A stretch of DNA of 64,000 nt from Lantana camara (lineage: Eukaryota; Streptophyta; Magnoliopsida; Lamiales; Verbenaceae): positions 54,665,501-54,729,500 of the forward strand of contig CM074863.1 of assembly GCA_037501455.1 (NCBI GenBank). Reading direction: 5' to 3'. Below the pieces are notes generated by a model, which worked only from the letters and a program-made list of their open reading frames with translations, was not told the DNA's origin and did no database searches. Numbering within the stretch: the stretch's first letter is position 1; each line of letters begins with the position of its first letter. A program made the translations under genes and the position numbers. Positions 1 through 64,000 of the stretch are shown piece by piece.

Positions 1-395
1 CACTTTGCCATACTTGGAGATTCAAGGCTCAAATCTTTTCCAACCTTCATCGAATTCAAAAGGTGAGCTTAGGGTTGTAATATACATTCATTATGGGTCA
101 TTTTGAACCATGCATCCCTAATTTTGATCATGTTTTCATGAAGTTTGGAGATTTATATGAATAGTTAGGTTTTGTATAAAATTCTTGATCTCATTGAATA
201 CTTGGAGTTTTTAGTTAATTCAAAGCATGAAAGTGACTACTTTACTTCCTTTATTTCATTTATGATCTTGTATTTCTTAGTAGTTGAGAATTCATTGAGA
301 AGCCATTAATGAACCTTGGGGAATTTGGTTGAAACTTGAGTTCATTTTCCTCCATCGAGTTATGTACTGCTGTTGCGGCATTTTGGCACTGATTT
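1..395 (+). mobile_element. Family B LTR, plus orientation, first visible part
   Basis: Part of a Ty3/gypsy-type LTR whose left end lies before the window. It matches, in reverse complement, the minus-strand family B LTRs around 35200-35300: both have the segment GGTRAGCTTAGGGTTGTAAT. A donor-like AAAAG|GTGAGC lies at 59-68. The LTR is cut at 395 by insertion of element A and resumes at 8381; the 5-bp duplication GATTT (391-395 and 8376-8380) proves the two parts were once continuous. No coding sequence is seen. Whether this was a solo LTR or one end of a full element cannot be decided here. Confidence 0.85.
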
Positions 396-519
396 TGTAG
401 CACCCCTACACGTGGAGTACCACACCCCCGCACTACAGGTCGATCCACCCACGAAATGGTCAGTCCGTACATGAACCAACCTGCAGCGAACGGGTGACAA
501 TAAAATAAAGGACAGCTAA

Positions 520-763
520 CTAGGTGGGACTACCCTCAAATCAAATAACATAAGGTACAAAAGTAAAGCGGAAGTATAATACACTCAATATCCACTATCA
601 ACATTGAAGGCATGCTATCTTGACTATATCCACATATCAATACATTATGATCACCTAAAAATATAATAAATAACAATAACAATAGTTACTATTTAACAAC
701 AAATAAAATACACCGGGCTTGACTCGAATGTAAGGACTAGACTTGACTCTAACTCCCACCTAG
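520..763 (-). promoter_or_regulatory. Long-range inverted repeat in A LTR
   Basis: CTAGGTGGGA at 520-529 is the exact reverse complement of TCCCACCTAG at 754-763, so the two arms could pair across about 225 nt of the sense RNA. Family B+ has the same arms with a different base pair (CTAGGCGGGA/TCCCGCCTAG), so the change occurs on both sides. Confidence 0.6.
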
Positions 764-780
764 CACGTACTTGCAAGAAC

Positions 781-820
781 CTGAAAGGTGGAGGCGTCAG
801 TCTATTAAGACCGAGTGAGG
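781..820 (-). promoter_or_regulatory. Branch-point stem-loop and 3' splice-like site, A LTR
   Basis: On the minus strand the sequence runs CTCACTCGGTC, a six-base loop, GACTGACGCC, a short pyrimidine stretch, then CTTTCAG|GTTC. The hairpin CGGTC/GACTG contains one G-U pair; the right LTR copy has the fully paired CAGTC/GACTG (6152-6167). ACTGAC fits a plant branch point and CAG a 3' splice site. Splicing itself is inferred. Confidence 0.55.
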
Positions 821-1269
821 GGTTTAAATAAATATTAGCGCAGTTAACATGCAAGTTATATTCTCGGGTAAAGCTTTAGGAAAAAAAACATAAAAGTGTA
901 AGTTTAATAATGAGATATTCTTCGCCCGAGAATACAACTATCCAATTTAACAATTCATTCAATTCGATTCATGCAATACGTGGGCGAGTGAGGGCAATCT
1001 CCAACCTTACTCCAAGTGTGAATACTACTTGTTTGCTTTATTAATTTAACGAGTGATCATGCAATTCAGTTACCGTGCATTAGTGCGACAGTGTATTCAG
1101 TCAATACAATCAAGGAATGGAAACCATGCAGTAACCCGAGGACAGCCCGTGGTGCCGGACCCCACCCCAGTCTCCTTCTCCCTCCAATGATGGGAAGGTT
1201 GCGAGCATTCACCATCCACGACATGTTGAGCAGAGGGTACATGAATCCCTAAGAACGGAACTCCTTCCT

Positions 1270-1287
1270 CCACTAATCTCCTAGCGG
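1270..1287 (-). promoter_or_regulatory. GGAG-core stem-loop in A LTR
   Basis: On the minus strand the sequence is CCGCTA, GGAGAT, TAGTGG: a six-pair stem including one G-U pair with GGAGAT in the loop. It lies about 880 nt from the LTR 3' end. The second copy is at 6629-6646. Families B, F, D and G have the same core at a comparable distance. Confidence 0.55.
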
Positions 1288-1541
1288 ATTCAGAGGTCAT
1301 CCCAACGTGGTGAGGATAGCGCTAGAGTTACCCGTCAGCCCATGCTTTCCCGGTTGGCTCAAGCGACTACCCTCGGGCCAAAAGCGAACATGCTTTACTC
1401 GCCAATACACGGTAACACGACTTGATTTTCATGAACATGACTTGGTTGAAATTGTGAGTAATTTCATGGGAATAAATACCTTTTGGCTGAAAGTTCACAT
1501 ATGGGTATACGGGTTCTATATAACTAGCAATTAAACCTCAC

Positions 1542-1614
1542 CTGACAGGCGACACGCTGACTCAGGGATAGATGAATGTGCTCATTGATCAATAATTTCC
1601 GCCCTGGAGAAGAA
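1542..1614 (-). other. Putative 73-nt micro-exon in A LTR
   Basis: On the minus strand this block follows CCTGTTTCTTGTCCAG, a good pyrimidine tract plus AG, and is followed by GTGAGGTTT, a canonical donor, after GCCTGTCAG. The right LTR copy (6912-6984) keeps the donor, but its acceptor AG has become CG. Equivalent blocks in families B, C and F occur at a similar distance from the LTR end. No transcript evidence is available here. Confidence 0.5.
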
Positions 1615-1852
1615 CTGGACAAGAAACAGGACATTGTGTACTCGTGAGATACTAACTCAATAATGGTACCAAATACAACGCACGGCATGATCAAGTAATG
1701 AAATGACATGCATTACCTAATGTAGCATAATATAATTATATTATTGCATGTAATTGATCATATAATAAGATGTTTGGGTCATTTAGAGGCATAGGATTGG
1801 AATTGGAAAAATGGAATTTATGCAGAAACATTCTGCCCCTCCAGGGGTCTGA

Positions 1853-2038
1853 GAACGGCCGTTCCGGCCCTTAGTTCAAAATAGGAAGGCCGAAGGTGCT
1901 CCCCGAATATGGGAACGGTCGTTCCGGCTTGTAGGCCAAAACGGGAAGGGTCGTTCCCGTCTTCGCCGCCATACAATCATTTAAACGTGCGAACGGTCGT
2001 TCCCAAATACAAAGGGAACGGGAAGGGCTGTTCCCGTT
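1853..2038. repeat. Cluster of GC-rich inverted repeats in A LTR
   Basis: Five short inverted repeats built on one core lie in about 190 bp: GAACGGCCGTTC (1853-1864), GGAACGGTCGTTCC (1912-1925), ACGGGAA...TTCCCGT (1941-1960), GAACGGTCGTTC (1991-2002) and AACGGGAA...TTCCCGTT (2017-2038). The second LTR repeats the cluster at about 7223-7430. Confidence 0.8.
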
Positions 2039-3226
2039 ATGCAGTAAGAGCAGAAACAGGGGATGCACGAACCACTCCCTAATCTCATCAAAACTCATAT
2101 AATTCAATCCCAAATACGATAACTTATGCAAGAAACATGTGTTCATGTCTAAGGTACATTAAGAACCAATATAAACACTTAAGTCATGCTTGATCATCTC
2201 AAATCATCAACTTCAAGCTCATATCACCACTCACCACATAACTTCAAATTCTTCAATAATTCATGTATAAATTCAAGGTAAAATTATGTATTCATGTTTA
2301 TAACAACAAGCAACCATTTATCTGAAGAATTCATGAACCTTTGCTTCATACATAATTTCAAGAATTCATGCATATAACCATCTATACCTTGAAATGAATT
2401 AGAAGAAGGAAGGTGATGAAGATGAGATGATGGTGGTGCTCCAAGATTCATAATTCCTCCCAAAATCATAGCTTAAAATGATGAAATCCCTTTTCCTTTT
2501 TCTTGGGGTTTGGTTCGGTGAGAGCAAACAAGCAAACATGGAGGTTTATGTGTAATGAAGATGATCATGGAAGAATGAAGAAGATATAACGTGATTCATG
2601 CCTTGGTTTTGATGAAATTATAAAAATTGCAATTAAATCCTTAAACTATACAAGTTATGCAATTAAGGATAAAAGGAATAAAGAATGATCAATTTGGTCC
2701 AAGAAGTTTTCATGCAATTTGGTCCTCACATTTACAAGAATAACCTTTTAAGGACAATTAAGCAATTAAGTCATGTTCAATAATTATTTCACGTAACAAT
2801 TAAATTTAATTTAAAAAATAATTCCTAAGTTGACATGTATTTCACATATTTTCACGTAACACATTGAAACATAACTCATATAATTTTCATGAAAGGTAAG
2901 AAATTAATAAAAGAAAGAATTAAAATAAATCCTAACTCTCGAAATCCCACACGTGTCGTGCATAACTGAATAATTTAAAATTGGGGCATTACAATTCTCT
3001 CCCCCGTAAGAGGATCTGGTCCCCAGATCCATTGTCTTGAATTTCTGAAATTTAATTAACTCTCCCGGGTTGGCCATTCCCCGTCAGGGATTAGTTCGAA
3101 AGAAGTCTTCAATCCACAAGGTTCCTTCAATGCTATCAAGCCACGACCCTCAACTTCCCGAACCTAAACACTCGAAAGAAAATCTAACCTTCCACTAGAA
3201 CAAGTTGACAAGTAGTAGGTAATAAT

Positions 3227-3302
3227 GAGAGTGCCCCGTCTCTCAAACAAACGACGAGAGAACCCCGCCTCTCGAGCAACACTGAAAGAATCCCCGTCTC
3301 TC
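3227..3302. repeat. Hairpin minisatellite beside the A polypurine tract
   Basis: Three units of the type GAGAGNNCCCCGYCTCTC at 3227, 3256 and 3284, spaced 28-29 bp. Each is itself an inverted repeat (GAGAG against CTCTC). A five-unit homologue occurs in family B at 36471-36604, in the same position relative to the 3' LTR. Confidence 0.75.
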
Positions 3303-5302
3303 ACGCACACGATCAAAAATTCAAGTAAACAATTAAATCATTTACACAATTATCATGTAAGGAGCAAGTAGAAGGTATCAATTATGTCAATTTATTGTTT
3401 ATATAATACAAATTAATAATGAACAAGAAATCATATATGGCAATAATAAAATAAATGATACATGTGATATGTATGTTCAAGTGTACCGTTCACCGTGGTT
3501 GGAAGTTCTCATTTTGTAGTAGTTTGGTTGAGTACTTGATTCTTTAGTTGAGGTTTCTTCTCACCATACTATCATACCTCAAATGCTCGATGTATATAAG
3601 CTTGCACCTAGAGGTTCCATCATTGTTCTGTTACCTTCTCTTGTCCCATCGACTCTCAAGCATTCTCTTAGAGCATCCATTTCCTGTAGTTTCTTAAAGC
3701 ACTTACCCTTTCCTAATTTATTCCCAAATTATCCTATCCCTTCTATCACTCCGGTTTAAAATTTCAATTCTTGACAGCTACCTTTGCCCTGGTGTTCCTT
3801 TCTAACAAAATCCATAAATCATCATCAATCACCATATTTCCATGCCAATTTAAATCTCAGATTTGCCGGTTCAACCCTTCTTGTGTTAATTTCCACATTC
3901 GCTTTCTGGACCCGAAAATGGAAGTAACCGTTGAGCTTCTAATCCATTAGAAAATAGCACTGCGGAGCCATCAATACCATCCTTGGTCTCACGCCTACTT
4001 TAGTTGACTTATTTATCCTGCCAAATTCATGAAGGTTTCCATTTAAGGATAATGTTTGATGAGGGAAAGGAACAATGTCGTCATCCCGCGCGAATAACTC
4101 AGCAAGCACACTCGCATGAACCAAAGTAATCAGGTCCTAGTGGAATGTCTTCCTTGTAGGATTCTCATCTTCGATCAAAGCATACTCAATTAACTTATAA
4201 AAGTCGTTGTCTCTCCCATTCCCATTGTTAACATTAGATCCAAACTTAACAACCTTTGTACCTCCACTTACTTGATTATTCACTTTCAACTTCTACTTTC
4301 CACTTTCTTCCCCTTCCATTTATTGTAGAAATTCCGGTAACAATATTCATCCTATTGGCGCCTACTCCTTGGCCTTGATAGAGAACTCGTACTAGCATGT
4401 ATTTCATTAACGAGAGCAAATTAAGATTCAAGATTTGCCATCCAAATTTCACCAGACCGGATCTCTTCTTCCATTTACTGAGTCAAATGATATACGAGAC
4501 TACGAGGGAATCATAAAACAGAGGAACTCATATTCTGAGAACAATAATAAAGACAGGAGTACTGTTGATGATGGGACTTTTCTTCGGGTAAGAGGGAGGA
4601 AAGGTTTCTTTCACATGATTCTGATAGAGGTTGCTCGAATTCACAAATTTTCTTGAAGTTTCAACTCTCCCGAGTTAGGTCTAACTTTCGGCTTTAATTT
4701 GTTTCCGGCCGGCTCTCCCCCCTTAAGAAAATAGAAATTTTCTAATTCCTTGAGCTTGTTTACCACTTCTCAATTCCTTCGACTCACTTCTCTTGAAATT
4801 TATATTTTTAGTTAAACTACATACTTGATGATCCTTACTCCAAGTGAGAGACCCCTATAACATTCAAATGTAACTTCCTCCAATATCTTGATTCAATGTT
4901 ACCTTAGTTGAGGTGGTAGTTGAAATAAAATTTGGAAGAGAGCCTATTACAATAAACACTAAATAATGCATGTCTGTTAAAATGTTAATGCACATATTAC
5001 ACTTACAAACAATTTAAAATGGAAAACGTTGGAACAATTGCATTAATTTAAAGGTATGCGTATAATAAAGAAATTTAAATAATTTAAACAACGTATTTAA
5101 CACATCAAGCATGAAATCTAGAACAACAATTATGGTAACACATATAAACGAGAGGCAATTAATTAATATATGATGCACGTGTTTATGAATGTATTGAACT
5201 TGTCACCGTAGTAGGGGTAATTTTATCCCGACACTTTTCCTTGATTGTTGCATCATAAACTCGTCTCGTGTTGTTGATTGGTTCTTGTTTACCCACGGTC
5301 TT

Positions 5303-5386
5303 CTAATCTTCAAAATTCACCCTAGCTGTCATTTTACTCCTCTTTATGGTTTCTATTTGTTGCTCCATATCTTCCAATTCAACCAT
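5303..5386 (-). pseudogene. Relic of a short acidic/coiled-coil-like ORF in A
   Basis: A 27-codon minus-strand reading frame starts MVELEDMEQQ and then stops. Family B has ELEDMEQQMGTLKKGKDW at 38315-38503 and just upstream. The shared ELEDMEQQ segment at the same place in two diverged internal regions suggests decay from a common protein, perhaps an N-terminal gag-like segment. No known domain is recognised. Confidence 0.4.
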
Positions 5387-5999
5387 ACCATATTTGGAAA
5401 TTCTTAAAGCAACTTTATTATTAATCCTCGAGAATCGCCTCTTCCTTATTGCTAGAACCCCGGCCTAAGCGTCTTCGGAATTTTATTTTTTTTTCTTCCA
5501 ACCTCTCGAATCTCATAAGTGATCTTCCACGATTGATTCCTCTTTTTTGGATCTCATCGCTTGAATTTCAACCCGATAGGAAAGATGATGACTCTCAAAT
5601 CCTTGTGTGAATTTTCGGCACACTTCCTTACCTTTCCCAAGGTAGAGAAGAAATCTTGTACTAGACTGAAATTTTTGAACAATTGGTCGTGGTTTAGTAT
5701 CGTTCCCACAACCTGTAACTCACAACTTCCTTTTGAAAATAAATGCAAGTGGGTAAGGCATGCTCATGTCACATAAACAATACCAAGGACATGAAATTGA
5801 TGCATAAGGTCACAACTAGTTCAGCAAAATTTCAAAATAATCATATTAAACATATAAATTTTCAACAATTCAAGGTCAATTACTCAACAATCAATAGCAT
5901 AATTCGATGCATTGCCCAAGTTATCAAGTAATTCAATTAATTCAAAGGGTTCAAGTAGATCAAGAAATCTAAATAAAATGCAAGGACTATTTAATCCAT

Positions 6000-8375
6000 T
6001 ATCATCTCCTAAAAATATAATAAATAACAATAACAATAGTTACTATTTAACAACAAATAAAATGCACCTGGCTTGACTCGAATTCAAGGACTAGACTTGA
6101 CTCTAACTCCCGCCTAGCACGTACCTGTAACAACCTGAAAGGTGGAGGCGTCAGTCCATGAAGACTGAGTGAGGGGTTTAAATAAATATTAGCGCAGTTA
6201 ACATGCAAGTTATATTCTCGGGTAAATCTTTAGAAAAAAAAACATAAAAGTGTAAGTTTAATAATGAGATATTCTTCGCCCGATAATACAACTGTCCAAT
6301 TTAACAATTCATTCAATTCGATTTATGGAATACGTGGCTCGGCGAGTGAGGGCAATCTCCAACCTTACTCCAAGTGTGAATACTACTTGCTTGCTTTATT
6401 AATATAACGGGGTGATCATGCAATTCAGTTACAGTGCATTAGTGCGACAGTGTATTCAGTCAATAAAATCAAGGAATGGAAACCATGCAGTAACCTGAGG
6501 ACAGCCCGTGGTGCCGGACCCGACCCCAGTCTCCTTCTCCCTCCAATGATGGGAAGGTTGCGAGCCTTCACCATCCACGACATGTTGAGCAGAGGGTACA
6601 TGAATCCCTAAGCCCGGAACTTCTTCCTCCACTAATCTCCTAGCGGATTCAGGGGTCATCCCAATGTGGTGAGGATAGCGCTAGAGTTACCCATCAGCCC
6701 ATGCTTTCCCTGTTAGCTCAAGCCACTACCCTCGGGCCCAAAGTGAACATGCTTTACTCGCCAATACATGGTAACACGACTTAATTTTCATGAACATGAC
6801 TTACTTGAAATTGTGAGCAATTTCATGGGAAAATTATAGATATAAATACCTTTTGGCCGAAAGTTCATATAAAGGTATACGGGTTCTATATAACTAGCAA
6901 TTAAACCTCACCTGACAGGCGACACGATGACTCAGGGATACATGTACGTGCTCATTGATCAATAATCTCTACCCTGGAGAAGAACGGGACAAGAAACAGG
7001 ACATTGTGTACTCGTGACACACTAACTCAATAATGGTACCAAATACAATGCAGAACATGATCAAGTAATGAAATGACGTGCAATACCCAACGTGGTATAA
7101 TATAATTATATTATTGCATATAATTGATCATATAATAACATGTTTGGGTCATTTATAGGCATAGGATTGGAATTGGAAAAATGGAATTTATGTAGAAACA
7201 TTCTGCCTCTCCAGGGGTCTGAGAACGGTCGTTCCGGCCCTTAGTTCAAATTGGGAAGGGCCGTTCCCATCTCCCTGAAGCTGCTCCCCGAAGATGGGAA
7301 CGGTAGTTCCGGCTTGTAGGCCAAAACGGGAAGGGTCGTTCCCGTCCTCGCCGCCATGCAATCATATAAACGTGGGAACGGTCGTTCCCAAATATAAAGG
7401 GAACGGGAAGGGTCGTTCCCATTATTCAGCAGAAGCAGAAACTGGGGATGCGCGAACCACTCCCTAATCTCATCAAAGCTCATATAATTCAATCCCAAAT
7501 ACAATAATTTATGCAAGAAACATGTGTTCACGTTTAAGGTACAATAAGAACCAATATAAACACTTAATTTATGCTTGATCATCTCAAATCATCAACTTCA
7601 AGCTCATATCACCACTCAACACATAACTTCAAATTCTTCAATAATTCATGCATAAATTCAAGGTAAAATTATGTATTCATGTTTCTAACAATAAGCACCC
7701 ATTTATCTCAAGAATTCATGAACCCTTACTTCATACGTAATTTCAAGAATTCATGCATATAACCATCTATACCTTGAAATGAATTAGAAGAAGGAAGGTG
7801 ATAAAGATGAGATGATGGTGGTGCTCCAAGATTCATAATTCCTCCCAAAATCTTAGCTTAAAATGATGAAATCCCTTTTCCTTTTTGTTGGGGTTTGGTT
7901 CGGTGAGAGCAAACAAGCAAACATGGAGGTTTATGTGTAATGAAGATGATCATGGAAGAATGAAGATATAACGTGATTCATGCCTTGGTTTTGATGAAAT
8001 TATAAAAATTGCAATTAAATCCTTAAACTATACAAGTTATGCAATTAAGGATAAAAGGACTAAAGAATAATCAATTTGGTCCAAGAAGTTTTCATGCAAT
8101 TTGGTCCTCACATTTACAAGAATAACCTTTTAAGGACAATTAAGCAATTAAGTCATGTTCAATAATTATTTCACGTAACAATTAAATTTAATTTAAAAAA
8201 TAATTCCCAAGTTGACATGTATTTCACATATTTTCACGTAACACATTGAAACATAACTCATATAATTTTCATGAAAGGTAAGAAATTAATAAAAGAAAGA
8301 ATTAAAATAAATCCTAACTCTCGAAATCCCACACGTGTCGTGCATAACTGAATAATTTAAAATTGGTGCATTACA
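6000..8375 (-). repeat. Family A 5' LTR, truncated
   Basis: This copy matches 396-2993 from about position 647 of the window onward, so roughly 250 bp corresponding to the sense 3' end of the LTR are missing together with the PBS. The junction lies in short shared sequence (CATTAT), as expected from illegitimate recombination. It ends GCATTACA at 8375, directly before the second GATTT. It differs from the left LTR by scattered substitutions and short indels. Confidence 0.88.
7223..7430. repeat. Second A-LTR cluster of GC-rich inverted repeats
   Basis: The counterpart of 1853-2038. The first unit here is GAACGGTCGTTC instead of GAACGGCCGTTC, a change at the centre of the symmetry. Later units again combine GGGAAC with GTTCCC. 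Confidence 0.75.
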
Positions 8376-8688
8376 GATTTTGCTGTCATTTGTTACTCCT
8401 TTTTGGCCTTGTTTTTTGCATATACATACGTGATCATGTTGCATGAGGAGTCGAATGGTTGCTGCCCTGTTTTGCTTCCTTTTTGTGCCCTGTTTCATCT
8501 TGAACTGCTACTGTCTACTGCTGCCTATTTTCTTACCTAAGTTGTTTGTTTTTAGTCATTTGTGGGAGTTTATGACCTGTTTTGCTGCTGGGTTTATTGC
8601 CTTGGTTGCCTGCTACCTGCTGTTGTGTTTTCTTGCCTTTAAAATAGGGGATTGAGTTTGATCTGCTGCCGTTTCTGCGCCTAGAATG

Positions 8689-8782
8689 AATCTCCCCGGG
8701 CGGGGAGATTTTGGGCATGAAAATGCCCGGCCGGGGACCCTTTGTGCCGAAACTCTTCTGCCTGAAAGTCCCCGGGCGGGGA
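8689..8782. repeat. GC-rich inverted-repeat cluster in B+ LTR
   Basis: Arms AATCTCCCCG/CGGGGAGATT with a 2-nt centre (8689-8710), GGGCAT/ATGCCC around GAAA (8713-8728), CCCGGCCGGG (8726-8735), and TCCCCG/CGGGGA with a 2-nt centre (8769-8782). The minus-strand B LTRs have a comparable cluster with a wholly different core, built on GGTCGC/GCGACC. Confidence 0.8.
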
Positions 8783-9037
8783 TTTTTGTGTGCAAAATCT
8801 CCACTTTGGGACTCTTGGCTTTTGTGTGATATTGCAATGTTTTGTGCATGGTTATATAAATTCTAATGCATGCAGGGTGTGTGTTAGTGTAATACATATA
8901 TGCATGCATGTGATTTATTGTTGTTATGCATGTTTACTTTTGTTATGAATGCATGCTTGAATACGTGTACATTTCTATATGTTTGCTTGCATAAGTTGTG
9001 TAATTAATTTAGTTGTTGTGAGTGGATGCATACTTGT

Positions 9038-9042
<5 letters not shown>

Positions 9043-9094
<52 letters not shown>

Positions 9095-9120
9095 GTGTGT
9101 GTGTGTGTGTGTGTGTGTGT
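9043..9120. repeat. (AT)n-(GT)n compound microsatellite
   Basis: An AT dinucleotide tract at about 9043-9089 runs into a GT tract at about 9094-9120, inside the family B LTR. The corresponding AT tracts in the minus-strand B LTRs differ in length between copies. Confidence 0.95.
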
Positions 9121-9579
9121 TATATGTGTGTTAATGCATGCACGTATTAAATTGTGAGTGTACGTATGTACACATATTTATATATATTTCATAGTGTATT
9201 TATTTAATTATTTAGTATTATTTACTATATATTGTAATTATTTTAAGATTTTGGAAGTAATTTGTTATCGAATTTCCGTTAACGATTTGAATGTATTTAT
9301 TTGTTTATTCTCTAATTGTAAACATGATATAGTACGTGTTATGATCGTTATTTGAATTCCTTGGATTGATTTGGTATGAAATATGAAATTATGAACTTGA
9401 ACGGATTCAAACGTTTCTTGAAAGGAATGGGATGATAGTATATATGTCTTTAAGATTTTAATCATGCACATGAACGTGTTCATTACATAATATCATCTTT
9501 TATGCATTCATATCATGATCATTACATTGCCGAGCATCTTATATGGTCATTTGAGTCTCACTTCACCTTCCTTCCATAG

Positions 9580-9646
9580 ATTTCGATCCAGTTGGAGACG
9601 AGGCAGGTCAGTGAGGCTCTTGTGCTCTTCTTTTTGTCATTCTAAG
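9580..9646 (+). other. Putative 67-nt micro-exon in B+ LTR
   Basis: Preceded by CACCTTCCTTCCATAG and followed by GTGGGTTTCTC after CTAAG. It contains GGAGACGAGGC and GTCAGTGAGGC; the minus-strand B copies have GGAGACAAGGC and GTCAATGAGGC at the same places, and C and F have related G-rich GGNGAC sequence. Inferred from splice-site-like signals and conserved position only. Confidence 0.5.
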
Positions 9647-9918
9647 GTGGGTTTCTCTACTGTTTAGCTAAATTACCCTATATACTTCCAATGTGTAAAG
9701 ATTTCGGCCAAAATTTATTATATTTATATAGCGTCGTTTCAAGAGTAAATGTTTACAACGTATAGCCTTTATTTTATGAACCCTACCAAATGTTTTGGTG
9801 AGAAATGAATGAATGCACAGAATGGGGCCCAGGGACTTAGTGTGAGTGGCTATCCGGGGGGGCATGGGCCGACGGTGATCCCTTACACTAGTTCCAACCA
9901 AATAACAGCATAATCGGA

Positions 9919-9939
9919 CCTCGTTAGGAGTTAACGAGG
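9919..9939 (+). promoter_or_regulatory. GGAG-core stem-loop in B+ LTR
   Basis: CCTCGTTA, loop GGAGT, TAACGAGG: eight perfect pairs. The minus-strand B copies read CCTCGTTA / TAGCGAGG, where the changed pair is a G-U wobble in sense RNA. The hairpin lies about 830 nt from the LTR 3' end. Confidence 0.6.
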
Positions 9940-10317
9940 AATGGACACTGAGTGCCATCTGGGGAGTCATGTAACCCCTTTTGGTCAATGAATGGATGGC
10001 CAAGCCTTGCAAACCCATCCATCACCTGGAGGAAAAAGGTGTAAATGTTCATGAATGTGCACGAAAGAATGCAACGTATGAAAACAATGAATGAATGAAT
10101 GATTAATGAATTACACAAGGTGTTCGTTGGAGATGATGCACGCCCACTCGCCGGGCCACGAAAGACCTAATGAAAATTGGATGTTATAATCTCTTTTGAT
10201 GATTTCCTTATTTCACCACTTGGGAAATGTTTTAAAAAGCTCATTTGGGATTATAGCTTGCATGTGAATGTTTAAATACCATCTTATATTATATTTACAC
10301 CCTGTTTTTATACCCAC

Positions 10318-10361
10318 CAGTCCCTATTTGGACTGAACCCATTTGGTTTTCAGTTGTGCAG
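10318..10361 (+). promoter_or_regulatory. Branch-point hairpin and 3' splice-like site, B+ LTR
   Basis: CAGTCC, loop CTATTT, GGACTG (10318-10335), then AACCCATTTGGTTTTCAG ending at 10353 and a second acceptor TGTGCAG ending at 10361. The hairpin lies 427 nt before the LTR end. Confidence 0.55.
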
Positions 10362-10374
10362 GTTTTGGGGATTT

Positions 10375-10646
10375 GCTAGGCGGGAATCCGAGTCTTTGGG
10401 AATTTGTATTTGAGTCTAGCATTCTTTTGTATAGTACACTCATCTCATGCTTATTTTATGACTCGATATTGTATTTTGGAGCGTATATGATAGCTTAGAT
10501 CGTGATGGCTCTTTTGGATATTTGCATATTGTAAATGATTTATTTTTAGAGCTTGAATGCTCATGGTATATATATATTGATCAGTTGTTGCTTCCGCTTT
10601 AATGTTTTGCTCTGATTTTATGGTTTAAGGGTTATTCCCGCCTAGC
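10375..10646 (+). promoter_or_regulatory. Perfect 13-bp inverted repeat near B+ LTR end
   Basis: GCTAGGCGGGAAT (10375-10387) and ATTCCCGCCTAGC (10634-10646) are exact reverse complements 246 nt apart. The first arm follows the putative 3' splice site and the second lies upstream of the GTTCGCTGC block near the LTR terminus. The arms are conserved with paired changes in the A LTR. Confidence 0.65.
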
Positions 10647-12433
10647 ATAGCATGTGTGTATGTCCCCGTTCGCTGCTATTTAGCTCGGGTATGGAGTGTC
10701 CATTTCATATTCGGGTCGGGTCTCGGTGCGGGGGATATGGTACCTTGCGCTCGGGTGCTACAATATACGCAATTAAATTATTTGATTACACGAATTATGT
10801 ATTTATTTTATTCTTTATATGATATTCTTGAATTTAATTGACTTAATACTTGAATTTTTGTTTGAGCCTTATTTGAAATATTTGAACGTTTATGTCCTTA
10901 TTGCTCGTTTTTAATTCGTTTACCTCCGTTCTCGTTTTCCATTTTTGTGATTATGTGATATGTATGATTTATATGTGTTATGAATGCGTTTTTATATTCG
11001 TTGCATGATTTTGTGTTCGTTTCATATGGTTTTCGAACCGTTTTATTTGTTAGGGACTTAAGGGCCTAACTTGTTTTAGCGCACCTTGGGTTCCGGATGG
11101 CGTAACTTAAGATCGGGAATTAGGATTTGAATTCTGGAAGTAAGGTTGGACTTGTAACAAAGAATGGAAGCTAGAGAACTTGGCCTCATATTTTTCTAAG
11201 CCCATTTGATCCCTCGAATTTCGCCCGAAACGTGACCTGTGTGACAGATTTGCGACCCTCGCCTGCTTTGCTCATAACCAACCAATTTCTTATGTGAATC
11301 CACCCAATTTTGAACCCATTTAACCCTTATTCAACACTTAATCTCACTCCCTCTCTCTCATTTCCGTTCCGACCCAAGAAAAGAAGAAACAAAGCAGAAA
11401 ACGTAGCACAAAGGAGAAAGGAAGAAAGAGAGCAACTACTATTCACTCTTGGACATTTCTTGCTCGTTTGACCTCCAATCTTCATCAAATTCGAAAGGTA
11501 TGCTCGGAATTCAAACCTCCATCTCCTTGACTTCTACGTTAAGTTTTTGAGCTTGAATTTCTTGGAAACTTGCTGAAAATCGGACCACCATTTATGAATT
11601 TAATTTCTTGAATTTGAAGATATATGTTTCATTTACTTTCTTGTCTTGCCGTGTGGAATTGTGGTGTTTTAAGGGGTGTTTAGCTGAGTTTTAGCTGTCC
11701 ATTCCTTGCTCTTTTGTTTCCCTTTCCTGCTATTGTTGTTGTGTAGCTTTGAAGATGGACAAACAGGGGCTAGAGACGGCATTTTTACGGCGCGACCGAG
11801 AGAAGGGGATTTCTAGTCGCACCCGCTACTCGAATTTGTCCAAGTTTCAACTTTTTGCTGTTGAGTTGCTGGAGAGGGTGGTGGTCGTGCTTTGGGCGTG
11901 TTTAGCGTCGCGGCCACCACCCCATTTGTTGCTTGTTTCAAGCTGTTGTTCCCTTCTTGCTTTGCTTGTCATTTCATTCATGTTTCTCATGTTCTTCTTT
12001 CTTCTTTCTTGCCTTGTATGCTTTAGTAACTTGTTATATTATGTGTTACATGTTTTATCATGAATTTATTGTGTGAATTCGAGGCTCGTATGTGCAATAT
12101 ATGACGTAATATGTGCTACGTGTCCTCTAATGTGTATGCATGAATTAATATGACATTTCCTTGCTTCGTTTGATATTTTCTTATCTCTTTTGTTGTATGC
12201 ATGCATGCCAAACGTGTTATATGATGTGTTATGAGTGTTGTACGAAATTTATGGATTTATTTAATTCGAAATATGTGAATTATGATTTAATATGATCTAA
12301 TATGGCCTTATATGACCTAAATGAAACCTCATTGTATTCCTTATACGTCATTTGCATTCATATGCATTTGCCGAGCATCTATTTGGTGCATATTGAGTCT
12401 AATTTTGTCGTTTGCCCTCTGTTATGTCCTTAG

Positions 12434-12505
12434 ATTTGTTTCGTGGGTGACGAGGAGGCCTCTTAGGAGTGTTTTGAGTTCGTTTCGTCCGGTGTGGTCG
12501 ACAAG
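12434..12505 (+). other. Putative 72-nt micro-exon in C 5' LTR
   Basis: Preceded by GCCCTCTGTTATGTCCTTAG and followed by GTGAGGTTTCTTTC after GACAAG. The 3' LTR copy is 26304-26375, the same length with both splice-like dinucleotides intact (TGTCCTTAG before, GTGAGG after). This is the only family here in which both LTR copies keep both signals. Confidence 0.55.
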
Positions 12506-13365
12506 GTGAGGTTTCTTTCTTTTAGTTAAACGACCTACAACCCTATATGTATTTTTAAGCCCGTATGCGACTTATGTATATATATATTTATGTAAATACG
12601 TGTTTGATTAGTATTATATGGGAATTATCCCGTTTTGTTATGAAATCATTTGAAAAACGCTTTTATATATATACGTAACCTGTTTTTACGTTTGTTTGAT
12701 TTGAAAAGGGTTGGTGTGTGTGAATGGTTTGAAATAGCGAGATTATGACTTTGAAATATAAGTCGAAAAATTATTATATTTCGAAAATTATAAAATAATG
12801 ATTTATGACTTATGAAATGGGCCCCCGAGAAGTGGTATGTGATCTCGGGTCGGTCGTGGGGTCACCGAACTCTCTCATCAACACGACTCCACTTATGTAG
12901 AGAGATTGTCCAACCTCGGGAGGTCGAGGGGAGGGCAATCTCTTGAGAACCGGCGGTTAACCCTCGTCGGAGAGCGGTAGGATCCCCCGACTCAACCTTT
13001 ATGACGAGAGTACGGGGCTGAGAATGTCCATCCTCATCCCCACCCAGAGAAGGAGGATTGATTTAGAAGATTTTTTGTGTTTTGACTTCGATTTTGGATA
13101 TGAAGGAAGTAAGTGGGTTTGAACTCGTTCTCGCCGAGTTCTTATGATTTTGATTATGATCACGGTTCGTAAAACGGGAGTGGACTACAAATTTATAAAA
13201 TTGGTTAATTTTGGCCTTCGACCTTAAACCTTTTTCCATATATATAGTATCACGGGACAAAATGATTGAGGATTTAAAAAACTACGCCCCGGTTCATGAG
13301 CTCCTTAATTTTGAATATGCTATGCTTTTACGTATATGTACGTGTGCCTGTGTTAGCCCCCTCAC

Positions 13366-13427
13366 CAGTTTTTAGGACTGACCCCTCCTCGTTGTTTCTT
13401 TCTTCCCTTATTTCTTTTGAGTTGCAG
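13366..13427 (+). promoter_or_regulatory. Branch-point hairpin and 3' splice-like site, C 5' LTR
   Basis: CAGTT, loop TTTAG, GACTG, then ACCCC and a long pyrimidine-rich tract to GTTGCAG|GTGTTCG (AG at 13426-13427). The 3' LTR copy at 27236-27298 has GACTAAC in place of GACTGAC and a weakened stem, but keeps the tract and GCAG. Confidence 0.55.
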
Positions 13428-13446
13428 GTGTTCGTGGGGAGTTTGT

Positions 13447-13720
13447 GCTAGGCGGTGGTCGTTTGTCGAGTCTTGGGTTTTGTATTTAGTTTCATGCATC
13501 TTTCTAGTTTATTCTGTACTTTTGAGCTTATGAAATTTATGTATCTGCGAATATGAATTGAAATTGAGAAATATGTATAAGAGGTATTTAAATTTGAATT
13601 TGACACTTGTATATTCTATTATTTGATGAGCATGTATGTTTGAATATTCGAATCCTAGTGCTTCCTCATGTGATATTTGTTTTGTTTGCACACTTTGACT
13701 TAGGGTCTAGATCGCCTAGC
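13447..13720 (+). promoter_or_regulatory. Inverted repeat near C 5' LTR end
   Basis: GCTAGGCG at 13447-13454 and CGCCTAGC at 13713-13720, eight perfect pairs 258 nt apart. They occupy the same places as the longer inverted repeats of B and A. Confidence 0.5.
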
Positions 13721-13838
13721 CTAAGTGAGATTTTATTTGTCTCTCGTTCGCCGTAGTTTGATGCGTGTGTGGAGTTCTCATTTCATTACACGTGTAGGGC
13801 TATGGTGTGGGGGATGTAGTGCTCTACGCTCCGGGGTG

Positions 13839-14026
13839 TCGTGTCTGGTCTGTCTAGGTCGTTCGGCTTGGGATTATGTGTTTGTTTGCATTCACTTTCC
13901 CATTTACGTGAATTATGTGTATTATTTGTGTCAATTGTGCACATGAACATGCACCAAAACCCCCGCATGCATTGACATTTTCTTGGAATTGTATTTTATT
14001 TCAGGTTGCTCTTCCAATATCAACAA
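13839..14026 (+). mobile_element. Family C internal leader without PBS
   Basis: Begins TCGTGTCTGGTCTGTCTAGG and TCGTTCGGC, matching (reverse complement) the post-PBS leader of family B at about 39300-39370. C and B therefore share a leader just inside the element, and a deletion of roughly 70 bp has fused the C LTR to it, removing the PBS. The leader is interrupted at 14027 by the F solo LTR. Confidence 0.75.
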
Positions 14027-14405
14027 TGTAGCACCCGAGATGAGAGCACCACATCCCCCTCCCTATGAGCTCGATCCATACATGAACCAAACTCACAGCG
14101 AACGGAAGACAATGAAAAGGACTGTCCTAGCTAGGCGGAATCTAACCCTGGAACATTCAATAATAACAAAGGTACGGAAGCAAGGCAATTATCTATCCAA
14201 TATCAAGTCAATAAATACAACTTCAACGAGAAAGCAAATACGGGTTCCACTAAGTAATGTACATGTCGTAACCTGTCGCGAGTTCAATTCAATTCAAGAA
14301 ATAGATCAATACAATAATGAAATACATTATGCAGTGAGTGTACAAGTGCAAGACTCGAGCAAAGACTGACGACTCAATTTCGCCTAGCAACCACCTGGAA
14401 AGAAC

Positions 14406-14446
14406 CTGGAAGAAAGGGGAAAGAGGGATCAGTCTCTAGAAGACTG
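14406..14446 (-). promoter_or_regulatory. Branch-point hairpin and 3' splice-like site, F LTR
   Basis: On the minus strand CAGTC, a seven-base loop, GACTG at 14446-14430, then ATCCCTCTTTCCCCTTTC and TTCCAG ending at 14406, followed by GTTCT. It has the cleanest pyrimidine tract of the set. Confidence 0.6.
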
Positions 14447-14456
14447 AGTGAGCAGG

Positions 14457-14459
<3 letters not shown>

Positions 14460-14501
<42 letters not shown>
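14460..14501. repeat. (TA)n microsatellite
   Basis: About 40 bp of pure TA dinucleotides inside the F LTR. Confidence 0.95.
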
Positions 14502-14506
<5 letters not shown>

Positions 14507-14884
14507 ACATGCACATGCAAGTTGTAAATCCCGAGCAATGTTTTGGTTAAAGTAGTTCCTGTGAAGGGCGAGAAATGAATTGATCAATGCTCGGACTTTA
14601 CAACTATCAGTTTATACAATTAATTACAATTACAGGCTATCAGTGGCTCGGCGAGTGAGCGTGCACAATCTCCAACCAAACTCCGACAGTGTACAATAAC
14701 TAAGTTCCAATTTAAAGGTGATCATGCAATCATTAGGTTCAATCGTTACAATACAATCACTTCAGTACACTGCACAATTAGTTCCATCCTTCTCCCTCCT
14801 GTGATGGTCCGGGTAGCTAGCCCTCGCCATCCAGTCAGTGTGGTCAATGGGTGCATGAATCCCCAAGGACCGGGACTCCATCCT

Positions 14885-14902
14885 CCACTAACCTCCTAGT
14901 GG
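14885..14902 (-). promoter_or_regulatory. GGAG-core stem-loop in F LTR
   Basis: On the minus strand CCACTA, loop GGAGGT, TAGTGG: six perfect pairs, with the GGAGGTTAGT core identical to D and G. About 866 nt from the LTR 3' end. Confidence 0.6.
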
Positions 14903-15188
14903 ATTCCGGGTTCATCTCAACAGTATGGAGGAGTGCAAGAGATCATCGTCGGCCCGATACTCCCCGGATTACTCAATACACTCAACCCTGGGCCCCAATC
15001 AATGTGCAGTACAATATCTCGCCAAAACAAGAAAGGTCGGTAAGCAACAATAACAATAGGTTCAATTTCAATAAATGTTTATTCGATTACAGTTTTGAAA
15101 CAATATAAATATAAGTATGGTTTTTAGGCCAAAACTCAATCATGCAGGTTTTAGGGTTATGTACGTAACTAGAACGAAACACCCTCAC

Positions 15189-15263
15189 CTGAGGAGTGAC
15201 AACCCCAGAAGAACTGACAAGACTGGGGCAAACTCGATCAAGTTGTCTCCGCCCTAGTGACCA
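15189..15263 (-). other. Putative 75-nt micro-exon in F LTR
   Basis: On the minus strand preceded by GTTTCTTTCTTGTACAG and followed by GTGAGGGTG after CTCCTCAG. It contains GGGCGGAGACAAC, close to the GGAGACAAGG of family B. A possible upstream donor is GAGAAG|GTGAAC at about 16301. Confidence 0.5.
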
Positions 15264-16690
15264 CTGTACAAGAAAGAAACACGATGTACTCGTGAGACAC
15301 GACTCAATCATGAAACCAAATAGGACGCACGGCAATGATATGAGATGTCATGGCATGAATAAAGGGATTATAAAATGATGTGATATGTTTTGGACATGTT
15401 CATATACACAATTAATGTCTCTATATTGTAAGTGAGCATACAATTCAAGTACACACGACTGTTGAACCCTAATTCCGATTTATAAATTAAATAATACGTA
15501 CCAACGCATTTAAATAATAACAATTCCACCATTTCCAACTTGCGTTTAAGAATCCAAAGAATATTGTACTAGAAATCTCAGTTCATAAATGTGATATACT
15601 AAACGGTAAAACCAATTTTAAATCATGCTGCCATAATGTTAATAAGTAAACCGATATCACAAAACAATTATATTAACTATAATCCAATACACCTCAAGTA
15701 GCAGGAACTAATTTAAATTGCATAACCTCATGATTACCTTTGTAATAAAACCACCTACATCCACTAACAGATTACATAGGCATCAAACATATTCTAATTC
15801 TTACATAATGTTTAATAAATAAGTATACATAAACTTAATTTACATATATTCACATTTAGGTATTGATAGGTTACAATATACAACTGCCAAGTCGTCAATA
15901 ACTCAAGAATTAGTTAATAAAAATTTACATTCTACAATTACACAATTTCCACCAACATACATATATGTATACATACATATTGAATTGACTTTAATCATAA
16001 TTAAATCCAAATTGTTTAAGAGATTTGAAACAGTTAACAAATTCTCATTCAATTAGTATCACTTTAGAAACTTTGCTATACCAATTCAATAAAGCCAAAT
16101 TTAAATTCTGATTCAACCCAAGTTAGGCAAATCACCATTCTCAAGTTCAAATATATTTTAACAAAATTTCACAATTAAACTCAAATTTAATCAAACTCAA
16201 TATTATAAACTAATATATATATCTTTGTCGAAAATTCCAAAATCCAAAACAAGAATCCCAAAATTAACAAAAGATTCCAAGTACTACTACACAAGTTCAC
16301 CTTCTCGGCAACAACTAACCACATTCTCATTTAGAGTGACTAACCATTAAATTTCAAGGGTCGTAGCTCCTTCGAGTTAAATATTACGTACCAATTTCAC
16401 AATTACGAAAAAAAATCATCAACTACACAATTACCCACATTTGTATATCCATAAGACCTTGATCGAATCAAAACTCAAACAATAATGAAAGCAATTCTTG
16501 ACAATTTTCCCAAATACAAAACATTCTTACAATTAATACAGAGTATATACATATACAAAGTATAACACTTCAAAATTGAGGAATAAGTTTCGGTGGTTGA
16601 GGGTCGCTGTACCAGCGATTCAATAGAGAATAATGGTGGACGGCGGATAGTGAAACTAGAGGCTGGAAGCAGAACTAGACTGTGGGGCTC

Positions 16691-17158
16691 TTACGGTGGT
16701 GCAAACCGATAGGTATGGCAACTAGAATGGGGTGCTGCTACAGCTGTTATTCCCCGTTGCGGAAGTGAGAGATAGGAGTGGTTATCGACAGTGGTTGTGA
16801 CTGAAATTGATGGTCGGGAGAGTGAAGGGGTTGCCGGAGTTGAGGTTAACATCGGACGGCGCAGCTTGGACAGACTAATGGTGGCTGAGAGAGGTGTTGG
16901 TGGCGTGTTAAGGCTGGACGGGAAAAAGGGGAAAAACAGAGATGGCGTGGTGGTCGGTGGGAATCCGCTGTTGTGTATCTCGTTTTCTCCATGTCCAAGA
17001 GAGAGTGAGGGAGGGAGGAAGGAAGATGGCAGGGCTGCTGGTAGATGTTCTCTGCCGAAAATCGCAGCGGCAACCGGCGGGTATGGGGATGGTGGTGTGC
17101 AGTGTCGCTGCTCACTGGTGATGTCATCCTTGACTGATCCAAAAACACGGGGCGTCAC
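16691..17158 (-). other. GC-rich segment at the sense 5' end of the F LTR
   Basis: About 470 bp much richer in G and C than the surrounding LTR, open on both strands: a 164-codon minus frame (16691-17185), a 100-codon minus frame and a 137-codon plus frame all overlap. The minus frame is rich in Pro, Ser and Thr with no domain I recognise, and it starts outside the LTR. It could be a captured host 5' exon or UTR, or simply GC-rich promoter DNA. No other family here has this block. Confidence 0.45.
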
Positions 17159-17857
17159 AAACAAGTACCACCGAAAAACGGGCAAAGAAAATAAGAGTCT
17201 ATGATATATTTAAAAGTTTGGAGATTTTGAACCTTCGAAATGGTTCGGTGTTGAAGATATCCAAGTTGAAGGTTGGTTGATCGAGGTCAAGATTCAAGTG
17301 GTTCAGGAAGTGGAGTTGGAGTTTGAAGAGTTTGGGAGGAGTTCACTTAGGAGATTTTACTTGAGAGTCTTACTACGAGTTTACCCTTTCCCATGTAACA
17401 GTAAGAAGAATTCCAAGAGTTCTTAAATCTTGAACAAAAACTGAAGAATATGGTTAAATTTATGATGGAGCTTGAGAGATTGGGATTCGAGGAAATTGCC
17501 CTAAATCTGAAATTTTCTACAAGGGAACGAAAAAGATGGATGATGTTATATTAGAAACTTGAGAGACGCGGAGCCGAGAAAGATTTCCATAAAGTCCGGA
17601 ATTATTACAAGTGAATAAAGATGGAATTCAAGAAGCTTACCAAATTCAGTTGTACCTACTTCGTTCGAGAAATAGGGGATGCTATTCCAATGGAGATGGA
17701 TAAACAAAGGTTTTAATCTCACAATTGTTACATGGGATATAGATCCGGTTTGAGTTCGAGTACAAGAAAGAGATCTGAGTTTTAAGAAAGTTCTTAAGAA
17801 CTTCAAGATGTCAACAACGACAAGAAGAAGAAGAAAATTCTATCATCAAAGGAGGAT

Positions 17858-18160
17858 TTGATGCCTTCTCTATCGGAGATAATTCAATGCTCGTATTGCC
17901 AAGGCCTGAACCATATGGAAGAAGTATGTCGGAAGAAGTTCGGTAGGTGCTTTAAGTGTGGAGAATCGGGACACATGATGAATGGTTGCCCGAAGAACAA
18001 GAATCCAAGGCCTACAGAGATCTGTTGTTCCAAAACTCTGAGTCAAATCCGACTTGGAGCAAGTGAAAATGAAGATTTTGACAATGAGCTCAACACTACC
18101 GCTATGGTGAAAGGTACACTAAAGCATTCATGGCACTTCATACATGCATCTTTCATTTAA
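17858..18160 (+). pseudogene. gag: Ty3/gypsy gag C-terminal fragment, two zinc knuckles
   Basis: A plus-strand frame with two CX2CX4HX4C zinc knuckles near residues 12-25 and 31-44: CSYCQGLNHMEEVC and CFKCGESGHMMNGC. Such knuckles bind the element RNA in retrotransposon gag. The N-terminal gag core is not readable upstream, and the frame ends after about 100 codons without protease. It is a remnant of the family C nucleocapsid region, before the RT remnant at 18619. The methionine at 17858 is only the first ATG in an interrupted frame, not a trusted start. Confidence 0.8.
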
Positions 18161-18618
18161 TTTTTGTGCTACTTTTCTTTCCTCGTTGCTTCTTTTTCTT
18201 CTTGTTTGTTGTTTTCTTGCTGCTTTGTTCCTTTCGAGTAGACTCTCTTCTCGAAGATAGTTTGGTGAGTTGGGTGCACGAGAGTGTTGGTGAGTTGTGA
18301 GGATCGAGCTTGCCCGGTGGTTCTTCTTGAAGACGCCTTGTTAAGGTACAGGTACTGTAGGAGTGGTGGTTCCTTTAGGAGGTCAGTTTTGGGGACTCAA
18401 TGATATTTTCGGGTATTCAATTGAAGGCTAGCCCATTTATATCCTTCGTGGAGTGGTTGGTTATTCCGGGACGGTGCGACAAACTTTGTGTCTTACCTCA
18501 GGGTTAACCGAGGGTTCGAGCCAAGCTTGGAGAGACGAAGATCGTAGTAAGACCTTCTTGATAATTCCTTGAATGTTGGAATTTATCACCACCTGATAGG
18601 AACATTGAGACGGTTGTG

Positions 18619-18849
18619 GTCTTTATCCCGGAGTTGGCCCCTTTTCAGAAGATTTCCTATCGGTGGACTCTAGTGTGGTTGTGGAGTCCAAGACGTGGTC
18701 GATAAGCTGTTAGAAGGTTGTTTCATCAAATCGAGCATTTCTTCGTGGAGTGCTCTTGTCCTATCTAAGGAAGAAGATGGGACTTTAAGATGAGCATAAA
18801 CTACCGTGAGCTACACGGGTTAACCATGGAGAAGAGAATACCATTGCTC
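18619..18849 (+). pseudogene. pol: Decayed Ty3/gypsy reverse transcriptase start
   Basis: Three readable pieces in two frames. VFIPELAPFQKISYRW (from 18619) corresponds to the IDLIPGTAPISKAPYR region of Ty3/gypsy RT. A second frame (from 18692) reads DVVDKLLEGCFIKSS and then SKEEDGTLR, matching the LLEKGFIRPS and KKKDG motifs. The first frame resumes at 18790 with MSINYRELHGLTMEKR, matching CIDYRELNKLT. At least two frameshifts and two stops separate them, so no function is possible. The YVDD catalytic box is not legible downstream. Confidence 0.75.
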
Positions 18850-19060
18850 GCTCCGAGGAGTTGGTGGTTCGTTCTTCTTCAGAGTTTCATGGGTGGCTTC
18901 AGTTGTGGTTTCTACAGTGGTATTGTCGACTACGTGCTCAAGTAGAAGAACAGAGAAGTTACCTCAGAGTAAAGTCTCTAGTGTTATCGGCATTCAACAG
19001 GAGATTCGTCTTTCTATAGGCGGTCGTTCCGTGACATGAACGACAAATATGAGGTACGGT

Positions 19061-19330
19061 TTTGAGTGGGATGAGGCGGTTCAAGCGAGTTGCCTTTGGC
19101 ACCGGCTTTTGCTTAACCGAGGGTACTCGAGGCTACATTATTTACAATAGAGGCATTAAGGAAGGCTTTAGTTGTGGGTTCTAGCCAGAGAGTGTGGCCT
19201 ACGCCTCAAGAGTGCAAGGTCACGAGTTTATTCCCACTCTTGGTTCGAGTTTGTTCGAGGACTTGAAGAGTCTATTTGACGTAGTAGCACAAGAAAGGAA
19301 GTTGCAAACTTTGTGTAGCTACGTCTAACG
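19061..19330 (+). pseudogene. pol: Decayed Ty3/gypsy RNase H
   Basis: FEWDEAVQAS at 19061 matches the FEWSEECQKSF start of the RNase H region, and VAYASRVQGHE from 19194 followed by YSHSWFE matches VIAYASRQLKPHE and the NYPTHDLE motif. Stops and frameshifts lie between. Order and spacing after the RT remnant support one ancient pol gene. Confidence 0.65.
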
Positions 19331-21218
19331 TGCCATCGGTTGAAGACCGAGCATCGAGAACCGTCAGGATTCTCGAACTACTTCTGAATTCTATTTCGAA
19401 GTGGGAGCAGACGATTAAGGACTTCGTGTCCGGTTTGCTAAAACTAAGGAGATCCTAAGAGATTTGAGGGGTTTCTCATTTTAACAAGTTAACCTATTTT
19501 TTCTTAACGCGGTTGTACAACGAGTTTCGAGAGCTTCGTGGTCTGGAAGAGGAGATTCTTAGAGCGTGATCAAGACTCTGCTTTAGGACCTGAGGACAGG
19601 TCCTTTTAAAGGATGGGAGTTTGTAACATCCCGCTCGTCCATCCGTACAGGTACGCCATTACGGGAGTGCTATATGCGCATTTCAATTATTTAATTATGC
19701 GAATTATGTGTTTAATTTATTCTTTATGTGATATTCTTGAATTTATATGACTTAATACTTGAATTGTATTTGAAATATTTGAACGTTTATGTCCTTCTTG
19801 CTTGTTTTTAATTCGTTTGCCTCCGTTCTCGTTTTTTATTTTTGTGATTATGTGATATGTATGATTTATATGTGTTATGAATGTGTTTTTATATTCGTTG
19901 CATGATTTTGTATTCGTTTGATACGGTTTTCGAACCGTTTTATTTGTTAAGGACTTAAGGGTCTAACTTGTTTTAGAGCACCTTAGGTTCCGGATGGCGT
20001 AACTTGAGATCAAGAATTCGGATTCGAATTCCAGAAGAAACTTCGGGCTCATAACAAAGAATGAAAGCTAGAGAACTTGCCCTCATATTTTTCTAAGCCC
20101 GTTTGATCCCTCGAATTTCGCCCGAAACGCAACCCGTTTGACAGATTTGCGACCCTAGCCCGTTTTGCTCATAACCGACTCGTTTCTTATCCAAATGACC
20201 CATTTTTGAACCCATTTAACCCTTATTCAACCCTTAATCTCGCTCTATCTCCCTCATTTCGTTTCAGACCTAAGAAAAGAAGAAAAGAAGAAGAAAACAA
20301 AGCAGCAAGGGAGAAAGAAAGAAAGAAAGCAGCCACTATTCACTCTTGGACATTTCTTGCTCGTTCGACCTCCAATCTTTGTCAAATTCAAAAGGCATGC
20401 TTGGAATTCGAACCTTCATCTCCTTGCCTTTCTTTTAAATCCGATTTTCTTCATTTTCATCCATTTTTGAGCTTTGTATAAGGACATATGTGAATAGTTA
20501 GGTTAGTTACTATTTTGGATGATTTCTTCCAAATCTTTGATCCATTTCTTGGTTTTAAGTTGTGTATATGATCTATATGACTTCTACGTTAAGTTTATGA
20601 GTTTGAATTTCTTGGAAACTTGCTGAAAATCGGACCACCATTTATTTCTTGAATTTGAAGATATATGTTTGATTTGCTTCGTTGTCTTGTCGTGTCAAAT
20701 TGTAGTGTTTTGAGGGGTGTTTGTAACATCCCAGATTTCGGGGCTAAGCAGAATTCCTTCTAACGTCCGTAATCACTATTCATTCCTAAACGTTGAAATT
20801 TTCCAAGCCACCTTTACCTATCCAATATTGGGCTCAAACGAATCCTTACAAAATTTTATGAATTTTGACATTATTTCGGTACCCTAATTCTCATCCAAAC
20901 TCCCGTAGCATTAGAAATCGTCCGAAAACCCTAACTTTAAAGTATTTCGTATTCAAACACTTTTCCTATTCGATATTATATTCAAAATAATCCTCGAATT
21001 ATTTTATGAATCATGATCACTTTCTCGAAAATTAATTATCATCCTAGCTTCGTTTTATCATATTTTTCCTAATTTAAAACCTTTAATACTTTAACTTTAA
21101 ATGCTTAAACGTAAAGTGTTTATAATCATTCCAAAGCTCGTTCTTTTACTATTTTCATTACTTCAAGCTCTCGTCTCTTGACCCTTAAATTATTTTTGTA
21201 TTATTTTATATCTAATTA

Positions 21219-21250
21219 TGACATCATCCATGACATCATGGATGACATCA
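21219..21250 (+). promoter_or_regulatory. Triple TGACATCA repeat in D LTR promoter
   Basis: TGACATCA at 21219-21226, 21231-21238 and 21243-21250, exactly 12 bp apart, about 175-200 bp upstream of the TATA box. TGACATCA resembles bZIP (TGACGTCA-type) sites. The G LTRs have two copies with the same 12-bp spacing. Confidence 0.65.
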
Positions 21251-21425
21251 TAGAAAGCTAGGTGTAGGGACAAGAATTGTCCACATTTTTCCTACAAAAT
21301 TTTTACACTTTGGAGATCCTAATTTCTCCACATTTTTACCATAAGATTTCTACACTTTTATGATCAAGAATTGTCCACATTTCCTACACAAAATTATAAT
21401 TCCCTCTAGGTTCCAATTTAATACC

Positions 21426-21433
21426 TATAAATA
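21426..21433 (+). promoter_or_regulatory. TATA box of D LTR
   Basis: TATAAATA followed by CCCC, at a place matching the TATAAATACCCC of the G LTRs, and about 80 bp before the splice-donor-like CCCAAG|GTAAGT. Confidence 0.65.
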
Positions 21434-22862
21434 CCCCCTCATACCTCACATTTAAAGCATCAAAATCCCTCCATTTCCCTCTCTCTCCCTCACGCCACTC
21501 TTTCCCTCTCCCAAGGTAAGTTTTTATTTTATGCTTTAAATTCTTGCTTTAATTCATGCTTAGTCAATATAGTATAATTGGTATAGTTAATATGTTTTAA
21601 TTCATGCTTAGTTAATTTATGCTTTAATGTGAATTTATGATTTATGAATTAATATTTCATGATTAGATATAATATGTTACATTTTCATGAATTATATTTA
21701 ATTAAATGCATGATTTATGATATGATATAGTACATTCATGGATTTAAATATTCATGATCTTGTTTGATTAAATTCATGCCTAGAACAATTTATTTAGAAT
21801 TATTTTTCATAGAGAATTTATATATTTTGCTATATTATGCTTCAAATTCTATGTTACAAATATGAATATGATCAATTATGTTACACACCTCCTTTGAATA
21901 TTCAGATAGACTTAAGAATATGTGCTTGATGTTCTTGGAACAATGTGTGGACCGTGTGCTAGTGTGCGTGTGTGTGAGATTAATTTTATGTTACAAAGTG
22001 TTTAATTCATAAGAAATTGAATACTAAATGTTTTAAATAGTAATTTTGACTTTTGAACCCATAAGCTGAATATTTAGAAAATATTATTAAAATAATTATA
22101 AAATTAGTTTTGGAATTTTTAAATAAAGATTTTATCCGAATTTTCCAAAAATCGGTAAATTGTGCATTATTTTCAAAATATAACCTACATTGTCAAATTA
22201 AATTCTAAATTTTAACTCTAATGTTCTAATTAGGATTATAATATGATTAATAAATATTTAAGTGGTTAAAGAATTCATGAAACCTGATTAATTACTTAAT
22301 TTCCCTTAAACTGTTAAAATTAGAGTTTACCGGGAATTCTCTAACATGATAAAGTTTATGTGTTTACTTGATTGGAATAATGTGTAATCCTTTTATGCAT
22401 GAATATTATGTGTTTTATGTGCTTATTTGATTAAAATAAGGAACCTAGTTCTAAGCCTATAGCAGTTAATACTTTTAGGCGCACTAGAATCCACATTACA
22501 ATGTCTGACTACCGGTATAGATGAGGGTTAAAATATGTTCAACTGAAATCATGCCTATATCTATGTATCTAGATAAAAATATTTTGAATCCTACCTATTA
22601 TTTGATTTGCTCCCTATACGTACTATTATACAATATTCCTCTTTATGAGGAAAATACTTTTTTGTCGGAATCAGGGTCTTACCCAGACATTAAACAATTC
22701 AGTCTTATTATTACTAAGAACTGATTCCCGACAAGCAAGCAAAATATCTTATCATTATTATTATGGGCCCCGGCGCTTAAACGTATCGAGCAATTACCCG
22801 GAAGGTATCGGGCCGAGGGTATTGTTGGTGATACGGACCGCCACCAACTCTTGGTAGTGGTT

Positions 22863-22879
22863 TAACTGGAGGTTAGTTA
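22863..22879 (+). promoter_or_regulatory. GGAG-core stem-loop in D LTR
   Basis: TAACT, GGAGGTT, AGTTA: five pairs with the GGAGGTTAGT core, about 795 nt from the LTR end. Confidence 0.5.
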
Positions 22880-23211
22880 CTCCACGCCAAGTTATAAGGG
22901 AACACTACTTCCCGCATATTGTTCATGGCCAGTAGGGGTAGCTCCCCACGGCACTAGAGTAAGGAGATATTATCATATTGGTTTTATTAAAGTATCGGCG
23001 CCTTGATCAGCCCGATACTGTTTTACCAATTATTTACGGAGTTACGGATGGAGAGGCCAAGCTTGCCGGCAATAAAGTTCTTGTTACAAACGGTTCATAT
23101 TTCTACAAATATTCCAAGTTACCCCTATCCCTACTTTTACAAATATTATGAACCGTTTCCTATTTGCTATATCCTATTGCTAATATTGTAGATCAAGATC
23201 TTCTTGATCAT

Positions 23212-23231
23212 ATATATATATATATATATAA
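23212..23231. repeat. (AT)n microsatellite in D LTR
   Basis: About 20 bp of AT dinucleotides directly upstream of the branch-point hairpin region. Confidence 0.9.
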
Positions 23232-24010
23232 ACCCTCATACCCCCTTCACTTAGTCACTTTGATTAACCCTCTGGCCTATTTTAAAATGCATGATTTCAG
23301 GAATCAATGAAGGTTAACTAGAGGTATCTTGAAGCATTACAAAAGTAGGTTGGATCCGATCCTAAGAGTACACTGTCTTCAGCCTAATCTCTGTAGAAAC
23401 AAACCATCTCATACTTTGTCCTTGCATGTTAACCTGTTGTACTCTTTTGCGAACTACTTCGATCAATAATGATAATCCTTACTCAATGTACGTTATCCTC
23501 CCCGTTCATTGGTAAAGTTGAATCTCTTTATCTTCCGCTGCACTGTGACATATAGTCCATTCATATATTATCCTGACCGTTCGCCGTAGTATTTCATGAG
23601 TGTTGGGTCTAACCTCCACTCAGGGATTATTGCGGTGCGGGGTTGTAGTGGTGGGGAGGTGCTACAGTGTTTAACTGAGTTTTAGCTGTCCATTCCTTGC
23701 TCTTTTGTTGCTCTTTCCTACTGCTGTTGTTGTGTAGCTTTGAAGATAGAGAAACAGGGGCTGGGGATGCCATTTCCGCGACCTGCAACACGCGGTCGTG
23801 CCCGCGACAACGAGAAGGGGATTTCTTGTCACGCCCGCAACCAGAATTTAGCTAAGTTTCGACTTTTTGTTATTAAGTTGCTAGAGAGGGTGGTGGTCAC
23901 GACCGCGACCACCTTTGGGCGTGTTTGGGGTCGCAGAGCTTGTTTCGAGCTACCATTCCCTTCTTGCTTTGCTTGTTGTTTCGTTCGTGTTTTTCCTATT
24001 CTTCTTGCTT

Positions 24011-25878
24011 CTTTCTGTTAGGAATAGTGCCCTAGAAAGCCGATTGAATATCCGCTTTGTACTTTTCCTTATTGAGATCACAGACAATCTTTGAATAAAA
24101 TAACGAATTGAGGCAACACTTTTTTATATGCTCTTGTTTGGTATGCGTTTACTTTAGTTGTGCATGTATGAGAACTCCCCTAATCCTGATGACTTTAGGA
24201 CTCTACCATTTAGGTGAAATGGTTCATGAAACGAGCCCTATTTCACATAAGTCATGATTAGTAAAATACTCCAAGCCGATGAGTCCTACAGACAGTGGGA
24301 GTGTCAACCTGACTCCTCTAAGGCTTGCTTGTGGGATCACGCCCTTAAGAAGGACCACCTTGTTTCATGGAGGTGCAAAGTGTATAGTTGATACGTGCGT
24401 GATACATGAGGGTGCTTACTTCAATAAGTAAGTTCACTGAGGTGCCCCGTGTGAGAAGATTCCTAAATGGGAAAGGAAGTTTCTATTTCAGGAAATGGAA
24501 ACTTCCAGATTAGGAAATATCTCACGAGTCATTGATGTGATTAATTGATCCTTTGACTTGAGGTTCCATGTCACTTTATGAGTTAACTCTGTAGTCTTAG
24601 GTATAAGCTTTAAAGGGTATCGCCTTAGACAACTATTTCAAGGCTTTTGCTGGGGCTGCACAAGTGACTCATGAAAGTGAATGAGAATCAAGAAAGGACC
24701 TACACTTGCATTCGCAAGGTGATCTCTTATTATGTAAGTCATTCATATGCCATATGGAGTCCTTGCCCAAGGCAGTAGATCAAGACATCAAGAAAAGGGT
24801 TTCTTAGATTGAAATCAAATGGATATGAAACGCACTTAGCTTTAAGGCCAGATTAATAGGGTTCTGATTATTCCCTTACCCTAGATCTTGGTTGAGAGAT
24901 AGTAAGTAGGAGGGTTGTATCTCACGTGAATCAATGACTTAAAGGTTCTGTCGAATCGAGACATTCCAATTCAGCTAGGGGTTAAACACCTGTTGCTAGA
25001 CTATGATCATTTAATCTGTGGACTGATTAATTAATTAGTGAATTAATTAATTAGGGTCACTGCTAATTGAATTGAGAACCTAGAGGGTTACACACAACAA
25101 CTTGGTTACATGAGTTGAGGCTTTAAAATGATTAAACAAGTTAATCACGCCAAGAGGGTTCTCCACATGTGGGTCACGTGTTAATTATTTAATAGACTTT
25201 GGTTTAATTTCGAATTAAAAAGAAAGTCTTATTTTAGAGAAAATTAGTCTAGTTAATTAATTATGAATTAATTAATTAGATAAAATAAGTTATTTATTTA
25301 TTTAATAAATGAAGTATAAAATTATCCGAAAGGAGTTTGGATATTTTTAGCTCTCTTAAAAGTTTATTTGAATTAGAATTCAAAGCCAAAGTTCAAAATT
25401 ACTTGATGATCAAGTAATAAGAGAGAGGGACCAAATCCTTAGTCCATAAGGACTAGGATTTCGGTCGCCCCTCTCTACTTATATATAGGGGACCTCGAGC
25501 TCCCCTTAGAGAGTGATTGGCAATTCTTTTGGTTCATGTGTTGAACACCGTCTTTCTCCAAGATCAAACAAACCCTAGGTTAAGCCTAAACACTAACTAG
25601 AGAACTAGCATCCTTACTAGTTAGATTGTAGTCAAGTTGGTGGACTATCTCTAGAGAGCTTCAAGTTAGAAGTTTTGAAGATTCGAGCTTTACCAAGGAT
25701 AGGGGATCAAGTCTCGAGAAGAGCATTCTTGGGTGGCTTGAAACGCTTCAAGAAAGATTATTGAAAAGTAAGTTTCTAATCTCTACGAATTTGGATACAC
25801 GATTGCGAGTCCAAGATCCTTTTGTCGGAAAATTTTTAAATTTACGCTGCTTTCTAATTCCAGTTTTCCAACACTTTC
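24011..25878 (+). mobile_element. Copia-like solo LTR with TSD CTTTC
   Basis: An 1858-bp sequence (24016-25873) starting TGTTAGGAATAGTGCC and ending TTTTCCAACA, flanked by CTTTC at 24011-24015 and 25874-25878. The flanking C LTR joins cleanly when it is removed. It shares none of the TGTAAC terminus, hairpins or splice-like signals of the other families. A TGTTAGGA start and CCAACA end suggest Ty1/copia, but with no internal region present the superfamily is inferred. No ORF is of interest. Confidence 0.88.
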
Positions 25879-26303
25879 TTGCCTTGTATGCATTAGTAAC
25901 TTGTTATATTATGTGTTACATGTTTTATCATAAATTTATTGTGTGAATTTGATGCTCGTATGTACAATATATGACGTAATATGTGCTACATGTCCTCTAA
26001 TGTGCATGTATGAATTAATATGACATTTCCTTGCTTCGTTTGATATTTTCTTATCTCTTTTCTTATATGTATGCATGCCTAACGTGTTATATGATGTGTT
26101 ATGAGTTTTGTACGAAATTTATGGATTTATTTAAAGTGAAATATGTGAATTATGATTTAATATGATCTAATATGGTCTTATATGACCTAAATGAAACCTC
26201 ATTACATTCTTTATGCATCATTTACATTCATATGCATTTACCGAGTGTCTATTTGGTGCATATTGAGTCTAAGTTTGTCGTTTGCCCTCTGTTTTGTCCT
26301 TAG

Positions 26304-26375
26304 GTTCGTTTCGTGGGTGATGAGGAGGCCTCTTAGGAGTGTTTTGAGTTCGTTTCGTCTGGTGTGGTCGACAAG
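26304..26375 (+). other. Putative 72-nt micro-exon in C 3' LTR
   Basis: The second copy of 12434-12505, with TGTTTTGTCCTTAG before and GTGAGG after. Length and boundaries are unchanged although the surrounding LTR copies differ at many sites. Confidence 0.55.
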
Positions 26376-27714
26376 GTGAGGTTTCTTTCTTTTAGTTAAA
26401 CGACCTACAACCCTATATGTATTTTTAAGCCCGCATGTGACTTACGTATAAATATGTTTATGTAAATACGTGTTTGATTAGTATTTTGTGGGAATTGTAC
26501 CGTTTTGTTATGAAATCAATTGAAAACCGTTTTTATATATATACGTAACCTATTTTTACGTTTGTTTTATTTGAAAAGGGTTGGTGTGTATAAATGTTTT
26601 GAAATAGCTTGATTATGACTTTGAAATATAAGCCGAAAAATTATGAAAATTTTAAAGTTATAAAATAATGATTTATGACTTATGAAATAGGCCCCGAAGA
26701 AGTGGTATGTGATCTCGGGACGCTCGTGGTGTTGCCGAGCTCTCTCATCAACACGACTCTACTTACGTAGAGAGATTGTCCAACCGCGGGAGGTCGAGGG
26801 GAAGGCAATCTCTTGAGAACTGGCGGTTAACCCCCGTCGGGGAGCGGGTAGGATCCCCTGACTCAACCTTTATGACGAGAGTACGGGGCTGAGGATGGCC
26901 ATCCTCATCCCCACCTAGAGAAGGCGGATTGATTTAGAAGATTGTTTGTGTTTTGACTTCGATTTTGGATATGAAGGAAGTAAGTGGGTTTGAACTCGTT
27001 CTCGCCGAGTTGTTATGATTTTGATTATGATCATGGTTCATAAAACGGGAGTGGACTACAAATTTATAAAATTGGTTGATTTTGGCCTTCGGCCTTAAAC
27101 CTTCTTCTATATATATTGTATCACGGGATAAAATGATTTAGAATTTAAAAAACCATGCCCCGGTTCATGAGCTCCTTAATTTTGAATATGCTATGCTCTT
27201 ATGTATATGTACGTATGCGTGTGTTAGCCCCCTCACCAATCTTTAGGACTAACCCCTCCTCATTGTTTCTTTTTTCCCTTGTTACTTTTGAGTTGCAGGT
27301 ATTCGTGGGGAGTTTGTGCTAGGCGGTGTTCGTTTGTCGAGTCTTAGGTTTTGTATTTAGTTTCATGCGTCTTTCTAGTTTATTCTGTACTTTTGAGCTT
27401 ATGGAATTTATGTATCTGCGAATATGAATTGAAATTGAGAAATATGTACAAGAGGTATTTAAATTTGAATTTGACACTTGTATATTATGTTATTTGATAA
27501 GCATTTGTGTTTGAATATTCGAATCCTAGAACTTCTGCATGTGATATTTGTTTTGCTTGCGCACTCTGACTTAGGGTCTAGACCACCCAGCCTAAGTGAG
27601 ATTTTGTTTATCTCCCGTTCGCCGGAGTTTGATGCGTGTGCGGAGTTCTCATTTCGTTACACGTGTAGGCTTATGGTGCGGGCGATGTAGTGCTGTACAC
27701 TCCAGGGTGCTACA

Positions 27715-28527
27715 AGGGAGGCCCATTTTTAACTCATAAATTGTAGACCCAAGTGTCCAGGCCAGTAGAGATACGTTTGGAAAAGAAAACTTCGGTTGGA
27801 AAAAGAGAGAGTGGGTGATTTTCTGGAAGAATATGGGAAGAGGAGTCAGGGATTAAAGGCATGTAACAGGACTGTACAAAGACAGACAGCAACACAGAGA
27901 CTGGAAAGGAGGAATCAACGTAGTAACTCAAGGAATTCTAGCAGTGGTTTTACGACGGCGAACGATAGTAGCAATAGCTACTTTTTCTCGATTCCTTCAT
28001 TCTTTTTTGTTTCAAGACTATATTGAATTTAAGCCCTTGTTTTATTCCATTTCGTTATGAATAGCTAGTTCATTTTACTTGGGAAATCCCAAATATTATG
28101 CTAGACTTATGACACTGAATCGTTTGAATTAATTGGTTTATGTTATTCGTATTGTTCCCATTTTACTGTCAATGCTTATTAATTAATTCTTTGATTAGGG
28201 CCCAATCTTAGATTAATTAATCTGCATGTAGCTAACTAATTTATTTGGCGGTGTTAGCTAATTAATTAGTTTTTGTAGCAATCGACACTAGAGCATAATA
28301 TTTCTCTGAATTCGTGTTAAGGAACTTGCGGTCTAATTGAGTAAAGCATGAGTGTATGCGTAACCAGTTAGAATTAGTGTTTCTTTGGTTACTAATGTTG
28401 TTAATTGGTTGAATCCCGGGGAGAGTCTCCAAAGGATTATTAATTGATTAAGGGACAATTTTAAGGAGTTCTTTTATTGTTCTAAAACTAAGAAGAAATA
28501 AGGGAGACAGAGGTACTTGGTGACTAT
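27715..28527. other. Unassigned sequence between elements C and E
   Basis: 813 bp between the C 3' LTR end and the truncated E LTR. It contains AT-rich sequence with repeated TTAATTAATT blocks and a short plus frame (27796-28026, 76 codons, rich in Arg, Ser and Asn) with no recognised domain. It is not similar by eye to any LTR in the window. It may be the locus into which C inserted, or another element too decayed to name. Confidence 0.5.
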
Positions 28528-29017
28528 ACTTGAGCTCAAAAGGTGGGGGTATCCCTTCTCTTCTCTCCTTCTTCTTCTCTTTGATCGAGATTCCAAGAAA
28601 ATGAGGGGTAAAAGAGTTGGTTCGGTTCTTAAGGCCAAGAAAAAATGGGTTTGGTTCAATCGGTTAAAATTTAAATCAATAGGGAGTTCAAACGGCTTAG
28701 AAAAATGCGGGGCTTATTTGGTTAGACCCAAATCGTCGAAACGAATCTAATGTTGAAGTTAGAATTCGAATCTGAATCCCCGAGCTCAAATTTTCCGAGG
28801 AACGGCCCAAAAACCCTCATTTCGATTAGGTCCTTAATCTTTTAAATATTGGGCATTCGAGGCCAAACATATTTAATTAAATTCTAATGTGCACATAACT
28901 TAAAATTAAATACGCGTTGACACGTAAAGCATGCGAAGTCACATAATTTCACAAAAAAACATAATTAAACTCTCTCATCACATTGTACCTGAATTCTGGA
29001 AGAGAAGGGGCATCACA
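28528..29017 (-). repeat. Family E 3' LTR fragment
   Basis: About 490 bp matching 47739-48256: both have ACTTGAGCTCAAAAGGTGGG, a pyrimidine-rich stretch, and a terminus GGGGC(A/G)TCACA. On the minus strand the polypurine tract TTTTAAGGGGGGAGAT abuts it, making it the 3' LTR. The remainder (about 2.2 kb) and the outer TSD are lost. Confidence 0.85.
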
Positions 29018-30778
29018 ATCTCCCCCCTTAAAAGGACCTGGGTTAGAACTACGAGCAACTCTCCCGTATTCACCTAAGTTCAGGGTTCGCGACATCCCGA
29101 AAAAGATTAGCCCGAGAAAGGTCTTCAAGTTGAAGGGGGTTCAATTACTCACTTCAAGCTTCACATGATCTCGATCCTGGCTAGGAGTGCCTTGGATGTT
29201 TCGAACGATAGGAAGGTCCCAAGTGATTCAACTCCCACCGTTTGAATCCACCCAAAACCAACTCACAACATGGAATCACGAGTGGAGTTGTTAAAGAACT
29301 TCCACCACTCGTTCTCCAACCTAAATGGGCCTTCTATCATCTCCTTAACCTGTGGTACAACGTTGAAATTCGAACCGTCACTAGCTTCCAATCATTGGTC
29401 TCCAAGAACACATCATAAGGTCCATTGCATTCTCGACCCTCATCTTACTACGTGCCAAAAGCCCTCGTTCCCTCAAAGTTACCCCGTAAGGCAACTAACA
29501 ACAAACAATAAACACATACAACAATAATAAAGAATACGTGATGAACGTAATATGTATGTTTGATGTACCGTTCACCAATGCATTGGAATCTTATCTTTAG
29601 GATGATTTGATCAATGCCAAAACTTCTTGGTTCGTGTTCATATCTTTAATTTCCCGACGTGTCTTATGTTTTGAATATCATCCCAGTCTTCATCCAGCAG
29701 TTGTTGTCTATCCTTGATAATTCCTCTAATTCAATCTTTCACTCTTAAGTGTTCTCTTGGTTTTGTTCTCGTTCCCAAAAATTTGAATTCCTCGGACTCC
29801 GGTTAATCATTATGATTCTTCGTATGCGTTATGAGCCCGACAAGTCATCGTCAACCTCATAGCTCTAATTCCTTCACCCGTATGTTTCTTTATAGAAATT
29901 CCAAGAAACAACCTCGTTTTATAGTTATAACTCCTTCCTATTAAGGTTTTTCTCAAGTAGGTTATCGATTTCTTCGTGGTTAACACCCTTCTTCTCTTGA
30001 GATTTGAAGTCCATCAGAAGCTCTACCGAAGTCTTCTAATAATCTCCATCAACTCCCTTTCCAGAAGGCACGGTCGAATATTGAATCAATCACTATGCCT
30101 CGAAATTATAATTGGTTTTATTTGTTCCCAAGTTCCAAGTTGAACTCTTATTCCAACCCTCGTTGTGCTTGTTTAAGTTACACCTTTAGTAGGATTTCCC
30201 GATACTTTTCCTTAATTATCACCCACGAATTAATCTCCGGCACCTACATTATTCTTCAAGCGTGGATCCACAATAGCTCGCGCCTGGTAAAATAACCCTC
30301 CTTGAAGCTTAACTTTTCTTCAAAGTGTGTCCCAATTTCCAAATTATTAATACCGTTTGTAAACTTCTCCAAAGCATCTTCATATCACTCTATTATCGTC
30401 AACCCAATCTCAAGAGGAGGTCCCTAATCCAACCCTTACTCTAACCACCTCTTCCGACCTCGCAGAGCACAAAACTCGATAGTATGAAGGAAGCAACATC
30501 CTATCAAGCAAACAGTGAATATGCATGTTGGGTTAAGGGTGCAAATGGAATGCGTCACATAGTCACCATTCGAGCATGTAATAGAAACAATTCAACAAAT
30601 AGTAATTATGGTACAGAGAGTAAATAATTGCAAAATTTAAATATGGCGTGGATGCACATGCCATGAATGCAATTACCTCAATTTTCGGGTTCATGTTGGT
30701 CTCCAATTTGAAGTCGTTGAACCGGTATTCATTGTCTGGTGGCTCTTGATCGATCATAATCTTAAACCTTGTGCTCCG

Positions 30779-31568
30779 TTAACCGCAAGGGTAGCACCTC
30801 TTCAACTTATCCCGACATGTGTCGTAGGCATGGTTGTTCCCTCCACAATGGGTACACGGTGGGAATTCTTTCTCTGGCTTTGAAGGGTTTCGGGTTTTAT
30901 GCTTCTTCCCACGAATCTTCTTGGTTTGAGTTTCGTGTTGATGGGATCTTCCTTGTATTTGTAGATTTGAGCATAAACCCGACTTAAATTTAGACCCCGA
31001 TGCATCTTTTTTTTTTTTTTTTTTTTTTTGCTTTCTGTTAAAGTCCACGATTCAACCCTTAAAGCTCTCTCTGTGGCCTTATCCCATGTGCTTGTATCTT
31101 TTGCAATTAAAGTTTCCTTGATTTTATCTCGAAGGCCCTCCATGAAGTACCTAGTCTTCATCTCTTCGTTGCCCGTGATATGGGGCACATACATACTCAA
31201 TTTCTCGAAGCCTTCTATGTATTCTGTAACCGTTTTGTCTCCTTATTTTAATGTGAGGAATTTGTCGAGTCTTCGTTCTTGTCAAATAGCTGGTGTGTAC
31301 CTCTTTCTAAATTCTCGAATGAACCATCCCATGTCAACTCTTTGTTCGTTGCCTCTAATTGGGAGGCAACTCTTTTCCACCATTTTCTTGCTTGACCTTG
31401 TAGGAGCGACGTAGCTAGGTGAGCCATGTCTTGAGAATTGCATGGCCACATTTCAAATACGCTCTCTATTTTTGAGAGCCACTCTTCGGCCCTTATATCA
31501 TCTCCTTCTCAGAATTGGGAAGGATTAAAGTTCCTGAACTCTCGATACATCATCGCCATCAGATTCAT
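30779..31568 (-). pseudogene. gag: Ty3/gypsy gag pseudogene of element E
   Basis: The best-preserved coding remnant in the window. From the ATG at 31568 the frame stops at codon 20 (TGA at 31511-31509), then reads through AEEWLSKIESVFEM and ATSLLQGQARKWWKR, the WW region typical of retrotransposon gag, and SFENLERGTHQLF. A frameshift near 31230 leads to YVPHITGNEEMKTRYFMEGL and ATERALRVE, the C-terminal half of the gag core. A T23 tract (31007-31029) gives a poly-Lys run and a further frame change before a CX2CX4HX4C knuckle, CTHCGGNNHAYDTC; a second knuckle begins RCYPCG and is cut by a stop. It is not functional. Confidence 0.85.
31007..31029. repeat. T23 homopolymer inside E gag
   Basis: A run of 23 T on the plus strand (A on the sense strand), encoding a lysine run in the gag pseudogene. 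It is either slippage of a shorter A-rich basic stretch or a captured poly(A). Confidence 0.9.
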
Positions 31569-31879
31569 AGGTTGTACTTCGGTTGAAGATTGCCCTTGGT
31601 TGTACGAATGTTGATGAGATGGTTGACCATAGCGTTTTTAACGCAGTAGCATCCTGAAAATCTCAACAACTACAATATAGAGATATGCATGTCGATTAGT
31701 AAGTGCATATGTCACATAATAAGCCAATCAAGAGCAACCAAGATATGCAATGCATCATGTAATATAAATTCAACAAAGTGATAAGATTTCAAATGCATAG
31801 CATATCAAACCGTGATGCAAATGCTCAAATAACCAAATTAGACACAACACGACAACAAACCCCGATTTTACAACCTGGG

Positions 31880-31891
31880 TCTCTGGTACCA
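31880..31891 (-). other. Primer-binding site of element E (mutated)
   Basis: On the minus strand TGGTACCAGAG follows the LTR end TGCTACA and the spacer TTCTTAAG. The plant initiator-Met tRNA PBS is TGGTATCAGAGC, so one T-to-C change is visible. This fixes 31900 as the 5' LTR boundary. Confidence 0.8.
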
Positions 31892-31899
31892 CTTAAGAA

Positions 31900-32829
31900 T
31901 GTAGCACCCCGCACGGTGGGTCACCATATCCCCCGTACCAAGGCCCAATCCGCATACGAAATAAAAGTCAGTACATGAACCAAACAGTGATGAACGGGAG
32001 ATAGACAGACACATACCTAAGTTAGGCGGAATGTAGACCCTGAACTTCACAAAACTCAAACAAGCACAAATACGGAAGCGTAAACATGTCATACAAAATT
32101 CAAACATACTGGTGACAGGTTCAACTAGCATAGATACCTAATTTCGAAAACAAAACATAAATCATAAATGCAAATAGGTTCATGCTATCCTCAGAAGCCT
32201 GCCCCGAATATCAATATATAACATAATCAAAAAAATGCGTACAAATACATTTGTACTTATATAAAAGTTTCAAATCGTATGAAATGCGACTGACTCGGAC
32301 CTAACTAAACTTGACAGACTCAACACACGCCGTCTAGCTCGAACTCCAAAGCTAAAACCTACAAACTAAAGACATGGGGAGGGAGAGGGTCAGTCCAAAG
32401 ACTGAGTGAGGGGCTACCCACACACACCTACATATACATAAGACCACAGCACGTACAAAAATCATAATGTTCATGAGCCCGGGGATAGTTTTTGCACACC
32501 AAAACATTTTCCCCAGATATATACATATAAGGATACTTAGCGAAACAAAAAAAAAACAAACTTATACGTAGCATAACATAGGTTCATATCTTAGCATATC
32601 AAACGTTTCATACAAAATCATGTCGAAGCTTTACTCCCAAGACATATCGTATCAAAACAAACGTAACAAAATAAAACAAAACATACCATATCATATCATG
32701 CATACCAACCTCTTCTTCGGGTGATGGAAGGGTTGCGCGACCCTAACCATCCAAGCAGATGAGGGGAGTGCTCAATGTTTCTCCGACCCTCAGGACTTCA
32801 TCCCCCAACTAATCCTCCTGATGTGTTCC
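31900..32829 (-). repeat. Family E 5' LTR, first part
   Basis: Starts TGTAGCACCCC. Carries GTTAGGCGGA (32031-32040) and GCCGTCTAGC (32329-32338), a degraded version of the long-range inverted repeat; a CAGTC/GACTG hairpin (32391-32404) with GACTGACCC and an acceptor-like CTTTAG or TGTAGG; and AGGAGGATTAGT (core near 32812). Interrupted at 32829 by the B array; TSD GTTCC is at 32825-32829. Confidence 0.88.
32391..32404 (-). promoter_or_regulatory. Branch-point hairpin in E LTR
   Basis: On the minus strand CAGTC, loop TTTG, GACTG, followed by ACCCTCTCCCTCCCC and CTTTAG. About 491 nt from the LTR 3' end. Confidence 0.5.
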
Positions 32830-33257
32830 TGTAACACCCGAGCGTAAGGTGTCACATCCCCCGCACCGAGACCCGACCCGAATATGAAATGGACGATCCA
32901 TACCCGAGCCAAATCACGGCGAATGGGGACATACACACCCTCTATGCTAGGCAGGACTAACCCTTGAACCATAAAACAGCGTAAAACATTAAAGGGGAAG
33001 CAATAAACGGACATACATCGTGCAGATATGCAATGAGCATCACAGTTTCAAATTTTAAGTCATATACGCCCTCAAATGCCATCAAAGCTCAAAACAACAA
33101 GTACGCTTCATTATTATTTATATCCCATGATCCAACGTGCAATATGTAAGTGTAAGACCAAAAATACAAGGGGTAAAAGCGAATGTAAGACCTATGACTC
33201 GAATTCCCACCTAGCTCCCTTGACACCTACACAACACAACTGAAAGCCAAACGGGTT

Positions 33258-33274
33258 CAGTCCAAAAGGGACTG
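33258..33274 (-). promoter_or_regulatory. Branch-point hairpin in B LTR 1
   Basis: CAGTCC/GGACTG with a five-base loop; copies at 39836-39852 and 43304-43320. On the minus strand GACTGAACCCGTTTGGCTTTCAG follows in LTR 1, giving a possible branch point and 3' splice site. Confidence 0.55.
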
Positions 33275-33663
33275 GTGGGTATAAAACAGGGCATAAATAT
33301 AATATACAACGGTAATTAAACATTCACGTGCAAGCTATAATCCCAAGTGAGGTTTTTAAAGAGTTTCCCAAGTGGGTGAATAGAAATCATCAAAAGGGAT
33401 TATAACGATTCATTAACATTAGGTCAAGGTCACTAGTGGCCCGGCGAGTGGGCGTGCATTATCTCCAACCAACACCTCGTGTAATTCATTACCATTCCTT
33501 AACATTCATTCATTCTTTCTTTTCATGCATATCATTCTTTCGTGCGCATTCAATAACATTTACACCTTCTTCCTCCGGGTTGGTGGCGGGTTTGCAAGGC
33601 CTATCCACCCATTCATTGACCAAAAGGGGAACATGACTCCCCAGATGGCACTCAACGTCCCTT

Positions 33664-33684
33664 CCTCGCTAACTCCTAACGAGG
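33664..33684 (-). promoter_or_regulatory. GGAG-core stem-loop in B LTR 1
   Basis: On the minus strand CCTCGTTA, loop GGAGT, TAGCGAGG: eight pairs including one G-U. Copies at 40242-40262 and 43710-43730. The B+ LTR has the fully paired form. Confidence 0.58.
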
Positions 33685-33963
33685 TTCGGTTACGCCGTTC
33701 ATTGGTGGAACTAGTGTGAGGGATCGCCGTCAGCCCTTGCCTCCTCGGTTCAACACTCACCCCAAGTCCCTGGGCCCCATTCATTGTGAACATTCATTCA
33801 TTCATTCTCGCCAAAACATTTGGTAGGTTCATGAAAGAAAGGTTTTACGTTGAAAACATTTACCCTTGAAAACGACTCTATAGATATATATTCATTTTTT
33901 GGTCGAAAGCTTTTCACATTGAAGGTATATAAGGTCATTTATCTAATTAGAAGAGAAACCCAC

Positions 33964-34028
33964 CTTAACGACAAAAAAGAGAACACACGAGCCTCATTGA
34001 CCGGCCTTGTCTCCTACGAAATCAAAAT
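33964..34028 (-). other. Putative 65-nt micro-exon in B LTR 1
   Basis: On the minus strand preceded by CACCTTTCTTGCACAG and followed by GTGGGTTTCTC after GTTAAG. Copies: 40542-40606 (signals intact) and 44010-44074 (acceptor AG changed to AA). Confidence 0.5.
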
Positions 34029-34711
34029 CTGTGCAAGAAAGGTGAAGTGAGACTCAATATGACCAAATAGGACGCTCGGTAATGAAATGATTATGATATG
34101 AATGCATAAACGAGTATATTAGGTACTGAACACGTTAATGTGTACTATTAATGTCTTAAAGACATATAAACATTCATTTCAAGACACGTTTAAAGTCATT
34201 CAAGTTCATAACCTTCACATTTAAATCAATTGATCCACGATTTTCAAATAAAATCATAACACGTAGCATAACATGAATACAATTAGAAATTAGACAAATA
34301 GAAACATTTATGTCATGTTCGGAAATTAAATAACACAAATTAAAATAACACTTAAATTCTAAAATTTAATTAAATTAAACAATAATTAAGTATATGTAAC
34401 ATTAAACATGCATTAAAAAAATAACATAATATATATATATAATCATACCCAAAATATATATATATATATATCTATACGTATCAGCATGCATTTACTAAAA
34501 CAATATGAATTAAAACATAACATGCATGCCTTAAATTACAAAACGAATGCAATTATTGCATGCATGCAAAAGCCATTAACAATTAAAACCATGCATTCAA
34601 CAGCCATTAACAATTAAAATTATGCATGCAAAAGAAGGGATTTTGGAAAGCAATCAAAAAAAGTCATGCAATTCAGTTTTACGAACTGAAATATTTTCCA
34701 GCGAAAAACAG

Positions 34712-34834
34712 GGGTCGCGGCCGCGACCCATTTTCTTCATGAATTGGTAGCAGCCGCTACCCAATAAATTCAGAATTTTTGATCAATTAACCAAGAATAC
34801 GTGAGCAGCCAAATATGGAGTCGCGAGCGCGACT
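34712..34834. repeat. Palindrome cluster in B LTR 1
   Basis: GGGTCGCGGCCGCGACCC (34712-34729, perfect 18 bp), GGTAGC/GCTACC (34746-34761) and AGTCGC/GCGACT (34819-34834). The fourth GGTCGC/GCGACC unit seen in LTR 2 is deleted here. Confidence 0.85.
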
Positions 34835-35953
34835 TAAATCCAGGCAAAACAGAGCATCATCAAATCATGGAGAAACATGGAGAAAAACAGAGCATCATCA
34901 AATCATCTTCAACCCAACAAGATCAGGTAAGGCAAGGCAACAATTATGCAGCAAAAATACTCCAAAACAACATGCAATCCAGCCCCAAGAAGGATCAAAC
35001 GTGAAATGAAGGCAAAGGTGCTCTTTTCATGATATAACTTCAAGGTTTCATTAATGAAAGCTCATGAATGGTTCAACTACCAGCTAATACATCACCATAA
35101 TTGCAAATAAGAGATCAAAACAATCATATTCATGCTTGGAATCAATCAAATTCATCAAGAATCGAAAGAGATCAACAAAAAGTTCAAAACCATGAAACCA
35201 TGATCAAATTTGGGGATGAAAAGATGAAAACGACCAGGAATGAACATATATTACAACCCTAAGCTTACCTTGTTGATTGGATGAGGATTGGATGAGATTT
35301 GAGCTCCAAAATCTCCAAGGGATGCAAGGCTACGGGAGAGAACTGGAGAGCAGTAACTTTGGCTGAGATTTGTGAATTGTGTGAGGGTTGGTTCGGTTAG
35401 GGCATGGTACATCAGGTTAGGTGGTTGAGTTAGGGTTCTATAGCATCAAACCACGGTTAATTTGGTCAACAAGTGAATAAGTTATGGCCATTTTAGTGCA
35501 ACAACGTCAGTTTCGTCGCCGTTTCGTTTTTCGGTTGAATGTCGGAGGTTCAAATGATGTTAGAAAAATATAAGGCCAAGTTTACTAAACTTGAATTTTC
35601 GTTACGAGTTCATCGAAGTTGACGGAACTCAAATCCGAGTTCCCGAGCTCAAGATATTAAATACGGAACCAAGGGTGCACTAAGTGCTCGTTAGCCCCCG
35701 ACTTGGATTCCAAAATTCAAATTAAATCCGAAACACATGCAAATGAATCCGACAATACGAAACGAACAAATATTCATATACAAGACACGTATAAGTTCAA
35801 CATATTAAATTTGCACGAAATTCCGTTATTAATTTATGTAGAAACGAAGCATGTAAATGTCACTCATACGCAATGAAACAATAAAATTCATAATATTTAA
35901 AATCATATGCAATCAAATTCATATTTAATATATTATAATTAATACATGCATTC

Positions 35954-35956
<3 letters not shown>

Positions 35957-35997
<41 letters not shown>
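35957..35997. repeat. (TA)n microsatellite, B LTR 1
   Basis: TA tract of about 40 bp; the homologous tract in LTR 3 is at about 46050-46081. Confidence 0.93.
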
Positions 35998-36003
<6 letters not shown>

Positions 36004-36064
36004 ACATGCATGCATAATAACTTATAAAAATCTAAAATGCATGCATTACATGCACACGTACACA

Positions 36065-36069
<5 letters not shown>

Positions 36070-36116
<47 letters not shown>
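36070..36116. repeat. (TA)n microsatellite, B LTR 1, second tract
   Basis: TA tract of about 47 bp; in LTR 3 the homologous tract (46147-46171) is much shorter. Confidence 0.93.
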
Positions 36117-36120
<4 letters not shown>

Positions 36121-36470
36121 TTAAATACATTTTTGATATTAATGTTATTAAAGTAAAATAATTAACATTTAATACATATAAAATAAAATTAAATATATAA
36201 AACACGTATAAATAATTATTTCGCGCAATTAAGGAGCACACAAGTTATTCACAAAATTTCAAATTCAAATATTGCATATATTTCAATTAATCACTTATTT
36301 AACAATTAAACAATGAAATTTAATTATAGAAAACATTAAAAACCAATTAATTCACGCAAATTAGTAAACACATATGTCATTTTAAAATTACTGAAAAGTT
36401 GGGGCGTTACAATCTCACCCCCTTAAAAAGAATCCGTCCTCGGATTCACTAAATCGATCGAATAAACAAT

Positions 36471-36604
36471 GAGAGATTCCCCGTCTCTCACAAGCAACAC
36501 GGAGAGAGCCCCGTCTCTCACAAACAATAATGAGAGAGCCCCGTCTCTCTAGCAACAATGAGAGAACCCCATCTCTCGCAAGCAAAGAGAGCACCCCGTC
36601 TCTC
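36471..36604. repeat. Five-unit hairpin minisatellite beside the B polypurine tract
   Basis: Units of the type GAGAGANCCCCGTCTCTC start at 36471, 36502, 36532, 36560 and 36587, with CAAGCAACA-like spacers. Each unit can fold on itself (GAGAG with CTCTC). A has three units in the same position. Confidence 0.85.
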
Positions 36605-38314
36605 AAGCAAAAATAAACAACAACAAATAAACAAAAATAAAGCAAGGAAGTTTCCAATACTCCCAAGCAACTCACGCAAGATCATAATTAAAGTCACATA
36701 AGGCACTCGAAGCAAGTAACAAATATCGCTCACATTATCTATCAAATACTCCAATCAAATTGGATAAGATAAGAAATCAAAGTACATAACCTAGAAATTA
36801 TTTGAATTAAACTTGCATGAATGCATGTATCATGATGCTACAAATACGGTTCACCGTCGTTGCGTAGTTTAGGGCTATGTGTTTGTTATCCCCTGTATGA
36901 TCTGATCCGAGAGTGAGCTCAGCATTTACCTTGTCTTTCATTTCTTCAATGTAACCCGGTGAAGCCATGATAAATCCTCTTCGATCTTTAATCATTTCCC
37001 ATAGTCTTCATTCGATCAAACCAACTCTTAATACCCGAGCTTTGATCCCCCGTCTACCGTTAGATCACCCATCCCGAAATTAAATCCAACGCTATTTTCT
37101 TTACATCTCATGGAATCAAGCTTCATTGACAATATACTTTTCCATGATAATTTAAATCGGTTTCCTTTTGACAATTCAATTTAGGAGTTTTCCCCAAGCT
37201 CCTTTATAACTCCTTTATCTTCAACTCGACTTACATACACAGAACAAATCAATGATCTATCTTCCCCGTTCCTCGTGAAAATCTTCAGCCCGAATCCAGT
37301 GATCTAGCTCTCATTTTACTGATAATCCCATAAAGTTATCTTATTCATCTCCGCCCGCCAACATAAAAAAAATCCCCAAACCTTCCTTAATTACACTTCT
37401 GTTATTTTTAGTCCTTCAGCTCTGACCTCAATTTTTGAATTTGCCTCCCGGTCATGCTCACCCCCTTAAAATTTTTATCGTCGTACATCGAACTCCATCG
37501 AACCTTCTTTCCTCGGAATTCCTGATGAAAGTTTTATTGGGAGGGCTTTAATGACATAGCAACCCATAGTCTTAGCTTTTCCACTTCTCCTCTACCGCTA
37601 TTAGTATTCAAACCCCTTTTCTTCATTCTTGTTCGATCCGGGCACTCCAAAGCCAACTCCGGTTGTATTTTTCCTTCTGAAACTTCCTTTCCACCAACCT
37701 ATCCTTAAAACGCCCCCAATCAACTCTAATCTCACTTCTCTTTCTGAATTCTCGATTCCATTAACCTATCCCTTACTTGAAATTCTTTATTTTCCTAACG
37801 TCACCTTCCTTATAACGTACCATCCCATTATTTCTTTTCTTCATAACTCGGATGTGACCCGATCGAAGAAATACTCGATAAGTGGGGTGAAAGAACTTCC
37901 TATCAAATAGGCACTAGAATGCATGTCGGGTTAAAATGATAATGCACGTGGCATACTTGAAACAATTAAATATGCCGGACGATAAAGCAACAAAATCAGA
38001 TAGGAATGCGCGCACAAACATAAGTAAGGAAAATAATAATTTGATGTGAAATATGATGCACGTGCCATGAATGTTTTGGAACCTGTCATCAATATAGTAA
38101 GCTGTTAGCGCGGTAGCTTTTCTCGTTCCTCTAATCACGAGATCATTTTGACTTGATATTCATGCCTTGTCTTTCCCACGGTCTTCAAGTTTCCCATGAA
38201 TCTCTTTACATCACTCGTATCTTCTACTGTCTGAGATTGCAATTTCTTGATCCCTAATTCTTCCACGTCCAAGGAGTTAGCATTCAAACTGCTCCTCGAA
38301 CTTCGACTCCTACC

Positions 38315-38503
38315 CTAATCATCATCTTGATCAAGATTCCCGTGATTATCGTTTATAAGTTTCAATCGGTGCATTGAACTTGTTTTCCAATTGCTTCTAC
38401 TTAAGCGCATGATTTCCTTACAAAGAGTCTCTCCCCGAGAATAATCCTTCAACCAGTCTTTGCCTTTCTTTAGCGTTCCCATTTGTTGCTCCATATCTTC
38501 CAA
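38315..38503 (-). pseudogene. Short ORF relic shared with element A
   Basis: A 62-codon frame starting MEDMEQQMGTLKKGKDWL, with ELEDMEQQ shared with A (5303-5386) when read a few codons upstream. It is rich in Lys, Glu and Asp and ends NLDQDDD. It may be the N-terminal part of a lost gag-like protein; no domain is recognised and stops follow. Confidence 0.4.
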
Positions 38504-39387
38504 TTCAACTTCTCAACATGACAATTCAGCTTGGATTTGGAAAAACGAACTCAAATCTCGTTCTCAACATCGCCACCTTCCCTATATTTGTATTTACCCA
38601 GGTACTTGCCTCTCTTTACTCTCTTCCAGACTTGTTTCCCATCTTAATCGAAATCCAAAACACCCAAATCCGACTCTTCCCAGTCTTAACTTCAACAACT
38701 TGATTTCAAATCACTAGGCTTAGTCAGAAATCCTTCTTTATCGATCCTTGGTGCACAACTCCTACCGGTCCCATTTTATCTTAACTCCTCTTATCCGGAA
38801 TCAAAATACCTTCGAGGTTTGTTCACTTCATTCATTGGGTTGAAAGATCCCGTTGCATCCAATCAAAGGCACCTTATGTGGCAGAGCCGTATATGTCAAT
38901 CTTCTCAGTCGTAACTATCTCCCAATCAATCCTTATTTCACCAACTGTCCTGCTATACTTGCATCTCTGAAGTCGATCCTCCAATTCAGTTCCTCACCTT
39001 GAACTCTAGCTCTATCCATGAAGACCACGCATCTCGAATCCTCTATATCATTTCCCCGTGCAACCCTCCTATTCTCCATGCCTCAAAAAGGACTTGCAAT
39101 AGAGCGCTGTTAGCGTGGTATTTGGCCGTGGTTTGATATTATTTTCACAACCTGTAAATCATAACTCATTTCGGAGGTATATGCATGCAATTAATACATG
39201 CATATGGCACATATTCAACACGAAAGACACAAATCCAGTATAAAATGCAACAGGTAAGTAGACAAGATTAAAAGAAAGACCATTTCATGTTCAAAATCGA
39301 TGCAATGCGCACATTATCACATAGTTCCTATGCCGAACGACCTAGACTGACCCACACGACACGAGAGCCTGAGTTTTGCAACTCGTG

Positions 39388-39399
39388 GCTCTGATACCA
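39388..39399 (-). other. Primer-binding site, B LTR 2
   Basis: GCTCTGATACCA on the plus strand, i.e. TGGTATCAGAGC in element orientation, the exact plant initiator-Met tRNA PBS, eight bases (CTTAAGGA on the plus strand) from the LTR start at 39408. Confidence 0.92.
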
Positions 39400-39407
39400 C
39401 TTAAGGA

Positions 39408-42400
39408 TGTAACACCCGAGCGCAAGGTGTCACATCCCCCGCACCGAGACCCGACCCGAATATGAAATGGACGATCCATACCCGAGCCAAATCACGGCGA
39501 ACGGGGACATACACACCCTCTATGCTAGGCAGGACTAACCCTTGAACCATAAAACAACGTAAAACATTAAAGCGGAAGCAATAAACGGACATACATCGTG
39601 CAGATATGCAATGAGCATCACAGTTTCAAATTTTCAGTCATATACTCCCTCAAATGCCATCAAAGCTCAAAACAACAAGTACGCTCCATTATTATTTATA
39701 TCCCATGATCCAACGTGCAATATGTAAGTGTAAGACCAAAAATACAAGAGGTAAAAGCGAATGTAAGACCTATGACTCGAATTCCCGCCTAGCTCCCTTG
39801 ACACCTGCTCAACACAACAGAAAGCCGAACGGGTTCAGTCCAAAAGGGACTGGTGGGTATAAAACAGGGCATAAATATAATATACAACGGTAATTAAACA
39901 TTCACATGCAAGCTATAATCCCAAGTGAGGTTTTTAAAGAGTTTCCCAAGTGGGTGAATAGAAATCATCAAAAGGGATTATAACGATTCATTAACATAAG
40001 GTCAAGGTCACTAGTGGCCCGGCGAGTGGGCGTGCATTATCTCCAACCAACACCTCGTGTAATTCATTACCATTCCTTAGCATTCATTCATTCTTTCTTT
40101 TCACGCATATCATTCTTTCGTGCGCATTCAATAACATTTACACCTTCTTCCTCCGGGTTGGTGGCGGGTTTGCAAGGCCCATCCACCCATTCATTGACCA
40201 AAAGGGGAACATGACTCCCCAGATGGCACTCAGCGTCCCTTCCTCGCTAACTCCTAACGAGGTCCGGTTACGCCGTTCATTGGTGGAACTAGTGTGAGGG
40301 ATCGCCGTCAGCCCTTGCCTCCTCGGTTCAACACTCACCCCAAGTCCCTGGGCCCCATTCATTGTGAACATTCATTCATTCATTCTCGCCAAAACATTTG
40401 GTAGGTTCATGAAAGAAAGGTTTTACGTTGAAAACATTTACCCTTGAAAATGACTCTATAGATATATATTCATTTTTTGGTCGAAAGCTTTTCACATTGA
40501 AGGTATATAGGGTCATTTATCTAATTAGAAGAGAAACCCACCTTAACGACAAAAAGGAGAACACACGAGCCTCATTGACCGGCCTTGTCTCCTACGAAAT
40601 CAAAATCTGTGCAAGAAAGGTGAAGTGAGACTCAATATGACCAAATAGGACGCTCGGCAATGAAATGATTATGATATGAATGCAGAAACGAGTATATTAC
40701 GTACTGAACACGTTAATGTGCACTATTAATGTCTTAAAGACATATAAACATTCATTTCATTCATTTCAAGACACGTTTAAAGTCATTCAAGTTCATAACC
40801 TTCACATTTAAATCAATTGATCGACGATTTTCAAATAAAATCATAACACGTAGCATAACATGAATACAATTAGAAATTAGACAAATAGAAACATTTAAGT
40901 CATGTTCGGAAATTAAATAACACAAATTAAAGTAACACTTAAATTCTAAAATTTAATTAAATTAAACAATAATTAAGTATATGTAACATTAAACATGCAT
41001 TAAAAAAATAATATAATATATATATATAATCATACCCAAAATATGAATTAAAACATAACATGCATTTACTAAAACAATATGAATTAAAACATAACATGCA
41101 TGCCTTAAATTACAAAACGAATGCAATTATTGCATTCATGCAAAAGCCATTAACAATTAAAACCATGCATGCAACAGCCATTAACAATTAAAATTATGCA
41201 TGCAAAAGAAGGGATTTTGGAAAGCAATTAAAAAAAGTCATGCAATTCAGTTTTACGAACTGAAATATTTTACAGCGAAAAACAGGGGTCGCGGCGGCGA
41301 CCCATTTTTTCATGAAATGGTAGTGGCCGCTACCCAATAAATTCAGAATTTTTGATCAATTAACCAAGAATACGTGAGCAGCCAAATATGGAGTCGCGAG
41401 CGCGACTTAAATCCAGGCAAAATAGGTCGCCGGCGCGACCCTGCGTGTGACAGCAAAAAGACGCAGAAACATGGAGAAAAACAGAGCATCATCAAATCAT
41501 CTTCAACCCAACAAGATCAGGTAAGGCAAGGCAACAATTATGCAGCAAAAATACTCCAAAACAACATGCAATCCAACCCCAAGAAGGATCAACCGTGAAA
41601 TGAAGGCAAAGGTGCTCTTTTCATGATATAACTTCAAGGTTTCATTAATGAAAGCTCATGAATGGCTCAACTACCAGCTAATACATCACCATAATTGCAA
41701 ATAAGAGATCAAAACAATCGTATTCATGCTTGGAATCAATCAAATTCATCAAGAATCGAAAGAAATCAACAAAAAGTTCAAAACCATGAAACCATGATCA
41801 AATTTGGGGATGAAAAGATGAAAACGACCAGGAATGAACATATATTACAACCCTAAGCTTACCTTGTTGATTGGATGAGGATTGGATGAGATTTGAGCTC
41901 CAAAATCTCCAAGGGATGCAAGGCTACGGGAGAGAACTGGAGAGCAGTAACTTTGGTTGAGATTTGTGAATTGTGTGACGGTTGGTTCGGTTAGGGCATG
42001 GTACATCAGGTTAGGTGGTTGAGTTAGGGTTCTATAGCATCAAACCATGGTTAATTTGGTCAACAAGTGAATAAGTTATGGCCATTTTAGTGCAACAACG
42101 TCAGTTTCGTCGCCGTTTCGTTTTTCGGTTGAATGTCGGAGGTTCAAATGACGTTAGAAAAATATAAGGCCAAGTTTACTAAACTCGAATTTTCGTTACG
42201 AGTTCATCGAAGTTGACGGAACTCGAATCCGAGTTCCCGAGCTCAAGATATTAAATACGGAACCAAGGGTGCGCTAAGTGCTCGTTAGCCCCCGACTTGG
42301 ATTCCAAAATTTAAATTAAATCCGAAACACATGCAAATGAATCCGAAAATACGAAACGAACAAATATTCATATACAAGACACGTATAAGTTCAACATATT

Positions 42401-42507
42401 AAATTTGCACGAAATTCCGCTATTAATTTATATAGAAACGAAGCAAATGTCACTCATACGCAATGAAACAATAAAATTCATAATATTTAAAATCATATGC
42501 AATCAAA
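39408..42507 (-). repeat. B array LTR 2, truncated
   Basis: Matches LTR 1 from TGTAACACCC to ATGCAATCAAAT and then stops about 480 bp short of the sense 5' end. The next bases, CCTCTATATC, repeat internal sequence from about 39039. It carries the palindrome cluster at 41286-41440 with four units. Confidence 0.9.
41286..41440. repeat. Palindrome cluster in B LTR 2
   Basis: GGGTCGC/GCGACCC around GGCG (41286-41303), a degraded GGTAGT/GCTACC unit, AGTCGC/GCGACT, and GGTCGC/GCGACC around CGGC (41425-41440). Confidence 0.8.
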
Positions 42508-42876
42508 TCCTCTATATCATTTCCCCGTGCAACCCTCCTATTCTCCATGCCTCAAAAAGGACTTGCAATAGAGCGCTGTTAGCGTGGTATTTGGCCGTGG
42601 TTTGATATTATTTTCACAACCTGTAAATCATAACTCATTTCGGAGCTATATGCATGCAATTAATACATGCATATGGCACATATTCAACACGAAAGACACA
42701 AATCCATTATAAAATGCAACAGGTAAGTCGACAAGATTAAAAGAAAGACCATTTCATGTTCAAAATCGATGCAATGCGCACATTATCACATAGTTCCTAT
42801 GCCGAACGACCTAGACTGACCCACATGACACGAGAGCCTGAGTTTTGCAACCCGTGGCTCTGATACCTCTTAAGGA
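42508..42876 (-). mobile_element. B array internal stub 2
   Basis: 369 bp matching 39039-39407, i.e. only the PBS-proximal end of an internal region. It represents a second internal copy of which about 2.6 kb, plus part of LTR 2, was deleted. Its PBS (42857-42868) reads GCTCTGATACCT, with one base changed. Confidence 0.9.
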
Positions 42877-44503
42877 TGTAACACCCGAGCGCAAGGTGTC
42901 ACATCCCCTGCACCGAGACCCGACCCGAATATGAAATGGACGATCCATACCCGAGCCAAATCACGGCGAACGGGGACATACACACCCTCTATGCTAGGCA
43001 GGACTAACCCTTGAACCATAAAACAACGTAAAACATTAAAGCGGAAGCAATAAACGGACATACATCGTGCAGATATGCAATGAGCATCACAGTTTCAAAT
43101 TTTCAGTCATATACTCCCTCAAATGCCATCAAAGCTCAAAACAACAAGTACGCTCCATTATTATTTATATCCCATGATCCAACGTGCAATATGTAAGTGT
43201 AAGACCAAAAATACAAGAGGTAAAAGCGAATGTAAGACCTATGACTCGAATCCCCGCTAGCTCCCTTGACACCTGCACAACACAACTGAAAGCCAAACGG
43301 GTTCAGTCCAAAAGGGACTGGTGGGTATAAAACAGGGCATAAATATAATATACAACGATAATTAAACATTCACATGCAAGCTATAATCCCAAGTGAGGTT
43401 TTTAAAGAGTTTCCCAAGTGGGTGAATAGAAATCATCAAAAGGGATGATAACGATTCATTAACATTAGGTCAAGGTCACTGGTGGCCCGGCGAGTGGGCG
43501 TGCATTATCTCCAACGAACACCTCGTGTAATTCATTACCATTCCTTAACATTCATTCATTCTTTCTTTTCATGCATATCATTCTTTCGTGCGCATTCAAT
43601 AACATTTACACCTTCTTCCTCCGGGTTGGTGGCGGGTTTGCAAGGCCCATCCACCCATTCATTGACCAAAAGGGGAACATGACTCCCCAGATGGCACTCA
43701 GCGTCCATTCCTCGCTAACTCCTAACGAGGTCCGGTTACGCCGTTCATTGGTGGAACTAGTGTGAGGGATCGCCGTCAGCCCTTACCTCCTCGGTTCAAC
43801 ACTCACCCCAAGTCCCTGGGCCCCATTCATTGTGAACATTCATTCATTCATTCTCGCCAAAACATTTGGTAGGTTCATGAAAGAAAGGCTTTACGTTGAA
43901 AACATTTACCCTTGAAAACGACTCTATAGATATATATTCATTTTTTGGTCGAAAGCTTTTCACATTGAAGGTATATAGGGTCATTTATCTAATTAGAAGA
44001 GAAACCCACCTTAACGACAAAAAGGAGAACTCACGAGCCTCATTGACCGGCCTTGTCTCCTACGAAATCAAAATTTGTGCAAGAAAGGTGAAGTGAGACT
44101 CAATATGACCAAATAGGACGCTCGGCAATGAAATGATTATGATATGAATGCATAAACGAGTATATTAGGTACTGAACACGTTAATGTGCACTATTAATGT
44201 CTTAAAGACATATAAACATTCATTTCATTCATATCAAGACACGTTTAAAGTCATTCAAGTTCATAACCTTCACATTTAAATCAATTGATCCACGATTTTC
44301 AAATAAAATCATAACACGTAGCATAACATGAATACAATTAGAAATTAGACAAATAGAAACATTTAAGTCATGTTCGGAAATTAAATAACACAAATTAAAA
44401 TAACATTTAATTTCTAAAATTTAATTAAATTAAACAATAATTAAGTATTTGTAACATTAAACATGCATTAAAAAAATAATATAATATATATATATAATCA
44501 TAC

Positions 44504-44506
<3 letters not shown>

Positions 44507-44557
<51 letters not shown>
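44507..44557. repeat. (TA)n microsatellite, B LTR 3
   Basis: About 50 bp of TA dinucleotides; the same site in LTR 1 is short and in LTR 2 is deleted. Confidence 0.93.
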
Positions 44558-44558
<1 letters not shown>

Positions 44559-44792
44559 GTATCAGCATGCATTTACTAAAACAATATGAATTAAAACATA
44601 ACATGCATGCCTTAAACTACAAAACGAATGCAATTATTGCATTCATGCAAAAGCCATTAACAATTAAAACCGTGCATGCAACAGCCATTAACAATTAAAA
44701 TTATGCATGCAAAAGAAGGGATTTTGGAAAGCAATTAAAAAAAGTCATGCAATTCAGTTTTACGAACTGAAATATTTTCCAGCGAAAAACAG

Positions 44793-44842
44793 GGGTCGCG
44801 GCCGCGACCCATTTTCTTCATGAAATGGTAGCGGCCGCTACC
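44793..44842. repeat. Palindrome pair in B LTR 3
   Basis: Two perfect palindromes of 18 and 16 bp separated by 16 bp; both contain CGGCCG. A further unit, GGTCGC with a damaged partner, lies near 44932. Confidence 0.85.
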
Positions 44843-46046
44843 CAATAAATTCAGAATTTTTGATCAATTAACCAAGAATACGTGAGCAGCCAAATATGGA
44901 GTCGCGAGCGTGACTTAAATCCAGGCAAAACAGGTCGCCGGGCGACCCTGCGTGTGACAGCAAAAAGATGCCGAAACATGGAGAAAAACAGAGCATCATC
45001 AAATCATCTTCAACCCAACAAGATCAGGTAAGGCAAGGCAACAATTATGCAGCAAAAATACTCCAAAACAACATGCAATCCAGCCCCAAGAAGGATCAAA
45101 CGTGAAATGAAGGCAAAGGTGCTCTTTTCATGATATAACTTCAAGGTTTCATTAATTAAAGCTCATGAATGGCTCAACTACCAGCTAATACATCACCAGA
45201 ATTGCAAATAAGAGATCAAAACAATCATATTCATGCTTGGAATCAATCAAATTCATCAAGAATCGAAAGAGATCAACAAAAAGTTCAAAACCATGATCAA
45301 ATTTGGGGATGAAAAGATGAAAACTACCAGGAATTAACATATATTACAACCCTAAGCTTACCTTGTTGATTGGATGAGGATTGGATGAGATTTGAGCTCC
45401 AAAATCTCCAAGGGATGCAAGGCTACGGGAGAGAACTGGAGAGCAGTAACTTTGGCTGAGATTTGTGAATTGTGTGAGGGTTGGTTCAGTTAGGGCATGG
45501 TACATCAGGTTAGATGGTTGAGTTAGGGTTCTATAGCATCAAACCCTGGTTAATTTGGTCAACAAGTGAATAAGTTATGGCCATTTTAGTGCAACAACGT
45601 CAGTTTCGTCGCCGTTTCGTTTTTCGGTTGAATGTCGGAGGTTCAAATGACGTTAGAAAAATATAAGGCCAAGTTTACTAAACTCGAATTTTCGTTACGA
45701 GTTCATCGAAGTTGACGGAACTCGAATCCGAGTTCCCGAGCTCAAGATATTAAATACGGAACCAAGGGTGCGCTAAGTGCTCGTTAGCCCCCAACTTGGA
45801 TTCCAAAATTCAAATTAAATCCGAAACACATGCAAATGAATCCGAAAATACGAAACGAACAAATATTCATATACAAGACACGTATAAGTTCAACATATTA
45901 AATTTGCACGAAATTCCGGTATTAATTTATATAGAAACGAAGCATGTAAATGTCACTCATACGCAATGAAACAATAAAATTCATAATATTTAAAATCATA
46001 TGCAATCAAATTCATATTTAATATATTATAATTAATACATGCATTC

Positions 46047-46086
<40 letters not shown>

Positions 46087-46464
46087 ACATGCATGCATAA
46101 TAACTTACAAAAATCTAAAATGCATGCATTACATGCACAAGTACTTATATATATATATATATATATATATAAATACATTTTTGATATTAATGTTATCAAA
46201 GTAAAATAATTAACATTTAATACATATAAAATAAAATTAAGTATATAAAACACGTATAAATAATTATTTCGCGCAATTAAGGAGCACACAAGTTATTCAC
46301 AAAATTTCAAATTCAAATATTGCATATATTTTAATTAATCACTTATTTAACAATTAAACAATGAAATTTAATTATAGAAAACATTAAAAACCAATTAATT
46401 CACGCAAATTAGTAAACACATATGTCATTTTAAAATTAATGAAAAGTTGGGGCGTTACAGTTCC

Positions 46465-48256
46465 AGTGCATCCTTTTGAACAGTTAGAGACCGTGCTCAG
46501 GAGTGGACCCGATAGCCCGACACCGTGCTCAGGAGTAGGCTCATACATAGAGTTCATACTTTCAAACGTAAGACAAAATCATCAATATACGTACTTTACA
46601 CATTTACTTATCTATAGGGCGTATAACTATATCCTAACCTCACCTTACACCGACGAAGCCGAAGATAAGACATTTGATCTACCCCAGAATTAACACGGCT
46701 AACGAAACACCACCCCAGGTACACCTGGACAAACCGAAGATAAAATACAAGACTTAGACTCGAGAATGAACCACATAGATGCGCAGCATATGTTTATGCA
46801 CTTAAGAGATGCAGAGATCATATGCATAATCCATTCTCATATCAATTGCATGTAACGAAAGGCATTAAATAGCTCAACACATTCATAAAATATGTTAAGA
46901 GATGTTCATGTGCATAATTAATGCAAACAAGTGTGAATGAAAAGCATACGGTAGCACTTAATCACTTATGAACACTTAACATATTTAAACACTTAAAACA
47001 TACCATAAAATTATAAAACACATCATATTACATAAGTTCATATTCATAATAGATCATAAGACAAGTTTATATCATGATTCGGATGGGATAAAAGCGTAAA
47101 ACAAGCATACGAAACAAGACCGAACGAATCAATGCACATAAGCTCACAAAAAAGGGGAGACACGGGTATGTCTCAGTATATAACTTAAAAACCTCAAGGG
47201 AGACACGGGTGTGTCTTCTTCTAAGCTTAAAGTGAGATACGACTATGACTGAAGTCAAAGGTGCAAACCTCTTCGGACTATGGCCATACAAAGCCGTCTC
47301 TTGGGCAAGGCTTGCAAGAACAACAACCCACTTCAAATTCCTTCAAATTTCACACTTATTTACACATTCATCCTTATAATCACATGTTTATCAACTTAAA
47401 CTCATTTAAATATCATGATTTAAGCTATCAAGCAAGATTCCATGGAAGCTCAAACAAGTACAAGAATGGTGATTCAAGAATATGTAATCAACGAGAAAAT
47501 TTTCGGTAGATAAACGACAAGGAAGCTCATACAAACAACATACGTCAAACTTAGATCTCACAATTCAAGTATGAGAGCATAATATCAAATTTTCATATAA
47601 ATATACTATTCATATTCTTCTCATAAAGTATGGATTCAAGCAAGATAAATGGAGTTTAATCGGATAGAGATGAAGCACTCGAAGAGAGGAATTGATCTCC
47701 TACCTTAGATCATTGATCGGGCGAGAATCGAAGACGAAACTTGAGCTCAAAAGGTGGGAGTGTGGAAAAACCCTTCTCTTCTCTCCTTCTTTTTCTCTTG
47801 ATCGAGATTCCAAGGAAATGAGGTGGAAAAGAATTGGTCAGGTTCTTAAGGCCAAGGAAAAATTGGTTCAGTTCGGTTCAAGATGGGTTCAGTTCAATCG
47901 GTTAGAATTTAAATCGGTAAGGAGTTCAAAGTGCTTCAAAAAAATATGAGGCTTGTTCTGTTGGACCCGAATCATAAAAAATAATCCAATGGTAAAGTCA
48001 GAATTCGAATCCGAATTCCCGAGCTCAAGTTAGCCCAGGAACAGCCCAAAAACCCTAATTTTGATTAGGTCCCTAATCTTTCAAATATTGGGCATTCGAG
48101 CCCAAACATATTTAATTAAATTCTAAGGTGCACTTAACTTGAAATTAAATACACGTTGACACGTAAAGCATGTAAAGTCACATAATTTCACAAAAATACA
48201 GAATTAAACTCTCTCGTGACGACGTACCTAGATTATCGAAGAGACGGGGCGTCACA
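46465..48256 (-). repeat. Family E 5' LTR, second part
   Basis: Resumes after the B array and ends GACGGGGCGTCACA at 48256; with 31900-32829 the LTR is about 2.72 kb. A donor-like ATCTAAG|GTAGGAG occurs on the minus strand (intron start 47703). The region where a micro-exon would be expected (47155-47220) is rearranged, with two GGGAGACACGGGT copies, and cannot be read as one. Confidence 0.85.
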
Positions 48257-48695
48257 AGGGTGGCAAGTTCATGCATTAATCTTGTCACTCCCGTGCCTCA
48301 CCATAGGCACAAAAAAGGTAAAAGACACAGGGACGACCTCCTTTTAGTATAAAAGGTGTCACAGGGGTGAGTTGGAGTAGACCCTCACCCTACGCACAAG
48401 TACCCTTACGAGGGTGAGCAGCCTATTCATCAATTACAACACATGCAGCAGGGTATGGAAGCAAGGGAAGCAAGCATAAAAAATATCCATGTAAGAAACA
48501 AAGTAATTCCAAGCAAAATCATCACCAATTCAAGCCTCACTTTCACGCAGCAACAAAAGGATGCAATTATCTCAACAAAAATCCAACTTCCATGATAAAA
48601 GCTTGAAGCTCTTCAATGATAAATCATACCACACTCATGCTCAATCAAATGTAAGCCAAGAAATGAAACAAGGGAGCTTCATTGATCATAAAACA
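48257..48695. other. Fragment H, LTR-like sequence between E and G
   Basis: About 440 bp of low-GC, gene-free sequence. A stretch with CACAGGGGTGAGTTGGAGTAGACCC and later AAGCTTGAAGCTCTTCAATG resembles LTR U3/R parts of A and B in flavour, so it may be an older LTR into which both E and G inserted. Too short to assign. Confidence 0.4.
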
Positions 48696-49785
48696 TGTAA
48701 CAGCCCCTTAGTTGGAATTGGTAAACCTTGAAAGAAAGTCAAAGCGCTTATAGACTTTGATCCGTCAAATGTTCTTCATGCATCACATTTCTATGTGTTT
48801 TAAGTTGTTCTTAAGTGCTATTGTGTGACTTTGGGAGATATCTCATCCAAATCCCTATATTACTATTCATTTCCGAGCCTCCATTCCCTCAATAGAATAC
48901 AAAAACTAAAATTTGTATCTCTTGAATACCTTAACTCACATCTCTTGTTCTACAATAATTTTCGGAAATTTAACATCGGAGTTACGATTTTACCCCCATG
49001 TCATTATTTATCCACTAAACCATATCCTCTTATCTCATTCGTAGAACCTTAGAAGCATGAAATTTATTTTTTCTATCACTTAAATATGCTTTCCATGACC
49101 CAAAACTCTTTACAAAAATTGTTGATCAAAATTACCATTAGGTCCCTTGATCACTTTTCATTCCATAAAATTAGGAATTTCTCGGAACACTTTTTCCTAT
49201 CAAATATTCCAGTCAAATGAACCCTTAAATCGTTTCGAGAATTTTGATATCACCCACAAACCCTAATTCATATTCTAACTCCAATAGTATCGAAAATCCC
49301 TTCAAAACCCTAGTTACTATTCTTACCGTAAACAACTTTTTATTCGTTCACTTTTTGATATTTAGTATTATAGTCAAAATGATCCTTGAATTATTTTATG
49401 AATTTTCATACATTTACCAAAACTTGATTCCAACAGTAGCATATTTTATAAATATGTTTTTTTTTAAAATTATCATTTTATTTTAAATAATTAGCTTTCA
49501 TTCAATATTTAAAATTATCCTTAAAACGTTTCTTGAATTTTTCTCTAAACTATCATAATTTTTCCAACCTTTAAACTTCATCATAGGATCGTTTATATAA
49601 TTTTATCATGATTTTCATCATCTTTAACGTTCATGAGTTGTAAACGAAAAACCTAAATATTCCACATTTATAATCATAACGAAGCTTATTTTTCACTCAT
49701 TCTTTCATTATTTTACCACTTGAAGTTCCCGTCTCTCGCTTCTTGAATAAATTTTATATTATTTTATAATTATTTTTATTAAATA

Positions 49786-50003
49786 TGACATCACCCATGA
49801 CATCACCTTCCTAAAATAGAAAGTTTAAATATGTGAATTGAAGTCTTCCATATTTCCTATCGAAGTTCCCTACAATTGTGTGATTTAGAGATTTCTACAT
49901 TTCCTACAAAAATTCCATACAAATGTGTGGGTTAGATATCTTCCACATCTCTTCCATATTCTTAGAAATTGCAACATAAGCCCCTAAATTCCTAGTATAA
50001 ATA
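49786..50003 (+). promoter_or_regulatory. Promoter signals of G LTR 1
   Basis: TGACATCA at 49786-49793 and 49798-49805, 12 bp apart, and TATAAATA at 49996-50003. LTR 2 has TGATATCA (55880) and TGACATCA (55892) with TATAAATA at 56090-56097. LTR 3 has both TGACATCA (62092 and 62104), but its TATA is TATATA (62304-62309). Confidence 0.6.
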
Positions 50004-52114
50004 CCCCTCCAAGATCATTTCCAAGAACACACAAAAATCCTCTTATTTCTCTCCACTTTCGGCCACTCCTTCTCTCTATACATCAAGTGGGATTTTATTT
50101 TATTATATCATGCATTATATTATGGTCTTAATATATTATGAATTATAGCATGCTTAGATTTAATTAAATTATGCTTTAGGGATTTATTTTATGAAATATA
50201 TGCTATTTATGCTAGTTTAGGGAAAATATGATAATGTATGTGAATTTTATTTAATTAAATGCATGACTTATGATATGATATAGTATATTCATATGTTTAA
50301 GTAATCATGATCTTGTTTAATTAAATTCATGTCAAGAATAATATTTTTAGAATTAATTTCATGAATCATGTTACATAAAGTGCCACATTTTACCTTTAAT
50401 CATGTGTTATTAACCTAGAATTTCTTAAATATGATCATGAACTAGTATGAACATATTCATAAGTCTAAGAATATGTAATTGGTTTTCTTGGAACAATATG
50501 CTTATGCGTGTAAGAATGTGTATATATGAGATTAATTTTATGTTATAAAGAGTTTAATTCTTATAAAATTGAATAGTAAATGTTTTCAATAGTAATTTTG
50601 ACTTTGTGGTCAACATTTATGCTGATAATTTTGAAAATTAATTTTAAATTAATTATAAATTTTATTTTGAAATTTTTAAAGAAGGGATTTATCAGAATTT
50701 TTCAAAAATCGATAAATTGTGAACTAATTTCAAAATAGAACTTAAATTGTCAAATTGAAACCTAAATTTCGTTTCCAACCTTATAATTAGAATAATGATG
50801 TGATTAATAAATATTTAATTAGTTAAAGATTTCATAAAACCTAATTAATTAAAGAAATTCACTTAAACGGTGAAAATAAGGGATTAAAGTTTATAAATCA
50901 TATAAACATTTCAAATAACATTTCTTTATTAAATTACTCTATAACATAGAAGTTTATTAGGATGTATAACTTGATAACAACTATTTAATGTAGTAATAAA
51001 TCTTGTTTTATAAACCTTGTTTAAGTGTTAAACTTATATTTTATCGAAATATTATGCGGTCTCATTTTGTGTGACTATATGCCCTATTATGGTAACCTGT
51101 CTATGTGACAAGTCATGGTTAACAAATAGAAACTTATAGTTATTCACCACTCACAGGTGAAGATTTGGACTGACTAGGACTCCGGTATTATTAATACAAA
51201 ATAGGTGATTACCATAGGTCAGGTTAAATATTTTCAACTGGGATCATGAAGATATATAATAAACCTTTTATGGCTCACCTTAATACGTTTCAGCTTACTT
51301 CTTTACAAATAGTATGGCCCTTTTGGAAAGTACTCAAGTACCAACTTATTTTATTCTGGTATATACAAAATAAAATATTTTAAAATATTCATTTCAAGCA
51401 TATTGTCTTGACCTCCCGTATAAATTCAAGAATCCATTATAAGATTCTTGTACTACCCTACTGTTTATCGAATATTGTCAAAGGCAAGTAAAATATCATT
51501 TCTTATTGTTGGGCCTCGATGGTATCGGCAGAAGTAATAGGCCAGGAGGCGAGAGCCAATGGATATTATTATACCTGACGCGAACTAGATCTTGATGATG
51601 TTCAAACTGGAGGTTAGTTACTCCACATCAAGTGACGGAAAAAGGTACGTCCCTCCCAAATCCATGTGTATCGTCAATAAGGATAGCTCCCTAAGTTGAC
51701 ACCGGAGGAAAAAGGGATTATATTGTTTATTTTAATGGTAACGACATCTTGATCATAGTCGTTACGAATATTCTTGGTTTTAAGGAGTAAAGGTTGGAGA
51801 ACGCCTAACTTGTGGGCACTATACTGTCTTGAAAATGGGTTCATGATTTGTTAAGCGTACAGCCTATAATCCCCTTACCCCGTTATCTCAAAATAAATAT
51901 GAACCCAATATTGTTATTGATGTACTATTTTCCTATTACTGAGTGTTAATCAAGGTATTCTTGGTAAACGCTATTATGGATACTTATTTCAACATTATTC
52001 TCGAAATCATTGATCATCCTCTTTCAATTTTCCTGATAAAACCCTTTTGGGTAAAACTTTCTTAATCAAACTCCTAAAGCTAGTGTATATAATTTCAATT
52101 AATTCCCCCCTCAC

Positions 52115-52162
52115 TTAGTCACCTCGACTAACCCCTCGCTCTGGTTAAATTCATGATTTCAG
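52115..52162 (+). promoter_or_regulatory. Branch-point hairpin and 3' splice-like site, G LTR 1
   Basis: TTAGTC, loop ACCTC, GACTAA (six perfect pairs, 52115-52131), then CCCC and TCATGATTTCAG|GTACTG. ACTAAC is the preferred plant branch-point form. The LTR 2 copy is at 58235-58282 with GATATCAG. Confidence 0.58.
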
Positions 52163-52559
52163 GTACTGAGATCGCTCCTTAGAAGGTATCTTGAAGCATA
52201 GAAAGGTCGTTATCCTGTACATATTAGATCAGGTTTTCCCGACCAAGTTAAATTAGCCTTTAACCCCTATAATTAGTATATTGTTTTAGTAGCCGGCTAC
52301 GAGATCGTAATCAGCAATAATCTATGTTCTATTACGTCTAAGTGCTCATAAGTTTTAAATTATTTAAAATTTTTTATTTACTACCCCAAACATAAGCCGT
52401 TGTTTTAAATGTTTCAAATTCCGCTGCCATGTTTCCTTACTCTGATATCGTATAGCATCGTCCGTTCGCCGGTCTGCCTCACAGGTGCTAGGTCTCATAT
52501 CCGTCTGAGAAGTGCGACGGTGCGGGGTTGTAGAGTATTTGGGGGCGTTACAGCTAAGG

Positions 52560-52571
52560 TGGTATCAGAGC
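52560..52571 (+). other. Primer-binding site after G LTR 1
   Basis: TGGTATCAGAGC, exact initiator-Met tRNA complement, seven bases after the LTR end at 52552. Confidence 0.93.
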
Positions 52572-54490
52572 ATCAGGTTTCTTTGGTATCCTTGGTGCTC
52601 TTTCTTAAAAATCTTAAATTTTCAAAATTTCAATGTTTCAAAATACTTTCAAAATTGATACCTTCAAGTTAGGAAAACCTTTTTTTTCTCATTTTCCTGC
52701 ATGTTCATGTCTCGAGTCTTAGAATCGCTTCAAGATACCGATAGGGCCGTTATAATTTCGTGATATTCCAATGTGTATTCTATGTGCTAGTAATTCTAGC
52801 ACTATACTTGAGATTTTCTATTTCCATGGCAATCTGTGAATCATTCTTAACTCCATGCATTATATCTCCCTATGTGATTCTTTGTAAGAATGAGTAACAT
52901 TCTTGGAGGAAATAAGACCCTGGATCTCATCAATGACCAGAACTACGGTACACATTCTTAACACGTCAGTTATGGTCCTATGACCCTTGAAGTAAATTCC
53001 CTTTTGGAATTTTCCTCATTACGGATCGGTTTATAAACGCTACTCTTACCGGGATGGTAATCATCGAATCCAACCCCACTACCTATGACAAGACAAGATA
53101 TCATACTAGGAAAGGATGAGAAGTTAGGAATTAGAAACTATAAGGTCATTTTAGAAAGGAATTAGCGATACGTCGCCTATCTTTTAAAAAGGCCAACGGA
53201 TCACTTCAAATTAGAAAAGTGGAGATGATATTGAATTTAGGTTGTTTCGAGCAACACCAGAAAGGGTGACTCGGCGGAGCACAACAATGTTGTGAAGTCA
53301 TTTTAGTATCTCAAGGATCTCAAATATGCTCCGAATTAGATTTGGGAAAAAGGTATTACTAGTTGAAGGTTCAAGAAAAGAACACCGGAAAACTTCCTTC
53401 AACGGCTGCTATCTCGAGAGACACCACTGGGTTAACCATTTTCCCACAATATCTACCCCGTAAAGTGTACCAGTTTTTCAAGTCATATCTCAACAAGTTA
53501 CCTTGATCGTTATCGGCAACATCTAGGTGAATGAAAGGACATTGGATGGACATACCAAACATCTCTAAATAGCATTAGGCACTTTGCTGGATCACAAGCC
53601 AAACACTAAGTTCAAGGACCGACCCGAGAAAACACAGGGTCATACCAAGCCCTTACCCGCCTGAATGGAATTCATATCTCCTTCGTCTGGTCCTTACCTT
53701 ACTATATAACATTCTTTTCCTTGGAAGTTTGCTTTCACCCCGTGAACTTCTATTCCATACCTACCAGTCCTTCTTTTCTCATCAGTTTGAGTGAAAGCAG
53801 AAGTTGAATAAGGGTTGAGTGTTTGCTTAGTGTGTGAACCTCAGTAAATCTAGATTTTAAACTAAAGAATATCACTTGATCACATCATTTCCAACCGAAG
53901 GAGTTAATTAACACCTCAAGGATGGAGATAATTATAAGTTGGATCTACTAAGGAATCTATTTGAAATGCAAAACTTCATGGGCAAGTCATTACAAGAGGG
54001 TTGCTGAAGACTTCTCAGAAATAGCTACACTCAAGGACTGGCATTTAAAAGGTTAACGAAGTATTAGAGAGATTTCCACGTACTGCAGCAAAGACCGATT
54101 TCTGTAGCAGTGTTAACCCTGCCTAAAGAAAGATGGTTACCGTCTACCCCAATACCTCTAAATAAGGGTCAAGGTAGGTATTGATAATTGGAGTAAAATT
54201 TATGCTCCAAGAAAACCTAAGTCCCTCTATAAGGAAGAAGGGTGACAACGGAATATTGAAAATTTGAAAGAAGGTTGCATTCATCGTTAATCCCAACATG
54301 GTAAATGGATCAGATCACAAGGAGTTCAATGGTATATAAGTCATCGTTGGAAGGATGATGAAGTCAACATGCCTCTTGCCGGCTAAAACTACAGATAAGG
54401 AAATCAAAGCCACATCATTGTTATGAAGAAATATTCAGGAGATCTTGGGTGCTAAGTTTTAAGAAATCCTCTGAATGATAAGAAGTTAAA

Positions 54491-54685
54491 GTGGATGAGT
54501 TAAACCGAGGGTGTACAGTTTTCCTTAAGATACTAGGATTCATTGAACTCTGCACCTTGCAAGTACCCTACTGGAGAATCTCAAGTTTTAACAGTGGAAG
54601 AAGTACTATTGGAATTAAACTTGACTTAGGATTGAAACCGGTTGAGGAAAAATTCCCTAGTCAAGGTCTTTTGGAAAGGATATAA
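54491..54685 (+). pseudogene. 64-codon frame conserved in both G internal regions
   Basis: MDELNRGCTVFLKILGF at the start and FPSQGLLERI at the end; the copy at 60689-60883 differs by one residue (K to N near residue 53). Its position just before the polypurine tract is where a chromovirus integrase C-terminus or chromodomain would lie, and VEEKFPSQGL is faintly reminiscent of that end, but I do not claim homology. It may be a chance frame kept by low divergence. Confidence 0.3.
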
Positions 54686-54793
54686 GAATGGGGAAACAAT
54701 AAAGAAAAGAAATGGAAGTATGGAAAACACTACCCAAGTTATTCCTGGACAATAGGAAAATCTGAGGACTGATTCTTTTTAAGGGGGGAGGAT

Positions 54794-57700
54794 TGTAAAA
54801 GCCCTAAATAGGGCCTAGTTGGAATTGGTAAACCTTGAAAGAAAGTGAAAGAGCTTATAGACTTTGATCCTTCAAATGTTTTTCATTCATCACATTTCTA
54901 TGTGTTTTAAGTTGTTCTTACATGCTATTGTATGACTTTAAGAGAGATCTTATCTAAAACCCTATATTACTATTCATTTCCGAGCCTCCATTCCCTCAAA
55001 AATACAAAAACTCAAATTTGTATCTCTCGAATACCTTAACTCACATCTCTTGTTCTAAAATCATTTTCGAAAATTTAACATCAGAGTTACGATTTTACGC
55101 CCATGTCATTGTTTATCCACTAAACCATATCCTCTTATCTCATTCGTAGAACCTTGGAAGCATGAAACTTATTTTTTCTATCGCTTGGATATGCTTTCCA
55201 TGACCCAAAACTCTTTACAAAAATTGTTGATCAAAATTACCATTAGGTCCCTTGATCACTATTCATTCCATAAAATTAGGAATTTCTCGGAACACTTTTT
55301 CCTATCAAATATTACAGTCAAATGAACCCTTAAATCGTTTCGAGAATTTTGATATCACCCACAAACCCTAATTCATATTCTAACTCCAGTAGTATCGAAA
55401 ATCCTTTCAAAACCCTAGTTACTATTCTTACCGCAAATAACTTTTTATTCATTCACTTTTTGATATTCATATTATAGTCAAAATGATCCTTGAATTATTT
55501 TATGAATTTTCATACATTTACCAAAACTTGATTCCAACCGTAGCATATTTTATTAATATTTTCGTTTTTAAAAATTATCATTTTATTTTAAATAATTAGT
55601 TTTCATTCAATATTTAAAATTATCCTTAAAACGTTTCTTGAATTTTTCTCTAAACTATCATAATTTTTCCAACCTTTAAACTTCATCATAGGATCGTTTA
55701 TATAATTTTATCATGATTTTCATCATCTTTAACGTTCATGAGTTGTAAACGAAAAACCTAAATATTCCACATTTATAATCATAACGAAGCTTATTTTTCA
55801 CTCATTCTTTCATTATTTTACCACTTGAAGTTCCCGTCTCTCGCTTCATGAATAAATTTTATATTATTTTTATTAAATATGATATCACCCATGACATCAC
55901 CTTCCTAAAATAGAAATTCTGAATATGTAAATTGAAGTTTTTCATATTTCCTATCGAAGTTCCCTACAATTGTGTGATTTAAAGATTTTCACATTTCCTA
56001 CAAAAATTCCATACAAATGTGTGGGTTAGATATCTTCCACATCTCTTCCATATTCTTAGAAATTGCAACATAAGCCCCTAAATTCCAAGTATAAATACCC
56101 CTCCAAGATCATTTCCAAGAACACACAAAAATCCTCTTATTTCTCTCCACTTTCGGCCACTCCTTCTCTCTATACATCAGGTGGGATTTTCTTTTATTAT
56201 ACCATGCTTTATATTATGTTCTGAATATATTATGAATTATAGCATGCTTAGATTTAATTAAATTATGCTTTAGGGATTTATTTTATGAAATATATGCTAT
56301 TTATGCTAGTTTAGGAAAAATATGATAATGTATGTGAATTTTATTTAATTAAATGCATGACTTATGATATGATATAGTATATTCATATGTTTAAGTAATC
56401 ATGATCTTTTTTAATTAAATTCATGTCAAGAATAATTTATTTAGAATTAATTTCATGAATCATGTTACATAAAGTGCCACATTTTACCTTTAATCATGTG
56501 TTATGAACCTAGAATTTATTGAATATGATCATGAACTAGTATGAACTTATTCATAAGTCTAAGAACATGTACTTGGTGTTCTTGGAACAATATGCCTATG
56601 CGTGTAAGAATGTGTATATATATGAGATTAATTTTATGTTATAAAGAGTTTAATTCTTAGAAAATTGAATAGTAAATGTTTTCAATAGTAATTTTGACTT
56701 TGTGGTCAACATTTATGCTGATAATTTTGAAAATTAATTTTAAATTAATTATAAAATTTATTTTGAAATTTTGAAAGAAGGGATTTATCCGAATTTTCCG
56801 AAAATCGTTTAATTGTGAACTAATTTCAAAATAGAACTTAAATTGTCAAATTGAAACCTAAATTTCGTTTCCAACCTTATAATTAGAATCATGATGTGAT
56901 TAATAAATATTTAATTAATTGAAGATTTCATAAAACCTATTTAATCAAAGAAATTCACTTAAACGGTGAAAAAAAGGGATTAAGGTTTATAAATCATTTA
57001 AACATTTCAAATAACATTTCTTTATTAAATTACTCCATAACATAGAAGTTTATTAGCATGTATAACTTGATAATAACTATTTAATGTTGTAATTAATCCT
57101 GTTTTATAAACCTTGTTTGATTGTTAAAGTTATATTTTATCGAAATATTATGCGGTCTCATTTGGTGTGACTCTATGCCCAATTATGGTAACTTGTCTAT
57201 GTGACTAGTCATGGTTAAGAAATAGAAACTTATAGTGGCGAAGAAATAGAAACTTATAGTTATTCGCCACTCACAGATGAAGATTTGGACTGATTAGGAC
57301 TCCGGTAATATTATTACATAATACCTGATTACCATAGGTGAGGTTAAATATTTTGAACTGGGAACATGAAGATATATAATAAACATTTTATGGCTCACCT
57401 TAATACGTTTCAACTTACTTCTTTACAAATAGTATGGCCCTTTTGGAAAGTACTCAAGTACCAACTTATTTTATTCCGGTATATACAAATTAAAATATTT
57501 TAAAGTATTCATATCAAGAATATTGTCTTGACCTCCCGTATAAATTCAAGAATCCATTATAAGATTCTTGTACTACCCTACTGTTTATCGAATATTGTCA
57601 AAGGCAAGTAAAATATCATTTCTTATTGTTGGGCCCCGACGGTATCGATAGAAGTAATAGGCCAGGAGGCGAGAGCCAATGGCTATTATTATACCTGCCG

Positions 57701-58672
57701 CCAACTAGATCTTGATGATGGTCTAACTGGAGGTTAGTTACTCCACATCAAGTGACGGAAAAAGGTACGTCCCTCCCAAATTCATGTGTATCGTCAATAA
57801 GGATAGCCCCCTGAGTTGACACCGGAGGAAAAAGGGATTATATTGTTTATTTTAATGGTAACGACATCTTGATCAGAGTCGTTACGAATATTCTTGGTTT
57901 TAAGGAGTAAAGGTTGGAGAACGCCTAACTTGTGGGCACTATATTGTCTTGAAAATGGATTCATGATTTGTTAAGCGTATAACCTATAATCCCCTTACCC
58001 CGTTATCTCAAAATAAATATGAACCCAATATTGTTATTGATGTACTAGTTTCCTATTACCGGATGTTAATCAAGGGATTCTTGGTAAACCTTATTATGGA
58101 TACTTATTTCAACATTATTCTCAAAATCATTGATCATCCTCTTTCAATTTTCCTGATAAAACCCTTTTGGATAAAAGTTTCTTAAGCAAACTCCTAAAGC
58201 TGATATATATAATTTCAATTAATTCCCCCCTCACTTAGTCACCTCGACTAACCCCTCGCTCTTGTTAAATTCATGATATCAGGTACTGAGATCGCTCCTT
58301 AGAAGGTATCATGAAGCATAGAAAGGCCGTTATCCTGTACATATTAGATCAGGTTTCCCCGACCAAGTTAAATTAGCCTTTAACCCCTATAATTAGTACA
58401 CTGTTTTAGTAGCCGGCTACGAGATCATAATCAGCAATAATCTATGTTCTATTACCTCTAAGTGCGCATAAGTTTTAAATTATTTAAATTCTTTTATTTA
58501 CTGCCCCAAACATAAGCTGTTGTTTTAAATGTTTCAAATTCCACTGCCATGTTTTCTTACTCTGATATCGTATAGCATCGTCCGTTCGCCGGTGTGCCTC
58601 TCAGGTGCTAGGTCTCACATCCGCCTGAGAAGTGCGACGGTGCGGGTTTGTAGCGTATTTAAGGGCATTACA
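54794..58672 (+). repeat. G array LTR 2 (shared)
   Basis: 3879 bp. It starts TGTAAAAGCCC (a substitution in the terminal TGTAACAGCC) and ends AGGGCATTACA. It serves as 3' LTR of copy 1 and 5' LTR of copy 2. Donor-like ATCAG|GTGGGA at 56181. A local duplication of AGAAATAGAAACTTATAGT lies at about 57220-57262. GGAG hairpin TAACT/AGTTA at 57724-57740. Confidence 0.92.
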
Positions 58673-58679
58673 ACTAAGG

Positions 58680-58691
58680 TGGTATCAGAGC
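58680..58691 (+). other. Primer-binding site after G LTR 2
   Basis: TGGTATCAGAGC, identical to the site after LTR 1, seven bases after the LTR end at 58672. Confidence 0.93.
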
Positions 58692-60688
58692 ATCAGGTTC
58701 CTTTGGTATCCTTAGTGCGCTTTCTTAAAAATCTTAAATTTTCAAAATTTCAATGTTTCAAAATGCTTTCAAAATTGATACCTTCAAGTTAGGAAAACCT
58801 TTTTCTTCTCATTTTCCTGCATGTTCATGTCTCGAGTCTTAGAATCGCTTCAAGATACCGATAGGGCCGTTATAATTTCGTGATATTCCAATATGTATTC
58901 TATGTGCTAGTAATTCTAGCACTATACTTGAGATTTTCTATTTCCATGGCAATCTGTGAATCATTCTTAACTCCATGCATTATATCTCCCTATGCGATTC
59001 TTTGTATGAATGAGTAACATTCTTGGAGGAAATAAGACCCTGGATCTCATCAATGACCAGAAGTACGGTACACGTTCTTAACACGCCAGTTATGGTCCTA
59101 TGACCCTGGCGCCATGCACTCATTCATTATATCAATTTATATGTATCTATATGTTTCCTAGTTGCATAATTTATCATACAAACTTAGAAGTAAATTTCCT
59201 TTTGGAATTTGCCACATTACGGATCGATTTATAAACGCTGCTCGTACCGGGATGGTAATCATCGAATCCAACCCCACTACCCATGATCAGACAAGTTATC
59301 ATACTAGGAAAGGATGAGAAGTTAGGAATTAGAAACTATAAGGTCATTTTAGAAAGGAATTAGTGATACGTCGCCTATCTTTTAAAAAGGCCAACGGATC
59401 ACTTCAAATCAGAAAAGTATGGATGATATTGAATTTAGGTTGTTTCGAGCAACACCAGATAGGGTGACTCGGCGGAGCGCAACAATGTTGTGAAGTCATT
59501 TTGGTATCTCAAGGATCTCAAGTATGCTCTGAATTAGATTTGGGAAAAAGGTATTACTAGTTGAAGGTTCAAGAAAAGAACACCGAAAAACTTCCTTCAA
59601 CGGCAGCTATCTCGAGAGACACCACTGGTTTAACCATTTTCCCCACAATATCTACCCCGTAAAGTGTACCGATTTTTCAAGTCATATCTCAGTAAGTTAC
59701 CTTGATCGCTATCGACAACATCTAGGTGAATTGAAGGACATTGGATGGACATACCAAACATCTTTAAATAGCATTAGGCACTTTGCTGGATCACAAGCCA
59801 AACACTAAGTTCAAGGACCTACCCAAGAAAACACAGGGTCAAGCTAAGCCCTTACCCGCCTGAATGGAATTCATATCTCCTTCGTCTGGTCCTTACCTTA
59901 CTATAAAACATTCCTTTCCCTGGAAGTTTGCTTTCACCCCTTGAACTTCTATTCCATCCCTACCAGTCCTTCTTCTCATCAGTTTGAGTGAAAGCAGAAG
60001 TTGAATAAGGGATGAGTGTTTGCTTAGTGTGTGAACCTCAGCAAATCCAGATTTCAAACTAAAGAATATCACTTGATCACATCATTTCCACCTGAAGGAT
60101 TTAATTAACACCTCAAGGATGGGGATAATGATAAGTTGGAGCTACTACGGAATCTATTTGAAATGCAAAACTTCATGGGCAAGTCATTACAAGAGGGTTG
60201 CTGAAGACTTCTCAGAAATAGCTACACTCAAGGACTGGAATTTAAAAGGTTAATGAAGTAGTAGAGAGATTTCTAAGTATTGCTGCAAAAACTGATTTCT
60301 GTAGCAGTGTTAACCCTGCCTAAAGAAAAGATGGTTACCGTCTACCCCAATACCTCTAAATAATGGTCAAGGTAGGTATTGATAATTGGAGTAAAATTTA
60401 TGCTCCAAGAAAACCTAAGTCCCTCTATAAGGAAGAAGGGTGACAACGGAATATTGAAAATTTGAAAGAAGGTTGCATTCATCGTTAATCCCAACATGGT
60501 AAATGGATCAGATCACAAGGAGTTCAATGGTATATAAGTCATCGTTGGAAGGATGATGAAGTCAACATGCCTCTTGCCGGCTAAAACTACATATAAGGAA
60601 ATCAAAGCCACATCATTTTTATGAAGAAATATTCGGGAGATCTTGGGTGCCAAGTTTTAAGAAATCCTCCGAATGATAAGAAGTTAAA

Positions 60689-60883
60689 GTGGATGAGTTA
60701 AACCGAGGGTGTACAGTTTTCCTTAAGATACTAGGATTCATTGAACTCTGCACTTTGCAAGTACCCTACTGGAGAATCTCAAGTTTTAACAGTGGAAGAA
60801 GTACCATTGGAATTAAACTTGACTTAGGATTGAAACCGGTTGAGGAAAACTTCCCTAGTCAAGGTCTTTTGGAAAGGATATAA
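60689..60883 (+). pseudogene. Second copy of the G 64-codon frame
   Basis: Nearly identical to 54491-54685; see there. Synonymous versus non-synonymous differences are too few to argue for selection. Confidence 0.3.
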
Positions 60884-60991
60884 GAATGGGGAAACAATAA
60901 AGAAAAGAAATGGAAGTATGGAAAACACTACCCAAGTTATACCTGGACAATAAGAAAATCTGAGGACAGAATCTTTTTAAGGGGGGAGGAT

Positions 60992-63900
60992 TGTAACAGC
61001 CCTAAATAGGGCCTAGTTGGAATTGGTAAACCTTGAAAGAAAGTGAAAGCGCTTATAGACTTTGATCCTTCAAATGTTCTTCATTCATCACATTTCTGTG
61101 TGTTTTAAGTTGTTCTTACGTGCTATTGTATGACTTTAAGAGAGATCTCATCTAAAACCCTATATTATTATTCATTTCCGAGCCTCCATTCCCTCAATAG
61201 AATACAAAAACTCAAATTTGTATCTCTTGAATACCTTAACTCACATCTCTTGTTCTAAAATCATTTTCGGAAATTTAACATCAGAGTTACGATTTTACCC
61301 CCATGTCATTGTTTATCCACTAAACCATATCCCCTTATCTCATTCGTAGAACCTTAGAAGCATGAAACTTATTTTTTCTCTCGCTTACATATGCTTTCCA
61401 TGACCCAAAACTCTTTACAGAAATTGTTGATCAAAATTACCATTAGGTCCCTTGATCACTATTCATTCCATAAAATTAGGAATTTCTCGGAACACTTTTT
61501 CCTATCAAATATTACAGTCAAATGAACCCTTAAATCGTTTCGAGAATTTTGATATCACCCACATACCCTAATTCATATTCTAACTCTAGTAGTATTGAAA
61601 ATCCCTTCAAAACCCTAGTTAGTATTCTTACCGTAAACAACTTTTTATTCGTTCACTTTTTGATATTAAATATTATAGTCAAAATATTCCTTGAATTATT
61701 TTATGAATTTTCATACATTTACCAAAACTTGACTCCAACCGTAGCATATTTTATAAATATTTTCTTTTTTCAAAATTATCATTTTATTTTAAATAATTAG
61801 CTTTCATTCACTATTCAAAATTATATTTAAAACGTTTCTTGAATTTTTCTCTAAACTATCATAATTTTTCCAACCTTTAAACTTCATCATAGCTTCGTTT
61901 ATATAATATGATCATGATTTTCATCATCTTTAACGTTCATGAGTTGTAAACGAAAAACCTAAATTTTCCACATTTATAATCATAATGAAGCTTATTTTTC
62001 ACTCATTCTTTCATTATTTTACCACTTCAAGTTCTCTTCTCTCGATTCTTGAATAAATTTTACATTATTTTATAATTATTTTTATTAAATATGACATCAC
62101 CCATGACATCACCTTCCTAAAATAGAAAGTCTGAATATGTGAATTGAAGTTTTCCATATTTCCTATCGAAGTTCCCTACAATTGTGTGATTTAGAGATTT
62201 CCACATTTCCTGCAAAAATTCCATACAAATGTGTAGGTTATAGATCTTCCACATCTCTTCCATATTCTTAGCAATTGCAACATAAGCCCCTAAATTCCAA
62301 GCATATATACCCCTCCAAGATCATTTCCAAGAACACACAAAAATCCTCTTATTTCTCTCCACTTTCGGCCACTCCTTCTCTCTATACATAAGGTGTGCTT
62401 TTCGTTTATTATTTCATGCTTTATATTATGTTCTTAATATATTATGAATTATAGCATGCTTAGATTTAATTAAATTATGCTTTAGGAATTTATTTTATGA
62501 AATATATGCTATTTATGCTAGTTTAGGAAAAATATGATAATATATGTGAATTTCATTTAATTAAATGCATTAATTATGATATGATATAGTATATTCATAT
62601 TTTTAAGTATTAATGATCTTGTTTAATTAAATTCATGTTAAGAATAATTTATTTAGAATTAATTTCATGAATCATGTTACATAAAGTGCCACATTTTACC
62701 TTTAATCATATGTTATGAACCTAGAATTTATTAAATATGATCGGGAACTAGTATGAACATATTCATATGTCTAAGAACATGTTCTTGGTGTTCTTCGAAC
62801 AATATGCTTATGCGTGTAATAATGTGTTTATATATGAGATTAATTTTATGTTATAAAGAGTTTAATTCATAGAAAATTAAATAGTAAATGTTTTCAATAG
62901 TAATTTTGACTTTGTGGACATTTATGCTGACAATTTTGAAAATTAATTTTAAATTAATTATAAAATTTATTTTGAAATTTTTAAAGAAGGGATTTATCCG
63001 AATTTTCCGAAAATCGGTAAATTGTGAACTAATTTCAAAATTGAACTTAAATTGTCGAATTAAAACCTAAATTTCGTTTCCAACCTTATAATTAGAATCA
63101 CGATGTGATTAATAAATATTTAATTAGTTAAAGATTTCATAAAACCTAATTAATCAAAGAAATTCACTTAAACGGTGAAAATAAGGGATTAAGGTTTAAA
63201 AATCATTAAAACATTTCAAATAACGTTTCTTTATGAAATTACTCTACAACATAGAAGTTTATTAGGATGTATAACTTGATAATAACTATTTAATGTAGTA
63301 ATAAATCCTGTTTTATAAACCTTGTTTGATTGTTAAAGTTATATTTTATCGAAATATTATGCGATCTCATTTTGTGTGACTATATGCCCTATTATGGTAA
63401 CCCGTCTATGTTACTAGTCATGGTTAAGAATTAGGAACTTATAGTTATTCACCACTCACAGGTGAAGATTTGGACTGACTAGGACTCCGATATTATTATT
63501 ACATAATACCATAGGTGAGGTTAAATATTTTCAACTGGGATCATGAAAATATATAATAAAGCTTTTATGGCTCACCTTAATACGGTTCAACTTACTTCTT
63601 TAAAAATAGTATCACCCTTTTGGAAAGTACTCAAGTACCAACTTCTTTTATTCTAGTATATACAAAATAAAATATTTTAAAGTATTCATATCAAGCATAT
63701 TGTCTTGACCTCCCGTATAAATTCTAGAATCCATTATAAGATTCTTGTACTACCCTTCTGTTTATCGAATATTGTCAAAGGCAAGTAAAATATAATTTCT
63801 TATTGTTGGGCCCCGGTGGTATCGGTAGAAGTAATAGACCAGGAGGCGAGCGCCAATGGCTATTATTATACCTGCCGCCAACTAGATCTTGATGATGGTC

Positions 63901-64000
63901 TAATTGGAGGTTAGTTACTCCACATCAAGTGACGGGAAAATGTACGTCCCTCCCAAAGTCATCTGTATCGTCAATAAGGGTAGCTCCCTCAGTTGACACT
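60992..64000 (+). repeat. G array LTR 3, cut by window end
   Basis: At least 3009 bp. It starts TGTAACAGCCCTAAATAGGG, the fullest form of the terminus, with the GCCCTA/TAGGGC hairpin. TGACATCA pair at 62092 and 62104. The GGAG hairpin at 63901-63917 is weakened (TAATT). The 3' end, and whether another internal copy follows, lie outside the window. Confidence 0.92.

Follow-up and report, generated by a model that had tools for sequence, protein, structure and literature searches.

We found that the LTRs of several plant retrotransposon families very probably hold introns that are lost by way of spliced RNA, a claim that leaves aside what the introns do. The genome contains LTRs that lack intron 1 (in families A, B, and C) or both introns (in family A), some of them in transposed elements flanked by TSDs. 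The families were defined in a stretch of 64,000 nucleotides of Lantana camara DNA (here, the window), where the elements have the paired TG..CA LTRs, TSD, tRNA primer site, and polypurine tract of LTR retrotransposons. The family B element has LTRs running from 46459 to 42877 and from 36411 to 32830, the TSD ggaac, a primer-binding site like TGGTATCAGAGC, and a polypurine tract. Coding traces were confined to gag remnants, with Retrotrans_gag at 23.6 bits (cut-off, 24.1) and zf-CCHC at 23.4 bits, above its cut-off, in the nine ORFs scanned; a simple motif search in six frames yielded no reverse transcriptase motif, and no Rfam family reached the gathering threshold in the window. To judge from their LTR ends and LTR length, the elements may be Ty3/gypsy chromoviruses of the Tekay/Del clade. 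The features, by family and in window coordinates, are as follows.

2388..2445, minus: 3' end of family A LTR exon 1; genomic copies join it to exon 2
1615..2387, minus: family A intron 1, GTATAG...CCAG; absent from 35/40 scored matches by query coverage
1542..1614, minus: family A micro-exon (exon 2), 73 nt; block borders and genomic joins
781..1541, minus: family A intron 2; absent from 5/40 scored matches
396..780, minus: family A exon 3 to LTR 3' end; acceptor 3 and genomic joins
1257..1297, minus: family A GGAG-loop hairpin, in intron 2; hairpin scan
797..814, minus: family A branch-point-like hairpin, 5' of acceptor 3; stem search
35269..35316, minus: 3' end of family B exon 1; joins in genomic copies
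34029..35268, minus: family B intron 1, 1240 nt; absent from 11/40 scored matches
33964..34028, minus: family B micro-exon (exon 2), 65 nt, with more copies at 40542-40606 and 44010-44074; block borders
33227..33963, minus: family B intron 2, predicted from splice signals, no loss found
33652..33692, minus: family B GGAG-loop hairpin; hairpin scan
33258..33274, minus: family B branch-point-like hairpin; stem search
32830..33226, minus: family B exon 3 to LTR 3' end; acceptor 3 and LTR end
1..62, plus: 3' part of B+ LTR exon 1, cut by the window start; donor signal
9580..9646, plus: B+ micro-exon (exon 2); block borders
10362..10762, plus: B+ exon 3 to LTR 3' end; acceptor 3
11438..11497, plus: 3' end of family C exon 1; donor signal and genomic join
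11498..12433, plus: family C intron 1; absent from L057
12434..12505, plus: family C micro-exon (exon 2), second copy at 26304-26375; block borders
12506..13427, plus: family C intron 2, predicted from splice signals; GGAG hairpin at 12902-12942 (hairpin scan)
13428..13838, plus: family C exon 3 to near the LTR 3' end; acceptor 3
46725..47703, minus: family D intron 1, new, predicted from splice signals
46644..46724, minus: family D micro-exon, 81 nt, newly added; block borders
31900..32358, minus: family D exon 3 to LTR 3' end; acceptor 3
15189..15263, minus: family F micro-exon; block borders
14027..14405, minus: family F exon 3 to LTR 3' end (acceptor 3); GGAG hairpin at 14872-14912 (hairpin scan)
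21425..21515, plus: family G predicted exon 1, which ends AAG/GTAAGT, with its TATA box (CTATAAAT); signals
21516..23300, plus: family G single predicted intron (splice signals); GGAG hairpin at 22852-22892 (hairpin scan)
23301..23666, plus: family G exon 3 to LTR 3' end; acceptor 3
52163..52552, plus: family H exon 3 to LTR 3' end (acceptor 3); TATA at 49995, donor at 50087

Splice signals recur across LTR families

A sequence-only reading had proposed a spliced leader in the LTR, with a block of 65 to 75 nt as the micro-exon of a three-exon layout. The blocks it named were all present where it placed them, one each in A, B+, and F and two each in C and B- (33964-34028 and 40542-40606), and a pyrimidine-rich tract ending in AG lay directly 5' of all seven. 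Its 3' motif, GTGRGG, needed correction to GTGRG[GT], since the flanks read GTGAGG or, in B, GTGGGT. An equivalent block that it had not named was found in family D (CCAG / 81 nt / GTGAGG). The window LTRs of families G and H showed the donor and acceptor 3 and no micro-exon block, and a two-exon version is predicted for them. That the remainder of the LTR is not alignable between families was overstated, as blastn aligned several pairs at 59 to 61% identity (1.9 kb for B+ and F, 1.4 kb for A and F, and roughly 0.7 kb for C and D).

Of the 14 window copies examined, 13 carry GT at donor 1, the exception being C2, with GC; H1 keeps the GT and has lost the preceding G, and the family F donor (16300) is weak. 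The AG of acceptor 2 is found in 8 of 10 window copies and has been lost from A2 and B3; all 10 have an intact donor 2, and acceptor 3 reads AG/G in all 13 window copies, from seven families; among 27 family B copies, two have lost acceptor 3. Apart from these exceptions, the GT...AG borders, pyrimidine tract, and branch-point-like CTRAY of spliceosomal introns were all found, the branch point being presumed from the CTRAY consensus only. Intron 1 differs between A (773 nt), B (1240 nt), and C (936 nt) in sequence as well as in length; its 3' end (GAGCRTC..TATTTGGT..TTGAGTC) can be aligned in A, B, C, D, and F, so that the intron is probably older than the families. Intron 2 contains blocks conserved between families as well as the exons are.

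Taken singly, the exons did not exceed chance, an equal or better exon appearing in 18 to 296 of 300 shuffles. Ranked with splice matrices, the real exon came 1st to 11th among 669 to 1149 candidates in each of seven LTR pieces tested. Splice-score ranking alone was considered as proof and set aside as not decisive, given that single-LTR scores did not go beyond shuffles; the weight of the case lies instead on recurrence across families and on genomic intron losses. A genome-contig search returned six plant-like contigs of related kind, which give the layout weak backing, and the viral contigs scanned gave nothing usable. Two of the six were read for layout: L006 has a TATA, AAG/GTAAGG, hairpin, and acceptor layout, and L005 is without that acceptor. 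Another, L001, holds just 218 nt of LTR.

Genomic copies lack introns at the predicted borders

Short joined-exon probes for families A, B, and C were searched against the species' own genome (1.27 Gb), and 40 matches were scored for each. Exon 1 was joined to exon 2 in 11 of the family B matches and in one of family C (L057). In family A, intron 1 alone was gone from 30 matches and all three exons were joined, both introns being gone, in 5; these counts are of query coverage, with borders inspected in 15 of the 35 (L062 and L064 to L075). The exon 2/exon 3 join was seen in A only (0/40 in B and 0/40 in C). An initial view that every intronless copy retains intron 2 was overturned by the family A copies lacking both.

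For B, alignment to the B1 LTR (blastn) ended at 1143, the predicted end of exon 1, in 9 of the 11 loci and at 1138 in the other two (L018 and L023); it restarted at 2382 in all 11, exon 2 starting at 2384, and the overlap is the common AG. The breaks in C lay at 737/1670, compared to 735/1672 predicted, and those in A at 606-610/1368-1375 and 1454/2206, compared to 606/1380 and 1452/2214, with short overlaps. Both A breaks were read in L073 and L074, which have three full copies between them, and the intron 1 break also in 10 intron-1-only loci fetched; the two copies of L075 share the second break with L073 and L074, and the evidence for their first break is the probe match and the spacing. 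Only AG is common to the two borders of intron 1 in A, B, and C, while D has two further shared bases. The loss at exact borders in RNA-derived copies that is expected of a spliceosomal intron was thus found for intron 1 in A, B, and C and for intron 2 in A only, which backs the three-exon layout with a micro-exon. The window itself yielded no intronless LTR: 15 junction 24-mers gave six loose matches in all (up to 5 mismatches), taken as resemblance to unspliced sequence.

Intronless LTRs are found in transposed elements

Two solo LTRs without intron 1 are flanked by TSDs (L016, ctgtc; L017, atgaa). An element made up of L020 and L019 has two LTRs without intron 1 that are 98.9% alike, together with the TSD atata, a primer-binding site, and a polypurine tract, and the L073 element has two fully intronless LTRs of 878 nt and the TSD taaaa. 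Since intronless LTRs sit in elements with TSDs, a primer-binding site, a polypurine tract, and paired LTRs, these data indicate that spliced RNA itself has probably been reverse transcribed and integrated. This runs against the earlier proposal that splicing keeps spliced RNA apart from genomic RNA, for spliced RNA would itself be a template.

A GGAG-loop hairpin in intron 2

A hairpin of at least 5 bp with GGAG in its loop, the form conserved in psi-type packaging hairpins, occurred once each in 11 of 14 LTR pieces scanned, C2, H1, and D being those in which it was not found. Among the pieces, 10 have their LTR end in the window, and in these the hairpin sits 799 to 944 nt away from it; shuffles had it at that place in 0 to 3 of 200 cases and anywhere in 8 to 21 of 200. 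In seven chosen rows (without D, C2, and H1), with the register hand-set per row, which favors pairing, 35 of 35 inner-stem cells were paired; each of the 5 pairs showed changes on both sides, and 16 of 5040 permutations were as good. Misalignment of the loop kept RNAalifold from recovering the hairpin from a MAFFT alignment of intron 2, and none of the six related contigs has it at its usual place. In B and C, the 12 losses of intron 1 alone continue into intron 2 sequence, and 10 of them keep the hairpin; of two such loci examined in A, L062 has it and L066 does not.

The rarity of the hairpin in shuffles at that place, the covariation of its hand-registered stem, and its retention in most of these B and C losses would all fit a packaging signal in intron 2, bound by Gag zinc knuckles through the GGAG loop, such that only RNA keeping intron 2 is packaged. 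We consider this unlikely, because the transposed, fully intronless A elements are without any such hairpin, and L073 is complete with paired LTRs; the hairpin thus appears not to be needed for replication, which another signal may serve. L066 and the LTR pieces without the hairpin also argue against it, as does the HIV-1 GGAG loop, which is itself replaceable (PMC7599994).

For the branch-point-like hairpin at acceptor 3, pairing did not go beyond that of re-dealt arms in eight window rows (reached by 1440 of 40320 permutations); with L006 added, 1440 of 362880 permutations reach it. Single-sequence shuffles reach it in 44 to 263 of 1000 cases in seven rows, and C2 is without the stem.

Origin of the intronless copies

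Many A-type and B-type copies are intronless, and the trees are unrooted (midpoint only), so that intronless LTRs could be ancestral and the introns gained later. The alignable 3' end of intron 1 in five families speaks against this, as does the finding that the intronless B copies are not one group: at least two changes are needed on the tree, a single loss being disfavored (AU p=0.029). We therefore regard later gain as improbable. Ordinary DNA deletion or recombination, for which the two shared bases (AG) at the borders could act as a guide, would have had to remove the same GT...AG segment in three families with introns unlike in length and sequence, to do so on two or more occasions in B, and to take out both introns at once in A, and is highly improbable. 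That the signals are kept for some other reason, in DNA or RNA structure, and are unused in splicing would suit the exon-like conservation of intron 2 blocks, but it is contradicted by the joined copies and deserves next to no credence. Reverse transcription of spliced RNA is preferred, since the breaks lie at predicted borders, the insertions have TSDs, and a single B loss is disfavored.

A model for splicing within the LTR

From these sequences, we infer the splicing step itself, the transcription start, the 3' end, and the role. In these plant Ty3/gypsy-type elements, spliceosomal introns would lie wholly inside the LTR, 5' of the primer-binding site, and transcription would start in the LTR upstream of exon 1, as the TATA box of G and H, 91 to 92 nt 5' of the donor, suggests. 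The host spliceosome would join exon 1 to the 65- to 81-nt exon 2 and then exon 2 to exon 3; the first join is present in genomic copies of three families (A, B, and C) and the second only in copies of A, both are predicted for D and F, and in G and H exon 1 is predicted to be joined directly to exon 3. Because the introns lie 5' of the primer-binding site, the spliced transcript would keep its ends and primer site, and its reverse transcription would rebuild both new LTRs without the spliced introns.

The likeliest role, which we put forward tentatively, is that the introns increase expression and take out many upstream ATGs, while the branch-point hairpin may keep splicing partial, so that both RNAs coexist; exon 3 still holds 10 to 32 ATG per kb, and the leader is thus not ATG-free. 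With similarly less than even confidence, we suggest that there may be a widespread class of plant LTRs whose R-U5 introns act as a device for RNA fate. The hairpin-held branch point would make splicing partial, the GGAG loop of the retained intron would serve the full-length RNA, and spliced RNA, as an alternative template, would give rise again and again to intronless sublineages, with the families swinging between long intron-bearing and short "processed" LTRs.

The usual view of LTRs is as promoter, poly(A), and integration ends, and the classification and dating of elements draw on LTR length and LTR-LTR identity. LTR-internal introns would help explain some plant LTRs of 2.5 to 4 kb, and their loss would be a route for an LTR to shrink by hundreds to more than 1000 bases in one replication cycle; classification and dating would be affected, since both use these measures. 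Genomic DNA would serve as a record of RNA splicing, and the division of plant retroelement RNA between translation and replication becomes testable.

Comparison with known systems

Penelope-like elements have introns in their terminal repeats, a likeness to the present case, but they belong to another retroelement class and these repeats are not true LTRs. As far as we searched, in mostly open-access literature that included passages of PMC7730604, PMC3735527, and PMC12786077, LTR-internal introns in plant elements were not found in print. According to the available text of a review, plant LTR elements are generally without introns apart from cases such as Ogre and EVADE, whose introns yield subgenomic RNAs, the protease region being spliced out in EVADE (PMC12786077). 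These too are introns in plant LTR retrotransposons, and that text mentions none in an LTR. BARE1 of barley has its intron where the gag region ends, and its spliced RNA is not packaged (PMC3735527). BARE1 is likewise a plant LTR retrotransposon in which alternative splicing gives RNA pools of differing fate; here, in contrast, the introns lie between the LTR ends, 5' of the primer-binding site, rather than in the coding region as in BARE and EVADE, and intronless genomic copies exist. Foamy viruses resemble the present elements in having a splice donor inside the LTR; their major donor lies in the R region, 3' of the transcription start, is present in both LTRs, and is tied to downstream viral gene expression and poly(A) control (PMC3694450). 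Whereas a foamy-type donor has its acceptors 3' of the primer site, the acceptors of the joined copies lie in the same LTR as the donor, 5' of that site, and the spliced RNA would remain a template for replication.

Elements of the window

The window is plant-type DNA dense with nested LTR retrotransposons, possibly of the Tekay/Del clade of Ty3/gypsy chromoviruses. Family limits were set from LTR starts (TGTRACGCCCC-like), LTR ends (GGGTGYTACA-like), PBS (TGGTATCAGAGC-like), PPT and self-comparison.

LTR retrotransposon families in the window
<1-395 and 8376-10762, plus strand: B+ LTR, interrupted by A
396-2993 and about 5774-8375, minus strand: family A LTRs
up to about 13850, and 19622-27714, plus strand: family C, the latter interrupted by G and other sequence
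14027-17159, minus strand: family F
20722-23666, plus strand: family G, TSD gtgtt
32830-36411, 39408-42508 and 42877-46459, minus strand: family B LTRs, TSD ggaac; the second is an additional partial LTR between the two terminal ones
46460-48256 plus 31900-32829, minus strand: family D, interrupted by B
48696-64000, plus strand: family H, three LTRs in an LTR-internal-LTR-internal-LTR series that repeats every 6.1 kb or so

The window yielded no reverse transcriptase motif, only gag remnants with CCHC knuckles, located in C (17798-18157) and D (30805-31508). Element interiors in A, B, C, D and H measure 2.2 to 2.9 kb and lack the motif, and the window copies of these families look non-autonomous. 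Elsewhere, six bacterial assemblies (CPCC, DSM and JCM strains; L001-L006) hold contigs resembling plant LTR retrotransposon DNA, which are probably contamination.

Predicted micro-exon and splice signals

A sequence-only reading had proposed a spliced leader inside the LTR, built on seven micro-exon-like blocks, and each of its block coordinates proved exact. The same block occurs in family D, which it did not name, at 46644-46724, with a donor at 47703 and an acceptor at 32358. Intron 1 would run from donor 1 to acceptor 2, followed by the micro-exon (exon 2), and intron 2 from donor 2 to acceptor 3. No block was seen in G and H, where a donor and the common acceptor 3 are present; a TATA box lies 91 to 92 nt ahead of the donor position in G and in copies H1 and H2.

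Among window copies, acceptor 3 is AG|G in 13/13 from seven families, donor 2 is intact in 10/10, acceptor 2 is AG in 8/10 (gone in A2 and B3) and donor 1 is GT in 13/14. The first donor of family F is doubtful. In the seven LTR pieces tested singly, the micro-exon ranked 1st to 11th among 669 to 1149 candidate exons by splice score; since 18 to 296 of 300 shuffles scored equally well or better, sequence scores alone are no proof of splicing. The 3' end of intron 1 is alignable across A, B, C, D and F, and a block there, TGCCGAGCRTCYTATTTGGT..TTGAGTC, about 15 to 55 nt upstream of exon 2 in B (e.g., 34081-34044, minus strand), is among the best conserved cross-family stretches.

Probable loss of intron 1 in families B and C

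If spliced RNA is reverse transcribed, the new copy should have both LTRs intronless, as reverse transcription regenerates R and U5 from the RNA 5' end. The source genome was searched with short joined-exon probes, and scoring was confined to the 40 best candidates of each search (of 3904, 2975, 1533 and 1552), so that counts are scored matches among these 40, not genome totals. In family B, exons 1 and 2 were matched unbroken in 11 of the 40 and exon 2 alone in 29, including the three copies of the window itself; the 3' end of intron 1 was visible in all 18 exon-2-only matches inspected. The junction reads CAACAAG|ATTTTGA, with minor variants. Against the B1 LTR, alignments end at 1143 in 9 of the 11 joined loci (at 1138 in L018 and L023) and restart at 2382 in all 11, the predicted borders being 1143/2384 with an AG common to both. 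Four loci (L016, L017, L022 and L025) begin at LTR base 1, and all of these except L022 extend to 3582. The exon 2|exon 3 probe gave 0/40 in B. In family C, one of the 40 scored candidates had exons 1 and 2 joined (L057, breaks 737/1670 versus predicted 735/1672), and none spanned exon 2|exon 3.

Some intronless LTRs clearly stem from transposition. Two are solo LTRs flanked by TSDs (ctgtc for L016, atgaa for L017). L020 and L019 form the LTR pair of a single element; they are 98.9% alike and neither has intron 1, and the element shows TSD atata, PBS and PPT. Intronless copies did not form a single clade in a B tree of 29 rows (L018 and L039 left out), in which supported branches forced at least two changes; a second tree of 26 rows (L018, L022, L039, L041 and L044 left out) gave the same outcome, with an AU p of 0.029 for one clade. 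That the intron 1 3' end is alignable in five families (A, B, C, D and F) makes loss more likely than gain.

Probable loss of both introns in family A

Of the three families probed (A, B and C), the exon 2|exon 3 join was seen in A only. Among the best 40, all three exons were matched in 5, exon 1|exon 2 in 30 (of which 22 lie in a tandem-like cluster, C2:59398820-59471039, and 8 outside it) and exon 2 alone in 5; 15 of the 35 joined matches were inspected, the remaining 20 resting on query coverage. Alignments to the A1 LTR break at 606-610/1368-1375 (predicted 606/1380) in the 10 loci that lack just intron 1 and in the three full copies from L073 and L074, with short overlaps because the end of exon 1 resembles that of intron 1. 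These three full copies have a second break at 1454/2206 (predicted 1452/2214), as do the two full copies of L075, whose first break is based on a probe match (77%) and spacing. The L073 element has LTRs of 878 nt without either intron, TSD taaaa, PBS and PPT.

The cluster on C2 (L062, L064-L072) covers about 72 kb, with several LTRs spaced at about 2.7 kb and a PBS after some LTR ends; the appearance is that of a very short non-autonomous element repeated in tandem.

RNA structures in the introns

A GGAG-loop hairpin is situated downstream of the last donor and upstream of acceptor 3. When at least 5 stem pairs are required, 11 of the 14 LTR pieces scanned (all but C2, H1 and D) contain exactly one such hairpin; where the LTR end falls in the window (10 pieces), its distance from that end is 799 to 944 nt. 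Of 200 shuffles, 0 to 3 had one at that place and 8 to 21 anywhere. Seven rows were selected, and in them the five inner stem pairs form in 35/35 cells, each pair showing two-sided changes; 16 of 5040 permutations equalled this pairing, whose register was set by hand. Across 27 B copies, a set from which insertion-broken rows were removed, the hairpin's conservation is 0.988 versus a mean of 0.90, the flanks being nearly equal at 0.965 and 0.975. A family C copy, L059, carries an F-like stem (CCCACTA GGAG GTTAGTGGG) in place of the usual C stem, which suggests modular exchange between families.

A second hairpin, upstream of acceptor 3 in seven families (broken in copy C2), has a 3' arm that enters a CTRAY-like branch point. 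It falls within the best conserved 21-nt stretch of B copies (0.996, flank 0.949), which other intron 2 stretches nearly match (0.995 and 0.993). A packaging signal in intron 2 was favored at first, but fully intronless A elements without the GGAG hairpin oppose a strict need for it.

Proposed mechanism and known systems

We propose that Pol II would start ahead of exon 1 and that the spliceosome would take one or both introns out of some transcripts. Spliced and unspliced RNAs would both retain the transcript ends and primer site and hence be usable for reverse transcription, and spliced templates may have founded the intronless lineages. Introns persist in all window families even though their loss is easy and recurrent, and so may be beneficial, with expression, upstream ATG removal or an intron-borne element as suggested benefits. 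There are 0 to 3 ATGs in the last 60 to 100 nt of exon 1 and 0 to 1 in exon 2, versus 14 to 45 per kb in introns; exon 3 still has 10 to 32 per kb.

The literature searched gave no account of introns that lie wholly inside an LTR and are erased via spliced templates. Plant LTR elements are described as generally without introns, Ogre and EVADE being exceptions (PMC12786077). In sunflower, expressed elements show splicing, and Tekay is missing from the expressed set (PMC7730604). BARE1 is spliced at the gag end, and that spliced RNA is not packaged (PMC3735527). Foamy viruses have their major donor in R (PMC3694450).
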